Under the pieces are notes generated by a model that did no database searches, was not told the origin of the DNA, and saw only the letters and a list, made by a program, of their open reading frames with translations. The position numbers and the translations under genes are program-made. A DNA stretch of 46,385 nucleotides from an uncultured Collinsella sp. (GTDB taxonomy: Bacteria > Actinomycetota > Coriobacteriia > Coriobacteriales > Coriobacteriaceae), in assembly GCA_934655755.1 (NCBI GenBank), contig CAKUHA010000012.1, positions 1 through 46,385 of the forward strand. The letters are read 5' to 3'. Shown here one piece after another: positions 1 to 46,385 of the stretch. Every line of letters starts with the position of its first letter. The stretch's first letter is position 1.

Positions 1-35
1 TCAACTGACTGTCTAATATCTAGGGGAGGATCGCG

Positions 36-3000
36 ATGCAGGCAGATTCCGCTCAGCAGCAGGGCCTTTATCGCCCCGAATTCGACCACGATGCATGCGG
101 CATCGGTGCGCTTGCCGATATCAACGGCGAGCGCCATCACCAGATTCTGGACGACGCGCTGTCCATTCTGGTCAACTTGGAGCACCGCGGCGGCACCGGA
201 CTCGAGAAGAACACCGGCGACGGCGCCGGCATCCTGTTCCAGGTTCCGCATCACTTTTTCCGCAAAGAGGCTCAAAAGTGCGGCCAGATTCTGCCGGCAG
301 AGGGCGACTATGGCGTGGCCATGCTGTTCTTCCCGCAGGATGACAAGGGCGTAGAGGATGCCCGTCGCGTGTTTGAGGAGGGCTGCGCCGAGGCCGGCGT
401 GCCGCTGCTCTTTTGGCGCGAGGTGCCCGTCGACCCGCACGACCTGGGCGAGACGGCCCGCGCGTGCATGCCCACCATCCTGCAGGCCTTCCTGGGCCGC
501 CCCGACGACACGCCCGCCGGTGACGCCTTCGAGCGCCGCCTGTACGTGTGCCGCCGCACCATCGAGAAGAAGGCCGACGCCGAGTTCGCCCTGCGCGACA
601 AGATTTTCTACGTGTGTTCCATGAGCTCGCGCACTATCGTGTACAAGGGCATGCTCGTCGCCACGCAGATGCGCCGCTTCTTTATCGACCTCAACGACGC
701 CGCCGTCAAGACGGCCGTGGCGCTCGTCCACTCGCGCTACTCCACCAACACCACGCCCAGCTGGGAGCGTGCGCACCCCAACCGCTTTATCATCCACAAC
801 GGCGAGATCAACACCCTCAAGGGCAACGTCAACTGGATCCGCGCCCGCGAACCCAACCTGTACAGCCCCGTGCTGCAGCACGATCTTGAGCGCGTGATGC
901 CCATCATCAACCGCGAGGGCTCTGACTCCGCGATTTTGGACAACGTGCTCGAGTTCCTGGTTATGAACGGTCGTCCGCTCACGCGCGCCGCATCCATGCT
1001 GCTGCCCGAGCCGTGGGACCACAACGGCAGCTTGAGCGAGGAGCGCCGCGCCTACGACGCCTACCAGTCCATGCTTATGGAGCCGTGGGACGGTCCGGCC
1101 GCTATCGCCTTTACCGACGGCCGCACCCTGGGTGCCGCCCTTGACCGCAACGGCCTGCGCCCGGCCCGCTACTACGTGACGCGCGACGGCCGCTTTATGC
1201 TGGCGAGCGAGGTGGGCACCATCGAGGTGCGCCCCGAGAACATCCTGACGAGCGGCTGTCTGGGACCGGGCCAGATGCTCGAGGTCGACTTTGCCCGCGG
1301 CCGCGTGATCTACAACGACGAGCTGCGTGCCCGTTACGCCAAGGAAAAGCCCTACCGTGATTGGATTGCCGAGGAGACGCTGACGGTCGACGCGCTCGAC
1401 AAGCCCGCCGCGGAGACGCCCGCCGAGGATGCCGAGGTGCCCGCTGCCGTGCGCATGGCCAAGCTCGGCTATCACTGGGATGACGTCGACGAGGTCGTGC
1501 GCCCCATGGCCCAGCAGGGCAAGGCCCCGCTTGCCTCGATGGGCATCGACGCGCCGCTGGCCTGTCTGTCCAAGAAGACGCGCTCGTTCTACGACTACTT
1601 CTATCAGCTGTTCGCCCAGGTCACGAACCCGCCGATCGACGCCCTGCGCGAGCATATGGTCACCTCGACCACGCTCTACCTGGGCAACCACGGCAACCTG
1701 CTCGAGGACTCCCGCACCGCCTGCCAGTTGGTGCGCCTGGAGCGCCCGTTGCTCAACGAGGAGGAGTTCGACCGCATCTGCGCCATCGACCGCGTGGGCT
1801 TTAAGACCCGCCGCTTCCGTGCCGTCTACCGCCGCGATGCCGGCGAGGGCGCGCTGCAGACTGCGCTCAAGCAGCTTGCCGAGGACGTTGAGGCCGCAGT
1901 CCGCGATGGCGTGAACATCGTGGTGCTGAGCGACCGTGCTGCCACGGGCGAGGTGCCCGTGCCGTCGCTGCTTGCCGTGGGCTGCGTGCACAACCACCTG
2001 ATCCGCGCCGGCGTGCGTACCTTTGCCGACATCGTGGTGGAGTGCGGCGACGCCGTGTCCCCGCACGACTTTGCGGCGCTGGTGGGCTACTCCGCGAGCG
2101 GCATCTATCCGTACAACGCACATGTGTGCATCCGCGATCTGGCAGCACGCGGCGACCTGGGCGTGACGGCCGAGCAAGGCATCGCCAACTACAACAAGGC
2201 CGCGACGGCGGGCATCGTCTCCATCATGTCCAAGATGGGCATCTCCACGGTGCAGAGCTACCATTCGGCGCAGATCTTCGAGGCCGTTGGCTTTACGCCG
2301 GAGTTCGTCAACGCGTATTTCGCCGGCACGGTGAGCCGTGTGGGCGGTATGGGTGTCGAGGACGTCGAGCGCGAGCAGAATGAGCGCTATGACGCCGCGC
2401 TTGCCATCCTTAAGAGTCCGGCTCCCGATCAGCTGCCCACACTGGGCCTGACCAAGTGGCGCCCGTTCGGTGGCGAAGATCACCTGATCGACCCTCAGAC
2501 CGTCTACCTGCTGCAGACCGCCTGCCGTGAGGACAGCTACGACACCTTTAAGGAGTACAGCGCCCGCCTGCACCGCACCGGTCGTGCCGTGCGCCTGCGC
2601 GACCTGCTCGACTTTGACGGCAGCGGCCGCACGCCGATTTCGCTCGACGAGGTGGAGCCCGCGCTCAACATCGTCCGCCGCTTTAACACCGGCGCCATGT
2701 CGTACGGCTCCATCAGCAAAGAGGCACACGAGTGCATGGCCATCGCCATGAACCGCCTGCACGGCCGCTCCAACTCCGGCGAGGGCGGCGAGGATCCGCG
2801 TCGCGAGACCCCGCTGGCCAACGGCGACTCCAAGAACTCCGCGATCAAGCAGGTGGCAAGCGCGCGCTTTGGCGTGACGAGCCGCTATCTTTGCAGCGCC
2901 TTTGAGATTCAGATCAAGATGGCCCAGGGCGCCAAGCCCGGCGAGGGCGGCCACCTGCCCGGCAAGAAGGTCTATCCCTGGATCGCCGAGGTCCGTCAGT

Positions 3001-4733
3001 CCACGCCCGGCATTGGCCTGATCTCGCCTCCGCCGCACCACGACATCTACTCCATCGAGGACCTGGCAGAGCTGATCTTTGACCTTAAGAACGCCAACCC
3101 CGGCGCGCGCGTGTCGGTCAAGCTGGTCAGCGAGGCCGGCGTCGGCACCATCGCCACCGGTGTGGCCAAGGGCGCTGCCGACAAGATCTTGATCAGCGGC
3201 CACAATGGCGGCTCGGGTGCCGCGGCGCGCGATTCCATCTGGCATGCGGGCCTGCCGCTGGAGCTTGGCCTTGCCGAGGCTCAGCAGACGTTGCTGCAAA
3301 ACGGCCTGCGCTCCCGCGTGGTGCTCGAGGCCGACGGCAAGCTCATGGACGGCACCGACGTCGCCGTCGCCTGCCTGTTGGGCGCCGAGGAGTTTGGCTT
3401 TGCTACTATGCCGCTCATCTCCATGGGCTGCCTCATGCAGCGCGACTGCCAGCAGGACACCTGCCCGGCCGGCATCGCTACGCAAAACTGCCGCCTGCGT
3501 CGCGGCTTCCGCGGCAAGCCCGAGCACGTTGAGCACTTTATGCTCTTTGTTGCCGAGCAGCTGCGCGAGGTCATGGCGAGCCTGGGCTTCCGCACCGTCG
3601 ACGAGATGGTCGGCCACCCCGAGTGCTTGCGCCAGGTCGAGGTCCCGGGCAACCGCAAGGCAAACCTGCTCGATCTGTCGCCCGTGCTGGCGAGCGCGAC
3701 CTGCGAGTTCGGTGCCCATATCCCGGGTGCCGACGGCCGTCACTTCCTGCCCCAGATGGCTGCGGACAGCGAGCTCGACAAGACGCTCGACTCCACGTTG
3801 TTCGTGCCCTATACGGCCGATGCCCGTGCGCACCTGCGTCCGATTCGCTTCCGCGCCGATATCGCCAACGTCAACCGCTGCGTGGGCACTATCCTGGGCA
3901 ACGCGGTGACCAAGGCGCATCCCGAGGGCCTGCCCGCCGGCTCCATTACCATCGATTGCGACGGTTCGGCCGGTCAGAGTTTTGGCGCGTTTCTGCCGCG
4001 CGGCATTACGCTCAACGTGTGCGGCGACGCCAACGACTACTTTGGCAAGGGCCTTTCGGGCGGCGAGGTGTCGGTGCGCCCCAACCCGCATGCGACCTAC
4101 AAGTTCGACGAGAACATCATCGTGGGCAACGTTGCGTTCTTTGGTGCCACGAGCGGCCGCGGCTTCATTAACGGCCTGGCCGGCCAGCGCTTTGGCGTGC
4201 GCAACTCCGGCGCCACTGTGGTGGTCGAGGGCTGCGGTAACCATGGCTGCGAGTACATGACGGGTGGTCTGGCGCTCATCCTGGGCGAGGTCGGGCAGAA
4301 CTTCGCCGCTGGCATGACGGGTGGCGTGGCCTATGTCTTTGACCAGTACGGCACGCTCGATGCCCGTGTGAACCACGAGAGCGTTGAGCTCAAGGCCCCG
4401 ACGGCCGGCGAGCTGGCGCAGATTCGCGAGCTTATCCAGGAGCACGTGGACGCGACGCAGAGCCCGCGCGGCATTAAGCTGCTCTACAGCTTTGAGACGA
4501 TGAGCAAGCATTTTGTGAAGGTCATTCCGACCGAGTACGAACGCGTGCTGGCGATTGTCGCTGCGGCCGAGGCCGTGGGCAAGACGCATGCGCAGGCTGA
4601 GGAGCTGGCGTTTGACGTTGTGACCGGTCGCGCGAGCGCCGCGGATGTTGCTCGCTTCGATGTTGCGGGCGGTGCTGCGGGTGCTGCGTCCGTGGCTGCC
4701 AGCTCTGTTGCTTCGACCAAGAAGGAGGCGTAA
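36..4733 (+). CDS. gltB: Glutamate synthase large subunit
   Basis: This is the 1565-residue large subunit of NADPH-type glutamate synthase, which makes two glutamates from glutamine and 2-oxoglutarate in the cytoplasm. The N-terminal amidotransferase starts at Cys21 in DACGIG, which in this family becomes the N-terminal nucleophile after removal of a short propeptide. The central and FMN-binding synthase domains follow. The [3Fe-4S] cysteines are seen as C-x5-C-x4-C in CLMQRDCQQDTCPAGIATQ. The C-terminal glycine-rich beta-helix (GXGXG) domain is complete. Length is normal for bacterial GltB. The ATG at 36 has GGGGAGG about 7 bases upstream. gltD begins 5 bp after the stop, so the two are co-transcribed. 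Only 35 bp of upstream DNA is present, so no promoter can be assessed. Identification is very secure. Confidence 0.98.
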   Translation: MQADSAQQQGLYRPEFDHDACGIGALADINGERHHQILDDALSILVNLEHRGGTGLEKNTGDGAGILFQVPHHFFRKEAQKCGQILPAEGDYGVAMLFFPQDDKGVEDARRVFEEGCAEAGVPLLFWREVPVDPHDLGETARACMPTILQAFLGRPDDTPAGDAFERRLYVCRRTIEKKADAEFALRDKIFYVCSMSSRTIVYKGMLVATQMRRFFIDLNDAAVKTAVALVHSRYSTNTTPSWERAHPNRFIIHNGEINTLKGNVNWIRAREPNLYSPVLQHDLERVMPIINREGSDSAILDNVLEFLVMNGRPLTRAASMLLPEPWDHNGSLSEERRAYDAYQSMLMEPWDGPAAIAFTDGRTLGAALDRNGLRPARYYVTRDGRFMLASEVGTIEVRPENILTSGCLGPGQMLEVDFARGRVIYNDELRARYAKEKPYRDWIAEETLTVDALDKPAAETPAEDAEVPAAVRMAKLGYHWDDVDEVVRPMAQQGKAPLASMGIDAPLACLSKKTRSFYDYFYQLFAQVTNPPIDALREHMVTSTTLYLGNHGNLLEDSRTACQLVRLERPLLNEEEFDRICAIDRVGFKTRRFRAVYRRDAGEGALQTALKQLAEDVEAAVRDGVNIVVLSDRAATGEVPVPSLLAVGCVHNHLIRAGVRTFADIVVECGDAVSPHDFAALVGYSASGIYPYNAHVCIRDLAARGDLGVTAEQGIANYNKAATAGIVSIMSKMGISTVQSYHSAQIFEAVGFTPEFVNAYFAGTVSRVGGMGVEDVEREQNERYDAALAILKSPAPDQLPTLGLTKWRPFGGEDHLIDPQTVYLLQTACREDSYDTFKEYSARLHRTGRAVRLRDLLDFDGSGRTPISLDEVEPALNIVRRFNTGAMSYGSISKEAHECMAIAMNRLHGRSNSGEGGEDPRRETPLANGDSKNSAIKQVASARFGVTSRYLCSAFEIQIKMAQGAKPGEGGHLPGKKVYPWIAEVRQSTPGIGLISPPPHHDIYSIEDLAELIFDLKNANPGARVSVKLVSEAGVGTIATGVAKGAADKILISGHNGGSGAAARDSIWHAGLPLELGLAEAQQTLLQNGLRSRVVLEADGKLMDGTDVAVACLLGAEEFGFATMPLISMGCLMQRDCQQDTCPAGIATQNCRLRRGFRGKPEHVEHFMLFVAEQLREVMASLGFRTVDEMVGHPECLRQVEVPGNRKANLLDLSPVLASATCEFGAHIPGADGRHFLPQMAADSELDKTLDSTLFVPYTADARAHLRPIRFRADIANVNRCVGTILGNAVTKAHPEGLPAGSITIDCDGSAGQSFGAFLPRGITLNVCGDANDYFGKGLSGGEVSVRPNPHATYKFDENIIVGNVAFFGATSGRGFINGLAGQRFGVRNSGATVVVEGCGNHGCEYMTGGLALILGEVGQNFAAGMTGGVAYVFDQYGTLDARVNHESVELKAPTAGELAQIRELIQEHVDATQSPRGIKLLYSFETMSKHFVKVIPTEYERVLAIVAAAEAVGKTHAQAEELAFDVVTGRASAADVARFDVAGGAAGAASVAASSVASTKKEA

Positions 4734-4738
4734 GTGCC

Positions 4739-6220
4739 ATGGGTAAGCCCGGTGCTTTTCTTGATATCGATCGTGTGACCCACGAGCTTCGCCCCGTGGA
4801 GGAGCGCAGCCGCGATTTCGATCCGCTGTACGTGGAGCTCGACGACGACGCGCGCCGCGCCCAGGCGAGCCGTTGCATGATGTGCGGCGTGGCGTTTTGC
4901 CAGATGGGCGCGAGCTTTGGCAAGGCGCGCCCGAGCGGCTGCCCGCTGCACAACCTGATTCCCGAGTGGAACGAGCTGGTGTACCGCGGCCGCTGGGACG
5001 AGGCCGCCGAGCGCCTGTCGCTCACCTCGCCCATGCCCGAGTTCACGAGCCGCGTGTGCCCGGCGCTGTGCGAGGCCGCGTGCAATCTGGGTTCAGTCGA
5101 CGGTCAGCCCACGACGATTCACGACAATGAGCGTGCGATCAGCGATCACGAGTGGGCCAACGGCGGTCCGCGCCGCTTTGAGCCGGCGGGGGAGGGCGCG
5201 CCCACGGTTGCCGTGGTGGGCTCTGGCCCTGCTGGCCTGGTGGCCGCATGGGAGCTCGCTCGCCGCGGCGCCCGCGTGACGGTGTTTGAGCGCGACGACC
5301 GCCCGGGCGGCCTGCTCATGTACGGCATCCCCAACATGAAGCTCGAGAAGTCCGTGGTCGAGCGCCGCGTTGCGCTCATGCGTGAGCTGGGCATTCTGTT
5401 TGAGCTGGGTGCCGACGTGAGCGACCCCAAGGTCGCTGCCAAGCTTGATGACTTCGACGCTGTTGTGGTGGCTGCTGGCGCCCGTGCTCCGCGTGGGCTT
5501 TCGGCTGTCAACATCGACGCCCCGGGCGTGGTGTACGCCGTGGACTACCTGACGGCTTCGACCGTTTCGGTGCTCGACGGCGGCGAGCCCGCCATTGACG
5601 CGCGCGGTCTGGATGTCGTGGTCATTGGCGGCGGCGATACCGGCAACGACTGCGTGGGTACCGCGGTGCGTCAGGGTGCGCGCAGCGTGCGCCAGTTTGA
5701 GTTCTTGCCGGCCGCGCCCGACAAGCGCGCGGCGAGCAACCCTTGGCCGCAGTGGCCCAATGTTAAGAAGACTGACTACGGTCAGCAGGAGGCTATCGCT
5801 GCCATGGGCGGCGAGATGCGTGCCTGGGGCGTGGACACGCTCGAGGTGCTGCTGGACAAGAAGGGCGCGGCCGCGGGCCTGCGCGTGGTCGATCTGGATT
5901 GGTCGGCCGGCAAGCCCGAGCGCATTGCGGGCTCCGAGCACGAGGTGCCGGCCCAGCTGGTGCTCATCGCCTGCGGCTTTACGGGTCCCGAGCATGGCGT
6001 ATTCGACGCCGTTGGCGTGCCTGTTGCCACCGCTGGTCGTCCGCTGCCGGTGATGGCTGCCGAGGGCTCGTACCTTGCGGCCCGCGTCGACGGCGTCGCC
6101 GCGGATGCCGCGCCGGTGTATGTGGCCGGCGACGCCCGCAACGGCAGCTCACTCGTGGTGAGCGCCATGGCCGATGCCCTCGCCTGCGCGGCCGAGGTCG
6201 CCGAGGCCTTGAGGCTGTAA
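4739..6220 (+). CDS. gltD: Glutamate synthase small subunit
   Basis: This 493-residue flavoprotein passes electrons from NADPH through FAD and iron-sulfur clusters to GltB. N-terminal iron-sulfur cysteines are visible at C46, C49, C54 and C68 and again at C107, C111 and C115. The FAD dinucleotide fold has GSGPAG at 161-166, and the NADPH fold has GGGDTG at 297-302. The C-terminal APVYVAGDARNGSSLVV segment is typical of the family. The ATG is 5 bp after the gltB stop. Its ribosome site AAGGAGG lies inside the last codons of gltB, which implies coupled translation. A hairpin terminator follows at 6234. Confidence 0.98.
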   Translation: MGKPGAFLDIDRVTHELRPVEERSRDFDPLYVELDDDARRAQASRCMMCGVAFCQMGASFGKARPSGCPLHNLIPEWNELVYRGRWDEAAERLSLTSPMPEFTSRVCPALCEAACNLGSVDGQPTTIHDNERAISDHEWANGGPRRFEPAGEGAPTVAVVGSGPAGLVAAWELARRGARVTVFERDDRPGGLLMYGIPNMKLEKSVVERRVALMRELGILFELGADVSDPKVAAKLDDFDAVVVAAGARAPRGLSAVNIDAPGVVYAVDYLTASTVSVLDGGEPAIDARGLDVVVIGGGDTGNDCVGTAVRQGARSVRQFEFLPAAPDKRAASNPWPQWPNVKKTDYGQQEAIAAMGGEMRAWGVDTLEVLLDKKGAAAGLRVVDLDWSAGKPERIAGSEHEVPAQLVLIACGFTGPEHGVFDAVGVPVATAGRPLPVMAAEGSYLAARVDGVAADAAPVYVAGDARNGSSLVVSAMADALACAAEVAEALRL

Positions 6221-6233
6221 GGTAGTCATTCAG

Positions 6234-6273
6234 GCGCGTCCCCAACGACTAGTCATTGGGGACGCGCTTTTTT
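6234..6273 (+). terminator. Rho-independent terminator after gltBD
   Basis: A perfect 12-bp stem (GCGCGTCCCCAA / TTGGGGACGCGC) with a 10-base loop is followed by a run of six T. It lies 14 bp after the gltD stop and ends the gltBD transcript. Confidence 0.93.
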
Positions 6274-6396
6274 GTCTAGTCGTCGGGGACACTCTTAACG
6301 TATGACTGCTCATTTGCTGACGTGCGGGCTCGCGGCGCCTTGCTGTTTTCGTGATGGCTGCGGCTGGCAAGCTCAAAATCTCTGTTTATTTGTCTA

Positions 6397-6453
6397 TGTT
6401 TAACTGGGGTTTTGCTTCGGTATAACGTATCGGTCAAGTGTCCCGTCAAGTGT
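6397..6453 (+). promoter_or_regulatory. Candidate promoter and tandem 9-bp direct repeat before the 6563 gene
   Basis: The 6274-6562 gap holds a possible -10 box TATAAC at 6421-6426 with TTTAAC at 6399-6404 (16-bp spacing). Just downstream are two copies of GTCAAGTGT at 6433-6441 and 6445-6453, 12 bp apart. This is a motif match only. The rest of the gap shows no gene. Confidence 0.4.
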
Positions 6454-6562
6454 TTGGTTAGCATCTGGTTTGCAGCCGAAGGCCTATTTTGCCCGCGCTT
6501 GCCTCGGTTGCTCGCCCTCTCCGTAAGCTCAAATTGAGGTCCATCAGTTTGAGGAGGATGTC

Positions 6563-7270
6563 ATGACTGACCAAGTTTTTGACCGGGGACGTCTGACCGA
6601 GGCCGTCGGTGACGATATTGCCGACATGGCCCAGTTTTGGATGCTGCGCAAGTTTCAGTTTTTGGAGTCGGCGCGCACACAGTTCGAAGTGATAGTCGAT
6701 CCATGGCTCAGCTATTGCGAAGAACCATCGCAAAGCGAAATCATGGCCTATAACATGGCATTTACCGATTGGCTGCTGTTCGAGCGTCCCTATTACCATG
6801 GCAAGACGCTGCTTGAGCTGTATGTGGACGAGCCGCCGGCGTCGCTTTCGCCTGCTTCGCTCAGGCGGCTCGAACAGGTGCGCGACACGCAGTATTTCTC
6901 GCGCTTTGGCATTTTGGACAAGGATCCTGCGACTGGTATGGTCGCGTTGCGCGACACGCGCACCGACCGTCGTTTTGATGTCTACGACCCACATATCGTG
7001 CAAAAAGAGCACTGGCGCGATGGTGCGATTGCGGTGCGTGTCGCCTGTGTTGACGATGTCTGGTTAACGGCGGGCCAGCTCTATCTGTATGACGTCGCGC
7101 GCCTGTGCGACACGGCAGTCGATGGACCGGGCGCGGTGCATCCAGAGGACCTGGAGGACGGTTTCGATACCTCGTGCATCAGCTTCTTCTTACGGCTGAT
7201 TCGCGACACCATGGGTGCGCGGGGACGGTACGTGAAGTCTCTCAATATTTACGAGCAGGAATGGGATTAG
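6563..7270 (+). CDS. Protein of unknown function (235 aa)
   Basis: I do not recognise this 235-residue protein. It is probably cytoplasmic: no signal peptide, membrane segment or metal motif is visible. The sequence is acidic and rich in aromatic residues (for example FLESARTQFEVIVDPWLSY and CISFFLRLIRDTMGARGRYV). The start is well supported, with GAGGAGG 5-6 bases before the ATG. It stands alone between the gltBD terminator and the first palindromic repeat cluster, which begins 22 bp after its stop. Codon use resembles that of the neighbours, so nothing points to recent transfer. Confidence 0.8.
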   Translation: MTDQVFDRGRLTEAVGDDIADMAQFWMLRKFQFLESARTQFEVIVDPWLSYCEEPSQSEIMAYNMAFTDWLLFERPYYHGKTLLELYVDEPPASLSPASLRRLEQVRDTQYFSRFGILDKDPATGMVALRDTRTDRRFDVYDPHIVQKEHWRDGAIAVRVACVDDVWLTAGQLYLYDVARLCDTAVDGPGAVHPEDLEDGFDTSCISFFLRLIRDTMGARGRYVKSLNIYEQEWD

Positions 7271-7292
7271 GGGATGGGGCCGCTGCCGGTTT

Positions 7293-7510
7293 GTCTCAAT
7301 CTGTAACATCTGGAGGCGATTCAGGTCCGTAACTGTTACAGATCGAGACGGAAGGTTGGCTGCCGATGAATTATCTCAATCTGTAACATCTAGCTGCTAA
7401 AAACCGGTCCACCTGTTACAGATTGAGACAAAGGGTTGGACCGCTGCCGAAAGATCTTGATCTGTAACAACTAGAGGCACAAAGACCGTCTTCCTGTTAC
7501 AGATTGAGAC
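7293..7510. repeat. Palindromic repeat array A (3 units of 57 bp)
   Basis: Three units lie at 7293-7349, 7373-7429 and 7454-7510. Each is a 16-bp arm close to GTCTCAATCTGTAACA, a 25-bp centre, and the inverted arm TGTTACAGATTGAGAC. Unit starts are 80 and 81 bp apart. The centres read ...AAAACCGGTC..., opposite to most units of arrays C and D. Units 2 and 3 and their spacer are repeated at 8616-8752 on the other side of the nuclease-like gene. The whole array lies between the stop of the 6563 gene and the start of the next gene. Confidence 0.9.
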
Positions 7511-7536
7511 GTTTGTCGGCAGCGGCAACGGCGGTG

Positions 7537-8607
7537 ATGGTTCGTTTGTCAGATTTGGTGGTGATGGAAGTGTCCAATACCGTCTGCAAGTATAGGCATG
7601 CGACTCGCAACACGTTGGCGCGGAACAGGATGCTCGCCCGGTTGAAGGATGCGACCAAGCAGGGAGCGTTGCTTGTAACCCATAACAATGCCGAGCTCAT
7701 GTGGCTGCGGCGTCATGTGGGAACCGATGATATCGCGGAGCCCGAGCCGCACCTGTTCTGTTTTCAGCATGATTGGGATGCGCTGACGCCGTCGGAGCGA
7801 TCGCTGCGGACCATCAAGGGGCTTGCGGAGTTTCATCCCGATTGGGCGTTTTGGGGATATGACGCGGCTCTTCTGTGGGGCTTGGAAGTGCCGAATGATT
7901 TGCTCGGTCTGCGTTTTCTTGTTAAGACGGGCTGCACCGCGGCGCTGAGCGGTGGGTGCAGGTTGCTGCGCCCGCAGATGGCGGGTGCGCTTGAGCGTGT
8001 CGACGGTGTGCGGGTGACGCCGTTTTGGCGCACGGTGGAGGATTGCCTGCTACGGGCGCCGTTTTCGTATGGGCTGGCGATTGCCGATTCTGCCTTGCGG
8101 GCGAAGGGTTCGTCGCGCGACGAACTGTGCGGGCGGCTTCGCGCCGATTGCGATGGTCGGCGTGGATATCGCAGGGCGCAGGTGATCGCGTCGCATGCGG
8201 ACGGGCTGTCCGAAAACGGCGGCGAGTCTCGCTTCCGGGCGTTCTTTATTGCGTACGGCTTTCCAGCGCCACAGTTGCAAGTGGAATTTCGCGATCCGCT
8301 CGATCCGAGCCAGGTGTTTCGCGTCGACTACTTCTGGACGCTCGAGGACGGGACGTGCGTGATCGGCGAACTCGACGGAAAGGGGAAGTATACACTGCAG
8401 GCCGGCGAGGACCGGAAGTCCGTCGACCCGTTTGTGGCGGAGCGTCAGCGAGAATCCCATCTAACGATGCTCGGGCACAAGGTGCTTCGGTTTACGTTCG
8501 ATGAGCTCAAGGACCCGGGGAGGCTGGTCGAGAAGATGAGGCTGGCGGGTATTCCGCAGCAGGCTGAGTTGGCTGAGGAATGGAAGCGTCAGTGGTATGG
8601 GCACTGA
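7537..8607 (+). CDS. AbiEi-like / DUF559-type PD-(D/E)XK nuclease-like protein
   Basis: This is a protein of about 356 residues. The N-terminal half (RNTLARNRMLARL..., then YDAALLWGLEVPN) resembles the AbiEi-type antitoxin/transcription-factor fold seen in actinobacterial proteins. The C-terminal 120 residues look like a DUF559/Vsr-type endonuclease fold. With this start, E230 lies in GGESRFRAFF, D264 in FRVDYFW, and E278 and K282 in IGELDGKGKY, in the order expected for a PD-(D/E)XK active site. The start is uncertain: ATG 7537 and ATG 7564 both lack a clear ribosome site, and the frame is open to a TTG at 7504 inside a repeat unit. The gene is flanked on both sides by the palindromic repeats and shares no operon. 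Actual nuclease activity and target are unknown; a type IV abortive-infection role is only one possibility. Confidence 0.75.
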   Translation: MVRLSDLVVMEVSNTVCKYRHATRNTLARNRMLARLKDATKQGALLVTHNNAELMWLRRHVGTDDIAEPEPHLFCFQHDWDALTPSERSLRTIKGLAEFHPDWAFWGYDAALLWGLEVPNDLLGLRFLVKTGCTAALSGGCRLLRPQMAGALERVDGVRVTPFWRTVEDCLLRAPFSYGLAIADSALRAKGSSRDELCGRLRADCDGRRGYRRAQVIASHADGLSENGGESRFRAFFIAYGFPAPQLQVEFRDPLDPSQVFRVDYFWTLEDGTCVIGELDGKGKYTLQAGEDRKSVDPFVAERQRESHLTMLGHKVLRFTFDELKDPGRLVEKMRLAGIPQQAELAEEWKRQWYGH

Positions 8608-8615
8608 GAGGGTTT

Positions 8616-8752
8616 GTCTCGATCTGTAACACCTGGCGGCTGAAAACCGGTCTTCCTGTTACGAATCGAGACAAAGGCTGGGTCCCTGCCGAAAGATCTT
8701 GTTCTGTAACACCTGGCGGACAAAACCAGGTCCTCCTGTTACGGATCGAGGT
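8616..8752. repeat. Palindromic repeat array B (2 units of 57 bp)
   Basis: Units lie at 8616-8672 and 8696-8752, starting 9 bp after the stop of the nuclease-like gene. They match units 2 and 3 of array A, including the spacer with the identical 16-mer CTGCCGAAAGATCTTG (7444-7459 and 8686-8701). The nuclease-like gene is therefore enclosed by imperfect direct repeats of about 138 bp, offset by 1242-1243 bp. The second unit has a decayed right arm (ending GATCGAGGT). Confidence 0.88.
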
Positions 8753-8865
8753 GTTTCGTGGTCGCGGTCACGGCTGGGGCGGAGTTCGTATCGGTCGCGC
8801 CCATCCCTTCGCCCCCTCTTCTCTCCGTTAACCGATATGTCCACATCAACCCCGCCGCGCTGGGC

Positions 8866-8884
8866 GATAATGAACAAATGTTCA
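8866..8884 (+). promoter_or_regulatory. Candidate -10 box and operator palindrome before the amidohydrolase
   Basis: GATAAT at 8866-8871 could be a -10 box. It abuts a perfect palindrome TGAACA-AA-TGTTCA at 8871-8884, which lies 27 bp before the start codon and could bind a dimeric repressor. No good -35 was found at the usual distance. Confidence 0.45.
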
Positions 8885-8911
8885 TGTTAATCGAGGGGGG
8901 AGGAGCCCGAT

Positions 8912-10282
8912 ATGGCGACTGCCGATCGTCCCACGTTGTTTATCAATGCGACCGTTCTGGATGGTTCGGAGCATATGGAGCCGCAGCCCGATATGGCCGT
9001 GGTTGTTGAACGCGGCGTCATCACCTGGATTGGCCCGAGTGCCGTGGCGCAGGCGCCGGCGGGTGCCGAGGTCATCGACCTGGCAGGCGCGTACCTCATG
9101 CCGGGCCTCATCAACATGCACGTGCATCTGTGCGGCTCTGGCAAGCCGGTTTCGGCGGGCGATGCGGGCGCGCTCATGAAGAAGCTCGACAACCCCGTGG
9201 GCCGCGCCATCGTCCGCCACATCCTCAAGGGCAGCGCCCAGCAGCAGCTGGCAAGCGGCGTGACCACGGTGCGCGGCGCGGGCGACCCGCTGTTTGCCGA
9301 CATCGCCGTACGCGATGCCATCGACGCTGGCAAGTATCAGGGTCCGCGCCTGGTGGCGCCGGGCACGGGCGTCACGGTGCCGGGCGGCCATGGCGCAGGC
9401 CTGTTTGCGCAAGTTGCCAATACCCCCGTCGAGGCGGCCGAGCAGGTGCGCGACCTGTACGCGCGCGGCGCCGACGTCATTAAGCTGTTCGTGACGGGTG
9501 GCGTGTTCGACGCGACGGAGGTGGGCGAGCCCGGCGTGCTGAGGATGCCGGTCGATGTCGCCACGGCTGCGTGTAAGGTTGCGCATGAGGTAGGCCTGCC
9601 GGTCATGGCCCATGTCGAGAGCACCGAGGGCGTAAAGGCTGCACTCCAGGCCGGCGTCGATACGATTGAGCACGGCGCTCCGATGACCCCGGAGATTCTG
9701 GATCTGTATCACGGTGCCGCGGGTACCCAGCTTGAGGGCCGCGCGCCGAGCGTGACCTGCACAATCAGCCCAGCGCTGCCGTTTGTGCTACTCGATCCGG
9801 AGAAGACCCATTCGACCGACACACAAAAGAAGAACGGCGACATCGTATGCTCGGGCATTATCGAGAGTGCTCGCGCTGCCCTGGATGCCGGCGTCAAGGT
9901 GGGCCTGGGTACGGACTCGAGCTGCCCGTTCGTGACGCAGTACGACATGTGGCGCGAGGTGGCTTACTTTGCCAAGTACGTTGGCGTGAGCAATGCGTTT
10001 GCGCTACATACGGCCACGCAGGTCAATGCCGAGCTGCTGGGCCTGGGCGGTGAGACGGGCACGATCGAGTGCGGTAAGGCGGCTGACATTTTGGTGACGC
10101 GCGAGAACCCGCTCGATGACCTGCGCGCCCTGCGTGAACCAATGCACGTGATGTACCGCGGCAACCTGGCGTGCAAGCTGAAGGTGAAGCGCATCTCCGA
10201 GGTGGATGCCGAGCTTGACGCGATTATGGCCATGCCGGCAGAGGCGCTGGCCGAGGAACTTGCCCGCGATGGCGTAGCGTAG
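8912..10282 (+). CDS. Metal-dependent amidohydrolase family protein
   Basis: This 456-residue enzyme belongs to the amidohydrolase superfamily, in the group related to imidazolonepropionase and Xaa-Pro dipeptidase-like hydrolases. Metal ligands are visible: H70 and H72 in NMHVHLCG, K191 in DVIKLFVTGG (the likely carboxylated lysine), H234 in VMAHVES, H254 in TIEHG, and D335 in GLGTDSSCPF. The N- and C-terminal strands that form the accessory beta-sandwich are present, with the C-terminal GKAADILVTRENPLDDL typical of the family. No signal peptide is seen, so it is cytoplasmic. The ATG has a strong GGGGGGAGGAG site. It is a single-gene unit ending at a bidirectional terminator. The substrate cannot be named from sequence. 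Confidence 0.9.
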   Translation: MATADRPTLFINATVLDGSEHMEPQPDMAVVVERGVITWIGPSAVAQAPAGAEVIDLAGAYLMPGLINMHVHLCGSGKPVSAGDAGALMKKLDNPVGRAIVRHILKGSAQQQLASGVTTVRGAGDPLFADIAVRDAIDAGKYQGPRLVAPGTGVTVPGGHGAGLFAQVANTPVEAAEQVRDLYARGADVIKLFVTGGVFDATEVGEPGVLRMPVDVATAACKVAHEVGLPVMAHVESTEGVKAALQAGVDTIEHGAPMTPEILDLYHGAAGTQLEGRAPSVTCTISPALPFVLLDPEKTHSTDTQKKNGDIVCSGIIESARAALDAGVKVGLGTDSSCPFVTQYDMWREVAYFAKYVGVSNAFALHTATQVNAELLGLGGETGTIECGKAADILVTRENPLDDLRALREPMHVMYRGNLACKLKVKRISEVDAELDAIMAMPAEALAEELARDGVA

Positions 10283-10335
10283 GCGCTGGTGTGACGGGGC
10301 AACAGCTTTATCGAATGATGTCGTCCCATGCAAAA

Positions 10336-10372
10336 AGCCGAGGTCTCAACACGAGGCCTCGGCTTTTATTTT
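10336..10372. terminator. Bidirectional terminator between the amidohydrolase and the 10390 gene
   Basis: A stem AGCCGAGG...CCTCGGCT with extra inner pairs is flanked by A-rich bases on the left and TTTTATTTT on the right. It can end transcription of the plus-strand amidohydrolase and of the converging minus-strand gene. Confidence 0.88.
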
Positions 10373-10389
10373 GTCCTATGGTGTAGCGG

Positions 10390-10863
10390 CTAGGAGCGTG
10401 TCTCCATCTTGGCGTGGCACTTGGGGCAGGTGACGCGGATCTTGCCCTTGCCCTTGGGGACGGACAGCATCTGACCGCAGTTGGGGCACTTGAGGTACGC
10501 CGTGGTCTTGCGGCCCTTCCACATCTTCTTGGCCGTGCGCTTGGCACGCTCAAAGTCTTCCTTGCTCGTTCCAGCTGCGCGCGAGGTGCTGGCCGCTGCG
10601 GCTCCGCCGCCCAAGCTGGCGACGAACTTGCCTAGGCCGGGGACGTTTGCAGTCGCCGTGACAAAGGCATCGTTCTCCTTGCGGCGCGCGTCGATGTTTT
10701 TGGACAGGCCGCGCAGCACGCCGAGCACGATCACGGCGATGGCGATCCAGCTGAGCCACTGGATACGGGCCATCGATCCGATCATCGCGATGACGATTCC
10801 AGCAAAGCCCATCACGATGGTGAGTTCATCGGCGCCGTTGCGACCCTTCATAAAGTCATTCAT
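10390..10863 (-). CDS. Small membrane protein with C-terminal zinc ribbon
   Basis: This 157-residue protein has two adjacent N-terminal membrane helices (about residues 14-31 and 36-54). A basic linker follows, then a C-terminal zinc ribbon with cysteines in KCPNCGQM and TCPKCHAK. It resembles small membrane zinc-ribbon proteins annotated in actinobacteria without a known function. I chose the ATG at 10863, with AAAGG about 10 bases upstream, over a GTG two codons earlier. It follows csoR on the same strand, but a hairpin (10919-10965) separates them, so it may be transcribed apart from the copper genes. It may be functionally related to the zinc-ribbon membrane proteins of the downstream island, though there is no direct evidence. 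Confidence 0.8.
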   Translation of the reverse strand: MNDFMKGRNGADELTIVMGFAGIVIAMIGSMARIQWLSWIAIAVIVLGVLRGLSKNIDARRKENDAFVTATANVPGLGKFVASLGGGAAAASTSRAAGTSKEDFERAKRTAKKMWKGRKTTAYLKCPNCGQMLSVPKGKGKIRVTCPKCHAKMETRS

Positions 10864-10918
10864 GCACACTGCCTTTCATTCGATATGCTGCACGCCTTTA
10901 TACCCGATTTAGAGCAAG

Positions 10919-10965
10919 GGGGACAGGTTAATCTGCACCAATGTGGTGCAAACGTACCTGTCCCC
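10919..10965. other. Hairpin between csoR and the 10390 gene
   Basis: A stem GGGGACAGGT / ACCTGTCCCC (10919-10928 and 10956-10965) encloses a second stem GCACCA/TGGTGC around a 3-base loop. No long T-run follows on either strand, so it is not a classical terminator. It could be a terminator with Rho, a processing site or a dispersed palindrome. Confidence 0.65.
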
Positions 10966-10975
10966 AATGCCCCAA

Positions 10976-11248
10976 TTACTTGGAGAGCTTGTCGACGACG
11001 CGTTCGATCTCGGCGAGCTTGGCTGCCTTGAGCTCCTCGTCGCCCGATTCGATGGCCGAGGTGACGCAGCCCTCGATATGGGCCTTGAGCACGTCGGCAT
11101 TGATGCGCGCGATGAGCGCCTGCGTGGCCATGAGCTGCGTGGAAATATCGACGCAGTAGCGATCCTCCTCGACCATCCTCAAGATGCCGTCAATCTGGCC
11201 GCGCGCCGTCTTGAGCATGCGGGTCACCGATTTATGGTCTGCCATCAT
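10976..11248 (-). CDS. csoR: CsoR-family copper-sensing repressor
   Basis: This is a 90-residue DUF156/CsoR-family DNA-binding protein. It shows the Cu(I)-binding C-H-C set at C32 (DRYCVDI), H57 and C61 (KAHIEGC), with the same 25- and 4-residue spacing as mycobacterial CsoR. These proteins repress copper-efflux genes until Cu(I) binds. Two ATG codons are adjacent (11248 and 11245), with GAGG a suitable distance upstream of either. It lies downstream of copZ and copA on the same strand. The ATACCCCC half-site at 11279-11287, just before its start, and the full site at 14154 suggest that it regulates itself and copA. Confidence 0.93.
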   Translation of the reverse strand: MMADHKSVTRMLKTARGQIDGILRMVEEDRYCVDISTQLMATQALIARINADVLKAHIEGCVTSAIESGDEELKAAKLAEIERVVDKLSK

Positions 11249-11290
11249 GGCGGGTCCTCGTTTCTGATCGATCTTCCGGATACCCCCATC

Positions 11291-11357
11291 AGTTGCGGTG
11301 AAATAGTTCCTGATTGAAGGCTTGAAGCGTTTAAACCGGAACTATTTCACCGCAACT
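11291..11357. repeat. Perfect 20-bp inverted repeat between csoR and copZ
   Basis: AGTTGCGGTGAAATAGTTCC at 11291-11310 is exactly inverted at 11338-11357, with a 27-bp loop. There is no T-run on either side. It lies in the 132-bp gap between the copZ stop and the csoR start. A stem this long and perfect is unusual for a leader and looks like a dispersed palindrome or a strong RNA-processing or termination hairpin. Confidence 0.85.
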
Positions 11358-11380
11358 TCTGAGGAGGCAGGTGGCAGCTG

Positions 11381-11602
11381 CTACGCGGCGGTCACGGATA
11401 GGGCATGGAACTTTTCGCCGGCGGCCTCGACGGCGGCGGCGAGCTGCTCGGCGGTCACAGTGTCGGCGCACTCCACCTGGACGGTCTGGGTCTCGTGATC
11501 GGCATCGGCGTCGGTCACGCCGGCCACCTTGAGCAGCGCGGTCTCCACGGTAGCATCGCAATGGCCGCACATAAGGCCGGAAGTCTTAATGATGTAGTTC
11601 AT
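11381..11602 (-). CDS. copZ: Copper chaperone / heavy-metal-associated domain protein
   Basis: This 73-residue single HMA-domain protein carries the metal site MCGHC in place of the usual MTCxxC. It likely carries Cu(I) to CopA in the cytoplasm. The domain has the expected beta-alpha-beta-beta-alpha-beta order (YIIKTSGLMCGHCDATVETAL, then TQTVQVECAD). The open frame extends upstream, but the ATG at 11602 has AAGGAG 7 bases away and starts right at the domain, so it is the true start. It lies 151 bp downstream of copA and 132 bp upstream of csoR on the same strand. Confidence 0.92.
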   Translation of the reverse strand: MNYIIKTSGLMCGHCDATVETALLKVAGVTDADADHETQTVQVECADTVTAEQLAAAVEAAGEKFHALSVTAA

Positions 11603-11667
11603 GGTTGTCTCCTTATCGATTGAGATTATCTGACAGTTTAGTTGTAAACAGAGCCATCTTAAAGGCA

Positions 11668-11759
11668 CGCTGAGGTGCCCGAGATTGCCCCGAAAGAGGA
11701 GCGAAGCGTACTTGGGTACGCGAGCGACGGTTTGAGGGGCAAGGTCGGGTGCCTCAGCG
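11668..11759. other. Composite long hairpin spanning the copA stop codon
   Basis: The outer arms CGCTGAGGTGCCCGA (11668-11682) and TCGGGTGCCTCAGCG (11745-11759) pair with two mismatches. Inside are GCCCC/GGGGC and a tight GCGTAC-TTGG-GTACGC stem. The right arm covers the last codons and stop of copA. It could attenuate read-through from copA to copZ or protect the 3' end. Confidence 0.7.
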
Positions 11760-14093
11760 CGCCGTCTTGGGCTTAAAGGTTCGCAGGCGCAGGGCATTGC
11801 TTACGACGCAGACGCTCGACAGGCTCATGGCTGCGGCGCCAAACATCGGCGAGAGTTGCCAGCCGGTGAGGGGGAAGAACACGCCCGCGGCGAGCGGAAT
11901 GCCGATGCCGTTGTAGAACAGCGCCCAGAACAGGTCCTGTTTGATATTGCGGATCGTGGCGCGCGAAAGCTCGATGGCGCGGGCGACATCCATGAGGTCG
12001 CTGCGCATGAGCACCACATCTGCCCCTTCCTTAGCGATGTCGGCGCCGGTGCCGATTGCAAGGCCCACGTCGGCGCGCGCCAGGGCGGGGGAGTCGTTGA
12101 TGCCGTCGCCCACCATGGCGACCTTGCTGCCCGCGTCCTGCAGCTCACGCACGTGGCGCTCCTTGTCGGCGGGAAGAACGTCCGCGATGACCTGCTCGCT
12201 GTTCAGTCCTACGCGACGGGCGATGGCCTCGGCTGTCACGCGGTTATCGCCGGTGAGCATGCGCACGTCGACGCCGAGCGAGCGCAGCGCGGTAACGGCC
12301 TCGGCACTCGTCTCCTTGACCTCGTCAGCCACGGCGATGGTGCCGGCAAGTTCGCCGTTCTTGGCAAAGAACAGCGGTGTTTTGCCCTCGGTGGCAAATT
12401 GCTCGGCAAGACCGGCGGGCACCTCCGCGCCCAGCTCGTTCATCAGACGCACGTTGCCGGCCGCGATGGTATTCTGCCCCTCGCGTGCCGTAACGCCTCG
12501 CCCGGGCACGGCGGCAAAGTCTTCGACCATGCGCGCGACGATGCCGCGTGCCTCGCACTCGGCCATAATCGCCTCGGCCAGCGGGTGCTCGCTCTGGCGC
12601 TCCAGCGCTGCCGCGAGCTTCAGCAGCGCCTTCTCGCTCATGGCGGGCGTGCCGTCGGCGCGCTTGGCCACCACAATGTCGGTCACAGCCGGCTTGCCGC
12701 GGGTGACGGTGCCTGTTTTGTCGAGCACCACGGTACCCACGCTGCGCAGATTCTCCAGCGCCTCGGCGCTCTTAAACAGAATGCCCATCTCGGCGCCCTT
12801 GCCGGTGCCGACCATAATGGCGACGGGCGTGGCCAGGCCCAGCGCGCACGGGCAGCTGATCACCAGCACGGCGACGGCGGAGGTGAGCGCCTCGTTGACG
12901 CTTCCGGTCAGCATCATCCATGCCACAAAGGTTACGGCCGAGATGACAAACACCACGGGCACGAACACGCCGGCGACCTTGTCGGCCATGCGGGCGATGG
13001 GCGCCTTGGTGGCGTTGGCATCCTCGACGAGTTGGATAATCTTGGCGAGCGACGTGTCGGCGCCCACGCGCGTGGCACGGAAGGTAAACGAGCCCGTGCG
13101 GTTGACCGTGGCGGCGTTGACGGTGTCGCCGGCGGTCTTTTCCACGGGGATGGACTCGCCGGTCAGTGCGCTTTCGTCCACAGCCGAGGCACCCTCGAGC
13201 ACCACGCCGTCGACGGGGATGGACTCGCCGGGGCGCACGCGCAGCACCTGGCCAGGCAGGATGGCGTCGACGTCGACGGTGGTCTCGGTGCCGTCCTCCG
13301 CCACGACGGTCGCGGTCTTGGGCGCCAGGTCGATTAGCGCCTCAATGGCGCCGCCGGTCTTGGACTTGCTACGCGTCTCGAGGTATTTGCCCACGGTGAC
13401 GAGCGACAGGATCGTGCCGGCGCTCTCAAAATACAGGTTGTCCATGCCCGTCATCATAGCCTCGTGGACCTGTCCGACGGCCAGCTGGTCGGCCATGATA
13501 AACATGGCGTAGAGCGACCAGGCGATGGATGCGGTGGCGCCGACGGCGATGAGTGCATCCATGGTGGGCGCGCCGTGCACGAGCGATTTAAAGCCGTTGA
13601 TAAAGTACGCGTCGTTGACGTAGACGATGGGAATGAGCAGGACGAGCTCGGTGAGCGCGAGCGTCATGCTGTGGGTGTGGTCGGTGAAGATGCCGGGCAG
13701 CGGCCAGCCGAGCATGTGCCCCATGCCTATGTAGAACAACGGGACGAGGAAGATGATCGAGATGATGAGGCGGGTGCGCATGGCGGAGGCGGTGGCCTCC
13801 AGCTTTTTGGTGGGCGACTCCATATGGGCGGCGCCGGACCTGGTTTGCGTGCTGCCGCTTGGGGCGGCGCCGGTGTCCGCGTCGACGGGCGATGCCGAGT
13901 AGCCGGCGCGGTCGACGGCGGTGCAGATGTCGTCGGGGGTGACCTGTGCGGGGTCATAGTCGACCAGCATGGAGCCGGCGAGCAGATTGACCGCGACGCT
14001 TTGGACGCCGTCGAGTTTGCTGACAGCACGGTCCACGTGCGCCTGGCAGGCGGCGCACGTCATGCCACCCACATCGAACTTATCTTGAGCCAT
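11754..14093 (-). CDS. copA: Cu(I)-translocating P-type ATPase
   Basis: This 779-residue P1B-type ATPase exports Cu(I). One N-terminal HMA domain has GMTCAAC (C13, C16). Eight membrane helices are expected, with the CPC transport motif at 414-416. The phosphorylation site DKTGT is at 458-462, HPLAEAI follows in the nucleotide-binding domain, and the hinge motif [11 protein letters not shown] is near residue 660. Length and motifs fit CopA/CtpV. The ATG at 14093 has AGGAG upstream. Expression is likely controlled by CsoR through the operator at 14154-14166. Confidence 0.97.
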
Positions 14094-14140
14094 GGCTTCT
14101 CCTTTCTGTGGGGTAATGTCGGAAATGTTAACCTGCCGAT

Positions 14141-14171
14141 ACTATACACCCATACCCCCTGGGGGTGTCCA
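14141..14171 (-). promoter_or_regulatory. copA promoter with CsoR-type operator
   Basis: On the minus strand, TGGACA (14166-14171) and TATAGT (14141-14146) form -35 and -10 boxes with 19-bp spacing and an upstream TG. Between them lies ACCCCCTGGGGGT (14154-14166), the G/C-tract palindrome typical of CsoR sites. It is 48 bp or more upstream of the copA start. Confidence 0.8.
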
Positions 14172-14245
14172 GTGGGGATGAAAATGTATGACATTCCGTT
14201 GCAGGGGAGACCGACTGCCAGGTTGGTGCGCCATCCCCACCCTTC

Positions 14246-14625
14246 GTCTCAATCTGTAACATCTAGCAGGGAAAACGTCCCCTTACTGTTACAGATCGAG
14301 ACAAACAACCTGGTGACGACCCAAACGTCTCAATCTGTAACATCTAGCCCCGATTTTGCCGAGTTACTGTTACAGATTTAGATAACCCGTCTGGTGGTTA
14401 CCTCAACATCTCGATCTGTAACAGTTAGACCGGTTTTTGACCCCTTACTGTTAACAGATTGAGATGTTGTCTCGTGGGGCTGAGATTTGTCTCGTTCTGT
14501 AACATCTAACCCCGTATTAGCCGAGTTGCTGTTACAGATTTAGACATTACGTCGAGCCACAGCTCAACGTCTCGATCTGTAACAGTTAGGCTGGTATTTG
14601 GGTTCTAGATGTTACAGATTGAGAT
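14246..14625. repeat. Palindromic repeat array C (5 units of 57 bp)
   Basis: Units lie at 14246-14302, 14327-14383, 14408-14465, 14489-14545 and 14569-14625, with starts 80-82 bp apart. Arms follow GTCTCRATCTGTAACA and its inverse. The third unit has one extra A (TGTTAACAG). Centres are 25 bp, partly conserved (for example GACCGGTTTTTGAC), and mostly T-rich in this orientation. Spacers of 22-24 bp are also weakly alike. The array fills most of the gap between the copA promoter and the 3' end of the first island kinase gene. No reading frame is present. Confidence 0.92.
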
Positions 14626-14670
14626 GAACGCTGGAGAGGGACCGACCGTCTCGCCGTGGCAGCATCCCTG

Positions 14671-16770
14671 TTAGATACAGAACCCAGGGATCACGCAGGT
14701 CCGCTTGTCCGGCTTGCTTACAGGCGTGGCGTACATAAAGACGTCGCCGTCGTAGCCCACGCGGTTCATGTAGAGCGTGCCCTTCTCGTCGGACGTGTCG
14801 GGGCTTACCGTGCGCTCCCACCAGCAAGTGTCCTTGCCCTTCCATTGACGAATCATGGTCGAGTTGGTGGAATACGGGCTCACCTTAAGCTCGCGGAACA
14901 GCTGGTACTCCTCGCCCTCGCCGTTGTAGATGTCGGCCAGGTAGTGATAGTCTTCGGCAAATGACTCGGGTGGTTGATCGCCGCAGAGCTCGACCATGGC
15001 GGGAAGCCAGAGAGTCGCGGGCAGCTCGCTCAGGCATGAAGCATCAGTCGCGGCGCCCGCGTTATTCGAGACCTTCTTGACCGCTTTGATAACCGCACGA
15101 AGCTCGTTGGGCAGTAACTTGATGCCGTCGCTGTCGAGCCATTCCCGCAGTTCACAATCTGCCCAGCCGCTGTTGAGTGGCTGCTTCGCAGCGTCGCGCT
15201 CGGCGATGCCGCCGTCAAACATAAACGTCAGCCCGGCTTTGCCCGTCCCGTCCAAAAGTTCGTCGTGGAGAATGCCCACGAGCTGCGCGCCGACCTCAAG
15301 CCCGTTGGTAAGCTTCACGCGCTTGGTGCACGGATAGGGGATGCGTCCGTCGGCGTCAAGCAGATGGTAGCGCCTGGCAATCTCGCGTGCTACGCTACGG
15401 GTCTCGGCGCTCTTAATTTTGAGTGAGATCTCCTGCAGCTGCTCCCAGGTATAGTCGCCGAGCGAGCCGCGAATGCCGTCGAGGTAATCGGGAATGCCAA
15501 AGCCGTTGGTCGCAGCTCCGATAACGCCGAGCCCCGCGGCAACTGCCACAACGCCGCCGATAATAAACCGGCGACGGGTCATGGCGTCGCGACGGGCCTG
15601 TTCCAAAAGCGCTCGAGCGCGGTCGCCGGCGACGTCGACCTTAAGGTGCGCACCGGCATCGATGTTGATGGGCTGGTTGGAGAGCCCCGGCGTGCTCACG
15701 GCCGATTCGCCCAGGTCGGGGGCGAATGCCAGCAAGCCTTCGTAGAACTCGCGCTCGCTGGGGCGCGATGCCTGGTCGGTCGCGAGACACGACATGATAA
15801 GGTCGGCAAAAGCCTGGTCGTCACCCTTGTGGGCAACGAGCGGCTCGGGTTCGTTTTGCGTCTTGAGCAGGTAATACGAGCAGACCTCACGCGCTTGGTG
15901 CCTGGCTGCCCTAAAGGGGGTGTGCCCGCTGTAGAGCTCGTAGAGGATGCTCGCGATGGCATATACATCGACGGCGGGCGAGCGGCGCAGCGCGGTAACG
16001 TTGGGGATATCACGGGTGAGCATCTCGGGCGCGGCATATGCCGGCGTGGCATAGCGCCAAATGTCGGCGCGCTGCGTGAGCGTGTCGCTGCCCAGGGCCG
16101 GAACCGAGGAGCCCATGTCGACCAGGCACGGCTTAAACGCCAACGCCTGCACCTGCTCCTCGATGCCAAATTCGTTGGTGCGAAACATGATGTTCGCGGG
16201 GGACAGGTCGCGGTGCACGAGCGGCGTCTCGAGATTTTGAGTCGACAGCAAGGTCCCCAGCACGGCGCAGCCTATCGAGGCGGTGGCGGTGCAGGTTACG
16301 CCCTCGCCGTCGTGCGGCAACATGCTGGTCGCTTTGTCGAGCGACGTACCCTCGACCCACTCCATAAGGATGAGCGGCTCGCCTTGGCACGTACCATAGC
16401 CGTAGACATGGGGAAATCCGCGCAAGTGCGACACACGGCAGAGGTTACGGTATTCCTCAAAAAGCGCGGCAGTGTTTGCTAGGTGCATGGCGGATTCGTC
16501 TGCCGTGCGCGACGGGGTGCTGGTGCCCAGTGCGCGCACGAGGGCGTTGTCCGAGAGCACCTTGACGGCAAAGCGTTCGGCAGAGGTGTTGTGCGCCATG
16601 AGCACGAGACCCGTGTTGCCGTGCGAGGAGCGGTCTGCCGTGACCATGAGCGTCATAAAGCGGCGCTTAGCGAGTTCCTCGTCGGCGGGGTTGACGGGGG
16701 CGGCGGTATCGAACGATTCGAGCTGAAAGAGAACTGTCGGGGAATCGGGCTGCGGAGTGGTGTCTGCCAT
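14671..16770 (-). CDS. Membrane Ser/Thr kinase-like protein with DUF6273-like ectodomain
   Basis: This 699-residue protein has a cytoplasmic kinase domain, one membrane segment (about 402-420) and an exported C-terminal part. Kinase features are K70 (FAVKVL), HRDLSPANI at 187-195, DMG at 218-220 in place of DFG, and APE at 247-249. The usual catalytic-loop Lys of HRDxKPxN is Ser, and the glycine loop is weak (SSHGNTGLV). The membrane segment is preceded by TRRRFI, a twin-arginine-like motif. The ectodomain (GWADCELREWLDSDG..., LPATLWLPAMVELCGD) resembles DUF6273. The ATG at 16770 has AAGG upstream, preceded by a strong palindrome at 16788. It is a clear paralogue of the 17973-20579 kinase, with a different ectodomain. 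Substrate is unknown. Confidence 0.88.
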   Translation of the reverse strand: MADTTPQPDSPTVLFQLESFDTAAPVNPADEELAKRRFMTLMVTADRSSHGNTGLVLMAHNTSAERFAVKVLSDNALVRALGTSTPSRTADESAMHLANTAALFEEYRNLCRVSHLRGFPHVYGYGTCQGEPLILMEWVEGTSLDKATSMLPHDGEGVTCTATASIGCAVLGTLLSTQNLETPLVHRDLSPANIMFRTNEFGIEEQVQALAFKPCLVDMGSSVPALGSDTLTQRADIWRYATPAYAAPEMLTRDIPNVTALRRSPAVDVYAIASILYELYSGHTPFRAARHQAREVCSYYLLKTQNEPEPLVAHKGDDQAFADLIMSCLATDQASRPSEREFYEGLLAFAPDLGESAVSTPGLSNQPINIDAGAHLKVDVAGDRARALLEQARRDAMTRRRFIIGGVVAVAAGLGVIGAATNGFGIPDYLDGIRGSLGDYTWEQLQEISLKIKSAETRSVAREIARRYHLLDADGRIPYPCTKRVKLTNGLEVGAQLVGILHDELLDGTGKAGLTFMFDGGIAERDAAKQPLNSGWADCELREWLDSDGIKLLPNELRAVIKAVKKVSNNAGAATDASCLSELPATLWLPAMVELCGDQPPESFAEDYHYLADIYNGEGEEYQLFRELKVSPYSTNSTMIRQWKGKDTCWWERTVSPDTSDEKGTLYMNRVGYDGDVFMYATPVSKPDKRTCVIPGFCI

Positions 16771-16787
16771 GGTGACCTTATCTTGTG

Positions 16788-16811
16788 GTGTTGCGTCCAC
16801 GGACGCAACAC
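16788..16811. promoter_or_regulatory. Palindrome just upstream of the 14671-16770 kinase
   Basis: GTGTTGCGTCC-AC-GGACGCAACAC is a perfect 11-bp inverted repeat ending 18 bp before the start codon. It contains the same GTTGCG/CGCAAC half-sites as the palindromes upstream of other island genes, here 4 bp further apart on each side. It could be an operator or a leader hairpin. Confidence 0.6.
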
Positions 16812-16827
16812 TTCTTGCCAAATACAC

Positions 16828-16865
16828 GTTGTGCCCGGTTCGCCACATACGGCGCCGGGCACAAC
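16828..16865. terminator. Possible hairpin terminator after the 16867 FHA gene
   Basis: GTTGTGCCCGG at 16828-16838 is inverted at 16855-16865 with a 16-base loop, immediately after the stop of the minus-strand FHA gene. There is no clear T-run on that strand, so it is a weak terminator at best. Confidence 0.5.
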
Positions 16866-16866
16866 A

Positions 16867-17829
16867 TTAAATTGCGAGTTTCATAACCAAAAAACGGGTC
16901 GTGGCACCCAGGCAAATAGTGTCGCTGTGCCACAGGGGGACGGGCGGGTACTCGACGCCGGGCCTGCGCGTATGGCGCGGCGGCTCGACGACGTGCTGGG
17001 ACATGTCGGCGCCCGAGATGAGCACGGTGCCGTTGGTGGAGCCCAAGCCCTGCACGTACCAGTAGCCGTCCTTGGCAAAGACGCGCGCGTGGCGGCGCGA
17101 CACATCGCGGTCGACATCGGTGATGGCGCCGGTGCCCGTGGCGAGCGAACCGATCACGGTACCGCCCTCGCCCTCATTGAGCGGGTACAGCGGAGGCTTG
17201 GCGGCGTTACCCACAATGCGGATGAGGCCCAGGCGCTCGGCATGCTTGACCTCGGGTTCGACGGCTGCGGTAAAGCCTTCGCCCACGCTGAGCTCGGTAG
17301 TGGAGAAGTGCCCGCCCATCTTGTCGGCGATGAGCGTCTCGGTCACCTGCACGGCGGCTTGCGGGTCGCACAGGCAGCCGCACGCCACGAACAGCGTGAC
17401 AAGCGGCAGGGCGCAGTCGGCGGCCGTGGCGCCGGGTGCGGCGATGCGGTCGCAGGCGTTGCGGTAGATGCGGTCGTCGAGCCCATAGGTGCTCAGCGAC
17501 TCGCGCATGGCGTCGGCAGCCTCGCCGCTGTAGTGCTCCGCCACCATGGCACGAGCCATCTCATTGCCACCAAGGTTGGAGATCAGGCGAGCGGTGATGT
17601 TTTGGGCCGTCTGGGTGATATCGGCAAACAGCTCGGGGCGCGGACGCTCGACGGGAGCGTGAACAACCTCGCGCGATAGGAACGTTCGCTCGTCCACGCG
17701 GTCGCGCGGTGCTTTGCCGCCGGCCATAGGGGTGGAGCGCAGCAGCATCCAGGCGGTATCGCGATTGGTGATCCCGCCGAACTTGCGCAGATCGTCGAAC
17801 ATGACGGAGCGCGGTGTCTCTCGATCCAT
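16867..17829 (-). CDS. FHA-domain protein with unknown N-terminal helical domain
   Basis: This 320-residue cytoplasmic protein has a C-terminal FHA domain (about 215-320). It shows VIGSLATG, the SRRH phospho-Thr contact and GSTNGT. The first 210 residues are mostly helical, rich in Ala and acidic residues, and I do not recognise them. FHA domains bind phospho-Thr peptides, so this is a likely reader or substrate of the neighbouring kinases. The ATG at 17829 has a strong AAGGAGGGG site. A minus-strand -10 (TATAGT, plus coordinates 17894-17899) lies 65 bp upstream. It sits between two paralogous membrane kinases on the same strand. The N-terminal half of the 23792 FHA protein has a similar size and helical character. 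Confidence 0.88.
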   Translation of the reverse strand: MDRETPRSVMFDDLRKFGGITNRDTAWMLLRSTPMAGGKAPRDRVDERTFLSREVVHAPVERPRPELFADITQTAQNITARLISNLGGNEMARAMVAEHYSGEAADAMRESLSTYGLDDRIYRNACDRIAAPGATAADCALPLVTLFVACGCLCDPQAAVQVTETLIADKMGGHFSTTELSVGEGFTAAVEPEVKHAERLGLIRIVGNAAKPPLYPLNEGEGGTVIGSLATGTGAITDVDRDVSRRHARVFAKDGYWYVQGLGSTNGTVLISGADMSQHVVEPPRHTRRPGVEYPPVPLWHSDTICLGATTRFLVMKLAI

Positions 17830-17844
17830 TGGTCCCCTCCTTGC

Positions 17845-17899
17845 GGTTGCGGCACGCGGGTTGCGTTTTGCGTGCAATTTGACGTTCCGACCTACTATA
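17845..17899 (-). promoter_or_regulatory. Upstream region of the 16867 FHA gene
   Basis: A possible -10 box TATAGT (minus strand, 17894-17899) lies upstream. Between it and the start codon is TTTTGCGTGCA/GGTTGCGGCAC (17845-17876), a two-part motif that recurs at 20688-20724 upstream of the next kinase gene. No good -35 is seen. Confidence 0.4.
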
Positions 17900-17972
17900 T
17901 CCGATTGGGCGGAATAAAACATGCACGTCAACGCCGTCTTTACATTGCTATAAACGGGCTTGGGTGCAGGCG

Positions 17973-20579
17973 CTAGATAATCGCGTCGAATTTGGGCATA
18001 ACGCGCCAGTCGCCGGCGTCGTCGAGCACGCCCCATTTGCCGCTATCGTTGTCCTGCACAGGCAAAAAGACGTCGGACGAGGTATAGAAGATATCGCCCA
18101 TGGCGCGGAACTTGGGCTCGACTTGCCAAGCGCCGCTCACCGTCGAGCAGCCCCATAGGCCGGTCGCCTGGTCCTTGACGGGAGCCCAGCCGTTGGCGAA
18201 CTCACGCGCCTCGGCAAAGGTGGCAGAGAACGCGCGCGTGCCGTCGGGCAGAATATAGCCCCACGAGCCGTCGTCGAACTGTACCGCGGCGCGGTTGCTG
18301 GCAAAGCGGCGGGCTGCCTTAAACTGCGGCTCGATCTTCCACTGGCCGTAGCCGTTGATGTAGCCCCAGGTGGTGCCGTCCTGCGTTGCGGGCCCCAGGC
18401 CGTTTGCCGAATCCCAGCCGCCCAGGCCCCTAAAGGTCGGCGGCACGTCGTTGCGCTTGCCGGTCTTGATGTAGATGTAGCCCCAGCTGTCCTCTTCGTT
18501 GCTCGAGCGGAAGGGGACAAAGTTGCCCAGCACCATATCGCCCATGGCGTAGTACTTGGCATCGACGATCCATTTGCCCTGGCGGTTGAGCACGCCCCAA
18601 AAACTGGTCTGCGCGTCTTGGGCGACGGCGCCGTAGTCGTTGAAGGGCCGGGTGTCCGAGAACTGCGGCTCGATGGCCCAGTTTCCGTCTTGGTCGATGT
18701 AGCCCCACATGCCGCTCGGGGAATCGAGCGCGGCGGCAAGGCCGGCCCCGTAGAGGCACATGTCGCTGTAGGTCGGTTTGACCTTCCAGGCGCCGGTGTC
18801 GTCGATCAAGCCCCACTTGTCACCGCTTTGGGCGGCATAGCGCATCTCCACGCTTATGCTTTTGGATGACGAAACGTCGTCCGAGGAATCGGAGTCGCTG
18901 TTCTTTTTGCTTTTGGACGAGCTGTCCTCGCTTTTGGCGTCTGTCGCAGCTGCGGTGTCGCTTCCGGTGTCCGAGTTGTGCGTCAGCAGGAAGGCGCCGC
19001 CGCCGGCAAGTGCGGTAAGGGCGAGTCCGCCCGCTGCCAAAAAGGCGCGACGCGAGACGGATGCGGCCGCCTTAGTTGCCGCGACTGCCGCAGGTGCCGC
19101 GGGCGCTGCCGAGGAAAAGCCGGCAGAGGCGGTGGAGGCGGAAGGGCCTGCCGCGGCGCCGCCGAAGATCGCATTTTGCGCGACGGGCGCAGCGGTATCG
19201 GCCGCTGAGGACACGGGCACACGCATGCTCGGCGCCGTGGCCGTCGCCGGTGCGGCAGGCATGGACGCGGCGGCCGACACAGCGGCATCGGCGCCATAGG
19301 CCGCCCGGGGTGCCTCGAGCACGACCGGTACGGGCAGGTAAGACGCGCGGTCCTGATGCCCGTTGTCGACCGGAGCGCCTTCGGCAGCAGCATCGGGTAC
19401 GGCTGCAAACGGGTCGACCGGAGCGGCGACATTGTCGTTGTCCAGCGGAAACATGACCGGCTGCGCCGTGTCGAACGTGGCCGGCACGGGCTCATCGATA
19501 CTTGTTCCAGGGCCAATGTAGGTGGTCTGGGCGTCCATGGCCCTGATGCCCCAGACCGGCTCAGGCGTGGGCCAGTCGCCCAGCTCGCTCGATTGCCAGC
19601 GGCGCAGCAGGTCGAGCATCTGCTCGACGGAGGGACGCTGCTCCTGGTCGACGGCGAGTCCCGCCACGATGATGCTAATGAGCGCCTCATCGGCTGCCGT
19701 GCGGGCCTGCGGCACCTCAAAGGCCGTTTCGGTTTTGACACGGTAGGGCGATGCGGTCCCCAGCGCCTGCAGGTTAAACGGGGTATGGCCACAATACAGC
19801 TCGTAGAGCACGCTCGAGAGCGCATAGATGTCGACGGTGGGACTCAGACGCCTGGCCTCGATGCCCGCGATATCGTGGGTGAGCATCTCGGGCGGCGCGT
19901 ACTCGGGCGTGCCGCCGCGCCAGACGTCGGCGCGCACGGTAAACGTGGGGTCGATGGGGTTGAGCGCCGTAGAACTGCCAAAGTCGATGAGGCGGATGTC
20001 GAAGTCGAGCGTGGCGAGCTGGTCTTGGAGCGAGCGCTCGCTCGTGGCGACCATGATGTTGCGCGGCGAGATATCGCGGTGGGCAACGCCGGTGTCCAGG
20101 TGCCGTACGTTATTGAGGATGGAGAGCACGGCCACACCGATGGCCGCTACCGCGTCGCCGCGCACGCCGCCGTCCTCGTGGGGGAGCTGCGGGGTGATGT
20201 GCTTGAGCGTGGAGCCCTCGACCCATTCCATGACGATGAGCGGCTCGCCGTTGCTGGTGCCGTAGCCGTATACGCGTGGAAAACCTTTAAGGTGCGAGAC
20301 GGTGAGCTGGTTGCGATATTCCTCGAACAGCACGGCACGCATGCCGGCGGCGACGCGCTCGTCCGTGGTGTCGCTCACGTGCAGGCGTTTGATGGCAAAG
20401 ATCTCGCCGGCGGTGTTGGTGGCGCGCTGGACTACGCCCGTGCCGCCCTGACCGGCCTCGCTTTGGACGAGGAACATCGAGAAACGGCGGCGCGACTCGT
20501 CGCGCTTGGCGGGATCAAAGGCAACCGCGGGCTCAAACGTATCGAGTACGATGAGCTCCTGCTGTCCTTGATTGTCCAT
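17973..20579 (-). CDS. Membrane Ser/Thr kinase-like protein with WG-repeat ectodomain
   Basis: This 868-residue protein has an N-terminal kinase domain with GQGGTG at 43-48, K64, HRDISPRNI at 167-175 (Ser where Lys is usual), DFG at 199-201 and APPEM. A long Ala/Pro-rich linker leads to SRRAFLAAGG (about 508-517), a near-consensus twin-arginine motif directly before one membrane segment. A Ser/Asp/Lys-rich stalk follows, then eight WG-type repeats (KWGLIDDTG, MWGYIDQDG and so on) that run to the C-terminus. WG repeats are known as beta-rich ligand-binding repeats. The ATG at 20579 has AAGGGGG upstream. The kinase half is closely similar to that of the 14671 kinase (shared FEEYRN, VSHLxGFPxVYGYGT, GEPLIxMEWVEG). 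It likely senses an envelope signal. Confidence 0.9.
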   Translation of the reverse strand: MDNQGQQELIVLDTFEPAVAFDPAKRDESRRRFSMFLVQSEAGQGGTGVVQRATNTAGEIFAIKRLHVSDTTDERVAAGMRAVLFEEYRNQLTVSHLKGFPRVYGYGTSNGEPLIVMEWVEGSTLKHITPQLPHEDGGVRGDAVAAIGVAVLSILNNVRHLDTGVAHRDISPRNIMVATSERSLQDQLATLDFDIRLIDFGSSTALNPIDPTFTVRADVWRGGTPEYAPPEMLTHDIAGIEARRLSPTVDIYALSSVLYELYCGHTPFNLQALGTASPYRVKTETAFEVPQARTAADEALISIIVAGLAVDQEQRPSVEQMLDLLRRWQSSELGDWPTPEPVWGIRAMDAQTTYIGPGTSIDEPVPATFDTAQPVMFPLDNDNVAAPVDPFAAVPDAAAEGAPVDNGHQDRASYLPVPVVLEAPRAAYGADAAVSAAASMPAAPATATAPSMRVPVSSAADTAAPVAQNAIFGGAAAGPSASTASAGFSSAAPAAPAAVAATKAAASVSRRAFLAAGGLALTALAGGGAFLLTHNSDTGSDTAAATDAKSEDSSSKSKKNSDSDSSDDVSSSKSISVEMRYAAQSGDKWGLIDDTGAWKVKPTYSDMCLYGAGLAAALDSPSGMWGYIDQDGNWAIEPQFSDTRPFNDYGAVAQDAQTSFWGVLNRQGKWIVDAKYYAMGDMVLGNFVPFRSSNEEDSWGYIYIKTGKRNDVPPTFRGLGGWDSANGLGPATQDGTTWGYINGYGQWKIEPQFKAARRFASNRAAVQFDDGSWGYILPDGTRAFSATFAEAREFANGWAPVKDQATGLWGCSTVSGAWQVEPKFRAMGDIFYTSSDVFLPVQDNDSGKWGVLDDAGDWRVMPKFDAII

Positions 20580-20687
20580 CTTCGCCCCCTTGGGTATCAG
20601 TCGTGATGTTGCGCGGACGACGGCGGCGCGACTGCCGTCCGCTTCCGCGCGCAATGTTCAATAGTATGGCTAGTTTCTCTCATTCGC

Positions 20688-20724
20688 GGTTGCGGCACTG
20701 TTGAAAAACACCGTTTTGCGTGCA
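20688..20724. promoter_or_regulatory. Motif shared with 17845 in the divergent 20580-20805 region
   Basis: GGTTGCGGCAC and TTTTGCGTGCA, 15 bp apart, repeat the two halves found 10 bp apart at 17845-17876. The site lies between the divergent kinase (minus) and zinc-ribbon (plus) genes. A minus-strand -10-like TACTAT is at 20661-20666. A regulatory role is inferred only from the repetition. Confidence 0.4.
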
Positions 20725-20805
20725 GACGTCGTGCTGCTGTGCGATGATGGGCGCGTTTGAGAGGGGCCCGCCGTGTCCCCAAACCTAGACGAGAAAGGAC
20801 CCACC

Positions 20806-21339
20806 ATGGGTTTTCTTGACGAAATGCAGGCGTCGCTCGACCGTACGGCAGCCGATGCCAACCGTGCCCTGCAGGTCAATAGGCTCAAGAGTCAGATGAA
20901 CGATGCCCTTAAGCGTCGCCAGCAGCTTGCCGGCCAGCTGGGCGCCAGCTTGTACGAGGCGACCAAGGACAACGCCGAGCTGCGCCAGGGCCGCGAGGAG
21001 CTCTACGACGGCATCGCCGCGATCGATAACGAGCGCGCGCAGCTCCAGGCCCAGGTCGACGAGCTCGAGCGCCAGGCACAGGCCGCTGCCTATGCCACGG
21101 CGTTTGTCGATTGCCCGTTTTGCCATAACCGCCTGCAGCAGTCGTCTATGTTCTGCTCGGGTTGCGGCAAATCCATGGCCGAGATTAAGGCCGAGCTGGC
21201 GCGCCAGACGCAGGCCGCTCCCGTGCCGGTCGAGCCCCAGGTTGCCCCTGCCGACGGCGCCGCGACGTGCCCCTCGTGCGGCGCGCCCATTCAAGCGGGC
21301 CACGCCTTCTGCATGAACTGCGGCCACAAGCTGGGCTAA
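20806..21339 (+). CDS. Coiled-coil protein with C-terminal double zinc ribbon
   Basis: This 177-residue soluble protein has a long helical, probably coiled-coil first part (about residues 5-100, with many Gln, Glu, Arg and Leu). Two zinc ribbons follow: CPFCHNRLQQSSMFCSGCG and CPSCGAPIQAGHAFCMNCG. The pattern fits double-zinc-ribbon proteins that act as protein-interaction modules. The ATG at 20806 has GAAAGGA upstream and is preferred over an upstream in-frame ATG at 20773. It is divergent from the WG-repeat kinase gene. No enzymatic function is visible. Confidence 0.85.
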   Translation: MGFLDEMQASLDRTAADANRALQVNRLKSQMNDALKRRQQLAGQLGASLYEATKDNAELRQGREELYDGIAAIDNERAQLQAQVDELERQAQAAAYATAFVDCPFCHNRLQQSSMFCSGCGKSMAEIKAELARQTQAAPVPVEPQVAPADGAATCPSCGAPIQAGHAFCMNCGHKLG

Positions 21340-21398
21340 TCTACGGGATTAGACCTCGACGGAGGCGGCGGGGACGAACCTCAAAAAACAATTTGAAA

Positions 21399-21408
21399 GT
21401 TGCGCAAC
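21399..21408. promoter_or_regulatory. GTTGCGCAAC palindrome, site 1
   Basis: A perfect 10-bp palindrome lies 86 bp before the start of the 21495 gene. It is nested in AAAGTTG-cgcaa-CAACTTT (21396-21414), a second perfect 7-bp inverted repeat. The same core recurs upstream of other island genes. Confidence 0.7.
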
Positions 21409-21435
21409 AACTTTTGAGCGATAGCGGTGAATATG

Positions 21436-21464
21436 GTCGTGCGGGCCCCAAGGGTCCGCACGAC
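21436..21464 (+). other. Leader hairpin before the 21495 gene
   Basis: GTCGTGCGGGCC and GGTCCGCACGAC form a 12-bp stem with one G-T pair and a 5-base loop. It is followed by CTGTTGTTTAA, which is moderately T-rich. It lies 30 bp before the start codon, so it could be an attenuator, or the terminator of an upstream transcript. Confidence 0.5.
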
Positions 21465-21494
21465 CTGTTGTTTAACCCCAAGGAGGTACCCGAT

Positions 21495-22388
21495 ATGTTC
21501 TGCCCCGGTTGTGGCGCCAAGATCGACGACGGTGCTCGTTTCTGTCCTATTTGCGGCCAACAGATCCAGGCGGCTTCTGCCCCCGCGCACGCCGCCGCTC
21601 CGGCTCAGCCCCAGCATGCGACTCAGCCCGCCCCCGCGCCCGCGCCGGCCGCCCAGCCCCAGCCCGCGCCGGCCTTTGCCGCGGCGCCCGCCATACATGC
21701 GGCAGCTCCTACCTCTGCCGTACACCCGGCCCTGTCCATTGCTCGCATCATCCCCTGCGCGCTTGCGGTCATCGCCATCGTGCTGTCGTTTATGCCGTGG
21801 TTTAGCATCTCGCCCACGGTGGTGCAGGCTTCGAGCTATGCGAGCCAGGGTGCCAATTTCTTGAGCCAGCTCGCCGGCCAGAGCACCGACTATTCGTCGA
21901 CTCTGGGCTTTGACGAGAGCTACAACGTTTGGAGCCTGGGCAAGGCCGGCGAGGTCGCTGTCACCTACCAGAGTATGTACGATTCGGCTTCCGACCTTGC
22001 GAACTCGCTGAGCAACTCCTACTACGGCGACGATTATTCCGATTCGGGCCATGGTCATGTCGTGGGCATCACCAACCCCAACTACGGCGAGGTTTCCTCC
22101 GGTGGTATCGCCTTTATCTCGATGGTCGTCACCGCCTTCTGGGCCCTCGGCATGCTTGCCTCAATCGCCGGCATCGTGCTCTACCTCACCCAGGGCCTCA
22201 AGGTCGTGCTGCCCGCTGGCTGCGGCCTTATGACGCTTTCTGTCTTGGCCTTTGAGCTGCTGTACGCCAGCTCCATGAGCGCTATCGGTTCTGCAACCAG
22301 CACCCCCGTCTTTATGGCGCTGTTTGCCATTGCCGCCGCCGTACTCACCTTTGTGCTGCGCGAGCAGGCTGCCCCGGTGGCCCACTAG
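21495..22388 (+). CDS. Zinc-ribbon multi-pass membrane protein
   Basis: This 297-residue protein starts with a zinc ribbon (MFCPGCGAK...ARFCPICG), then a Pro/Ala/Gln-rich linker, then about four membrane helices. The first is around residues 83-103 (IIPCALAVIAIVLSFMPWF). An exported loop of about 90 residues, with many Ser, Tyr and Asp, follows. The last three helices are near the C-terminus. It is a paralogue of the 36772 protein, which has the same order. The ATG at 21495 has AGGAGG about 9 bases upstream. Operator site 1 and a leader hairpin precede it, and a terminator follows. Function is unknown. Confidence 0.87.
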   Translation: MFCPGCGAKIDDGARFCPICGQQIQAASAPAHAAAPAQPQHATQPAPAPAPAAQPQPAPAFAAAPAIHAAAPTSAVHPALSIARIIPCALAVIAIVLSFMPWFSISPTVVQASSYASQGANFLSQLAGQSTDYSSTLGFDESYNVWSLGKAGEVAVTYQSMYDSASDLANSLSNSYYGDDYSDSGHGHVVGITNPNYGEVSSGGIAFISMVVTAFWALGMLASIAGIVLYLTQGLKVVLPAGCGLMTLSVLAFELLYASSMSAIGSATSTPVFMALFAIAAAVLTFVLREQAAPVAH

Positions 22389-22440
22389 GGGACCGGCAAA
22401 AGGGTTCGGCGTGCGAAATAACTCAATACCGCAACCCGGC

Positions 22441-22473
22441 GCGGCCGTGGACATCGTCCCCGGCCGCTTTTTT
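22441..22473 (+). terminator. Rho-independent terminator after the 21495 gene
   Basis: A stem GCGGCCG/CGGCCGC with inner GGAC/GTCC pairs is followed by six T. It lies 53 bp after the stop codon. Confidence 0.92.
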
Positions 22474-22529
22474 ATCGACGGTTGCCCGCGTCAAGCAGGC
22501 AAAACAAAAAAGTTTCGCCTTTTGGCAAT

Positions 22530-22539
22530 GTTGCGCAAC
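22530..22539. promoter_or_regulatory. GTTGCGCAAC palindrome, site 2
   Basis: It lies 59 bp before the 22599 start and is nested in a perfect AATGTTG-cgcaa-CAACATT (22527-22545). Both layers of symmetry match site 1, even though the outer three bases differ (AAT/ATT versus AAA/TTT), so the outer symmetry is kept while the bases change. Confidence 0.72.
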
Positions 22540-22598
22540 AACATTTGAGTTTTTGCCTTCATGGTAGTGGTAGCAAAGAAAGGTAGGTGCTTAACAAG

Positions 22599-23672
22599 AT
22601 GGATCAGACGACCGAGAACAAGAACATCGCGGCGGCTCCGGTCGACGCGAAGGTTCAGATGATCGCCAGGCTGGCCGGCGTTGACGGCCTCAAGCTCGTC
22701 ACGAGCGCGCCGGGCGGCTCGCAGGTCTTTGTCGGTTCCTGCACGGCAGACGGCCTGCGCGGCACCTCGTGTTCGTTCAAGCTCATCCGTGGCGATATCG
22801 CCCACCTGCGTCGCCAGGAGGATTTCTTCCGCCGCGTTCTGGACGTGCAGGCCGATGCCGGCGGCACCCTTACGCCGTCCTCGCACGGTCTGGCCCGCGT
22901 GCTCTTCCACGAGCTCGTCGCCCTTCCCGGCGACGATACCGTCCTTGCCGTGGTGACCGTCATGGTTCCGGGCGTGTCGTTTGCCGATGTGGTGCGCACC
23001 TGCGCCACGGGCGTTCGCAGCCTCTCGTTTGCCCAGACGCTGCTGCTGGTGTCCTCGTGCTTTGGCGCACTGGCGCGGGCCCAGGAGGCGTTTGACGGAG
23101 CGTTTGTCCACCAGGACCTTAAGCCCTCCAACATTGTGTTCGAGAGCGACCCGTTCGATCTGGCGGCCGACCTTTTGGGCGAGATTCCCCAAGCGGCCCT
23201 TATCGACCTGGACTACTCGTTTTTGGACGAGGAGGGCGCCTACTGGGCCAGCCCGCACGGGACGCCGGGGTACCTTGCGCCCGAGCTGCTGATGGGCGAG
23301 GGCGATGCCCGTCGCGCCCAGCCCGCCTCTGACGTGTTCTCGCTCGGCGTCCTTGCCCACGAGGCGCTCTGCGGTAGCCTGCCATATTTGGCGGGCGCTC
23401 CCGATGCCGGTGCATGCGGTAATGCCTGGAAGGACTTTTTCGAGGCCTGCCGGAGCACGGGGGCGAGCGCCATCGCGGTGGACGAGGAGCTCCCCGACGA
23501 CGTTCGCAGCGCCATTCTGGCCTGCCTGGCGGAAGACCCGGCTGCCCGGCCTTTGGCATCGCAGGCGGCCGTCGCGTTTGATGATCTTGCCCGCCGCCAT
23601 GTGCGGCTTAAAGGCGATTTTGTCGGGGATCGGCACGTGATGGATGTGGTGACACCGGTCACGCTGCTGTAG
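22599..23672 (+). CDS. Atypical soluble Ser/Thr kinase-like protein
   Basis: This 357-residue cytoplasmic protein has a kinase fold with a weak glycine loop (GGSQVFVG, 39-46) and K61 in CSFKLIRG. HQDLKPSNIV is at 171-180 (Gln replaces Arg of HRD), DLD at 203-205 replaces DFG, and TPGYLAPELL is the APE region. The metal-binding Asp and catalytic Asp are kept, so activity is possible; a pseudokinase is the alternative. There is no membrane segment, unlike the other three kinases here. I chose the ATG at 22599; a GTG at 22587 is too close to the AAAGG site. Operator site 2 lies upstream and the next operator follows its stop, so it may form its own unit. Confidence 0.82.
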   Translation: MDQTTENKNIAAAPVDAKVQMIARLAGVDGLKLVTSAPGGSQVFVGSCTADGLRGTSCSFKLIRGDIAHLRRQEDFFRRVLDVQADAGGTLTPSSHGLARVLFHELVALPGDDTVLAVVTVMVPGVSFADVVRTCATGVRSLSFAQTLLLVSSCFGALARAQEAFDGAFVHQDLKPSNIVFESDPFDLAADLLGEIPQAALIDLDYSFLDEEGAYWASPHGTPGYLAPELLMGEGDARRAQPASDVFSLGVLAHEALCGSLPYLAGAPDAGACGNAWKDFFEACRSTGASAIAVDEELPDDVRSAILACLAEDPAARPLASQAAVAFDDLARRHVRLKGDFVGDRHVMDVVTPVTLL

Positions 23673-23708
23673 GGGCCGCCGACCGGCGGCAACGTTGAGT
23701 TACTGGAC

Positions 23709-23742
23709 TGTTCCCAAGGTGTTGTGCAACAGCAAGGGAACA
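23709..23742. promoter_or_regulatory. Nested palindrome with GTTGTGCAAC core, site 3
   Basis: The GTTGTGCAAC core (23721-23730, one mismatch to the shared palindrome) is centred inside TGTTCCC (23709-23715) and GGGAACA (23736-23742). It ends 49 bp before the 23792 start codon and is a likely operator of the FHA-PP2C-kinase operon. Confidence 0.65.
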
Positions 23743-23791
23743 CGGCGACCTCTAGAGTTGAGGTCTCCGGGGGAGTTAGGGAAGGGGCCTC

Positions 23792-24793
23792 ATGGCGAGT
23801 TCCTCTCAGGTTTGCGATTGTGTCCACGAGCACGGCTGGGACAGTGCGTTCTATCGCTTTGCCGAGAGCATCAGGGACCTGACGTGCGGCGGCTGCAACC
23901 ATAAGCACATCTACGCGCTCGTGGGCACCCGCGGCAGGTATATCAACCACACCAACCCCATCGTGCGCAAGCGCACCGCGGCGGCTCTTTCGCGCCTTAT
24001 GCACTCGAGCCGCTATGCGGCCGACATGCGTAAGGGCTATGCCGACGACAGCTCGGTGTTCTCGCGGGCGGCGGCTTCGCTTATCGACATGCTGCGCAAT
24101 GCGACCGACCTGGACGATGCGGGGCTGTTCGATTTTGTGCTCCACACGTCGTGGCCCGAGCTGCTGCGCGGCCTGGAGAGCGAGCGTCGCGCCGGTCGCG
24201 AGATCGATCCGCTGCGTATGGCATGCGAATCGCGCGAGGTCGTGCGCTGGGGTGAGCAGCAGGCCGCCTGCGGACGCGCCCCGCTCGCTGAGCTCTTGGC
24301 GGCGTGTTTTCGCACCATGGCTTTTGGCTGCCTGGACGACCGCTTTGCCCGCACGCTGTGTTCCCGTACGCCCCAGGAACTCCAGGCGCCGCCCGATACG
24401 GGCGACGGGCGGGCGCAAGACGGCGCCTGTCTGGTGCGCGTGGCCGACGGTGACGGCCCTTGCGTCTTGGGCGTGTGGTGCGTGGACGCGGATCGGCCAT
24501 TCTCGATTGGGCGGTTTAGCAGCTGCGATGCGATCGAGGCCGACCCGGTGGTCTCGCGTCTGCACTGCCGCGTGTTCATGCTCGACGACACCTGGTTTTT
24601 AGAGGATGGCGGAAGCACCCACGGCACACGCGTCCTGCGCGATACGGGCGGAGGCCCCGCCTGCGTCTTCGATAGCGGGGAAGGCGACGGGCCGCGGACG
24701 TTCCCGCTGGAGTTTGGCGACCGCATTGTGCTCGCCGGCCGGAGTACCTATTGGTTTTGCGCGCGCGACGCGCATGTTCTGACGATTGGTTAG
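23792..24793 (+). CDS. FHA-domain protein with Cys-rich N-terminus
   Basis: This is a 333-residue soluble protein. The N-terminal 200 residues are helical, with Cys pairs near the start (CDC, then TCGGCNHKH), and I do not recognise them. The C-terminal FHA domain (about 225-330) has [14 protein letters not shown] and GSTHGT. The usual Asn of the last motif is His, which may alter phospho-Thr binding. The ATG has GGGAAGGGG upstream. The next gene starts 4 bp after its stop, so this heads a tight operon of FHA, FHA, PP2C, kinase and acidic membrane protein. Operator site 3 lies upstream. Confidence 0.86.
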
Positions 24794-24797
24794 CGAA

Positions 24798-26249
24798 ATG
24801 GAAAAACGAGTTATTCAACAGCGTGACGGTTCTATGGCGCTCGGTTATGTCGTCGCCGATCAGCGTCAGCTCGACAAGCGCCTCTACGAGGCCGTGACTT
24901 CCGGCAGCGTGGGCTGCCTGCTGCCCGGCGCGCTCATGCGCTATCCCGACGGCGTGCTCGAGATGCGCTATCGCATTGCCGGCGAGACGCTGGAGCAGCG
25001 CCTGGCGCGTCCCTTCGACGGCGCCGAGACCTGTGAGCTGCTCGAGAGCATCTCCAACACGTTCGATACCCTTATCGCCTCGCAGCTGCCGCTCATGAAC
25101 CTGCGCTTTGCGGTCGACGAGGTGTTTATGGACGCCTCGGGCACGGGCTGCCGCTTTGTGTTTTTGCCGATGGTTGGCCTCACGCCCAACCTGGATGCCG
25201 TTCGCGTGTTCTTTGAGCAGGTCGCCGCATCGGTCAAGCCTTCCGACGATATCGCCGAGAACGCCATGTCGTCGTTTAGCGCATTCTTTAAGAAGTCCGG
25301 CCCCTTCGATATCCTGGGCTTCTCCCGCCACCTTAAGCAGGTGAGCGCGAGCGCCATGCTCATGGACGCCGGCACGACGGTGCTCGACGGCGGCGACGAC
25401 CACGGCACCACGGTGCTCGATGACGGCGAGGACCTGGGCGGCGTCGCACCCGGCCCCATTCTGGGAACGGTGGTTCTTTCCGATCTGGAGGACGAGCCGA
25501 TCTCTTCTACCGAGCCCGCGCCCGCGCCGCAGCCCGAGCCGCAGCCGGCTCCCGCGCCCGAGCCGGAACCTGAGCCCGAGCCGGAACCCGAGCCCGAGCC
25601 GGAACCTCAGCCCGAACCCGAGCCGGAGCCCCAGCCCGAGCCCGCGCCCAAGGACGAGGACGATCTGGCCGACGCGCCCATCGCCCAATCCCGCCAGGAC
25701 CGTACCGGCGTGCTCAACCCCATCGACTTTAAGGTCGCCGAGGGCTACGAGTCGCTGTTCTCCAAGGACACGGTCGAGCGCCATGGCGCTCATGCGCACG
25801 CTGCCAAGCCCGAGCCCAAGCCCGAGCCCAAGCCCGAACCCAAGCCCGAGCCCAAGCCCGAACCCAAGCCTGAGCCCAAGCCCGAGCCGGCATCTAAGCC
25901 CGCCCCCAAGCCCGAACCGGCTCCTGCGCCCGCAGCCCCCGAGCGTCACCTGCGTTTCTTCCTCACGCGCATCGCTACCGGTGAGCGCTTCGAGGTCCGC
26001 GGCCGTCGCTTTGTGGTGGGCAAGTCCAAGCACAGCTCGTTTATGGTCAAGGGTTCCACGACGGTTTCGCGCAGCCACGCGATCTTTGTCACCGGTCCCG
26101 ACACCTGCACGATCGAGGACGACAACTCGCGCAACGGTACCTTCGTCAACAACGAGCGCATCGACCCGGGCTTCCCGGTCGAACTCGTCGACGGCGACAC
26201 CGTGCGCATGAGCGATGAGAACTTTGCATTCGAGGTCCAGCCCGCCTAA
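24798..26249 (+). CDS. DUF6382-like/FHA protein with Pro-Glu-rich linker
   Basis: This is a 483-residue cytoplasmic protein. The N-terminal part (about 1-180) resembles DUF6382, a domain usually found before FHA domains. Next come two TTVLD motifs in acidic surroundings ([20 protein letters not shown]), then [11 protein letters not shown]. Two long Pro-rich repeats follow, one of PE dipeptides (DNA 25506-25656) and one of KPEP units (25807-25930). The C-terminal FHA domain has [13 protein letters not shown] and NSRNGT. The start follows the previous stop by 4 bp with little ribosome site, so translation is probably coupled. The TTVLD sites could be phosphorylated by a cluster kinase and read by an FHA domain; this is inference. 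Confidence 0.87.
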
Positions 26250-26291
26250 GGGCGCGCGACCCACGTCTAGATATTCGAGAAAGGAGCGCAG

Positions 26292-27179
26292 ATGCTATTT
26301 GAAGGGGCCGGTTATTCCAACGTCGGCCGTACGCGCGAATCCAACCAGGACAGCTACCTGATCAAGGTCGCCTCCACCCCCGTGGGCGATGTGGCGCTGG
26401 TCGCCGTCGCCGACGGCATGGGCGGTCTTGAGTGCGGCGAGCTCGCCTCGGCTGCCGTGATCAGCATGCTTTCGGACTGGTTCGACAACAAGTTGCCCGT
26501 GGCCCTGGAGGCCATGGAAAGCTCCGTTGGCGGCTTTGAGAGCTTCGTCGACGGCCAGTGGGGTGGCCTGATCCAGGACATGAACATGGCGCTGATCCGC
26601 TACGGCATGGCCGAGCACATGAACCTGGGCACCACGCTTACCGCCATGCTCGCCATCGGCGGCCGCTATTCCATCGTGCACGTAGGCGATACGCGCGCCT
26701 ACGAGCTTACCGAGTCGGCGACCAATCAGCTCACCGTCGACCAGACCTTTGTGCGCCGCGAGGTCGAGGCCGGTCGCATCACGCCCGAGGAGGCCCTGAC
26801 GCACCCGCGCCGCAACGTGCTGCTGCAGTGCCTGGGCTCCACCAAGGAGGTCGTGCCCGACCTGATCCATGGCAACCTCGATCGCGATGCCATCTACCTG
26901 CTGTGCTCCGATGGCTTCCGCCACGTGCTCACCGACACCGAGCTTCGTCGTCGCCTAGGGCCCGACGCTCTGGACGCCAACGCCTGGGATGCCGAGCGTC
27001 GCCGCGGCGCCTATGCCGCCTGCACCGCAGCCGACCTGGACCGCGAGGAGCAGGAAGGCTTTGAGCCCGGCTGCGTCACCCAGCGCATCGCCGATACCGC
27101 CAAGCTCGTCATGGATCGCAAAGAGGCCGATAACGTTACCGCGCTGGTGCTGCGCGTCCAGCCTCAGGGAGGTCGATAG
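26292..27179 (+). CDS. PP2C-family Ser/Thr phosphatase
   Basis: This 295-residue cytoplasmic phosphatase removes phosphate from Ser/Thr and would oppose the neighbouring kinases. The metal-binding motifs are intact: TRESNQDSY with D20, VADGMGG with D41, GDTRAYEL, LCSDGF and KEADNVTALV. Length is slightly above the usual 240-260 because of an insert near residues 215-255. The ATG has AAAGGAG upstream. The kinase gene starts 3 bp after its stop, the classic bacterial phosphatase-kinase pairing. There is no membrane segment. Confidence 0.95.
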   Translation: MLFEGAGYSNVGRTRESNQDSYLIKVASTPVGDVALVAVADGMGGLECGELASAAVISMLSDWFDNKLPVALEAMESSVGGFESFVDGQWGGLIQDMNMALIRYGMAEHMNLGTTLTAMLAIGGRYSIVHVGDTRAYELTESATNQLTVDQTFVRREVEAGRITPEEALTHPRRNVLLQCLGSTKEVVPDLIHGNLDRDAIYLLCSDGFRHVLTDTELRRRLGPDALDANAWDAERRRGAYAACTAADLDREEQEGFEPGCVTQRIADTAKLVMDRKEADNVTALVLRVQPQGGR

Positions 27180-27182
27180 CCC

Positions 27183-28931
27183 ATGCCGTCTACCAGAAGC
27201 AGGCGAGAGGTCGACGCGCGCCGTAAGCGCGTGGGCGACGTCATCAAGGGTCGTTACAAGATTCTGTCGGTGATCGGCAAGGGCGGCATGAGCCGTGTCT
27301 ACCTGGCCGCCGACCTGCAGCTCACCAACAAGCAGTGGGCCGTCAAAGAGGTCGACCGCAACGCGACCGACCCCACCGGCCGCCCCATCGAGCAGTCGCT
27401 GGCAAGCGAGGCCGAGCTGCTCTCCAAGCTCGATCACCCCAATATCGTCGACATCGTCGATATCGAAAAGACCGAGGACTTCATCTACGTCATCATGGAC
27501 CACGTCGAGGGTACGTCCCTGGCCGACGTGGTGCGCCGCGAGGGTCCGCAGTCCGAGGAAAACGTGCAAAAGTGGATGCTGCAGGTGTGCGATGCCCTGG
27601 GCTACCTGCACCGCCAAGATCCGCCCATCGTCTACCGCGACATGAAGCCCTCCAACATCATGCTGCACCCCGATGGCTACATTAAGCTGATCGACCTGGG
27701 CGTTGCACGTGAGTACAAGGACGAGGCCCGCAAGGACACCATCGCCTTTGGTACCACGGGCTACGCCGCGCCCGAGCAGTACGGCAAGGCGCAGACCGAC
27801 GCCCGTACCGATATCTACGGCATCGGCGCCACCATGTGGCACCTGCTGGTGGGCGAGGCGCCCCCGGTCGAGTTCCCGCTGCCCAACGTCCACACCAAAA
27901 ACGAGAACGTGGGCGAGGGCTTTGCCGACGTCATCATTCCCAAGTGCTGCGAGCTCGAGCGCGCCCGCCGCTATCAGGACTGTGACGAGCTGGCCGCCGA
28001 CCTCGAGATCTACAAGGAGCTCACCCGCGAGTTCCGCGATAAGCAGGCCCGCAAGGTCAAGACCTTCTTTGGCTGCATTATCGCGTGCGTGGTGTGCCTG
28101 GCAGTGGGCATTGGCAGCATGGCGCTGCGCGAGTCCACGATCACCGAGAAGTTTGACTACCAGATGAAGCTCGGCCGCGACCAGACCCAGTCGGCTCCCG
28201 AGAAGGCCGAGAAGGCCTACCTTGCCGCCATTGGCTACCGTCCGGGCGACGTCGAGGGCTACGAGGGCCTCATCGATGCCTACAAGGCCGACGGCACCTT
28301 CACCACCAAGGAGAAGGCGCAGCTCGACGACGTGTACCAGCAGAACCTGACCGAGCTCGAAAAATCGAGCAGGTTCTCGGAGCTGTCCTACGAGATGGGA
28401 CGCCTGTACTGGTACTTCTACTCCTATGGCGGAAATAAGGACGACGAGGACGCCAACCGCACCACGCGTATCAAGGCGTCTGCCGAGTACTTTAAGAACG
28501 CCGCGGAGGATTCGTCGTTCGAGAACCACGACAAGGCCAAGATCTACAACGGCATTGCGCAGTTCACGACCAAGATCGCCATCGCCGTCAAGACCGACGA
28601 CGATTCCGATTCCATGTACAAGGAGTACTGGGGCAACCTGGAGGACCTGGCCGACGAGATCGCCAGCGAGTCCAACGAGACGGTGCGTCTGGACAGCTAC
28701 GCGCTGATCTCCAACGCCATGGAGACCTACATGGATAAGTTCAAGGCCGCCGGCATTAAGAAGTCGCAGGCCGAGAAGCTGTACAAGAAGGTCGATGCGG
28801 GTCTTAAGGCCGTCTCGCCCAAGGACGATGCCGCCGAGCAGCGTCGCGACGAGACCATCCAGCGCCTGGAGAACGAGGTCCAGCGCAAGATCACCACGGT
28901 GTATTCCAACGCCGTCGTCGCCGAGGATTAA
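27183..28931 (+). CDS. PrkC/PknB-type membrane Ser/Thr kinase
   Basis: This 582-residue kinase has a full set of motifs: GKGGMS at 32-37, K55, YRDMKPSNI at 151-159, DLG at 171-173 and APEQYG near 196-201. Unlike the two minus-strand kinases, it keeps the catalytic-loop Lys. One membrane helix lies at about 294-314. The exported C-terminal 265 residues are helical and TPR-like (EKAEKAYLAAIGYRPGDVEGY), not PASTA repeats. It directly follows the phosphatase gene and is followed after 12 bp by the acidic membrane protein. It is the most canonical kinase here and the best candidate for the main active enzyme. Confidence 0.93.
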   Translation: MPSTRSRREVDARRKRVGDVIKGRYKILSVIGKGGMSRVYLAADLQLTNKQWAVKEVDRNATDPTGRPIEQSLASEAELLSKLDHPNIVDIVDIEKTEDFIYVIMDHVEGTSLADVVRREGPQSEENVQKWMLQVCDALGYLHRQDPPIVYRDMKPSNIMLHPDGYIKLIDLGVAREYKDEARKDTIAFGTTGYAAPEQYGKAQTDARTDIYGIGATMWHLLVGEAPPVEFPLPNVHTKNENVGEGFADVIIPKCCELERARRYQDCDELAADLEIYKELTREFRDKQARKVKTFFGCIIACVVCLAVGIGSMALRESTITEKFDYQMKLGRDQTQSAPEKAEKAYLAAIGYRPGDVEGYEGLIDAYKADGTFTTKEKAQLDDVYQQNLTELEKSSRFSELSYEMGRLYWYFYSYGGNKDDEDANRTTRIKASAEYFKNAAEDSSFENHDKAKIYNGIAQFTTKIAIAVKTDDDSDSMYKEYWGNLEDLADEIASESNETVRLDSYALISNAMETYMDKFKAAGIKKSQAEKLYKKVDAGLKAVSPKDDAAEQRRDETIQRLENEVQRKITTVYSNAVVAED

Positions 28932-28943
28932 GGAGGGGCGAAC

Positions 28944-29849
28944 ATGGAAAACGTTTACTTTTACGTAGCGATCGCCGCGTTTGTTCTCGCGGCCGTGCTC
29001 GCCGTCGCCGCGGTGGTCGTGTTTGTGAAGATGGATGTCATCAACGCCATCCGCTTCCTTCAGGGCAAGCGCGTGCCCACCTCTGGTGAGGGTTCGCGCC
29101 GCCGTACGACGCGCGGCTCGCGTGGTGCCGGTGCTAAGAAGTCCAACCCCGCCCGCTCCGTGCTGGGCGGCCCCGAGGGCGACGACCGCGTGACCGACAT
29201 TGCGCACGAGGGTCCCGAGGGCGACGACAACATGACCACGGTGGTCGCGCCCATCAGCGACGAGCCCGCATCGGCTCGTCACGCCAAGGCCCATGCCGCC
29301 AAGGTGGAGAAGGACGTCCGCGACGAGAACGACGACGAGGGCTTCGCTGGCAGCGAGACTCCGACCGAGGTTCTGACCGAGGACGACATGGAGACCGAGC
29401 GTCCGACCGGTGTTCTGGTTGAGGACGAAGAGGATTCCGAGCGCCCGACCGGTGTTCTGGTTGAGGACGAAGAGGATTCCGAGCGCCCGACCGGCGTGCT
29501 TACCGAGGACGAGGATGAGGAGTCTGAGCGTCCGACCGGCGTGCTGGTGGAAGACGACGAAGAATCCGAGCGATCCACCGGTCTGCTCACCGAGGAGGAC
29601 GAGGAGTCCGAGCGCGAGACGGGTCTGCTCGACGAGGCCGACGAGGACTCCGAGCAGGAGACCGGTCTGCTCGACGAGGGCGCCGAGGCGTCCGAATCCG
29701 AGACTGACGTACTTGGTGAGGGCGATGTTTATGAAAACATCGGTTCACAAGGTGTTGCTCAACACGAGGATGACGGATTCCGCTTCATACTCAAACAGAA
29801 TGTGATAGTAGTCCATACCGATCAATCTATCGATAGGCTCTACGACTAG
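28944..29849 (+). CDS. Membrane protein with acidic Thr-containing tandem repeats
   Basis: This 301-residue protein has one N-terminal membrane helix (about 5-28), a basic stretch, and then a long acidic tail. The tail holds eight repeats of 13-15 residues with the core SERPTGVLVEDEED (DNA about 29391-29711). Two of these are exact 42-bp DNA duplicates at 29403-29444 and 29445-29486. Later copies drift to SERETGLLDEADED. The orderly acidic-flanked Thr resembles phospho-Thr ligand sites of FHA proteins. The last 35 codons cover a palindrome and a hairpin and read less like protein. The start has AAGGAGGGG upstream. Orientation is probably tail in the cytoplasm. Function is unknown. Confidence 0.85.
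   Translation: MENVYFYVAIAAFVLAAVLAVAAVVVFVKMDVINAIRFLQGKRVPTSGEGSRRRTTRGSRGAGAKKSNPARSVLGGPEGDDRVTDIAHEGPEGDDNMTTVVAPISDEPASARHAKAHAAKVEKDVRDENDDEGFAGSETPTEVLTEDDMETERPTGVLVEDEEDSERPTGVLVEDEEDSERPTGVLTEDEDEESERPTGVLVEDDEESERSTGLLTEEDEESERETGLLDEADEDSEQETGLLDEGAEASESETDVLGEGDVYENIGSQGVAQHEDDGFRFILKQNVIVVHTDQSIDRLYD
29724..29765. promoter_or_regulatory. Hairpin and GTGTTG/CAACAC palindrome, site 4
   Basis: GATGTTT-atga-AAACATC (29724-29741) is followed by GTGTTG-CT-CAACAC (29752-29765). The second is a variant of the island palindrome, ending 101 bp before the 29867 start codon. Both lie inside the 3' end of the 28944 gene. They probably belong to the promoter region of the surface-protein gene. 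Confidence 0.55.
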
Positions 29850-29866
29850 GGAAGGAAAGACGAACG

Positions 29867-32800
29867 ATGTCTGTGTTCGATAAGCTTAAGGCGTATTCAC
29901 GCAAGCCTGCCGCCGTGATCCTCGCCACCGTGATGGCCACCTCGACCATCCCCACCACCCCGATCGCCCAGGCCGTGACCGCCGCGTATGCCGCGGAGAC
30001 CTCGACGCCTGCCAAGACGACCAGCGGCGAGAGCGCTAAGGCGGAATTCGATCCGTCCGATGTAGTCACCACCATTTCGGACTGGAAAGGCGACAATCAG
30101 GAGCTTAAATATAGCGTCCATGTCGGTAAAGATGCTGGCTATGCGAGCGCTACCATTTCTAAAGCGGATATCGAGAGCCTCCTCAAGGAGCATGTTAAGA
30201 AGGAAATGGCGAGCGACTTTGTTTATGCGCCCGACGGAACTAATGCTCTGAGCGTGGCCATTAACAATTCGCTGAAAGAACAGAAGCTGGATAAGGATTG
30301 CTCGAACCCCGTTGTTCGTCAGAATGAAGACGGCACGTATTGCGTCGAGCCCTCTATTGCAAATGTTGAGTATAAGCTCGTGTCTCCTGGCGCGGAGAAG
30401 ATCGACGACAAGGGAAACGTTACCGTCAAGCGTCGTGAGGGCGGAGATGTTCAGCTTGAGTTCCAGATCACTTCGGTGACGCTTTCCGCTAAGTATTATT
30501 ACAACGTGACCAAGACGACCGTTGTGGAGAAGCCTGATACTGGCTCCACTGGCACTGGCACCGAGACTGGCGGAACTGGCTCCGGTACCGGTACCGGTGA
30601 GACGACGCCTGGTACTGTATCTGACGTGACCGAGGGTGAGGGCACGCCGTCTGTTCCCCCGACTGAGACCGTAAAGATTAAGGACCCCGTAGCCGTCAAG
30701 GACGTCAAGCCGTCCCTTGATGGGAAAAACGTTAACGTAACGACGGGTAAACTGAGTTTTAGAGAGTATTACGAAAACGAGACGGCTAGCGTTCCTGCAG
30801 CCGTTACCGCCGACAACTTGATGTATAAGTCTGGCAAGCGCGAGTATACGCTCACCCTTGGCGGCAAGGGCCTTACCGGCGAGGTCGTTAATAACAACGA
30901 GAAGTTCTTTGCTGCGTCTGTTTCGGGCGCTAACGAGAGCCAGACGCTCTCCATCGACCCTCTCAAGGCGTTCAATAACGACGAAAAGGATAAATGCGAT
31001 CCGAAGACGGTAACTATTAAGTGGAAATATCCCGATGGCACTTACACGCCTGAGACGACTACGGTCACCGTTCCCAATATTGCCCGCAAGCCTGTTTCTG
31101 TTTCTCTCCCGGGAGAGAAGGACAATGCATACACCTATCGACTCAAGGATGCTGAGCAGGACGTTGTGTTGAAGAGCGCCAACGATGCCGTTAGGAACCA
31201 GATCAAGACCGATACTGGTGATGACATCAAGGGTGATCTCTTTAAGTCCGTTACAATTTCTGGCATGCAGGCTGAGAGCCCGAACCCCGACAAGAAATAC
31301 AACGATACTAAAATTTCTTTTGACTATGCTGACGAGGCTCTGGAAAAGGCTTACTCCAACTATCAGTTTGAACTTCCTACCACCGTTGCGATTGCTGTGG
31401 TTGCGAAGGCCGACTGGAAAGATACAGGCATCACTGCCTATTCTGATAATGGCGGCGATTGCAGCAGCCTGACGGGGTCTCAGTACTCTGCAGGAAAATG
31501 GCTCAACGGCACGAACGGCAGCAACACTCCTGTTACGTTTGCTTGGAAGAACCATAAGCTTGCGATAGATGCTCCCGAGGACGGCTCCGGAGACAAGTTT
31601 GCAGAAACTGTCGACCCGAAAGTTACGGCTGATGGTGATTTCAAGTCGGGTATCACGTTCTTTGCTGTTGATGGAGACGGCGTCGTCACCAAGACAACAG
31701 ATGTTAAGTTCCGCAGGGATACGGCGGCGCCGGTTCTTGAAACCACTGAACTCGTTTCTGGTTTTAATACTCGTAATCAGAAAGTTCATGACAGCCTGAC
31801 AGCAAAAGCCAAGTTTGTCACTGATAAGCTTGCTCTTAATGCGTTCGTCGTTGACCCGAACGGGGAGAATGCCTCTGGGCTTTCTTCTGATCCTACGGTG
31901 TCGTATACCTATGGCAAAAATTCAAAGTCTGCCGGTAACGAGAACAACGGCTCCGGCTCGCTGGTTAGCAAGAAGGGCAATTCTTTCACTTATGACCTTT
32001 CGGGCAATTCCGCCGATCAGAAGGTTTTTGCCGGCAATATTAAGGTGAGCGCTACTGACGTTGCGGGCAATAAGATGGAAAAGGCTGTTACCGAGGCGAA
32101 GGGACAGCTCAAGATTGCGGAGCTCGAGCTGATTCAGAACGCTTCCAAGCCGACGGTCACCGCGGGCTTCGATAACAATAACGTTCAGCGCGAAGCCAAC
32201 GGTCGCGGTTATTACAATGCGAATCGTACTTTTACCATCACGGTGACTGATCCGTTTGGCGACTACGTGCGTGAATATGACTCCGATCAGGTCATCGCAA
32301 CGATTACCGATGGCAACGATACGTTTAACGTGACGCCCCATGATCTTATGGACATGGGTAACGATACTTATACGTTCTCCTACACCTTCGGTGCTAAGGG
32401 CGATGCGGACTGCAAGGTTTCTGCGGTTAGCTACGTGAACCTCGCCAACACTCCTGCTGTATCTACCTTCTCTGGCGACACCTTCACCATCGATAAGACC
32501 GCTCCTAAGCTGAACGTGTCTTGGAACACTGAGGCTGCTCAGAACGGTAAGTATTACAACGCTGCTCGTACGGCTACCATCACGGTTGAGGAGCACAACT
32601 TCGATCCGAACCTGTTCAAGATCGAGGCTCCGGTCTCTGCCGGCAACGGTGACGAGGCTACTCCTGCCCAGATCGGCGGCTGGACCAGCAACGGCGATAC
32701 CCACACCGCTACGGTGACCTTCCCGGGTCAGGGCGTCTACACGCTCTCCGTCTCCGGTGAGGACCTGGCTTCCAACAAGTCCGAGTCCTACACCTCGCCT

Positions 32801-33934
32801 GAGTTCGTGATCGACACCATCAAGCCCAAGATCGACATCCAGAATGTCGTCAACCGCACGGCTTATGCTGGCGAGGTCGCCCCGAGCGCTGCTGTCCACG
32901 ACACCAACCTTGCCGATGGCACCACCATCGAGGTTTCCAAGATCAGCTACCCGCTGTCCAAGGACGATCCGAACCCCTATGCGGGCGCCGCGATCAACAC
33001 CTCGGCTACCGACAAGTCCGTGAGCTACCTCAACCCGGCCAAGACCAAGGGCAACGACGGCGTCTACACGCTGACCGTTCAGGCTATCGACCTTGCTGGT
33101 AACACCGAGTCCGAGGCTGTCACCTGGTCGGTCAACCGCTTTGGTTCGACCTACGTCATCTCCGACAACACCGGCAAGATGCTCGACCAGTACCTCAAGA
33201 GCTCCAAGACCACCGATGTTAAGGTGACCGAGATCAACCCGTCCGGCCTTGATGACAACAAGACCTCCGTCGAGCTGACCCGCGACACCAAGAACACGAC
33301 GCTCAAGAGCGGTGACAACTACACCACCGACTCCGACACGTCGAGCGGCTGGAGCGAGTACAACTACACCGTCAGCAAGTCCAACTACGACAAGGACGGC
33401 GCGTACCGCGTGCTGTTCCACAGCGAGGACGCCGCTGGCAACTCCTCCGAGAACACCATGGAGGGCAAGAACGCCAAGAAGACCGGCGCCGCTGCCGAGA
33501 TTAACTTTGCCGTTGACGACACCGCGCCCATCGCTTCCTTCGTCGACCTTGCTTCGAACGGTAAGTACGAGGAGTCCTCGCACAAGGCCAAGGTGAGCTT
33601 CGAGGACAACCTCAAGCTTTCGAAGGCTCAGATCAAGGTGAACGGCAAGACTGTCGCCACCTTCACGGCCGACCAGCTCGAGAAGAACCCGATTCGCGAG
33701 TTCACCCTCGACGGCAGCTCCTCCAAGCAGGACGTCACCGTTGTCGCTTGGGACGCCGCGGGCAACAAGTCCAAGGAGCTCAAGGCTACGGGCGTGCTCG
33801 TCACCAACGACTCCTTCGTTCTGTGGATGAACAACCTGCCGCTCATGATCGGCACCATCGTCGCGATCGTCGTTGTCGCCGGCGGTATCTACCTGGTTGT
33901 CGCTAAGAAGCGCAAGGAGAACGAGGAGAACTAA
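29867..33934 (+). CDS. Large surface protein with Ig-like repeats
   Basis: This 1355-residue exported protein has an N-terminal signal peptide (about 1-43, ending near AQAVTAAYA). A unique region with a Gly/Thr/Ser-rich linker (about 220-250) follows. Several Ig-like modules come next, ending in strands such as FTIDKTAPKL, FVIDTIKPKI and AVDDTAPIAS. A C-terminal membrane helix (about 1323-1346) and a basic tail KKRKENEEN complete it. There is no LPxTG motif, so it is membrane-anchored. Bases and codon use change along the gene: to about 32450 it is richer in A/T-ending codons, after that it is GC-rich like its neighbours. The start has AGGAAAG upstream. It may be an adhesin or an envelope-stress target. 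Confidence 0.9.
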   Translation: MSVFDKLKAYSRKPAAVILATVMATSTIPTTPIAQAVTAAYAAETSTPAKTTSGESAKAEFDPSDVVTTISDWKGDNQELKYSVHVGKDAGYASATISKADIESLLKEHVKKEMASDFVYAPDGTNALSVAINNSLKEQKLDKDCSNPVVRQNEDGTYCVEPSIANVEYKLVSPGAEKIDDKGNVTVKRREGGDVQLEFQITSVTLSAKYYYNVTKTTVVEKPDTGSTGTGTETGGTGSGTGTGETTPGTVSDVTEGEGTPSVPPTETVKIKDPVAVKDVKPSLDGKNVNVTTGKLSFREYYENETASVPAAVTADNLMYKSGKREYTLTLGGKGLTGEVVNNNEKFFAASVSGANESQTLSIDPLKAFNNDEKDKCDPKTVTIKWKYPDGTYTPETTTVTVPNIARKPVSVSLPGEKDNAYTYRLKDAEQDVVLKSANDAVRNQIKTDTGDDIKGDLFKSVTISGMQAESPNPDKKYNDTKISFDYADEALEKAYSNYQFELPTTVAIAVVAKADWKDTGITAYSDNGGDCSSLTGSQYSAGKWLNGTNGSNTPVTFAWKNHKLAIDAPEDGSGDKFAETVDPKVTADGDFKSGITFFAVDGDGVVTKTTDVKFRRDTAAPVLETTELVSGFNTRNQKVHDSLTAKAKFVTDKLALNAFVVDPNGENASGLSSDPTVSYTYGKNSKSAGNENNGSGSLVSKKGNSFTYDLSGNSADQKVFAGNIKVSATDVAGNKMEKAVTEAKGQLKIAELELIQNASKPTVTAGFDNNNVQREANGRGYYNANRTFTITVTDPFGDYVREYDSDQVIATITDGNDTFNVTPHDLMDMGNDTYTFSYTFGAKGDADCKVSAVSYVNLANTPAVSTFSGDTFTIDKTAPKLNVSWNTEAAQNGKYYNAARTATITVEEHNFDPNLFKIEAPVSAGNGDEATPAQIGGWTSNGDTHTATVTFPGQGVYTLSVSGEDLASNKSESYTSPEFVIDTIKPKIDIQNVVNRTAYAGEVAPSAAVHDTNLADGTTIEVSKISYPLSKDDPNPYAGAAINTSATDKSVSYLNPAKTKGNDGVYTLTVQAIDLAGNTESEAVTWSVNRFGSTYVISDNTGKMLDQYLKSSKTTDVKVTEINPSGLDDNKTSVELTRDTKNTTLKSGDNYTTDSDTSSGWSEYNYTVSKSNYDKDGAYRVLFHSEDAAGNSSENTMEGKNAKKTGAAAEINFAVDDTAPIASFVDLASNGKYEESSHKAKVSFEDNLKLSKAQIKVNGKTVATFTADQLEKNPIREFTLDGSSSKQDVTVVAWDAAGNKSKELKATGVLVTNDSFVLWMNNLPLMIGTIVAIVVVAGGIYLVVAKKRKENEEN

Positions 33935-33969
33935 GCTCTGCGCAAGACGCTTGTGCATCTGTGAGCTTT

Positions 33970-34008
33970 ACGGCGCCTTGCCCCACTGCTGGGCGGGGCG
34001 CCGTTTTT
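33970..34008 (+). terminator. Rho-independent terminator after the surface protein
   Basis: A stem ACGGCGCC/GGCGCCGT with inner GCCCC/GGGGC pairing is followed by five T. It ends 18 bp before the start of the next gene. Confidence 0.9.
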
Positions 34009-34026
34009 ATAGGAAAGGAATGATCG

Positions 34027-35640
34027 ATGGGTTCCAAACAGGCATATTGCCCGTTTTGCGGCCAGACGGTCGATGAGGGGACGCGCGCCTGTCCGTTTTG
34101 CGGGGCGCCGCTGAGCGTGGGCGACGACGCGCCGGCACCGAGCCATGCTGCTCCCATGGGGTCGCATGCTGCCGGCGCTCACGCTGCTGGCGCGGATCAT
34201 GCGGCTGCTGCTGGGACGGCTCCTGTTGCTGATGCTGCTGCCGCGCCTGCCCCGAAAAAGCCCGGGCATCGGTTTGCGAAGGCCTCTGCGCCGGCTGCTG
34301 AGCCTGCCGCGCAGGCTCCGGCGGGGGAGGACGCTCTGTTCTCGCTTGATAACCTGGATGGTGATACGGGTGTGAACCCCAACGCTTCTGCCGGCAAGGG
34401 TGCCGCAGCTTCGCGTATGACGCCTCATCTGGATAACGCGCGTGCCGCGGTGCGCAAGCCGCTGGCAAAAAAGATCGCGATTGCCGTGGCCGCCGTGCTG
34501 GTTATTGCGGTGGTCGTGGGCGTTGGCTTGGCCTGGAAGAGCGACCAGGACCTTAAGCGCGAGGCCCAGCAGGTCTCGGCCCAAAAGAAAAAATCCGAAA
34601 GCAAGCTCGACCTGATGGGCGGCGATCGCAAGATCAAGACCGAGGCCAAGGCTGGTCTGGGCGGGGACGCGATGGTCTGCGACGGATCGTATCTGTATTG
34701 GGCGGATGCCTCTCATATCCTGGCGCGCAAGGCTTCGGGCGCCAAGGCCGTGGATGCGACGGTGCTTACCAAGGCCAGCGCAAAGTACCTGAATGTTTGC
34801 GGTGGCGACCTGTACTATGCAGACGGCGCAAACGTAATGAAGATCGAGGACATTGCCGCGTGCGCCAAACAGGCGGGCGGCAAGGGCAAGTCCAAGGTCA
34901 AGGTAAAGACGGTGGCGACGCTCGAGGGCGACGTGAAGGGACTTGTCGTGCGCGATGGCACTGCTGTCGCTATGACGCTCAAGGACGGCAAGGCCTGCGT
35001 GTGGCGACTCGATGACGACGCTGCGCACCTGGTGGCCGCGCAGCCCGCCTCGAATGCCTGGCTGTTTGGCGACAGCTCGCACTGTGATTTGGTCGTTGCC
35101 ACCGATACGGGTTGGACCGTGTGCGAGGCGACGCTTGCCGATGTTTCCTCTGCCGGCGAGATTGTGCTTGAGCAGGAGGATGCCGAGACGGAGGCCGAGC
35201 ATCCGCAGGAGACACATGGGCCCTTTGGCTCGTATGTTGCCGGCTCCGAGCAGCTCAAATGCGCTTTCTTTAGCGAGGGAACGCTCTATGCCGTGCTGAC
35301 GGGCAGCGACGGACACACCACGCTGTCGCGCTGCACGCAGGGCGGTACGTTTAGCTCGTTCGATTCCTATGCCAACGCCGGTCGCCTATGGGCCAATAGC
35401 CACGGTTGCGCGCTGGTACTGTCGGACGGCGAGCTCGGCTGGATTGACGCGAGCTCGGGCCTTTCGAGCGATTACGATAAGGTTGCCGATAAGGCCGGTC
35501 TCGATCTTAATCCCTCGACTTCGGCGCTATGGCTCAACGGCACGACGCTGTTTGTGGCGGATAATAGTGGCAAGTCCTCTACGCTTTGGGCGCTCGACAC
35601 CGCGGCCGATGCCCCCAAGCTCGTTAAGATCGCACGTTAA
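34027..35640 (+). CDS. Zinc-ribbon membrane protein with propeller-like ectodomain
   Basis: This 537-residue protein starts with a zinc ribbon (YCPFCGQT...ACPFCGAPL). A His/Ala/Pro-rich linker with an acidic motif EDALFSLDNLDGDTG follows, then one membrane helix (about 149-170). The exported part of about 365 residues has repeated aromatic strands (GSYLYWADASHI, GDLYYADGANV, GTLYAVLTGSD) that suggest a beta-propeller like those in DUF5050 proteins. The ATG has AGGAAAGGA upstream. The next gene begins 27 bp after its stop, so the two may be co-transcribed. The order zinc ribbon, helix, ectodomain matches the 37864 and 39242 proteins. Confidence 0.87.
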   Translation: MGSKQAYCPFCGQTVDEGTRACPFCGAPLSVGDDAPAPSHAAPMGSHAAGAHAAGADHAAAAGTAPVADAAAAPAPKKPGHRFAKASAPAAEPAAQAPAGEDALFSLDNLDGDTGVNPNASAGKGAAASRMTPHLDNARAAVRKPLAKKIAIAVAAVLVIAVVVGVGLAWKSDQDLKREAQQVSAQKKKSESKLDLMGGDRKIKTEAKAGLGGDAMVCDGSYLYWADASHILARKASGAKAVDATVLTKASAKYLNVCGGDLYYADGANVMKIEDIAACAKQAGGKGKSKVKVKTVATLEGDVKGLVVRDGTAVAMTLKDGKACVWRLDDDAAHLVAAQPASNAWLFGDSSHCDLVVATDTGWTVCEATLADVSSAGEIVLEQEDAETEAEHPQETHGPFGSYVAGSEQLKCAFFSEGTLYAVLTGSDGHTTLSRCTQGGTFSSFDSYANAGRLWANSHGCALVLSDGELGWIDASSGLSSDYDKVADKAGLDLNPSTSALWLNGTTLFVADNSGKSSTLWALDTAADAPKLVKIAR

Positions 35641-35667
35641 GGCGCCCAGCGCCGGAAAGGACCCATC

Positions 35668-36591
35668 ATGTTTTGTGGTAACTGCGGATACAACAATCCC
35701 ACTACCAGCAAGTTTTGCCTAAAGTGCGGCGCGGAGCTTGCTAAGTACATGCCCGGTGGCGTTTCTGCCGCCGCGGCGGCGACGCTTCGCACGCCTGCCC
35801 AGCAGCAGCGTCCCGTGCAGGCTGCGGGTGCGCCTGCGGCTCCGGTTGCACAGCCCGGAATGGGTGCCCAGCGTCCCGGTGCGGCTCCGATGCCGCAGAC
35901 GGGCCGTCCCGGCATGGCGCCTATGCCGCAGCCCCAGATGCCCCAGGCTGGCCGCCCCGCTGCCGGCGCCTATCCTCAGCAGCCGGCGCAGCGTCCTGCG
36001 CGTACGTCGCACAACCGTCCGTCAAACATCCCCGATGCCGGACCCGCCGTGCGTCCCGGTACGCACCCAGCCGCGGCTCCCTCTGCCGCTCCTGCCGGCG
36101 CCAACGGCAACGTGGTGATTCCCCGCGGCCCCGTGGCTGGCGCTAACCAGCCGGCTGGCGCCTACAACCAGCCCAACGCGGTCTACAACCGCCCCAGCAC
36201 GGGCGTGACGGTGCTCGACGAGCTTATGGCGTCCTCGGATCACCCGTCGTCCTCTGAGCTGCCGCGCATCGCCTCCGATGTGCCCCGTTCTGCCTATGGC
36301 CCGCGCATGACGCTTGTCCGCGAGCGCGGTACCCGCTACGAGATCACCGAATTCCCCGCCACGGTGGGCAAGGGCTCGGCGGCAAACGTCCGTATCGAGG
36401 GCAACACCGCCATCTCGCGCGTGCATCTGCTGGTGCGCTACACGGGCCAGTGCTTTGCCGTCGAGGACAAGAATTCCACCAACGGTACGTGCATCAACGG
36501 CAACCGACTTGAGCCCGGCGAGCTCGTTAAACTCAAGAACGGCGACAAGGTCAAGATGGGCAACGAGGTCTTTACGGTCGAGATTCGTTAA
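35668..36591 (+). CDS. Zinc-ribbon and FHA-domain protein
   Basis: This 307-residue soluble protein joins an N-terminal zinc ribbon (MFCGNCGYN...KFCLKCG) to a C-terminal FHA domain (about 213-307). The FHA domain shows ATVGKGSAAN, SRVH and NSTNGT, all intact. The linker is Pro/Ala/Gln-rich, with a GVTVLDEL segment near residue 180 that resembles the TTVLD motifs elsewhere in the island. It directly links the zinc-ribbon family to phospho-Thr reading. The ribosome site is GGAAAGGA. A terminator follows at 36627. Confidence 0.92.
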   Translation: MFCGNCGYNNPTTSKFCLKCGAELAKYMPGGVSAAAAATLRTPAQQQRPVQAAGAPAAPVAQPGMGAQRPGAAPMPQTGRPGMAPMPQPQMPQAGRPAAGAYPQQPAQRPARTSHNRPSNIPDAGPAVRPGTHPAAAPSAAPAGANGNVVIPRGPVAGANQPAGAYNQPNAVYNRPSTGVTVLDELMASSDHPSSSELPRIASDVPRSAYGPRMTLVRERGTRYEITEFPATVGKGSAANVRIEGNTAISRVHLLVRYTGQCFAVEDKNSTNGTCINGNRLEPGELVKLKNGDKVKMGNEVFTVEIR

Positions 36592-36626
36592 CGAATACCG
36601 GTCTTTACAAGGCAAAACATTGCGCA

Positions 36627-36664
36627 AAAGCGGCGGCGGGTAAAAAACTTGCCGCCGCTTTTAT
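36627..36664 (+). terminator. Rho-independent terminator after the 35668 gene
   Basis: A stem AAAGCGGCGGC/GCCGCCGCTTT is followed by a T-rich tract (TTTTATT). It abuts operator site 5. Confidence 0.9.
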
Positions 36665-36677
36665 TGTTGCGCAACAA
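36664..36677. promoter_or_regulatory. TTGTTGCGCAACAA palindrome, site 5
   Basis: This 14-bp perfect palindrome ends 94 bp before the 36772 start codon. The CAACTTT on its right side matches site 1. It begins at the last base of the preceding terminator. Confidence 0.72.
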
Positions 36678-36771
36678 CTTTTGAATTTTTGGGTGGATGA
36701 TTCTAATCGTCAATGGTGTTCGAGCGGACGCGGGATCGAGCCCAGCCGCTCCCTTAAGAAAGGGGAATGAT

Positions 36772-37689
36772 ATGTTCTGTCCTCACTGTGGTTCCCAGCA
36801 GCCCGATGGCGCCGTCTTTTGCGGCAACTGCGGCCAGTCTATGGTCGGCGCTCCTTCCGCGCCTCAAGCGGCTCCCGTCCGCCAGGCCCCGGCTCCGCAG
36901 CAGTTTGCTCCGCAGCCCGCGCCGGCGCAGCAGCCGTTCGCTCAGCCCGCGCCTGCCGCACATCACGGCTTTGGCGACGCCGGCTCCAGCTTTCAGAGCA
37001 CGCTGACGGCGGCTACGGGCTTTGGCAAGCGCTCCCTCGCCATGCTGGGCGGCGCCGTGGCCTCCTTCGTGTGCATGTTCCAGCCGTGGATCGCTATGCC
37101 TTGGATCGACAAGGCGCTCGGCTATGCCGCTAACCAGGCTGGCTCCGATAACTACGGACTCAACCAGACGGCGATCACCTCGGCCAAGGCGCTTGTTAAC
37201 AGCGCGTTCGACATGCCGCATGTGTTTAGCCTCTCCGGTGCGCTGCGCGGCCTTTCTACGGGTGTTAACAATCTGGCGATGCAGATTACCTCGTATGACA
37301 CCTCGGCGGCCGCTCAGGCTCAACAGGCCGCCAGCTCTCTCGGTCTGGTCGCCAATGTCCTCACCATTCTCTTTGTGCTGTGGGTTGCCTGTGTGGTGGC
37401 TATGATCGCCGGCGTTGTGATTAAGTTCCTCAAGAAGCAGGATGTTGTCCTGTTTGCCAGCCTCGGCGCCTCTGCAGTTCTTTCGCTTGTATGCATCATC
37501 GGCGCGCTGGTGGCAAACGGCCAGATTGACGGTGCGCTGACCCAGATGCTCGCGTCGAGCGGCGGTTCGAGCGCTTTTGCCGTCATTACGACCATCAAGC
37601 CGTTCCTGGCCCCGGCATATGGTGCCGTCCTTACGCTGGTCTTCTCGATCGCCGGCTTGGTGAGCGCCTTCGTCCTCAAGGAGGACTAA
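36772..37689 (+). CDS. Zinc-ribbon multi-pass membrane protein
   Basis: This 305-residue paralogue of the 21495 protein has an N-terminal zinc ribbon (MFCPHCGSQ...VFCGNCG), a Pro/Gln-rich linker and four membrane helices. The first is at about 88-108 and the others lie in the last 120 residues. An exported loop of about 85 residues lies between the first and second helix. The ATG has AAAGGGG upstream and is preferred over upstream in-frame starts that lack a ribosome site. Operator site 5 precedes it, and a terminator follows. No enzymatic motif is seen. Confidence 0.87.
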   Translation: MFCPHCGSQQPDGAVFCGNCGQSMVGAPSAPQAAPVRQAPAPQQFAPQPAPAQQPFAQPAPAAHHGFGDAGSSFQSTLTAATGFGKRSLAMLGGAVASFVCMFQPWIAMPWIDKALGYAANQAGSDNYGLNQTAITSAKALVNSAFDMPHVFSLSGALRGLSTGVNNLAMQITSYDTSAAAQAQQAASSLGLVANVLTILFVLWVACVVAMIAGVVIKFLKKQDVVLFASLGASAVLSLVCIIGALVANGQIDGALTQMLASSGGSSAFAVITTIKPFLAPAYGAVLTLVFSIAGLVSAFVLKED

Positions 37690-37748
37690 TTTCGTCGATA
37701 CGCCTGCCGGCGGGCAAGACTCGGCCCCGCTTACAGGAGACTATCGTA

Positions 37749-37777
37749 GGCCCTGCGGATCTTCCGCGGGGCCTTTT
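37749..37777 (+). terminator. Rho-independent terminator after the 36772 gene
   Basis: A stem GGCCCTGCGGA/TCCGCGGGGCC with a 3-base loop is followed by TTTT. Confidence 0.88.
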
Positions 37778-37794
37778 GCTATGAGGTGACAATT

Positions 37795-37804
37795 GTTGCG
37801 CAAC
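37795..37804. promoter_or_regulatory. GTTGCGCAAC palindrome, site 6
   Basis: This 10-bp palindrome lies 59 bp before the 37864 start codon and is preceded by AATT. The right flank CGTTGTT departs from sites 1 and 2, so only the core symmetry is kept. Confidence 0.68.
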
Positions 37805-37863
37805 GTTGTTGGCGGAGCGCGGGTTACACTCTGAGTAACGGAATTGTTGTAAGGGAGAACCTT

Positions 37864-39078
37864 ATGTTTTGCACTAAATGCGGTTCGTACGTGCCCGACG
37901 GCCAGCACTTCTGCACCAGCTGCGGCGCCCCTATGGAGGAGTTTGGGCCCGTTGATGCCGCTCCGGCGCAGCCGACGTACCAGCAGCCTGGTCAGACGCA
38001 GCAGGGCTATGGACAGCCTGCTTCTGTAACGGGCGCCAGCGACTTGCCGCCCTATATGCCGCCGGTCGACGTACCGGGTGCCTATGACATGGGTGCGAAC
38101 GCGCCTGGTCTGCAGCGCCCTAAAAAGAACGGTAAGAAGGCTGCGCTGATCACCGTCGGCGTGCTTGCGGCTATCCTTGCGGGCGGCGGTGCCGGCTATT
38201 ACTTTGGTGTGTATCGCCCGCAGCAGGCCGAGCTCGAGCGCATCGAAAAGAAGAAGGAAGAAGAGGCCGTCAAGCACTCCAGGCACCCGGTGCGCATCAC
38301 GGCGACCGGCATGCAGTGGGATACCGATACCGGCGCCACCAAGCTGCCGGTGCACGTGACGGGAACCGACGTTGACGGCAAGGACGTCGACACGGTCTTT
38401 TACGTCGACAGCGACGGCAACGGTATCAAGCTCATGCAGGGCAGCTACAGCCTTACGGTTGCCGCTTCGCCCCTGGGCGCCGACGGCGAGATTTGGGATA
38501 TCCCCAACGTTTCGGTGAGCATTAAGCTGGGCGACGCGCTCAAAAAGGACGAGAAGCTCGACCTGCGCGAGAATGCCAAGTTTGAGCTCGGCGATCCGGT
38601 GAACGCCGTGGATGTCGAGCCCGGCGAGATCACCATGGCGCAGAATTACGCGCGTCAGGGCGGATGCGACGACAAGGACGAGGCCGATCGCCTGGCCGGT
38701 CTGGCCTCCTCGGCGCGCAACGGCGCGGTCGCGAGCTATAACGCGGCCGTCTCGGAGGCGAGCCGCAAGAGCCGCACCTACGACGGCGATGTGTTTACGT
38801 TCGAGGTCCCCGAGGACTGGGGGAGCGACTGGGACGTCAAGACCTCGCAGGGCTCGTACAGCGGCGTCAAGAACGGCCTGTGGGTTGATTACAAGATTGT
38901 CCACGACGGCTATACGGTGGGAACGCTCATGATCTCCAATCACTACAACTCGGGATTCAACACGATTGGCAAGACGGGCAACGTGGGTAAATCGACTAAC
39001 TTGTGGCTCGGGTCGTACGACTCGCTTTCGGGCGACTCCGACTGGGAGTACATCATCGATTCGATCTACATTAAGTAG
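37864..39078 (+). CDS. Zinc-ribbon single-pass membrane protein
   Basis: This 404-residue protein has an N-terminal zinc ribbon (MFCTKCGSY...HFCTSCG), a Pro/Gln/Tyr-rich linker and a membrane helix at about 93-115. A short basic/acidic helix and two likely exported domains follow. The first (about 140-230) has the strands of an Ig-like fold. The second (about 295-404, beginning YDGDVFTFEVPEDW) is a small beta domain. Neither is recognised with certainty. The ATG has AAGGGAG upstream, with operator site 6 beyond it. A terminator at 39102 ends the unit. Confidence 0.85.
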   Translation: MFCTKCGSYVPDGQHFCTSCGAPMEEFGPVDAAPAQPTYQQPGQTQQGYGQPASVTGASDLPPYMPPVDVPGAYDMGANAPGLQRPKKNGKKAALITVGVLAAILAGGGAGYYFGVYRPQQAELERIEKKKEEEAVKHSRHPVRITATGMQWDTDTGATKLPVHVTGTDVDGKDVDTVFYVDSDGNGIKLMQGSYSLTVAASPLGADGEIWDIPNVSVSIKLGDALKKDEKLDLRENAKFELGDPVNAVDVEPGEITMAQNYARQGGCDDKDEADRLAGLASSARNGAVASYNAAVSEASRKSRTYDGDVFTFEVPEDWGSDWDVKTSQGSYSGVKNGLWVDYKIVHDGYTVGTLMISNHYNSGFNTIGKTGNVGKSTNLWLGSYDSLSGDSDWEYIIDSIYIK

Positions 39079-39101
39079 CCGACGTCTTTTGGCTTGGATG
39101 C

Positions 39102-39137
39102 GGGCTGTGCGTAGGGTTTGCGCACGGCCCGTTTTTT
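39102..39137 (+). terminator. Rho-independent terminator after the 37864 gene
   Basis: A stem GGGCTGTGCG/CGCACGGCCC with a 9-base loop is followed by GTTTTTT. Confidence 0.9.
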
Positions 39138-39176
39138 GTACTGGCGATGCGTGCTGTGAGGGAGTGCCCTTTACAG

Positions 39177-39213
39177 AAAAGCGCCCGTTTCTCTGGTGGA
39201 AACGGGCGCTTTT
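39177..39213. terminator. Bidirectional terminator between converging genes
   Basis: A stem GCGCCCGTTTC/GAAACGGGCGC with a 7-base loop has AAAA on its left and TTTT on its right. It can end the minus-strand 39242 gene and back up the plus-strand terminator at 39102. Confidence 0.88.
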
Positions 39214-39241
39214 GCTTGCGATGAGGCTGTGTCGCTCGGCG

Positions 39242-41728
39242 TTACTCGTCGACGTCGGTGAACTCGGTGGGCGGGACGGAGTCCGTGGAGTCGCCGTAGT
39301 CGTCGGAATCGTCGTAGCTGTCGTCGTAGTCGGAGTCATCGGAGTCGTAGTCCGAATCGTCGGAGTCGTCGTAGCTGTACGACTTGCTGGAGCTGCTCGA
39401 CTTGCTGGACTTGCTCGACTTTTTGCTGGAGCTCGACTTGCTGTCGGACGAGTCACTCGACTTGCTGCCACTCGGATTGGCGTCGGAATCGGTGCCGCTG
39501 ATCTTGGTAGTGAGGACCATGAGCGTCTGCTCGACGGTATCGACCGTGTTGTTGAGGTTGAGCTTGGAGGTGTCAATTGCGTTCTCCGGAGCGGTGGCGT
39601 CCTGGTCTTCCAGGTTGTCGCTGTAGCCCTTGATGAGGAAGGCGCTCTGGTCGTCGAAGTTGTCGCCGTGAAGCTCGCCCTCGGCAGCCTTAAATTCGGT
39701 GCCGTCGTACGTGAAGTACTTAGGCTCGGCATCGTCACCAACGAGGACTGCGGTGTCGTCTGCCACGAGCTGAGGCAGATAGACGTGGTTGCCTGTGTCG
39801 CCGATCATGGTCTTAAAGGTCACAAAGACGTAGCCGCCGTTGGAGGCCTCCGGCGAGCCGCTGTAGAGGTTGACGACCTTCTTGCCGTTGTAGCCCCACA
39901 CGTCCAAGACGTAATCGCCGTTCGAAAGGCGCGTCTTCTTGTTGAAGGACTTCGCCTTGGTCTTGGAGTGGACGGTCACGAGCTCCTCGAGTCCGTCGCC
40001 GTTAAAGTCGACGAGCTGGGCAAACTGGACGCCGCCGATCTGGTAGTCGCTCGAGCCAGTCGAGACGAGCTCGGGCTCACCGTACTTCTTGATCAGGCTG
40101 TTGAGCTTGCTCTTATAGGCCGTGCAGGCCGCCTTGTACGTCGCGTCGTCAATCGTGGCGGGCGCGGAGGTGTCGACGGTGTCCTTGGACGTGTCGGTCT
40201 TTTTGTCCGTCTTCTTGTCGGACTTGCTGGGCTTGGAGCTGCTCGTGCTATCGCTCGACGTGCTCGAATCGTCCTCGGACGTGGAGTCGTCCGTGCTCGT
40301 GGAGTCTTCGCTGGCGTCATCCTTGGAGGTCGTGCTCGAGGAATCGTTGCTGTTGTCCGTGCTGCTCGACGCGTCGTCATCCTTCTTGGGGGTGTTGACG
40401 GTCACGCTCTCGGCAGGCTTCTCGGCGCTGGCGTCGTCCTTCTTGACCACGGTGGTGTTGAAGTTTTGGACCGTGTTGCCCTTGGTGTCCTCGATCTTGC
40501 AGCTGTAGTCGCCGGGCTTGACCTTGCCAAAGTCGCCGATGGTAAAGCCGTCGTCGCCCTTGACCTTGATCTTGTAGCTCTTGCCGCCGTTCTTGGGCGT
40601 GAGAGTCGCGGTGTAGCTGTGGATCACGCGGTCCTTCTTTTTGGGCAGGACCTTGGTGTCGACCGTGCACACGACAGCGTCCTGGCTGCCCGAGGTGATC
40701 TCGACGGCGTTGGCGTTGGGCGTGAGCAGCAGGATGGCTGCCACGGCGGCGCCGGCGGCGACCAGGCCAAGGCCCGCGAAGACCGGCCAGCGGCGCTTCT
40801 TTTGCTGCGGCTGCTGGGGCATGGGTATCTGCGGCTGGGGCTGCGGCTGCGGGATGGGAGCGGCCTGCATGGTGGTGTCGGTCATCTGCTGTTGGGGCAG
40901 GTCGACGACGGTGGCACCGGCCGTGGGGCGTGCCACGCCAAGCGACTCCATGGCCTCGGCGGTTGCCTGGGCATCCTCGTCGAACTCGGCGATGGTGGTG
41001 GGGTCGTCGTTGACGTTGACGAGCGTGGTGGGGTCGTCGGCGACGGCGGCAGGCGCGGCTGCATCGTCGCCGGGGAAGGCGACGGCGACGGCTGCGTTGT
41101 CGTCGGTCTCGAAGATCTCCTCGGCCTCGGCGGCGTCGACGGGCGCGGCGTCGTCGACGATGGGCTCGGCGGCCTGCTCGGGGTCGCCTGCGGGCTGTGG
41201 CTCGGCGGTTTGCTCGGCCGAGGGCTCAACGGCATCCAGGGTGACGACGGTCTCGCCCGGGTCGGTCTGGCCTGCGGGCGGCTCGGCGGTGTCTGCCGTG
41301 GTCTCCGGTTCCGGCTCGACGGCGTCGAGTGTGACGACGGTCTCACCCGGGTCGGCGGGTGCCGGGATAGATGCTTCGGCTTCGGCATTGGCCGAGGGCT
41401 CGACGGCATCTAGCGTAACGACCGTCTCGCCGGGGTCTGCATCGACGGCGTCCAGTGTGACGACCGTCTCGCCGGGGTCAACGGCGGGTGCCGCGGCAGT
41501 CGCGGGCTCGGCCGGAGTTGCGTTTTCGGACGTCGGCTCAACAGCGTCGAGCGTAACGACGGTTTCGCCCGGGTCAACGACGGGTGTCTCGACGGGCGTG
41601 GGCTCAGCAGCTTGGGCCTCGGCGGGCGCCGGAGCCTGGGTTGCCGCCTTGGGCGCTACGGGCGCTCCGCAGCCGGTGCAAAAGCGAGCGTCGTCAGGCA
41701 ACTTCGTTCCGCATTGCGTGCAAAACAT
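39242..41728 (-). CDS. Zinc-ribbon membrane protein with Thr-motif repeats and Ser/Asp-rich ectodomain
   Basis: This 828-residue protein starts with a zinc ribbon (MFCTQCGTK...RFCTGCG). An acidic Ala/Pro region follows, with five near-exact copies of DPGETVVTLDAVEP (DNA 41231-41575), then DDPTTLVNVNDDPTTIAEF. One membrane helix lies at about 313-333. The exported part has a small domain, a Ser/Asp/Lys/Thr-rich stalk, a domain with DFNGDGLEELVTV (FG-GAP or calcium-loop-like), and a C-terminal Ser/Lys then Ser/Asp/Tyr-rich tail. The DDPTTL/DDPTTI and ETVVTL sites resemble the acidic-TT motif of known FHA-pathway substrates such as GarA. It faces the other way from the rest of the right half of the island. 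The ATG at 41728 has AAGGGAG upstream. Confidence 0.88.
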   Translation of the reverse strand: MFCTQCGTKLPDDARFCTGCGAPVAPKAATQAPAPAEAQAAEPTPVETPVVDPGETVVTLDAVEPTSENATPAEPATAAAPAVDPGETVVTLDAVDADPGETVVTLDAVEPSANAEAEASIPAPADPGETVVTLDAVEPEPETTADTAEPPAGQTDPGETVVTLDAVEPSAEQTAEPQPAGDPEQAAEPIVDDAAPVDAAEAEEIFETDDNAAVAVAFPGDDAAAPAAVADDPTTLVNVNDDPTTIAEFDEDAQATAEAMESLGVARPTAGATVVDLPQQQMTDTTMQAAPIPQPQPQPQIPMPQQPQQKKRRWPVFAGLGLVAAGAAVAAILLLTPNANAVEITSGSQDAVVCTVDTKVLPKKKDRVIHSYTATLTPKNGGKSYKIKVKGDDGFTIGDFGKVKPGDYSCKIEDTKGNTVQNFNTTVVKKDDASAEKPAESVTVNTPKKDDDASSSTDNSNDSSSTTSKDDASEDSTSTDDSTSEDDSSTSSDSTSSSKPSKSDKKTDKKTDTSKDTVDTSAPATIDDATYKAACTAYKSKLNSLIKKYGEPELVSTGSSDYQIGGVQFAQLVDFNGDGLEELVTVHSKTKAKSFNKKTRLSNGDYVLDVWGYNGKKVVNLYSGSPEASNGGYVFVTFKTMIGDTGNHVYLPQLVADDTAVLVGDDAEPKYFTYDGTEFKAAEGELHGDNFDDQSAFLIKGYSDNLEDQDATAPENAIDTSKLNLNNTVDTVEQTLMVLTTKISGTDSDANPSGSKSSDSSDSKSSSSKKSSKSSKSSSSSKSYSYDDSDDSDYDSDDSDYDDSYDDSDDYGDSTDSVPPTEFTDVDE

Positions 41729-41797
41729 AAGGTGAGCTCCCTTCTTTTGGGTGTTTCTTTGGTTCGAATCTATGGTACCTGCGGTATAGGGCAAAGT

Positions 41798-41809
41798 TGT
41801 TGCGCAACA
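41798..41809. promoter_or_regulatory. TGTTGCGCAACA palindrome, site 7
   Basis: This 12-bp perfect palindrome lies 69 bp upstream of the minus-strand 39242-41728 gene. Read on that strand it is followed by ACTTTGCCC and TATACC, a possible -10 box, so it may overlap the -35 region. It is the only copy serving a minus-strand gene at this end of the island. Confidence 0.7.
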
Positions 41810-41862
41810 GTGCGAAAAACCCTGCAACGGCGCCAATAGTGATGTTCATGTGTACAGATAAC

Positions 41863-42240
41863 GTCTCGATCTGTAACACCTGGACGGGATTTCAACCTCT
41901 ACCTGTTACAGAACGAGACAGCTCTTCACCCAACACATCAAACATCTCAATCTGTAACAGTAAGGACCCGTTTTGCTCAGTAGATGTTACAGAACGAGAT
42001 ATTGTCCGGACGATGTCTCAAATGTCTAAATCTGTAACATCTGGACGGGAAATTAGCCGGCAACTGTTACAGATTGAGATATTTGGTCTGACTCATTCCG
42101 TTTATCTCAATCTGTAACATCTGCAGACCATTTGGCCGAGTAACTGTTACAGATTGAGATGTTGTCCGGCGGAGGATTCTTCTATCTAAATCTGTAACAT
42201 CTGGGACCGGTTTTGCCCAGTAGCTGTTACAGATTGAGAC
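41863..42240. repeat. Palindromic repeat array D (5 units of 57 bp)
   Basis: Units lie at 41863-41919, 41944-42000, 42024-42080, 42104-42160 and 42184-42240, with starts 80-81 bp apart. Arms follow RTCTMAATCTGTAACA, with the first unit having GTCTCGATC and the fifth ATCTAAATC. Centres are 25 bp with T-rich cores (GGACCGGTTTTGCCC), the same orientation as most of array C. The array lies between the divergent island gene (39242-41728) and the helicase gene. No reading frame is seen. Confidence 0.92.
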
Positions 42241-42520
42241 ATTACCCGGCAGGGGGCCCTGCGCGGCTCCGATATCCCGTCATCTGTGGTTTACGTGGGG
42301 GCATACGGAGTACGGGTATACTAACCCGCGGCGAATCTGCTCCATCGCTTAGGGCCGCCGCGTCTGGACGGCGCGTGATAGGGCTGCCAAAGCGATCGCC
42401 AGCGTGCTGAGCAACGTCCTCTCTGTGCGCACCTGTTTTGTATGTATTAGCGCACTACCAAGCACGCTCGCGCGGCCGCATGCCGTGCCCATAACGCGTG
42501 CAGATAAGGAACAACAACAT
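42241..42520 (+). promoter_or_regulatory. Long leader of the DEAD-box helicase gene
   Basis: This 280-bp gene-free stretch holds a -10-like TATACT at 42317-42322 with a poor -35 (TTTACG, 21-bp spacing). If used, the RNA would have a leader of about 190 bases. Long leaders are common for cold-responsive DEAD-box helicase genes. No defined riboswitch was recognised. Confidence 0.4.
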
Positions 42521-44776
42521 ATGCGTAATTCTGTATCCGACGTCACGGACGCCGAGATTCTGGACGAGACCCGCGAGGCCATGACCCAGGCTGCCTTCGA
42601 TGCCGCCGATGAGGCCAATGCTGCCCAAGCCGTCGAGTCCGCTACCGAGAGCCTGCCCGCCTTTGACGAGCTGGGCCTTTCGGACGAGATTCTCCGTGCT
42701 ATTGAGAACCTGGGCTACACGGCGCCGACGCCCGTGCAGGCCGGCTCGATTCCCGTGGTGCTCGAGGGTCGCGACCTGCTTGCCGCCGCTCAGACCGGCA
42801 CCGGCAAGACGGCCGCCTTTTTGCTGCCGACCATGAACAATCTGGAGCACATCGCTCCGCCCAAGCCCGTGCGCGAGCGTGGCGGCCGCAACCGCCGTCG
42901 CGGTGCTAAAAAGCCCGAGGGCAACGGCCGTGGCCCCGTGATGCTCGTCATCACCCCCACGCGCGAGCTTGCCCAGCAAATTGACGAGGTTGCGAGCAAA
43001 ATCGCCGACGTCACCGGCCATGTTGCCGTGACCGTCGTGGGCGGCGTGAGCTACAAGCCCCAGACCGCTGCCCTCAAGTACGGCTGCGACATCCTGGTCG
43101 CCACGCCGGGCCGTCTGGTCGATCTGATCGAGCAGGGCGCCTGCCACCTGGACGAGGTTAAGGTCCTGGTGCTCGACGAGGCTGATCGCATGCTCGACAT
43201 GGGCTTTTTGCCCGCCGTCCGCCGCATTGTGCGCGAGACGCCGGCCGAGCGCCAGACACTGCTGTTCTCGGCGACCCTCGACGAGGAGGCCGTGGGCGAG
43301 ATCACCGACCTGGTGAACGACCCGGCCCGCGTGGAGATCGCGCCGGCCACGTCGACCGCCGACACCGTCGACCAGTTTGTGTTCCCGGTGTCCATCGAGG
43401 CCAAGAACAACCTGCTGCCCGAGTTCCTCAAAAAGGAGGGCCCGGAGCGCACGATCGTCTTTATGCGCACCAAGCACCGCGCCGACAGCTGCTGCCGTCG
43501 TCTGGAGCGCAAGGGCATCAAGGCTGCCGCGATTCACGGCAACCGCAGCCAGGCCCAGCGCGAGCGCGCCCTTTCGGCCTTCCGCGACGGTACCGTCGAC
43601 GTGTTGGTGGCAACCGACGTGCTCGCCCGCGGCATCGACATTAGCGACGTGCGCTACGTCGTGAACTTTGACGTGCCGGCCGAGCCGACCGACTACATCC
43701 ACCGTATTGGCCGTACGGGCCGCGCCGGTGAGCTGGGCTGGGCCATTACGTTTGTGACCGAGCAGGACGTGGACGAGTTCTACGAGATCGAGAAGCTCAT
43801 GGACAAGACGGCCGACATCTACGAGGCCGGCGACCTGCATGTGGGTCCCAATCCGCCTGCGGTTGACCCCGAGCGCGACCCCGCGGCCTTTAAGGTGAAG
43901 AAGAAGACCAAGCGCGGCAAGTCCAAGAGCAAAAAGAAGCTTGAGCAGGCACGTCGCGACGGCAAGCGCAACGGCGATGACTACGGCGATGTGGCCGGTC
44001 GTTCCAACCGCGGTCGCGACGAGCGTCGCGGCGACGGCGAGCGTCCGAGCCGTCCCAAGCGCGGCGGCAAGACCCGCGTGCGCGAGGGCGTTCAGGCTCG
44101 CGTGGACGAGGCCGTGGAGAGCGTGGCCCGCGAGGTGGCTGCCGAGGAGCGCGGCGGTGCTGGTGCCGTCGAGCAGGCCCCGCGAGGCAACCGTGCCGAG
44201 CGCCGTGCCAAGCAGTTCCAGGGCGAGGCACATCGTCGTCGCCGCGAGGACGAGGACCGCGGCGGTCGTCGCCGTGTTGAGCGCGAGGACGAGGGCCGTG
44301 GCTCGCGCGGCGGCAAGCGTGGCTCGGGCGATCGTCGTCGTTCCGGTCGCAATGACGAGCGCGGTGGCCGTGATGAGCGCCGTGGCGGCGAGAGTCGTGG
44401 TTCGCGTGACGAGCGTGGTACCCGCGGCGGCAAGCGCTTTGACGAGCGCGGAGGCCGCGAGGGCGGCCGTGGCACTGAGCGTCGCGAGGGCGCCCGCGGC
44501 AACGGTGGTCGCAGTGGCGCCGGTCGTTCGAATGAGTCGCGCGATCGTCGCGACCCGCGTGCCAGTCGCGATCGTCGCGATGACTGGCGCAACTACGACG
44601 ATACCCGCGAAGAGCGTCGCGGCGGCTACCGTGGTGGTCGCGGCGGCAACCAGGCCGGCTCCCGTGGCGGCCGCGCCGGCGGTCGCGATAACCGTGGCAG
44701 CTATGGCAACAGCCGTGGCGGCAAGCGCGGCGGCAGCTCCCGTCGCCCCGGTGACGGCGGCGGCAAGCGCAAGTAG
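42521..44776 (+). CDS. DEAD-box RNA helicase with RGG-like tail
   Basis: This 751-residue ATP-dependent RNA helicase unwinds RNA in ribosome assembly or mRNA decay. The core has the Q motif (GYTAPTPVQAGSIP), AQTGTGKT at 90-97, PTRELAQQ, VLDEADRML, FSATLD, TDVLARGIDI and HRIGRTGRAG. The C-terminal 260 residues are a basic tail very rich in Arg, Gly, Asp and Glu (RDERRGG, GGRDNRG, ending GGKRK). This is longer than in most bacterial relatives, and similar to RGG tails that bind RNA. A short acidic N-terminal extension of about 45 residues precedes the core. The ATG at 42521 has AAGGA 11 bases upstream. A strong terminator follows. Confidence 0.97.
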   Translation: MRNSVSDVTDAEILDETREAMTQAAFDAADEANAAQAVESATESLPAFDELGLSDEILRAIENLGYTAPTPVQAGSIPVVLEGRDLLAAAQTGTGKTAAFLLPTMNNLEHIAPPKPVRERGGRNRRRGAKKPEGNGRGPVMLVITPTRELAQQIDEVASKIADVTGHVAVTVVGGVSYKPQTAALKYGCDILVATPGRLVDLIEQGACHLDEVKVLVLDEADRMLDMGFLPAVRRIVRETPAERQTLLFSATLDEEAVGEITDLVNDPARVEIAPATSTADTVDQFVFPVSIEAKNNLLPEFLKKEGPERTIVFMRTKHRADSCCRRLERKGIKAAAIHGNRSQAQRERALSAFRDGTVDVLVATDVLARGIDISDVRYVVNFDVPAEPTDYIHRIGRTGRAGELGWAITFVTEQDVDEFYEIEKLMDKTADIYEAGDLHVGPNPPAVDPERDPAAFKVKKKTKRGKSKSKKKLEQARRDGKRNGDDYGDVAGRSNRGRDERRGDGERPSRPKRGGKTRVREGVQARVDEAVESVAREVAAEERGGAGAVEQAPRGNRAERRAKQFQGEAHRRRREDEDRGGRRRVEREDEGRGSRGGKRGSGDRRRSGRNDERGGRDERRGGESRGSRDERGTRGGKRFDERGGREGGRGTERREGARGNGGRSGAGRSNESRDRRDPRASRDRRDDWRNYDDTREERRGGYRGGRGGNQAGSRGGRAGGRDNRGSYGNSRGGKRGGSSRRPGDGGGKRK

Positions 44777-44809
44777 CATACGCGTCGCACGCTAACGCGA
44801 GGCGAACCA

Positions 44810-44847
44810 AGGGCCCCGAGCAGGCAACGCTCGGGGCCCTTTTGTTT
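44810..44847 (+). terminator. Rho-independent terminator after the helicase
   Basis: A 12-bp stem AGGGCCCCGAGC/GCTCGGGGCCCT with a 7-base loop is followed by TTTTGTTT. Confidence 0.93.
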
Positions 44848-45395
44848 GCCGTATCCGACCGCTAGCTCAAACGTGATTTCCTCGGGAATGTGCCTGGAGG
44901 ATGCCGAGGCCCTTTGTTCCACGATGCGGCAATGGGTCCCCTGGGATGCGCCGTGCATTTTTTGGAATATTCTGCAGTTCGAGTTGGCTGCATACGATTC
45001 GGCATCGCCAATGGTGGCCTTCGGATGTTCCTAGCGAGCGTTTTTGAGCCAGATTTCAACGTTTTCCGGAGCAAAGGTGCGTCATTCTCGTTATATCGGG
45101 ACCCAAAATGATACGGCGCCCTACAGTTTGCCCGCCCGCGGCGGTGTTGGCGTGAGTGCGCTGCAGAATACTCCGTTTTTTGCACGGTCCGGGATGGGGT
45201 ACCTCAGGAGAACGCAACGGTATTCAGTAAATTTATGCAATCTGCAGCGGGAATTATGCAAAACGAAGAGGAAGGCAGCATGGGTTGGTGCATCGGGGTG
45301 CTTGGGGTGCCAAAACGGGGGCACCATGTGCCGTATACTCTGCCTGAATGTGAAAACGGCCTGGCCCGTTGCCAGGCGTAGGGGAGGGTGCCTCG
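44848..45395. other. Gene-free stretch before the EFR1 gene
   Basis: No convincing gene is seen here; the short frames lack ribosome sites and protein-like composition. Visible elements are two TTATGCAA boxes 21 bp apart (45233-45240 and 45254-45261) and a -10-like TATACT at 45334-45339. A GGCAC-CAT-GTGCC palindrome lies at 45320-45332, and CCTGGC-CCGTT-GCCAGG at 45360-45376 just before the ribosome site. These suggest a regulated promoter for the EFR1 gene. Confidence 0.5.
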
Positions 45396-46157
45396 ATGAG
45401 CGTATTCGAAATGGTGTTTAGCCCGACGGGCGGAACACGGAAGGTGTCTGGCCTTATGACTGAGGTACTGGGCGGGGATACCGTTACCATCGACCTGACG
45501 GATAGCGGGCTAGATTTCCGCGGGGTCTCGATGACGAAGGATGACGTGGCGGTTATTTCCGTGCCATCGTATGCCGGTAGGGTTCCGGCCGTGGTGGTCG
45601 ACCGTTTGGGCATGGTATGCGGCAACGGAGCTCGGGCCGTTCTGGTCTGTGTTTACGGAAACCGCGCATTTGAGGATACGCTCGTAGAGTTGGAAGACGT
45701 TGCGAAGCGTGCCGGATTTCGGGTGATTGCGGCAGTTTCTGCCATTGCTGAGCATTCCGTTGCTCGTCAGTTTGCTGCTGGGCGACCGGATGCGCAGGAC
45801 GTGGCGCAACTTGCAGAGTTTGCGCAGCGGATCCGGCAAAAGCTACTGGATGGGGATGCGTCCGAGCCCTTTATTCCCGGCAATCGTCCTTATAAACAAG
45901 CCGGAGGCCACAGCATGGTGCCCCAGGCAACGGAGGGCTGCGTCTCCTGCGGCGCATGCGCTGCAGCATGCCCTGTTCGTGCTATCGACAAGGACGATCA
46001 CAAGCAGGTAAATGGCGAGACGTGCATCTCCTGCATGCGTTGCATCTCCGTATGCCCGCAGAATACTCGCAAACTTGACCCTAACAAACTTGCTGTCGTT
46101 ACCCAGATGCTGAGCAAGGCTTGCGTCGAGCGCAGGGAATGCGAGCTCTTCATCTAG
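45396..46157 (+). CDS. EFR1-type flavodoxin/ferredoxin fusion protein
   Basis: This 253-residue cytoplasmic redox protein joins an N-terminal flavodoxin-like domain to a C-terminal double [4Fe-4S] ferredoxin domain. The FMN phosphate loop is SPTGGTRK at 9-16. The clusters are C182, C185, C188, C192 (CVSCGACAAACP) and C210, C213, C216, C220 (CISCMRCISVCP). The order and spacing fit the EFR1 family, common in gut anaerobes and thought to carry electrons between flavin and iron-sulfur partners. The ATG at 45396 has GGGGAGGG upstream; an earlier in-frame ATG at 45369 lacks one. It is a single gene in this window; its partner is not visible. Confidence 0.92.
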   Translation: MSVFEMVFSPTGGTRKVSGLMTEVLGGDTVTIDLTDSGLDFRGVSMTKDDVAVISVPSYAGRVPAVVVDRLGMVCGNGARAVLVCVYGNRAFEDTLVELEDVAKRAGFRVIAAVSAIAEHSVARQFAAGRPDAQDVAQLAEFAQRIRQKLLDGDASEPFIPGNRPYKQAGGHSMVPQATEGCVSCGACAAACPVRAIDKDDHKQVNGETCISCMRCISVCPQNTRKLDPNKLAVVTQMLSKACVERRECELFI

Positions 46158-46228
46158 CGCAAGCGAGATTGGTGCAATGGGGAGTGTCCCCGGGTGCCGG
46201 CAGGAAAGGAACGTCCCCAAGTGCTGCC

Positions 46229-46302
46229 AAAATACCGTTTATCGGAGAAAAAATACCGTTCGCCGTTCGCAATGGTTGTTCTGCTTTGGGCTTGTCTAGA
46301 AT
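46229..46302 (+). promoter_or_regulatory. Direct repeats and promoter-like site at the window end
   Basis: Two exact AAAATACCGTT copies (46229-46239 and 46250-46260) lie 21 bp apart. A possible -10 TAGAAT at 46297-46302 follows, with TGGTTG 18 bp before it. This may be the control region of a plus-strand gene beyond the window. The 46158-46385 stretch shows no gene. Confidence 0.4.
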
Positions 46303-46385
46303 AACCAGCGTAAAAAGAAATGCGGAAGGTTACCGAGTCCCTCGGACGTGGGCCTAACCAAAGTCTTTGAACGGATGTGTCTCTA

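Follow-up and report, generated by a model that had tools for sequence, protein, structure and literature searches.

Background

Dispersed intergenic arrays whose copy number varies between strains by whole units are known as the MIRU and VNTR loci of mycobacteria, while sopC-type centromeres consist of 43-bp direct repeats at one plasmid site and the halves of REPINs are REP hairpins tied to a RAYT. In the excerpts of the literature drawn on here, BIME-2 binds DNA gyrase and BIME-1 binds IHF (PMC2817692), and a REP is a hairpin with compensated changes that carries a GTAG or CGTC tag in large families (PMC2817692, PMC3733652). The present analysis concerns a family of palindromic units noticed in a 46,385-nt stretch of DNA from an uncultured Collinsella sp. 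(contig CAKUHA010000012.1), referred to as the window; this source agrees with the first-pass annotation, which had looked to Coriobacteriia. The first-pass annotation of the window knew of no named element with this layout, and none was found either in a literature search or in Rfam, where the window and three loci gave no match at gathering score.

Arrays in the window

All 15 palindromic units that had been annotated, as groups of 3+2, 5 and 5, were located where they had been placed (Table 1). The counts of the 3+2 group stand, but the group is split in two: an ORF (7504 or 7630 to 8607) lies in the roughly 1.1 kb that separates its arrays. The arms do alternate in orientation and recur about 40 bp apart. 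The lengths proved tighter than had been claimed, with spacers of 23-24 bp and not 22-25 bp, and starts 80 or 81 bp and not 80-82 bp apart; the 25-bp centre was present in 14 of the 15 units, the exception being unit 8 with 26 nt. A search with the arm TCTCAATCTGTAACA allowing up to three mismatches gave 31 matches in the window against 0.40 expected (100 shuffles, the largest giving 3), 30 of which are parts of units, with a single stray at 9697. The genes flanking array 4 are divergent.

Table 1. Arrays and units in the window (positions of the whole stretch)
Feature	Position	Strand	Remarks
Array 1	7293..7510	.	three units, pitch 80 and 81 bp
Unit 1 (array 1)	7293..7349	+	
Unit 2 (array 1)	7373..7429	+	
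Unit 3 (array 1)	7454..7510	+	
Array 2	8616..8752	.	two units, pitch 80 bp
Unit 4 (array 2)	8616..8672	+	
Unit 5 (array 2)	8696..8752	+	3 mismatches to search word in both arms
Array 3	14246..14625	.	five units, pitch 81, 81, 81, 80 bp
Unit 6 (array 3)	14246..14302	+	
Unit 7 (array 3)	14327..14383	+	
Unit 8 (array 3)	14408..14465	+	58 bp, extra base between arms
Unit 9 (array 3)	14489..14545	+	
Unit 10 (array 3)	14569..14625	+	
Array 4	41863..42240	.	five units, pitch 81, 80, 80, 80 bp
Unit 11 (array 4)	41863..41919	+	
Unit 12 (array 4)	41944..42000	+	
Unit 13 (array 4)	42024..42080	+	
Unit 14 (array 4)	42104..42160	+	
Unit 15 (array 4)	42184..42240	+	

Unit design and spacing across the family

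The unit is 57 bp long and contains two inverted 16-bp half-sites, GTCTCRATCTGTAACA, after each of which come two free bases and TRG. The outer end of an arm is A or G followed by TCTC, and the five bases 3' of the arm were TCTAG in 109, GTTAG in 53 and GGTAG in 49 of 676 cases. An A/T triplet lies at the exact centre of the unit and others just outside both arms. Among 445 distinct units the A/T fraction outside the arms was 0.98 at the centre, 0.99 at 10 bp (the T/A of TRG) and 0.96 at 31 bp, and it fell to 0.15-0.26 at 3-6 bp and 0.24-0.30 at 38-40 bp from the centre; as the arms hold other A/T positions (13, 15-17, 19, 21-22, 25 and 27 bp from the centre), this 10-bp A/T pattern is one of non-arm positions alone. 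The conservation looks like that of protein half-sites combined with A/T triplets at the centre and about 30 bp out.

Lengths were near-constant throughout the family. A 25-nt centre was shared by 513 of 527 units, 305 of 319 pairs of neighbours kept a pitch of 80 or 81 bp, though centres and spacers vary in sequence, and spacers of unrelated sequence were nevertheless 23-24 bp long in 305 of 319. Random spacing, which had been named beforehand as evidence against ordered arrays, was not seen in the genome survey; spacing was fixed in the surveyed loci. With fixed spacing and arms alternating about 40 bp apart, ordered binding of a putative protein at the phased arms, as originally suggested, is the best reading. 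On the sequence evidence we put the probability that these are phased binding arrays for a DNA-bending protein at transcription-unit borders at roughly 0.43.

Arm pairing

The units might instead work as RNA or single-stranded DNA hairpins, whether as 3' mRNA structures, small RNAs or folded recombination sites. Whole units do fold strongly as single strands (mean -24.9 kcal/mol with RNA parameters, 60 sampled units), but any inverted arms would yield such an energy; a lone arm does not fold (mean energy ~0, 100 sampled arms). Matched changes in the end pairs had been taken as a sign of selection on pairing, a claim that failed across many units, in which the arms vary independently. At the variable arm pair 5/51, GC, GT, AT and AC occurred 94, 88, 81 and 73 times (mutual information 0.01 bits, 338 distinct units). 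Among 473 distinct units the choice of A or G at the variable position of one arm did not depend on that in the other (p 0.27), and the outermost arm pair deviated towards mismatch, not match (p 0.027). A pair-count test on 69 units found 91.7% paired against 91.3% when shuffled, a value reached in 96 of 500 shuffles; among the five measures of this test, that of pairs changed on both sides was slightly high (7 against 4.7, 19 of 500 shuffles) and favours hairpins. There was thus no convincing covariation between arms, and this, together with the position of most arrays beyond terminators and the absence of an Rfam match in the window and three loci, led to the rejection of an RNA element. An inversion switch was likewise rejected, since none of 201 orthologous pairs of centres reached 0.6 identity to the reverse complement, which also counts against hairpins. 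Hairpin function in any of these forms is very unlikely.

Orthologous arrays and change in copy number

Many arrays lie at orthologous places in several genomes, and orthologous arrays differ by whole units (57, 138, 218, 299 and 379 bp). Where they were of equal size, the pitch was identical in 278 of 317 comparisons and off by 1 in 29. Between orthologues with flanks below 90% identity, the arms were 0.937 identical, the centres 0.822, the spacers 0.79 and other intergenic DNA 0.835. Gaps per 100 columns in spacers and in other intergenic DNA were 1.89 and 2.26 at flanks below 90%, 1.91 and 0.85 at 90-95%, and 0.53 and 0.52 at 95% or more, the corresponding values for centres being 0.88, 0.49 and 0.10. 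Of spacers and centres, only centres gap less than other intergenic DNA; the arms were cut as fixed 16-mers, so that their gap count is uninformative.

Passive, functionless tandem DNA of the VNTR kind, with recombination homogenising the arms and altering copy number, would account for the whole-unit differences and for spacers that gap as often as other intergenic DNA. Single-unit alleles at two loci (L085 and L060) resemble, by eye, chimeras of outer units, and genes have been gained or lost between two arrays at five loci; the joint looks chimeric at one of these and is compatible at another. The fixed pitch, too, could be inherited through in-register recombination. Units of the same array are, however, no more alike than those of other arrays: in three genomes, with 17-20 arrays read in each, 1 of 37, 1 of 36 and 1 of 38 same-array pairs agreed at 18 or more of the 25 centre positions. 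In divergent orthologues the arms are retained better than centres and spacers, and unrelated spacers keep their length, so that passive tandem DNA is an improbable explanation.

Placement relative to genes and terminators

The placement of arrays was examined in loci with gene calls made by our own gene caller, which hold 206 arrays, two arrays in viral loci being left out. There was no overlap with a called gene in 205, and the remaining array overlaps one by 17 bp. Convergent gaps made up 64 of 188 array-bearing gaps compared with 37 of 331 (7/18, 4/16 and 7/20 in single genomes), counts that include orthologous copies and hence are not independent. A terminator lay between stop codon and array at 48 of 68 gene ends with room for one, compared with 196 of 543 in the control (p 7e-8), 10 further gene ends being without room; 75 of 78 arrays were without a terminator on the tested strand. 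Since arrays avoid genes, are often in convergent gaps and usually lie beyond a terminator, they probably function as DNA. The adjoining genes are diverse and point to no regulator, and no recurrent neighbour stood out; array groups were under-joined, so that group counts are upper bounds.

It is conceivable that the units are operators of one transcription factor governing a regulon. The inverted half-sites are fixed, as operators would be, and a unit lies upstream of a gene that we take to be clpB-like in G038, G019 and loci of the main group. But convergent gaps, where no promoter is expected, are common among those bearing arrays, the median distance from array to start codon is 177 bp and the neighbouring genes are unrelated, all of which makes a regulon highly improbable.

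Distribution among genomes

At least 27 units were found in 22 of 43 Collinsella genomes and one or two in four, while no unit was found in the other 17. A class-wide sample gave units in 15 of 197 genomes, all Collinsella. The family is therefore large but narrow: of the genomes searched, only some of a single genus have it. Carriers and the main group were defined by unit counts and record titles. Outside the main group a lone unit was intact in G037 and nearly intact in G038 and G019, and the two-unit array of G029 was decayed; the decayed array speaks for the favoured reading as binding arrays, the intact and near-intact units against it. Phased triplets at 60-100 bp with other arms were absent from 780 kb (about a tenth) of three unit-free Collinsella genomes; the stretches scanned in one of these, G017, contained an inverted family with GGGGACGTACC that has a REPIN-like look and no 80-bp phasing. 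Four hits were obtained in IMG/VR, one a two-unit array near a contig end (L121), whose contig possibly represents a provirus plus host flank, and three with different gap lengths; a phage origin was rejected on these grounds. Array positions in three genomes (for G025, among those listed) were more numerous in the origin-proximal half, but many of these are the same loci, so that no terminus- or origin-specific layout can be concluded.

Mobility

The most serious competitor is a non-autonomous mobile repeat, REPIN-, BIME- or MITE-like, whose units are copied by an arm-recognising transposase and tolerated between transcription units. The units are dispersed, intergenic and limited to part of one genus, sites without an array exist, and placement between genes beyond terminators is also what is expected of a tolerated selfish repeat. 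A Y1_Tnp match was present in 26 of 26 unit-bearing genomes and 11 of 17 without units (p 0.002, with kinship ignored and Y1 subtypes not separated). Pairs from different arrays of one genome that agreed at 18 or more of 25 centre positions numbered 14, 29 and 28 in the three genomes against 2.1, 3.1 and 3.5 expected from column shuffles, an excess that is overstated because the shuffles ignore correlations between columns. Against mobility, left and right flanking triplets were uncorrelated, giving no sign of target-site duplication, and the array-less sites inspected read as losses, with no short duplication and only a 36-40-bp palindrome. No longer element with such arm ends was found in G007, a complete genome, and an autonomous transposon was rejected there; the sole pair of arms far apart belongs to a unit that an unrelated insertion sequence interrupts. 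The Y1 transposase genes of G007, two in number, lie at 760 and 881 kb, a long way from the closest arrays (468 and 1051 kb), yet given the co-occurrence across genomes a link to a RAYT is conceivable. Given also that a single arm does not fold alone and that many arrays are orthologously placed, we regard a mobile repeat as somewhat unlikely.

A putative architectural element

In the favoured reading, that of phased binding arrays, each 57-bp unit would be a double-stranded DNA site carrying two inverted half-sites, bound by one putative sequence-specific, DNA-bending protein. The 80-81 bp repeat, which makes about eight turns if one turn takes 10 bp, would align neighbouring complexes so that the DNA is wrapped or stiffened; with 10.5 bp to the turn, 80.4 bp amounts to 7.66 turns, and face-to-face alignment would thus need a shorter helical repeat. 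The arrays would then be border elements between transcription units, topological or nucleoid-organising and BIME-like in outline, and as most are set back from start codons and past terminators an architectural role is the most likely. A co-occurrence check of two protein families, Y1_Tnp and ParB_N, singled out no binding protein. A bolder and rather unlikely version has the arrays as platforms for a Collinsella protein that wraps ~40 or 80 bp into a nucleosome-like phased filament, which the DNA sequence would position at transcription-unit borders, a bacterial insulator system; if so, a single group of gut bacteria gave rise to it.

Collinsella aerofaciens is common in the human gut, and its group harbours, in dozens of copies, a sizeable and apparently undescribed element family. 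To our knowledge the metric of the unit (25-nt centre, 80-81-bp pitch, A/T at the centre, 10 and 30 bp) is stricter than that of REP and BIME families; it predicts a single DNA-bending protein that could be caught with one labelled unit. Should the arrays mark transcription-unit borders, the function of BIME-like arrays would become testable outside enterobacteria. They also direct annotators to places where strains differ in gene content.

Comparison with known systems

CRISPR arrays have identical direct repeats and unique spacers, whereas the Collinsella repeats are inverted with both gaps near-fixed, and no cas family was found among 30 ORFs of the window scanned with Pfam. Integrons have one attC site per gene cassette and an integron integrase. 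The Collinsella units are in tandem without intervening genes, and genes have been gained or lost between arrays at the five loci. sopC-type arrays resemble them in their tandem modules and inverted half-sites, which in sopC are bound by one protein, but occupy one plasmid site as against the 17-20 arrays read in each of three genomes; an extra ParB as the binder was rejected, ParB_N being present in 42 of 43 genomes irrespective of units. Copy-number polymorphism by whole units is shared with mycobacterial MIRU/VNTR loci, yet units of the same Collinsella array are not the near-identical tandem copies of such loci, and every unit is an inverted pair whose inner and outer distances are fixed.

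The 16-bp arms correspond to the terminal inverted repeats of MITEs, but there was no sign of a target-site duplication or, in G007, of an autonomous partner with the same ends. REPINs are similar in being numerous and in having a short variable centre flanked by two inverted motifs; their halves fold and are tied to a RAYT, whereas the Collinsella arm alone does not fold. As REPs and BIMEs are described in the excerpts cited above, their motif is an imperfect palindrome with compensated changes and an end tag of GTAG or CGTC, whereas the Collinsella arm is unfolded alone, its inter-arm changes are uncompensated and it bears no such fixed tag; nor did G007 have the cognate RAYT beside its arrays. 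Extragenic location is common to both (205 of 206 arrays). Lacking two of the features by which BIMEs are defined, the Collinsella arrays are still closest to BIMEs as so described, being like them intergenic and dispersed, with regular spacing, alternating motifs and a variable number of modules.

Units and their spacing

The 15 units of the window fall into four arrays (see table), and the phased family of 3+2, 5 and 5 copies reported by the first-pass annotation was recovered at 7293-42240. Its unit length of 57 bp and 25-nt centre hold for 14 of the 15 units, one being a base longer, while its ranges for spacers (22-25 bp) and pitch (80-82 bp) are narrowed to 23 or 24 bp and 80 or 81 bp. 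Allowing up to three mismatches, the window has 31 arm matches where 0.40 would be expected, and 30 of these are unit arms. The ORF between arrays 1 and 2 gave no more than a very weak match to DUF559 (E 0.05).

Positions of arrays and other features, and loci compared for gene gain or loss
Feature	Location	Detail
Array 1	window 7293-7510	3 units
Array 2	window 8616-8752	2 units
Array 3	window 14246-14625	5 units
Array 4	window 41863-42240	5 units
Longer unit	window 14408-14465	one base longer
ORF	window 7504-8607	between arrays 1 and 2
Inverted repeat	window 11284-11364	40-bp arms
Palindrome GTTGCGCAAC	window 21399-21408, 22530-22539, 36666-36675, 37795-37804, 41799-41808	
Kinase/zinc-ribbon island	window ~14.7-41.8 kb	
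Longest array	L052:4113-4733	8 units
Insertion sequence	L135:2160-3570	inside a unit's centre
Second palindrome	L146:2660-2705	
Gain/loss locus 1	L091 vs window 7293-8752 and others	
Gain/loss locus 2	L001 vs L108, L009, L035	
Gain/loss locus 3	L055, L058, L115 vs L066	
Gain/loss locus 4	L073 vs L010	
Gain/loss locus 5	L079 vs L084	

Across 121 sources (the window and 120 stretches) the centre was 25 nt in 380 of 387 units. It was 25 nt in 513 of the 527 units from the wider set of fetched loci, with overlapping false pairs removed, a few units repeated by overlapping loci and two chance pairs included (viral loci L122 and L124). Pitch among 319 neighbouring pairs was 80 bp in 179, 81 bp in 126, 79 bp in eight and 74, 78, 82 or 235 bp in six; between orthologous arrays of equal size it was the same in 278 of 317 comparisons, with a difference of 1 bp in 29 and a larger one in 10. 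Unpaired arms were scarce, the 15 in the 121 sources being mostly ends of arrays where the sequence is masked or cut, arms whose partner has decayed, and inner false matches. The complete genome G007 has 91 arm matches with at most one mismatch; by eye, 84 lie within units, the others being two half-units, two on either side of an insertion sequence that has split one unit, two isolated and one with a decayed partner. The insertion sequence at locus L135, inside the centre of one unit, has inverted ends GGCTTATAGGACAAAATGTGTGTCC, an apparent 8-bp duplication and a transposase frame that appears split. The longest array seen has eight units where the relatives compared have one to four.

Distribution

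A pattern scan of a species-genome collection gave at least 120 stretches; among the matches listed 115 were from Collinsella, one from an uncultured Coriobacteriaceae and four from other groups, two of which (L034 and L071) differ in gap length. A sequence-only unit model matched 26 of 43 Collinsella genomes. In 22 of them 54 to 124 both-strand matches correspond to at least 27 to 62 units, lower bounds because the model, under strict filters, scored at most 124 candidates; four genomes had only one or two units. Under the same filters none was found in the other 17, nor in three of these when rescanned at E up to 10. A class-wide sample of 197 genomes gave 15 matched genomes, every one among the 22 carriers, and a reversed-pattern control gave 0 in this sample and in one other scanned set. 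Outside the 22, single nearly intact units lie upstream of a clpB-like gene in G038 and G019 (loci L126 and L127), a single intact unit adjoins a tRNA-Met gene in G037 (L125), as does an array of G007 (L135), and G029 holds a two-unit remnant with the centre shortened and the right arm lost (L128). Among the genomes searched, only part of a single genus carries the family.

The Y1 transposase family Y1_Tnp (PF01797) was found in 37 of the 43 Collinsella genomes, 26/26 with any unit and 11/17 without (p 0.002, kinship ignored), so the units may require a RAYT; cause and shared ancestry both fit this distribution. The Y1_Tnp genes of G007 are distant from its arrays. ParB_N was found in 42 of the 43.

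Sequence constraint

The arm is GTCTCRATCTGTAACA, then two free bases, then TRG. The centres of 338 distinct units are GC-rich apart from an A/T triplet mid-way, and A/T triplets lie outside both arms; the middle triplet was TTT in 179 and AAA in 158 of 445 distinct units. Outside the arms A/T is nearly fixed at the centre (share 0.98) and 10 bp from it (0.99), reaches 0.74, 0.87 and 0.96 at 29, 30 and 31 bp, and falls to 0.15-0.26 at 3-6 bp and 0.24-0.30 at 38-40 bp; other A/T positions lie within the arms themselves. Alternation at ~10 bp is a tendency of bent or wrapped DNA, which we infer to apply to the units. The two bases inside each arm favour TC/G. (172 of 473 units, 120 expected), with TC/TC (23 against 47 expected) and G./G. 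(42 against 77) both depleted, so that the unit has polarity.

Partly matched changes in the end pairs had been taken earlier as support for selection on pairing, a claim that was not borne out, as the arms vary independently and no convincing covariation was found. At arm pair 5/51 the 338 units hold GC 94, GT 88, AT 81 and AC 73 times (mutual information 0.01 bits), and among 473 distinct units the two arms vary independently at position 5 (p 0.27) and the outermost position shifts toward mismatch (p 0.027). Among 69 units 91.7% of pairs were paired against 91.3% (sd 0.3) when shuffled, 96 of 500 shuffles being as high, and 48/500 reached the observed covariation score; the sole measure leaning toward pairing was the number of pairs altered in both arms (7, with 4.7 in shuffles; 19/500 as high). 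Independent variation argues against a hairpin function and speaks for the arms as putative separate protein half-sites.

Genomic position

At loci with gene calls, made with our own codon-based caller, 205 of 206 arrays are clear of called genes and one overlaps by 17 bp. Of the gaps with arrays 64/188 were convergent, against 37/331 array-free gaps of at least 150 bp (p 8e-10), totals that count orthologues separately; single genomes gave 7/18, 4/16 and 7/20. The median distance of an array is 68 bp to a stop codon and 177 bp to a start codon. By a simple terminator rule of our own, the 78 de-duplicated 3' gene ends that face an array divide into 48 with an intrinsic terminator ahead of the array, 20 with none and 10 without room for one; 48/68 compares with 196/543 control gene ends (p 7e-8), and 3/78 arrays carry a terminator themselves. 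With terminators ahead of arrays and few within them, the arrays would lie mostly outside transcripts. The 380 proteins adjoining arrays are diverse (74 clusters).

Every one of the five window copies of the palindrome GTTGCGCAAC (0.11 expected) precedes the called start of a gene of zinc-ribbon or kinase-like type within an FHA/Ser-Thr kinase/zinc-ribbon island. The fetched loci, 1.45 Mb in all, hold only three copies. The palindrome looks like a putative local operator for one regulator. The window also holds an inverted repeat with arms 83% complementary, whose word TGCGGTGAAATAGTTCC was found again in 5/222 loci.

Array evolution

Where flanks are alike, the lengths of orthologous arrays include 57, 138, 218, 299 and 379 bp, so units are gained or lost whole, and the one-unit alleles at L085 and L060 resemble, by eye, chimeras of the three-unit allele's outer units. 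Where flanks were at least 92% alike, 134 of 201 orthologous centres were at 0.9 identity or more and 14 under 0.6, as if replaced while the flanks stayed; centre inversion was not found, 0/201 reaching 0.6 to the reverse complement. With flanks under 90%, identity was 0.937 for arms, 0.822 for centres, 0.79 for spacers and 0.835 for other intergenic DNA (18 pairs, equal-count arrays only). Gaps per 100 columns, from close to distant orthologues, were 0.10, 0.49 and 0.88 in centres, 0.52, 0.85 and 2.26 in other intergenic DNA and 0.53, 1.91 and 1.89 in spacers; the last are not lower than in other intergenic DNA, so the gap test gives no sign of selection on spacer length. Centres resemble those of other arrays beyond shuffle expectation, whereas same-array centres do not, and spacers show the same cross-array resemblance at a lower rate. 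In-register exchange between arrays would be the simplest account.

At five loci, drawn from 68 comparison rows of which many repeat the same locus, one strain has a segment flanked by two arrays and another strain has a single array instead; in the other rows an array stands at just one end of the segment, or an array has expanded. At L091 the array-gene-array segment of the window corresponds to a single two-unit array. The single array looks chimeric in L055/L066 and L001/L108 is compatible with a chimera; in L073/L010 the outer two arrays are near copies of one another, and divergence at the L091 and L079 joints is too great to judge chimerism. The array of G007 at L146 is absent from G006 and G025. 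In G007 a 36-40-bp palindrome (AAACCACCACAAAGG...) stands at both ends of a stretch made up of this array and ~55 bp, and the array-less allele has one copy of the palindrome, a pattern resembled by L147/L104 against L177/L160, and at L136 and L153 a half-unit stands where other genomes hold a full array. Array-less sites are read as probable losses, with no clean array gain among those inspected. Several arrays (L146, L171, L027, L113 and others) have beside them another dispersed palindrome, AAACCACCACAAAGGTGCCTGTCCCC..TTGTGGTGGTTT, which may mediate array deletion; its 23-base core has 31 exact copies in the fetched loci, and the window has no copy within three mismatches.

Comparison with known systems

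The family is real and conserved. No description was found among the matches listed from open full-text papers on Collinsella palindromic, miniature inverted-repeat or intergenic repetitive sequences and on broader subjects, and the family is apparently undescribed. In G017, a genome without units, an inverted family with GGGGACGTACC (L184-L202, nine pairs in 380 kb) is REPIN-like and, unlike the unit arrays, not phased. In BIMEs, REPs are regularly spaced in alternating orientation, BIME-2 being bound by gyrase and BIME-1 by IHF (PMC2817692); GTAG and CGTC are described as REP tags (PMC3733652). The Collinsella arrays have the BIME layout but neither the REP self-palindrome nor the GTAG/CGTC tag, and the RAYT adjacency typical of BIMEs and REPs was absent in the one genome checked (G007), so they are not classed as BIMEs. 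A putative DNA-level phased binding array is the favoured interpretation; of known elements, BIMEs come closest in layout and possible role.
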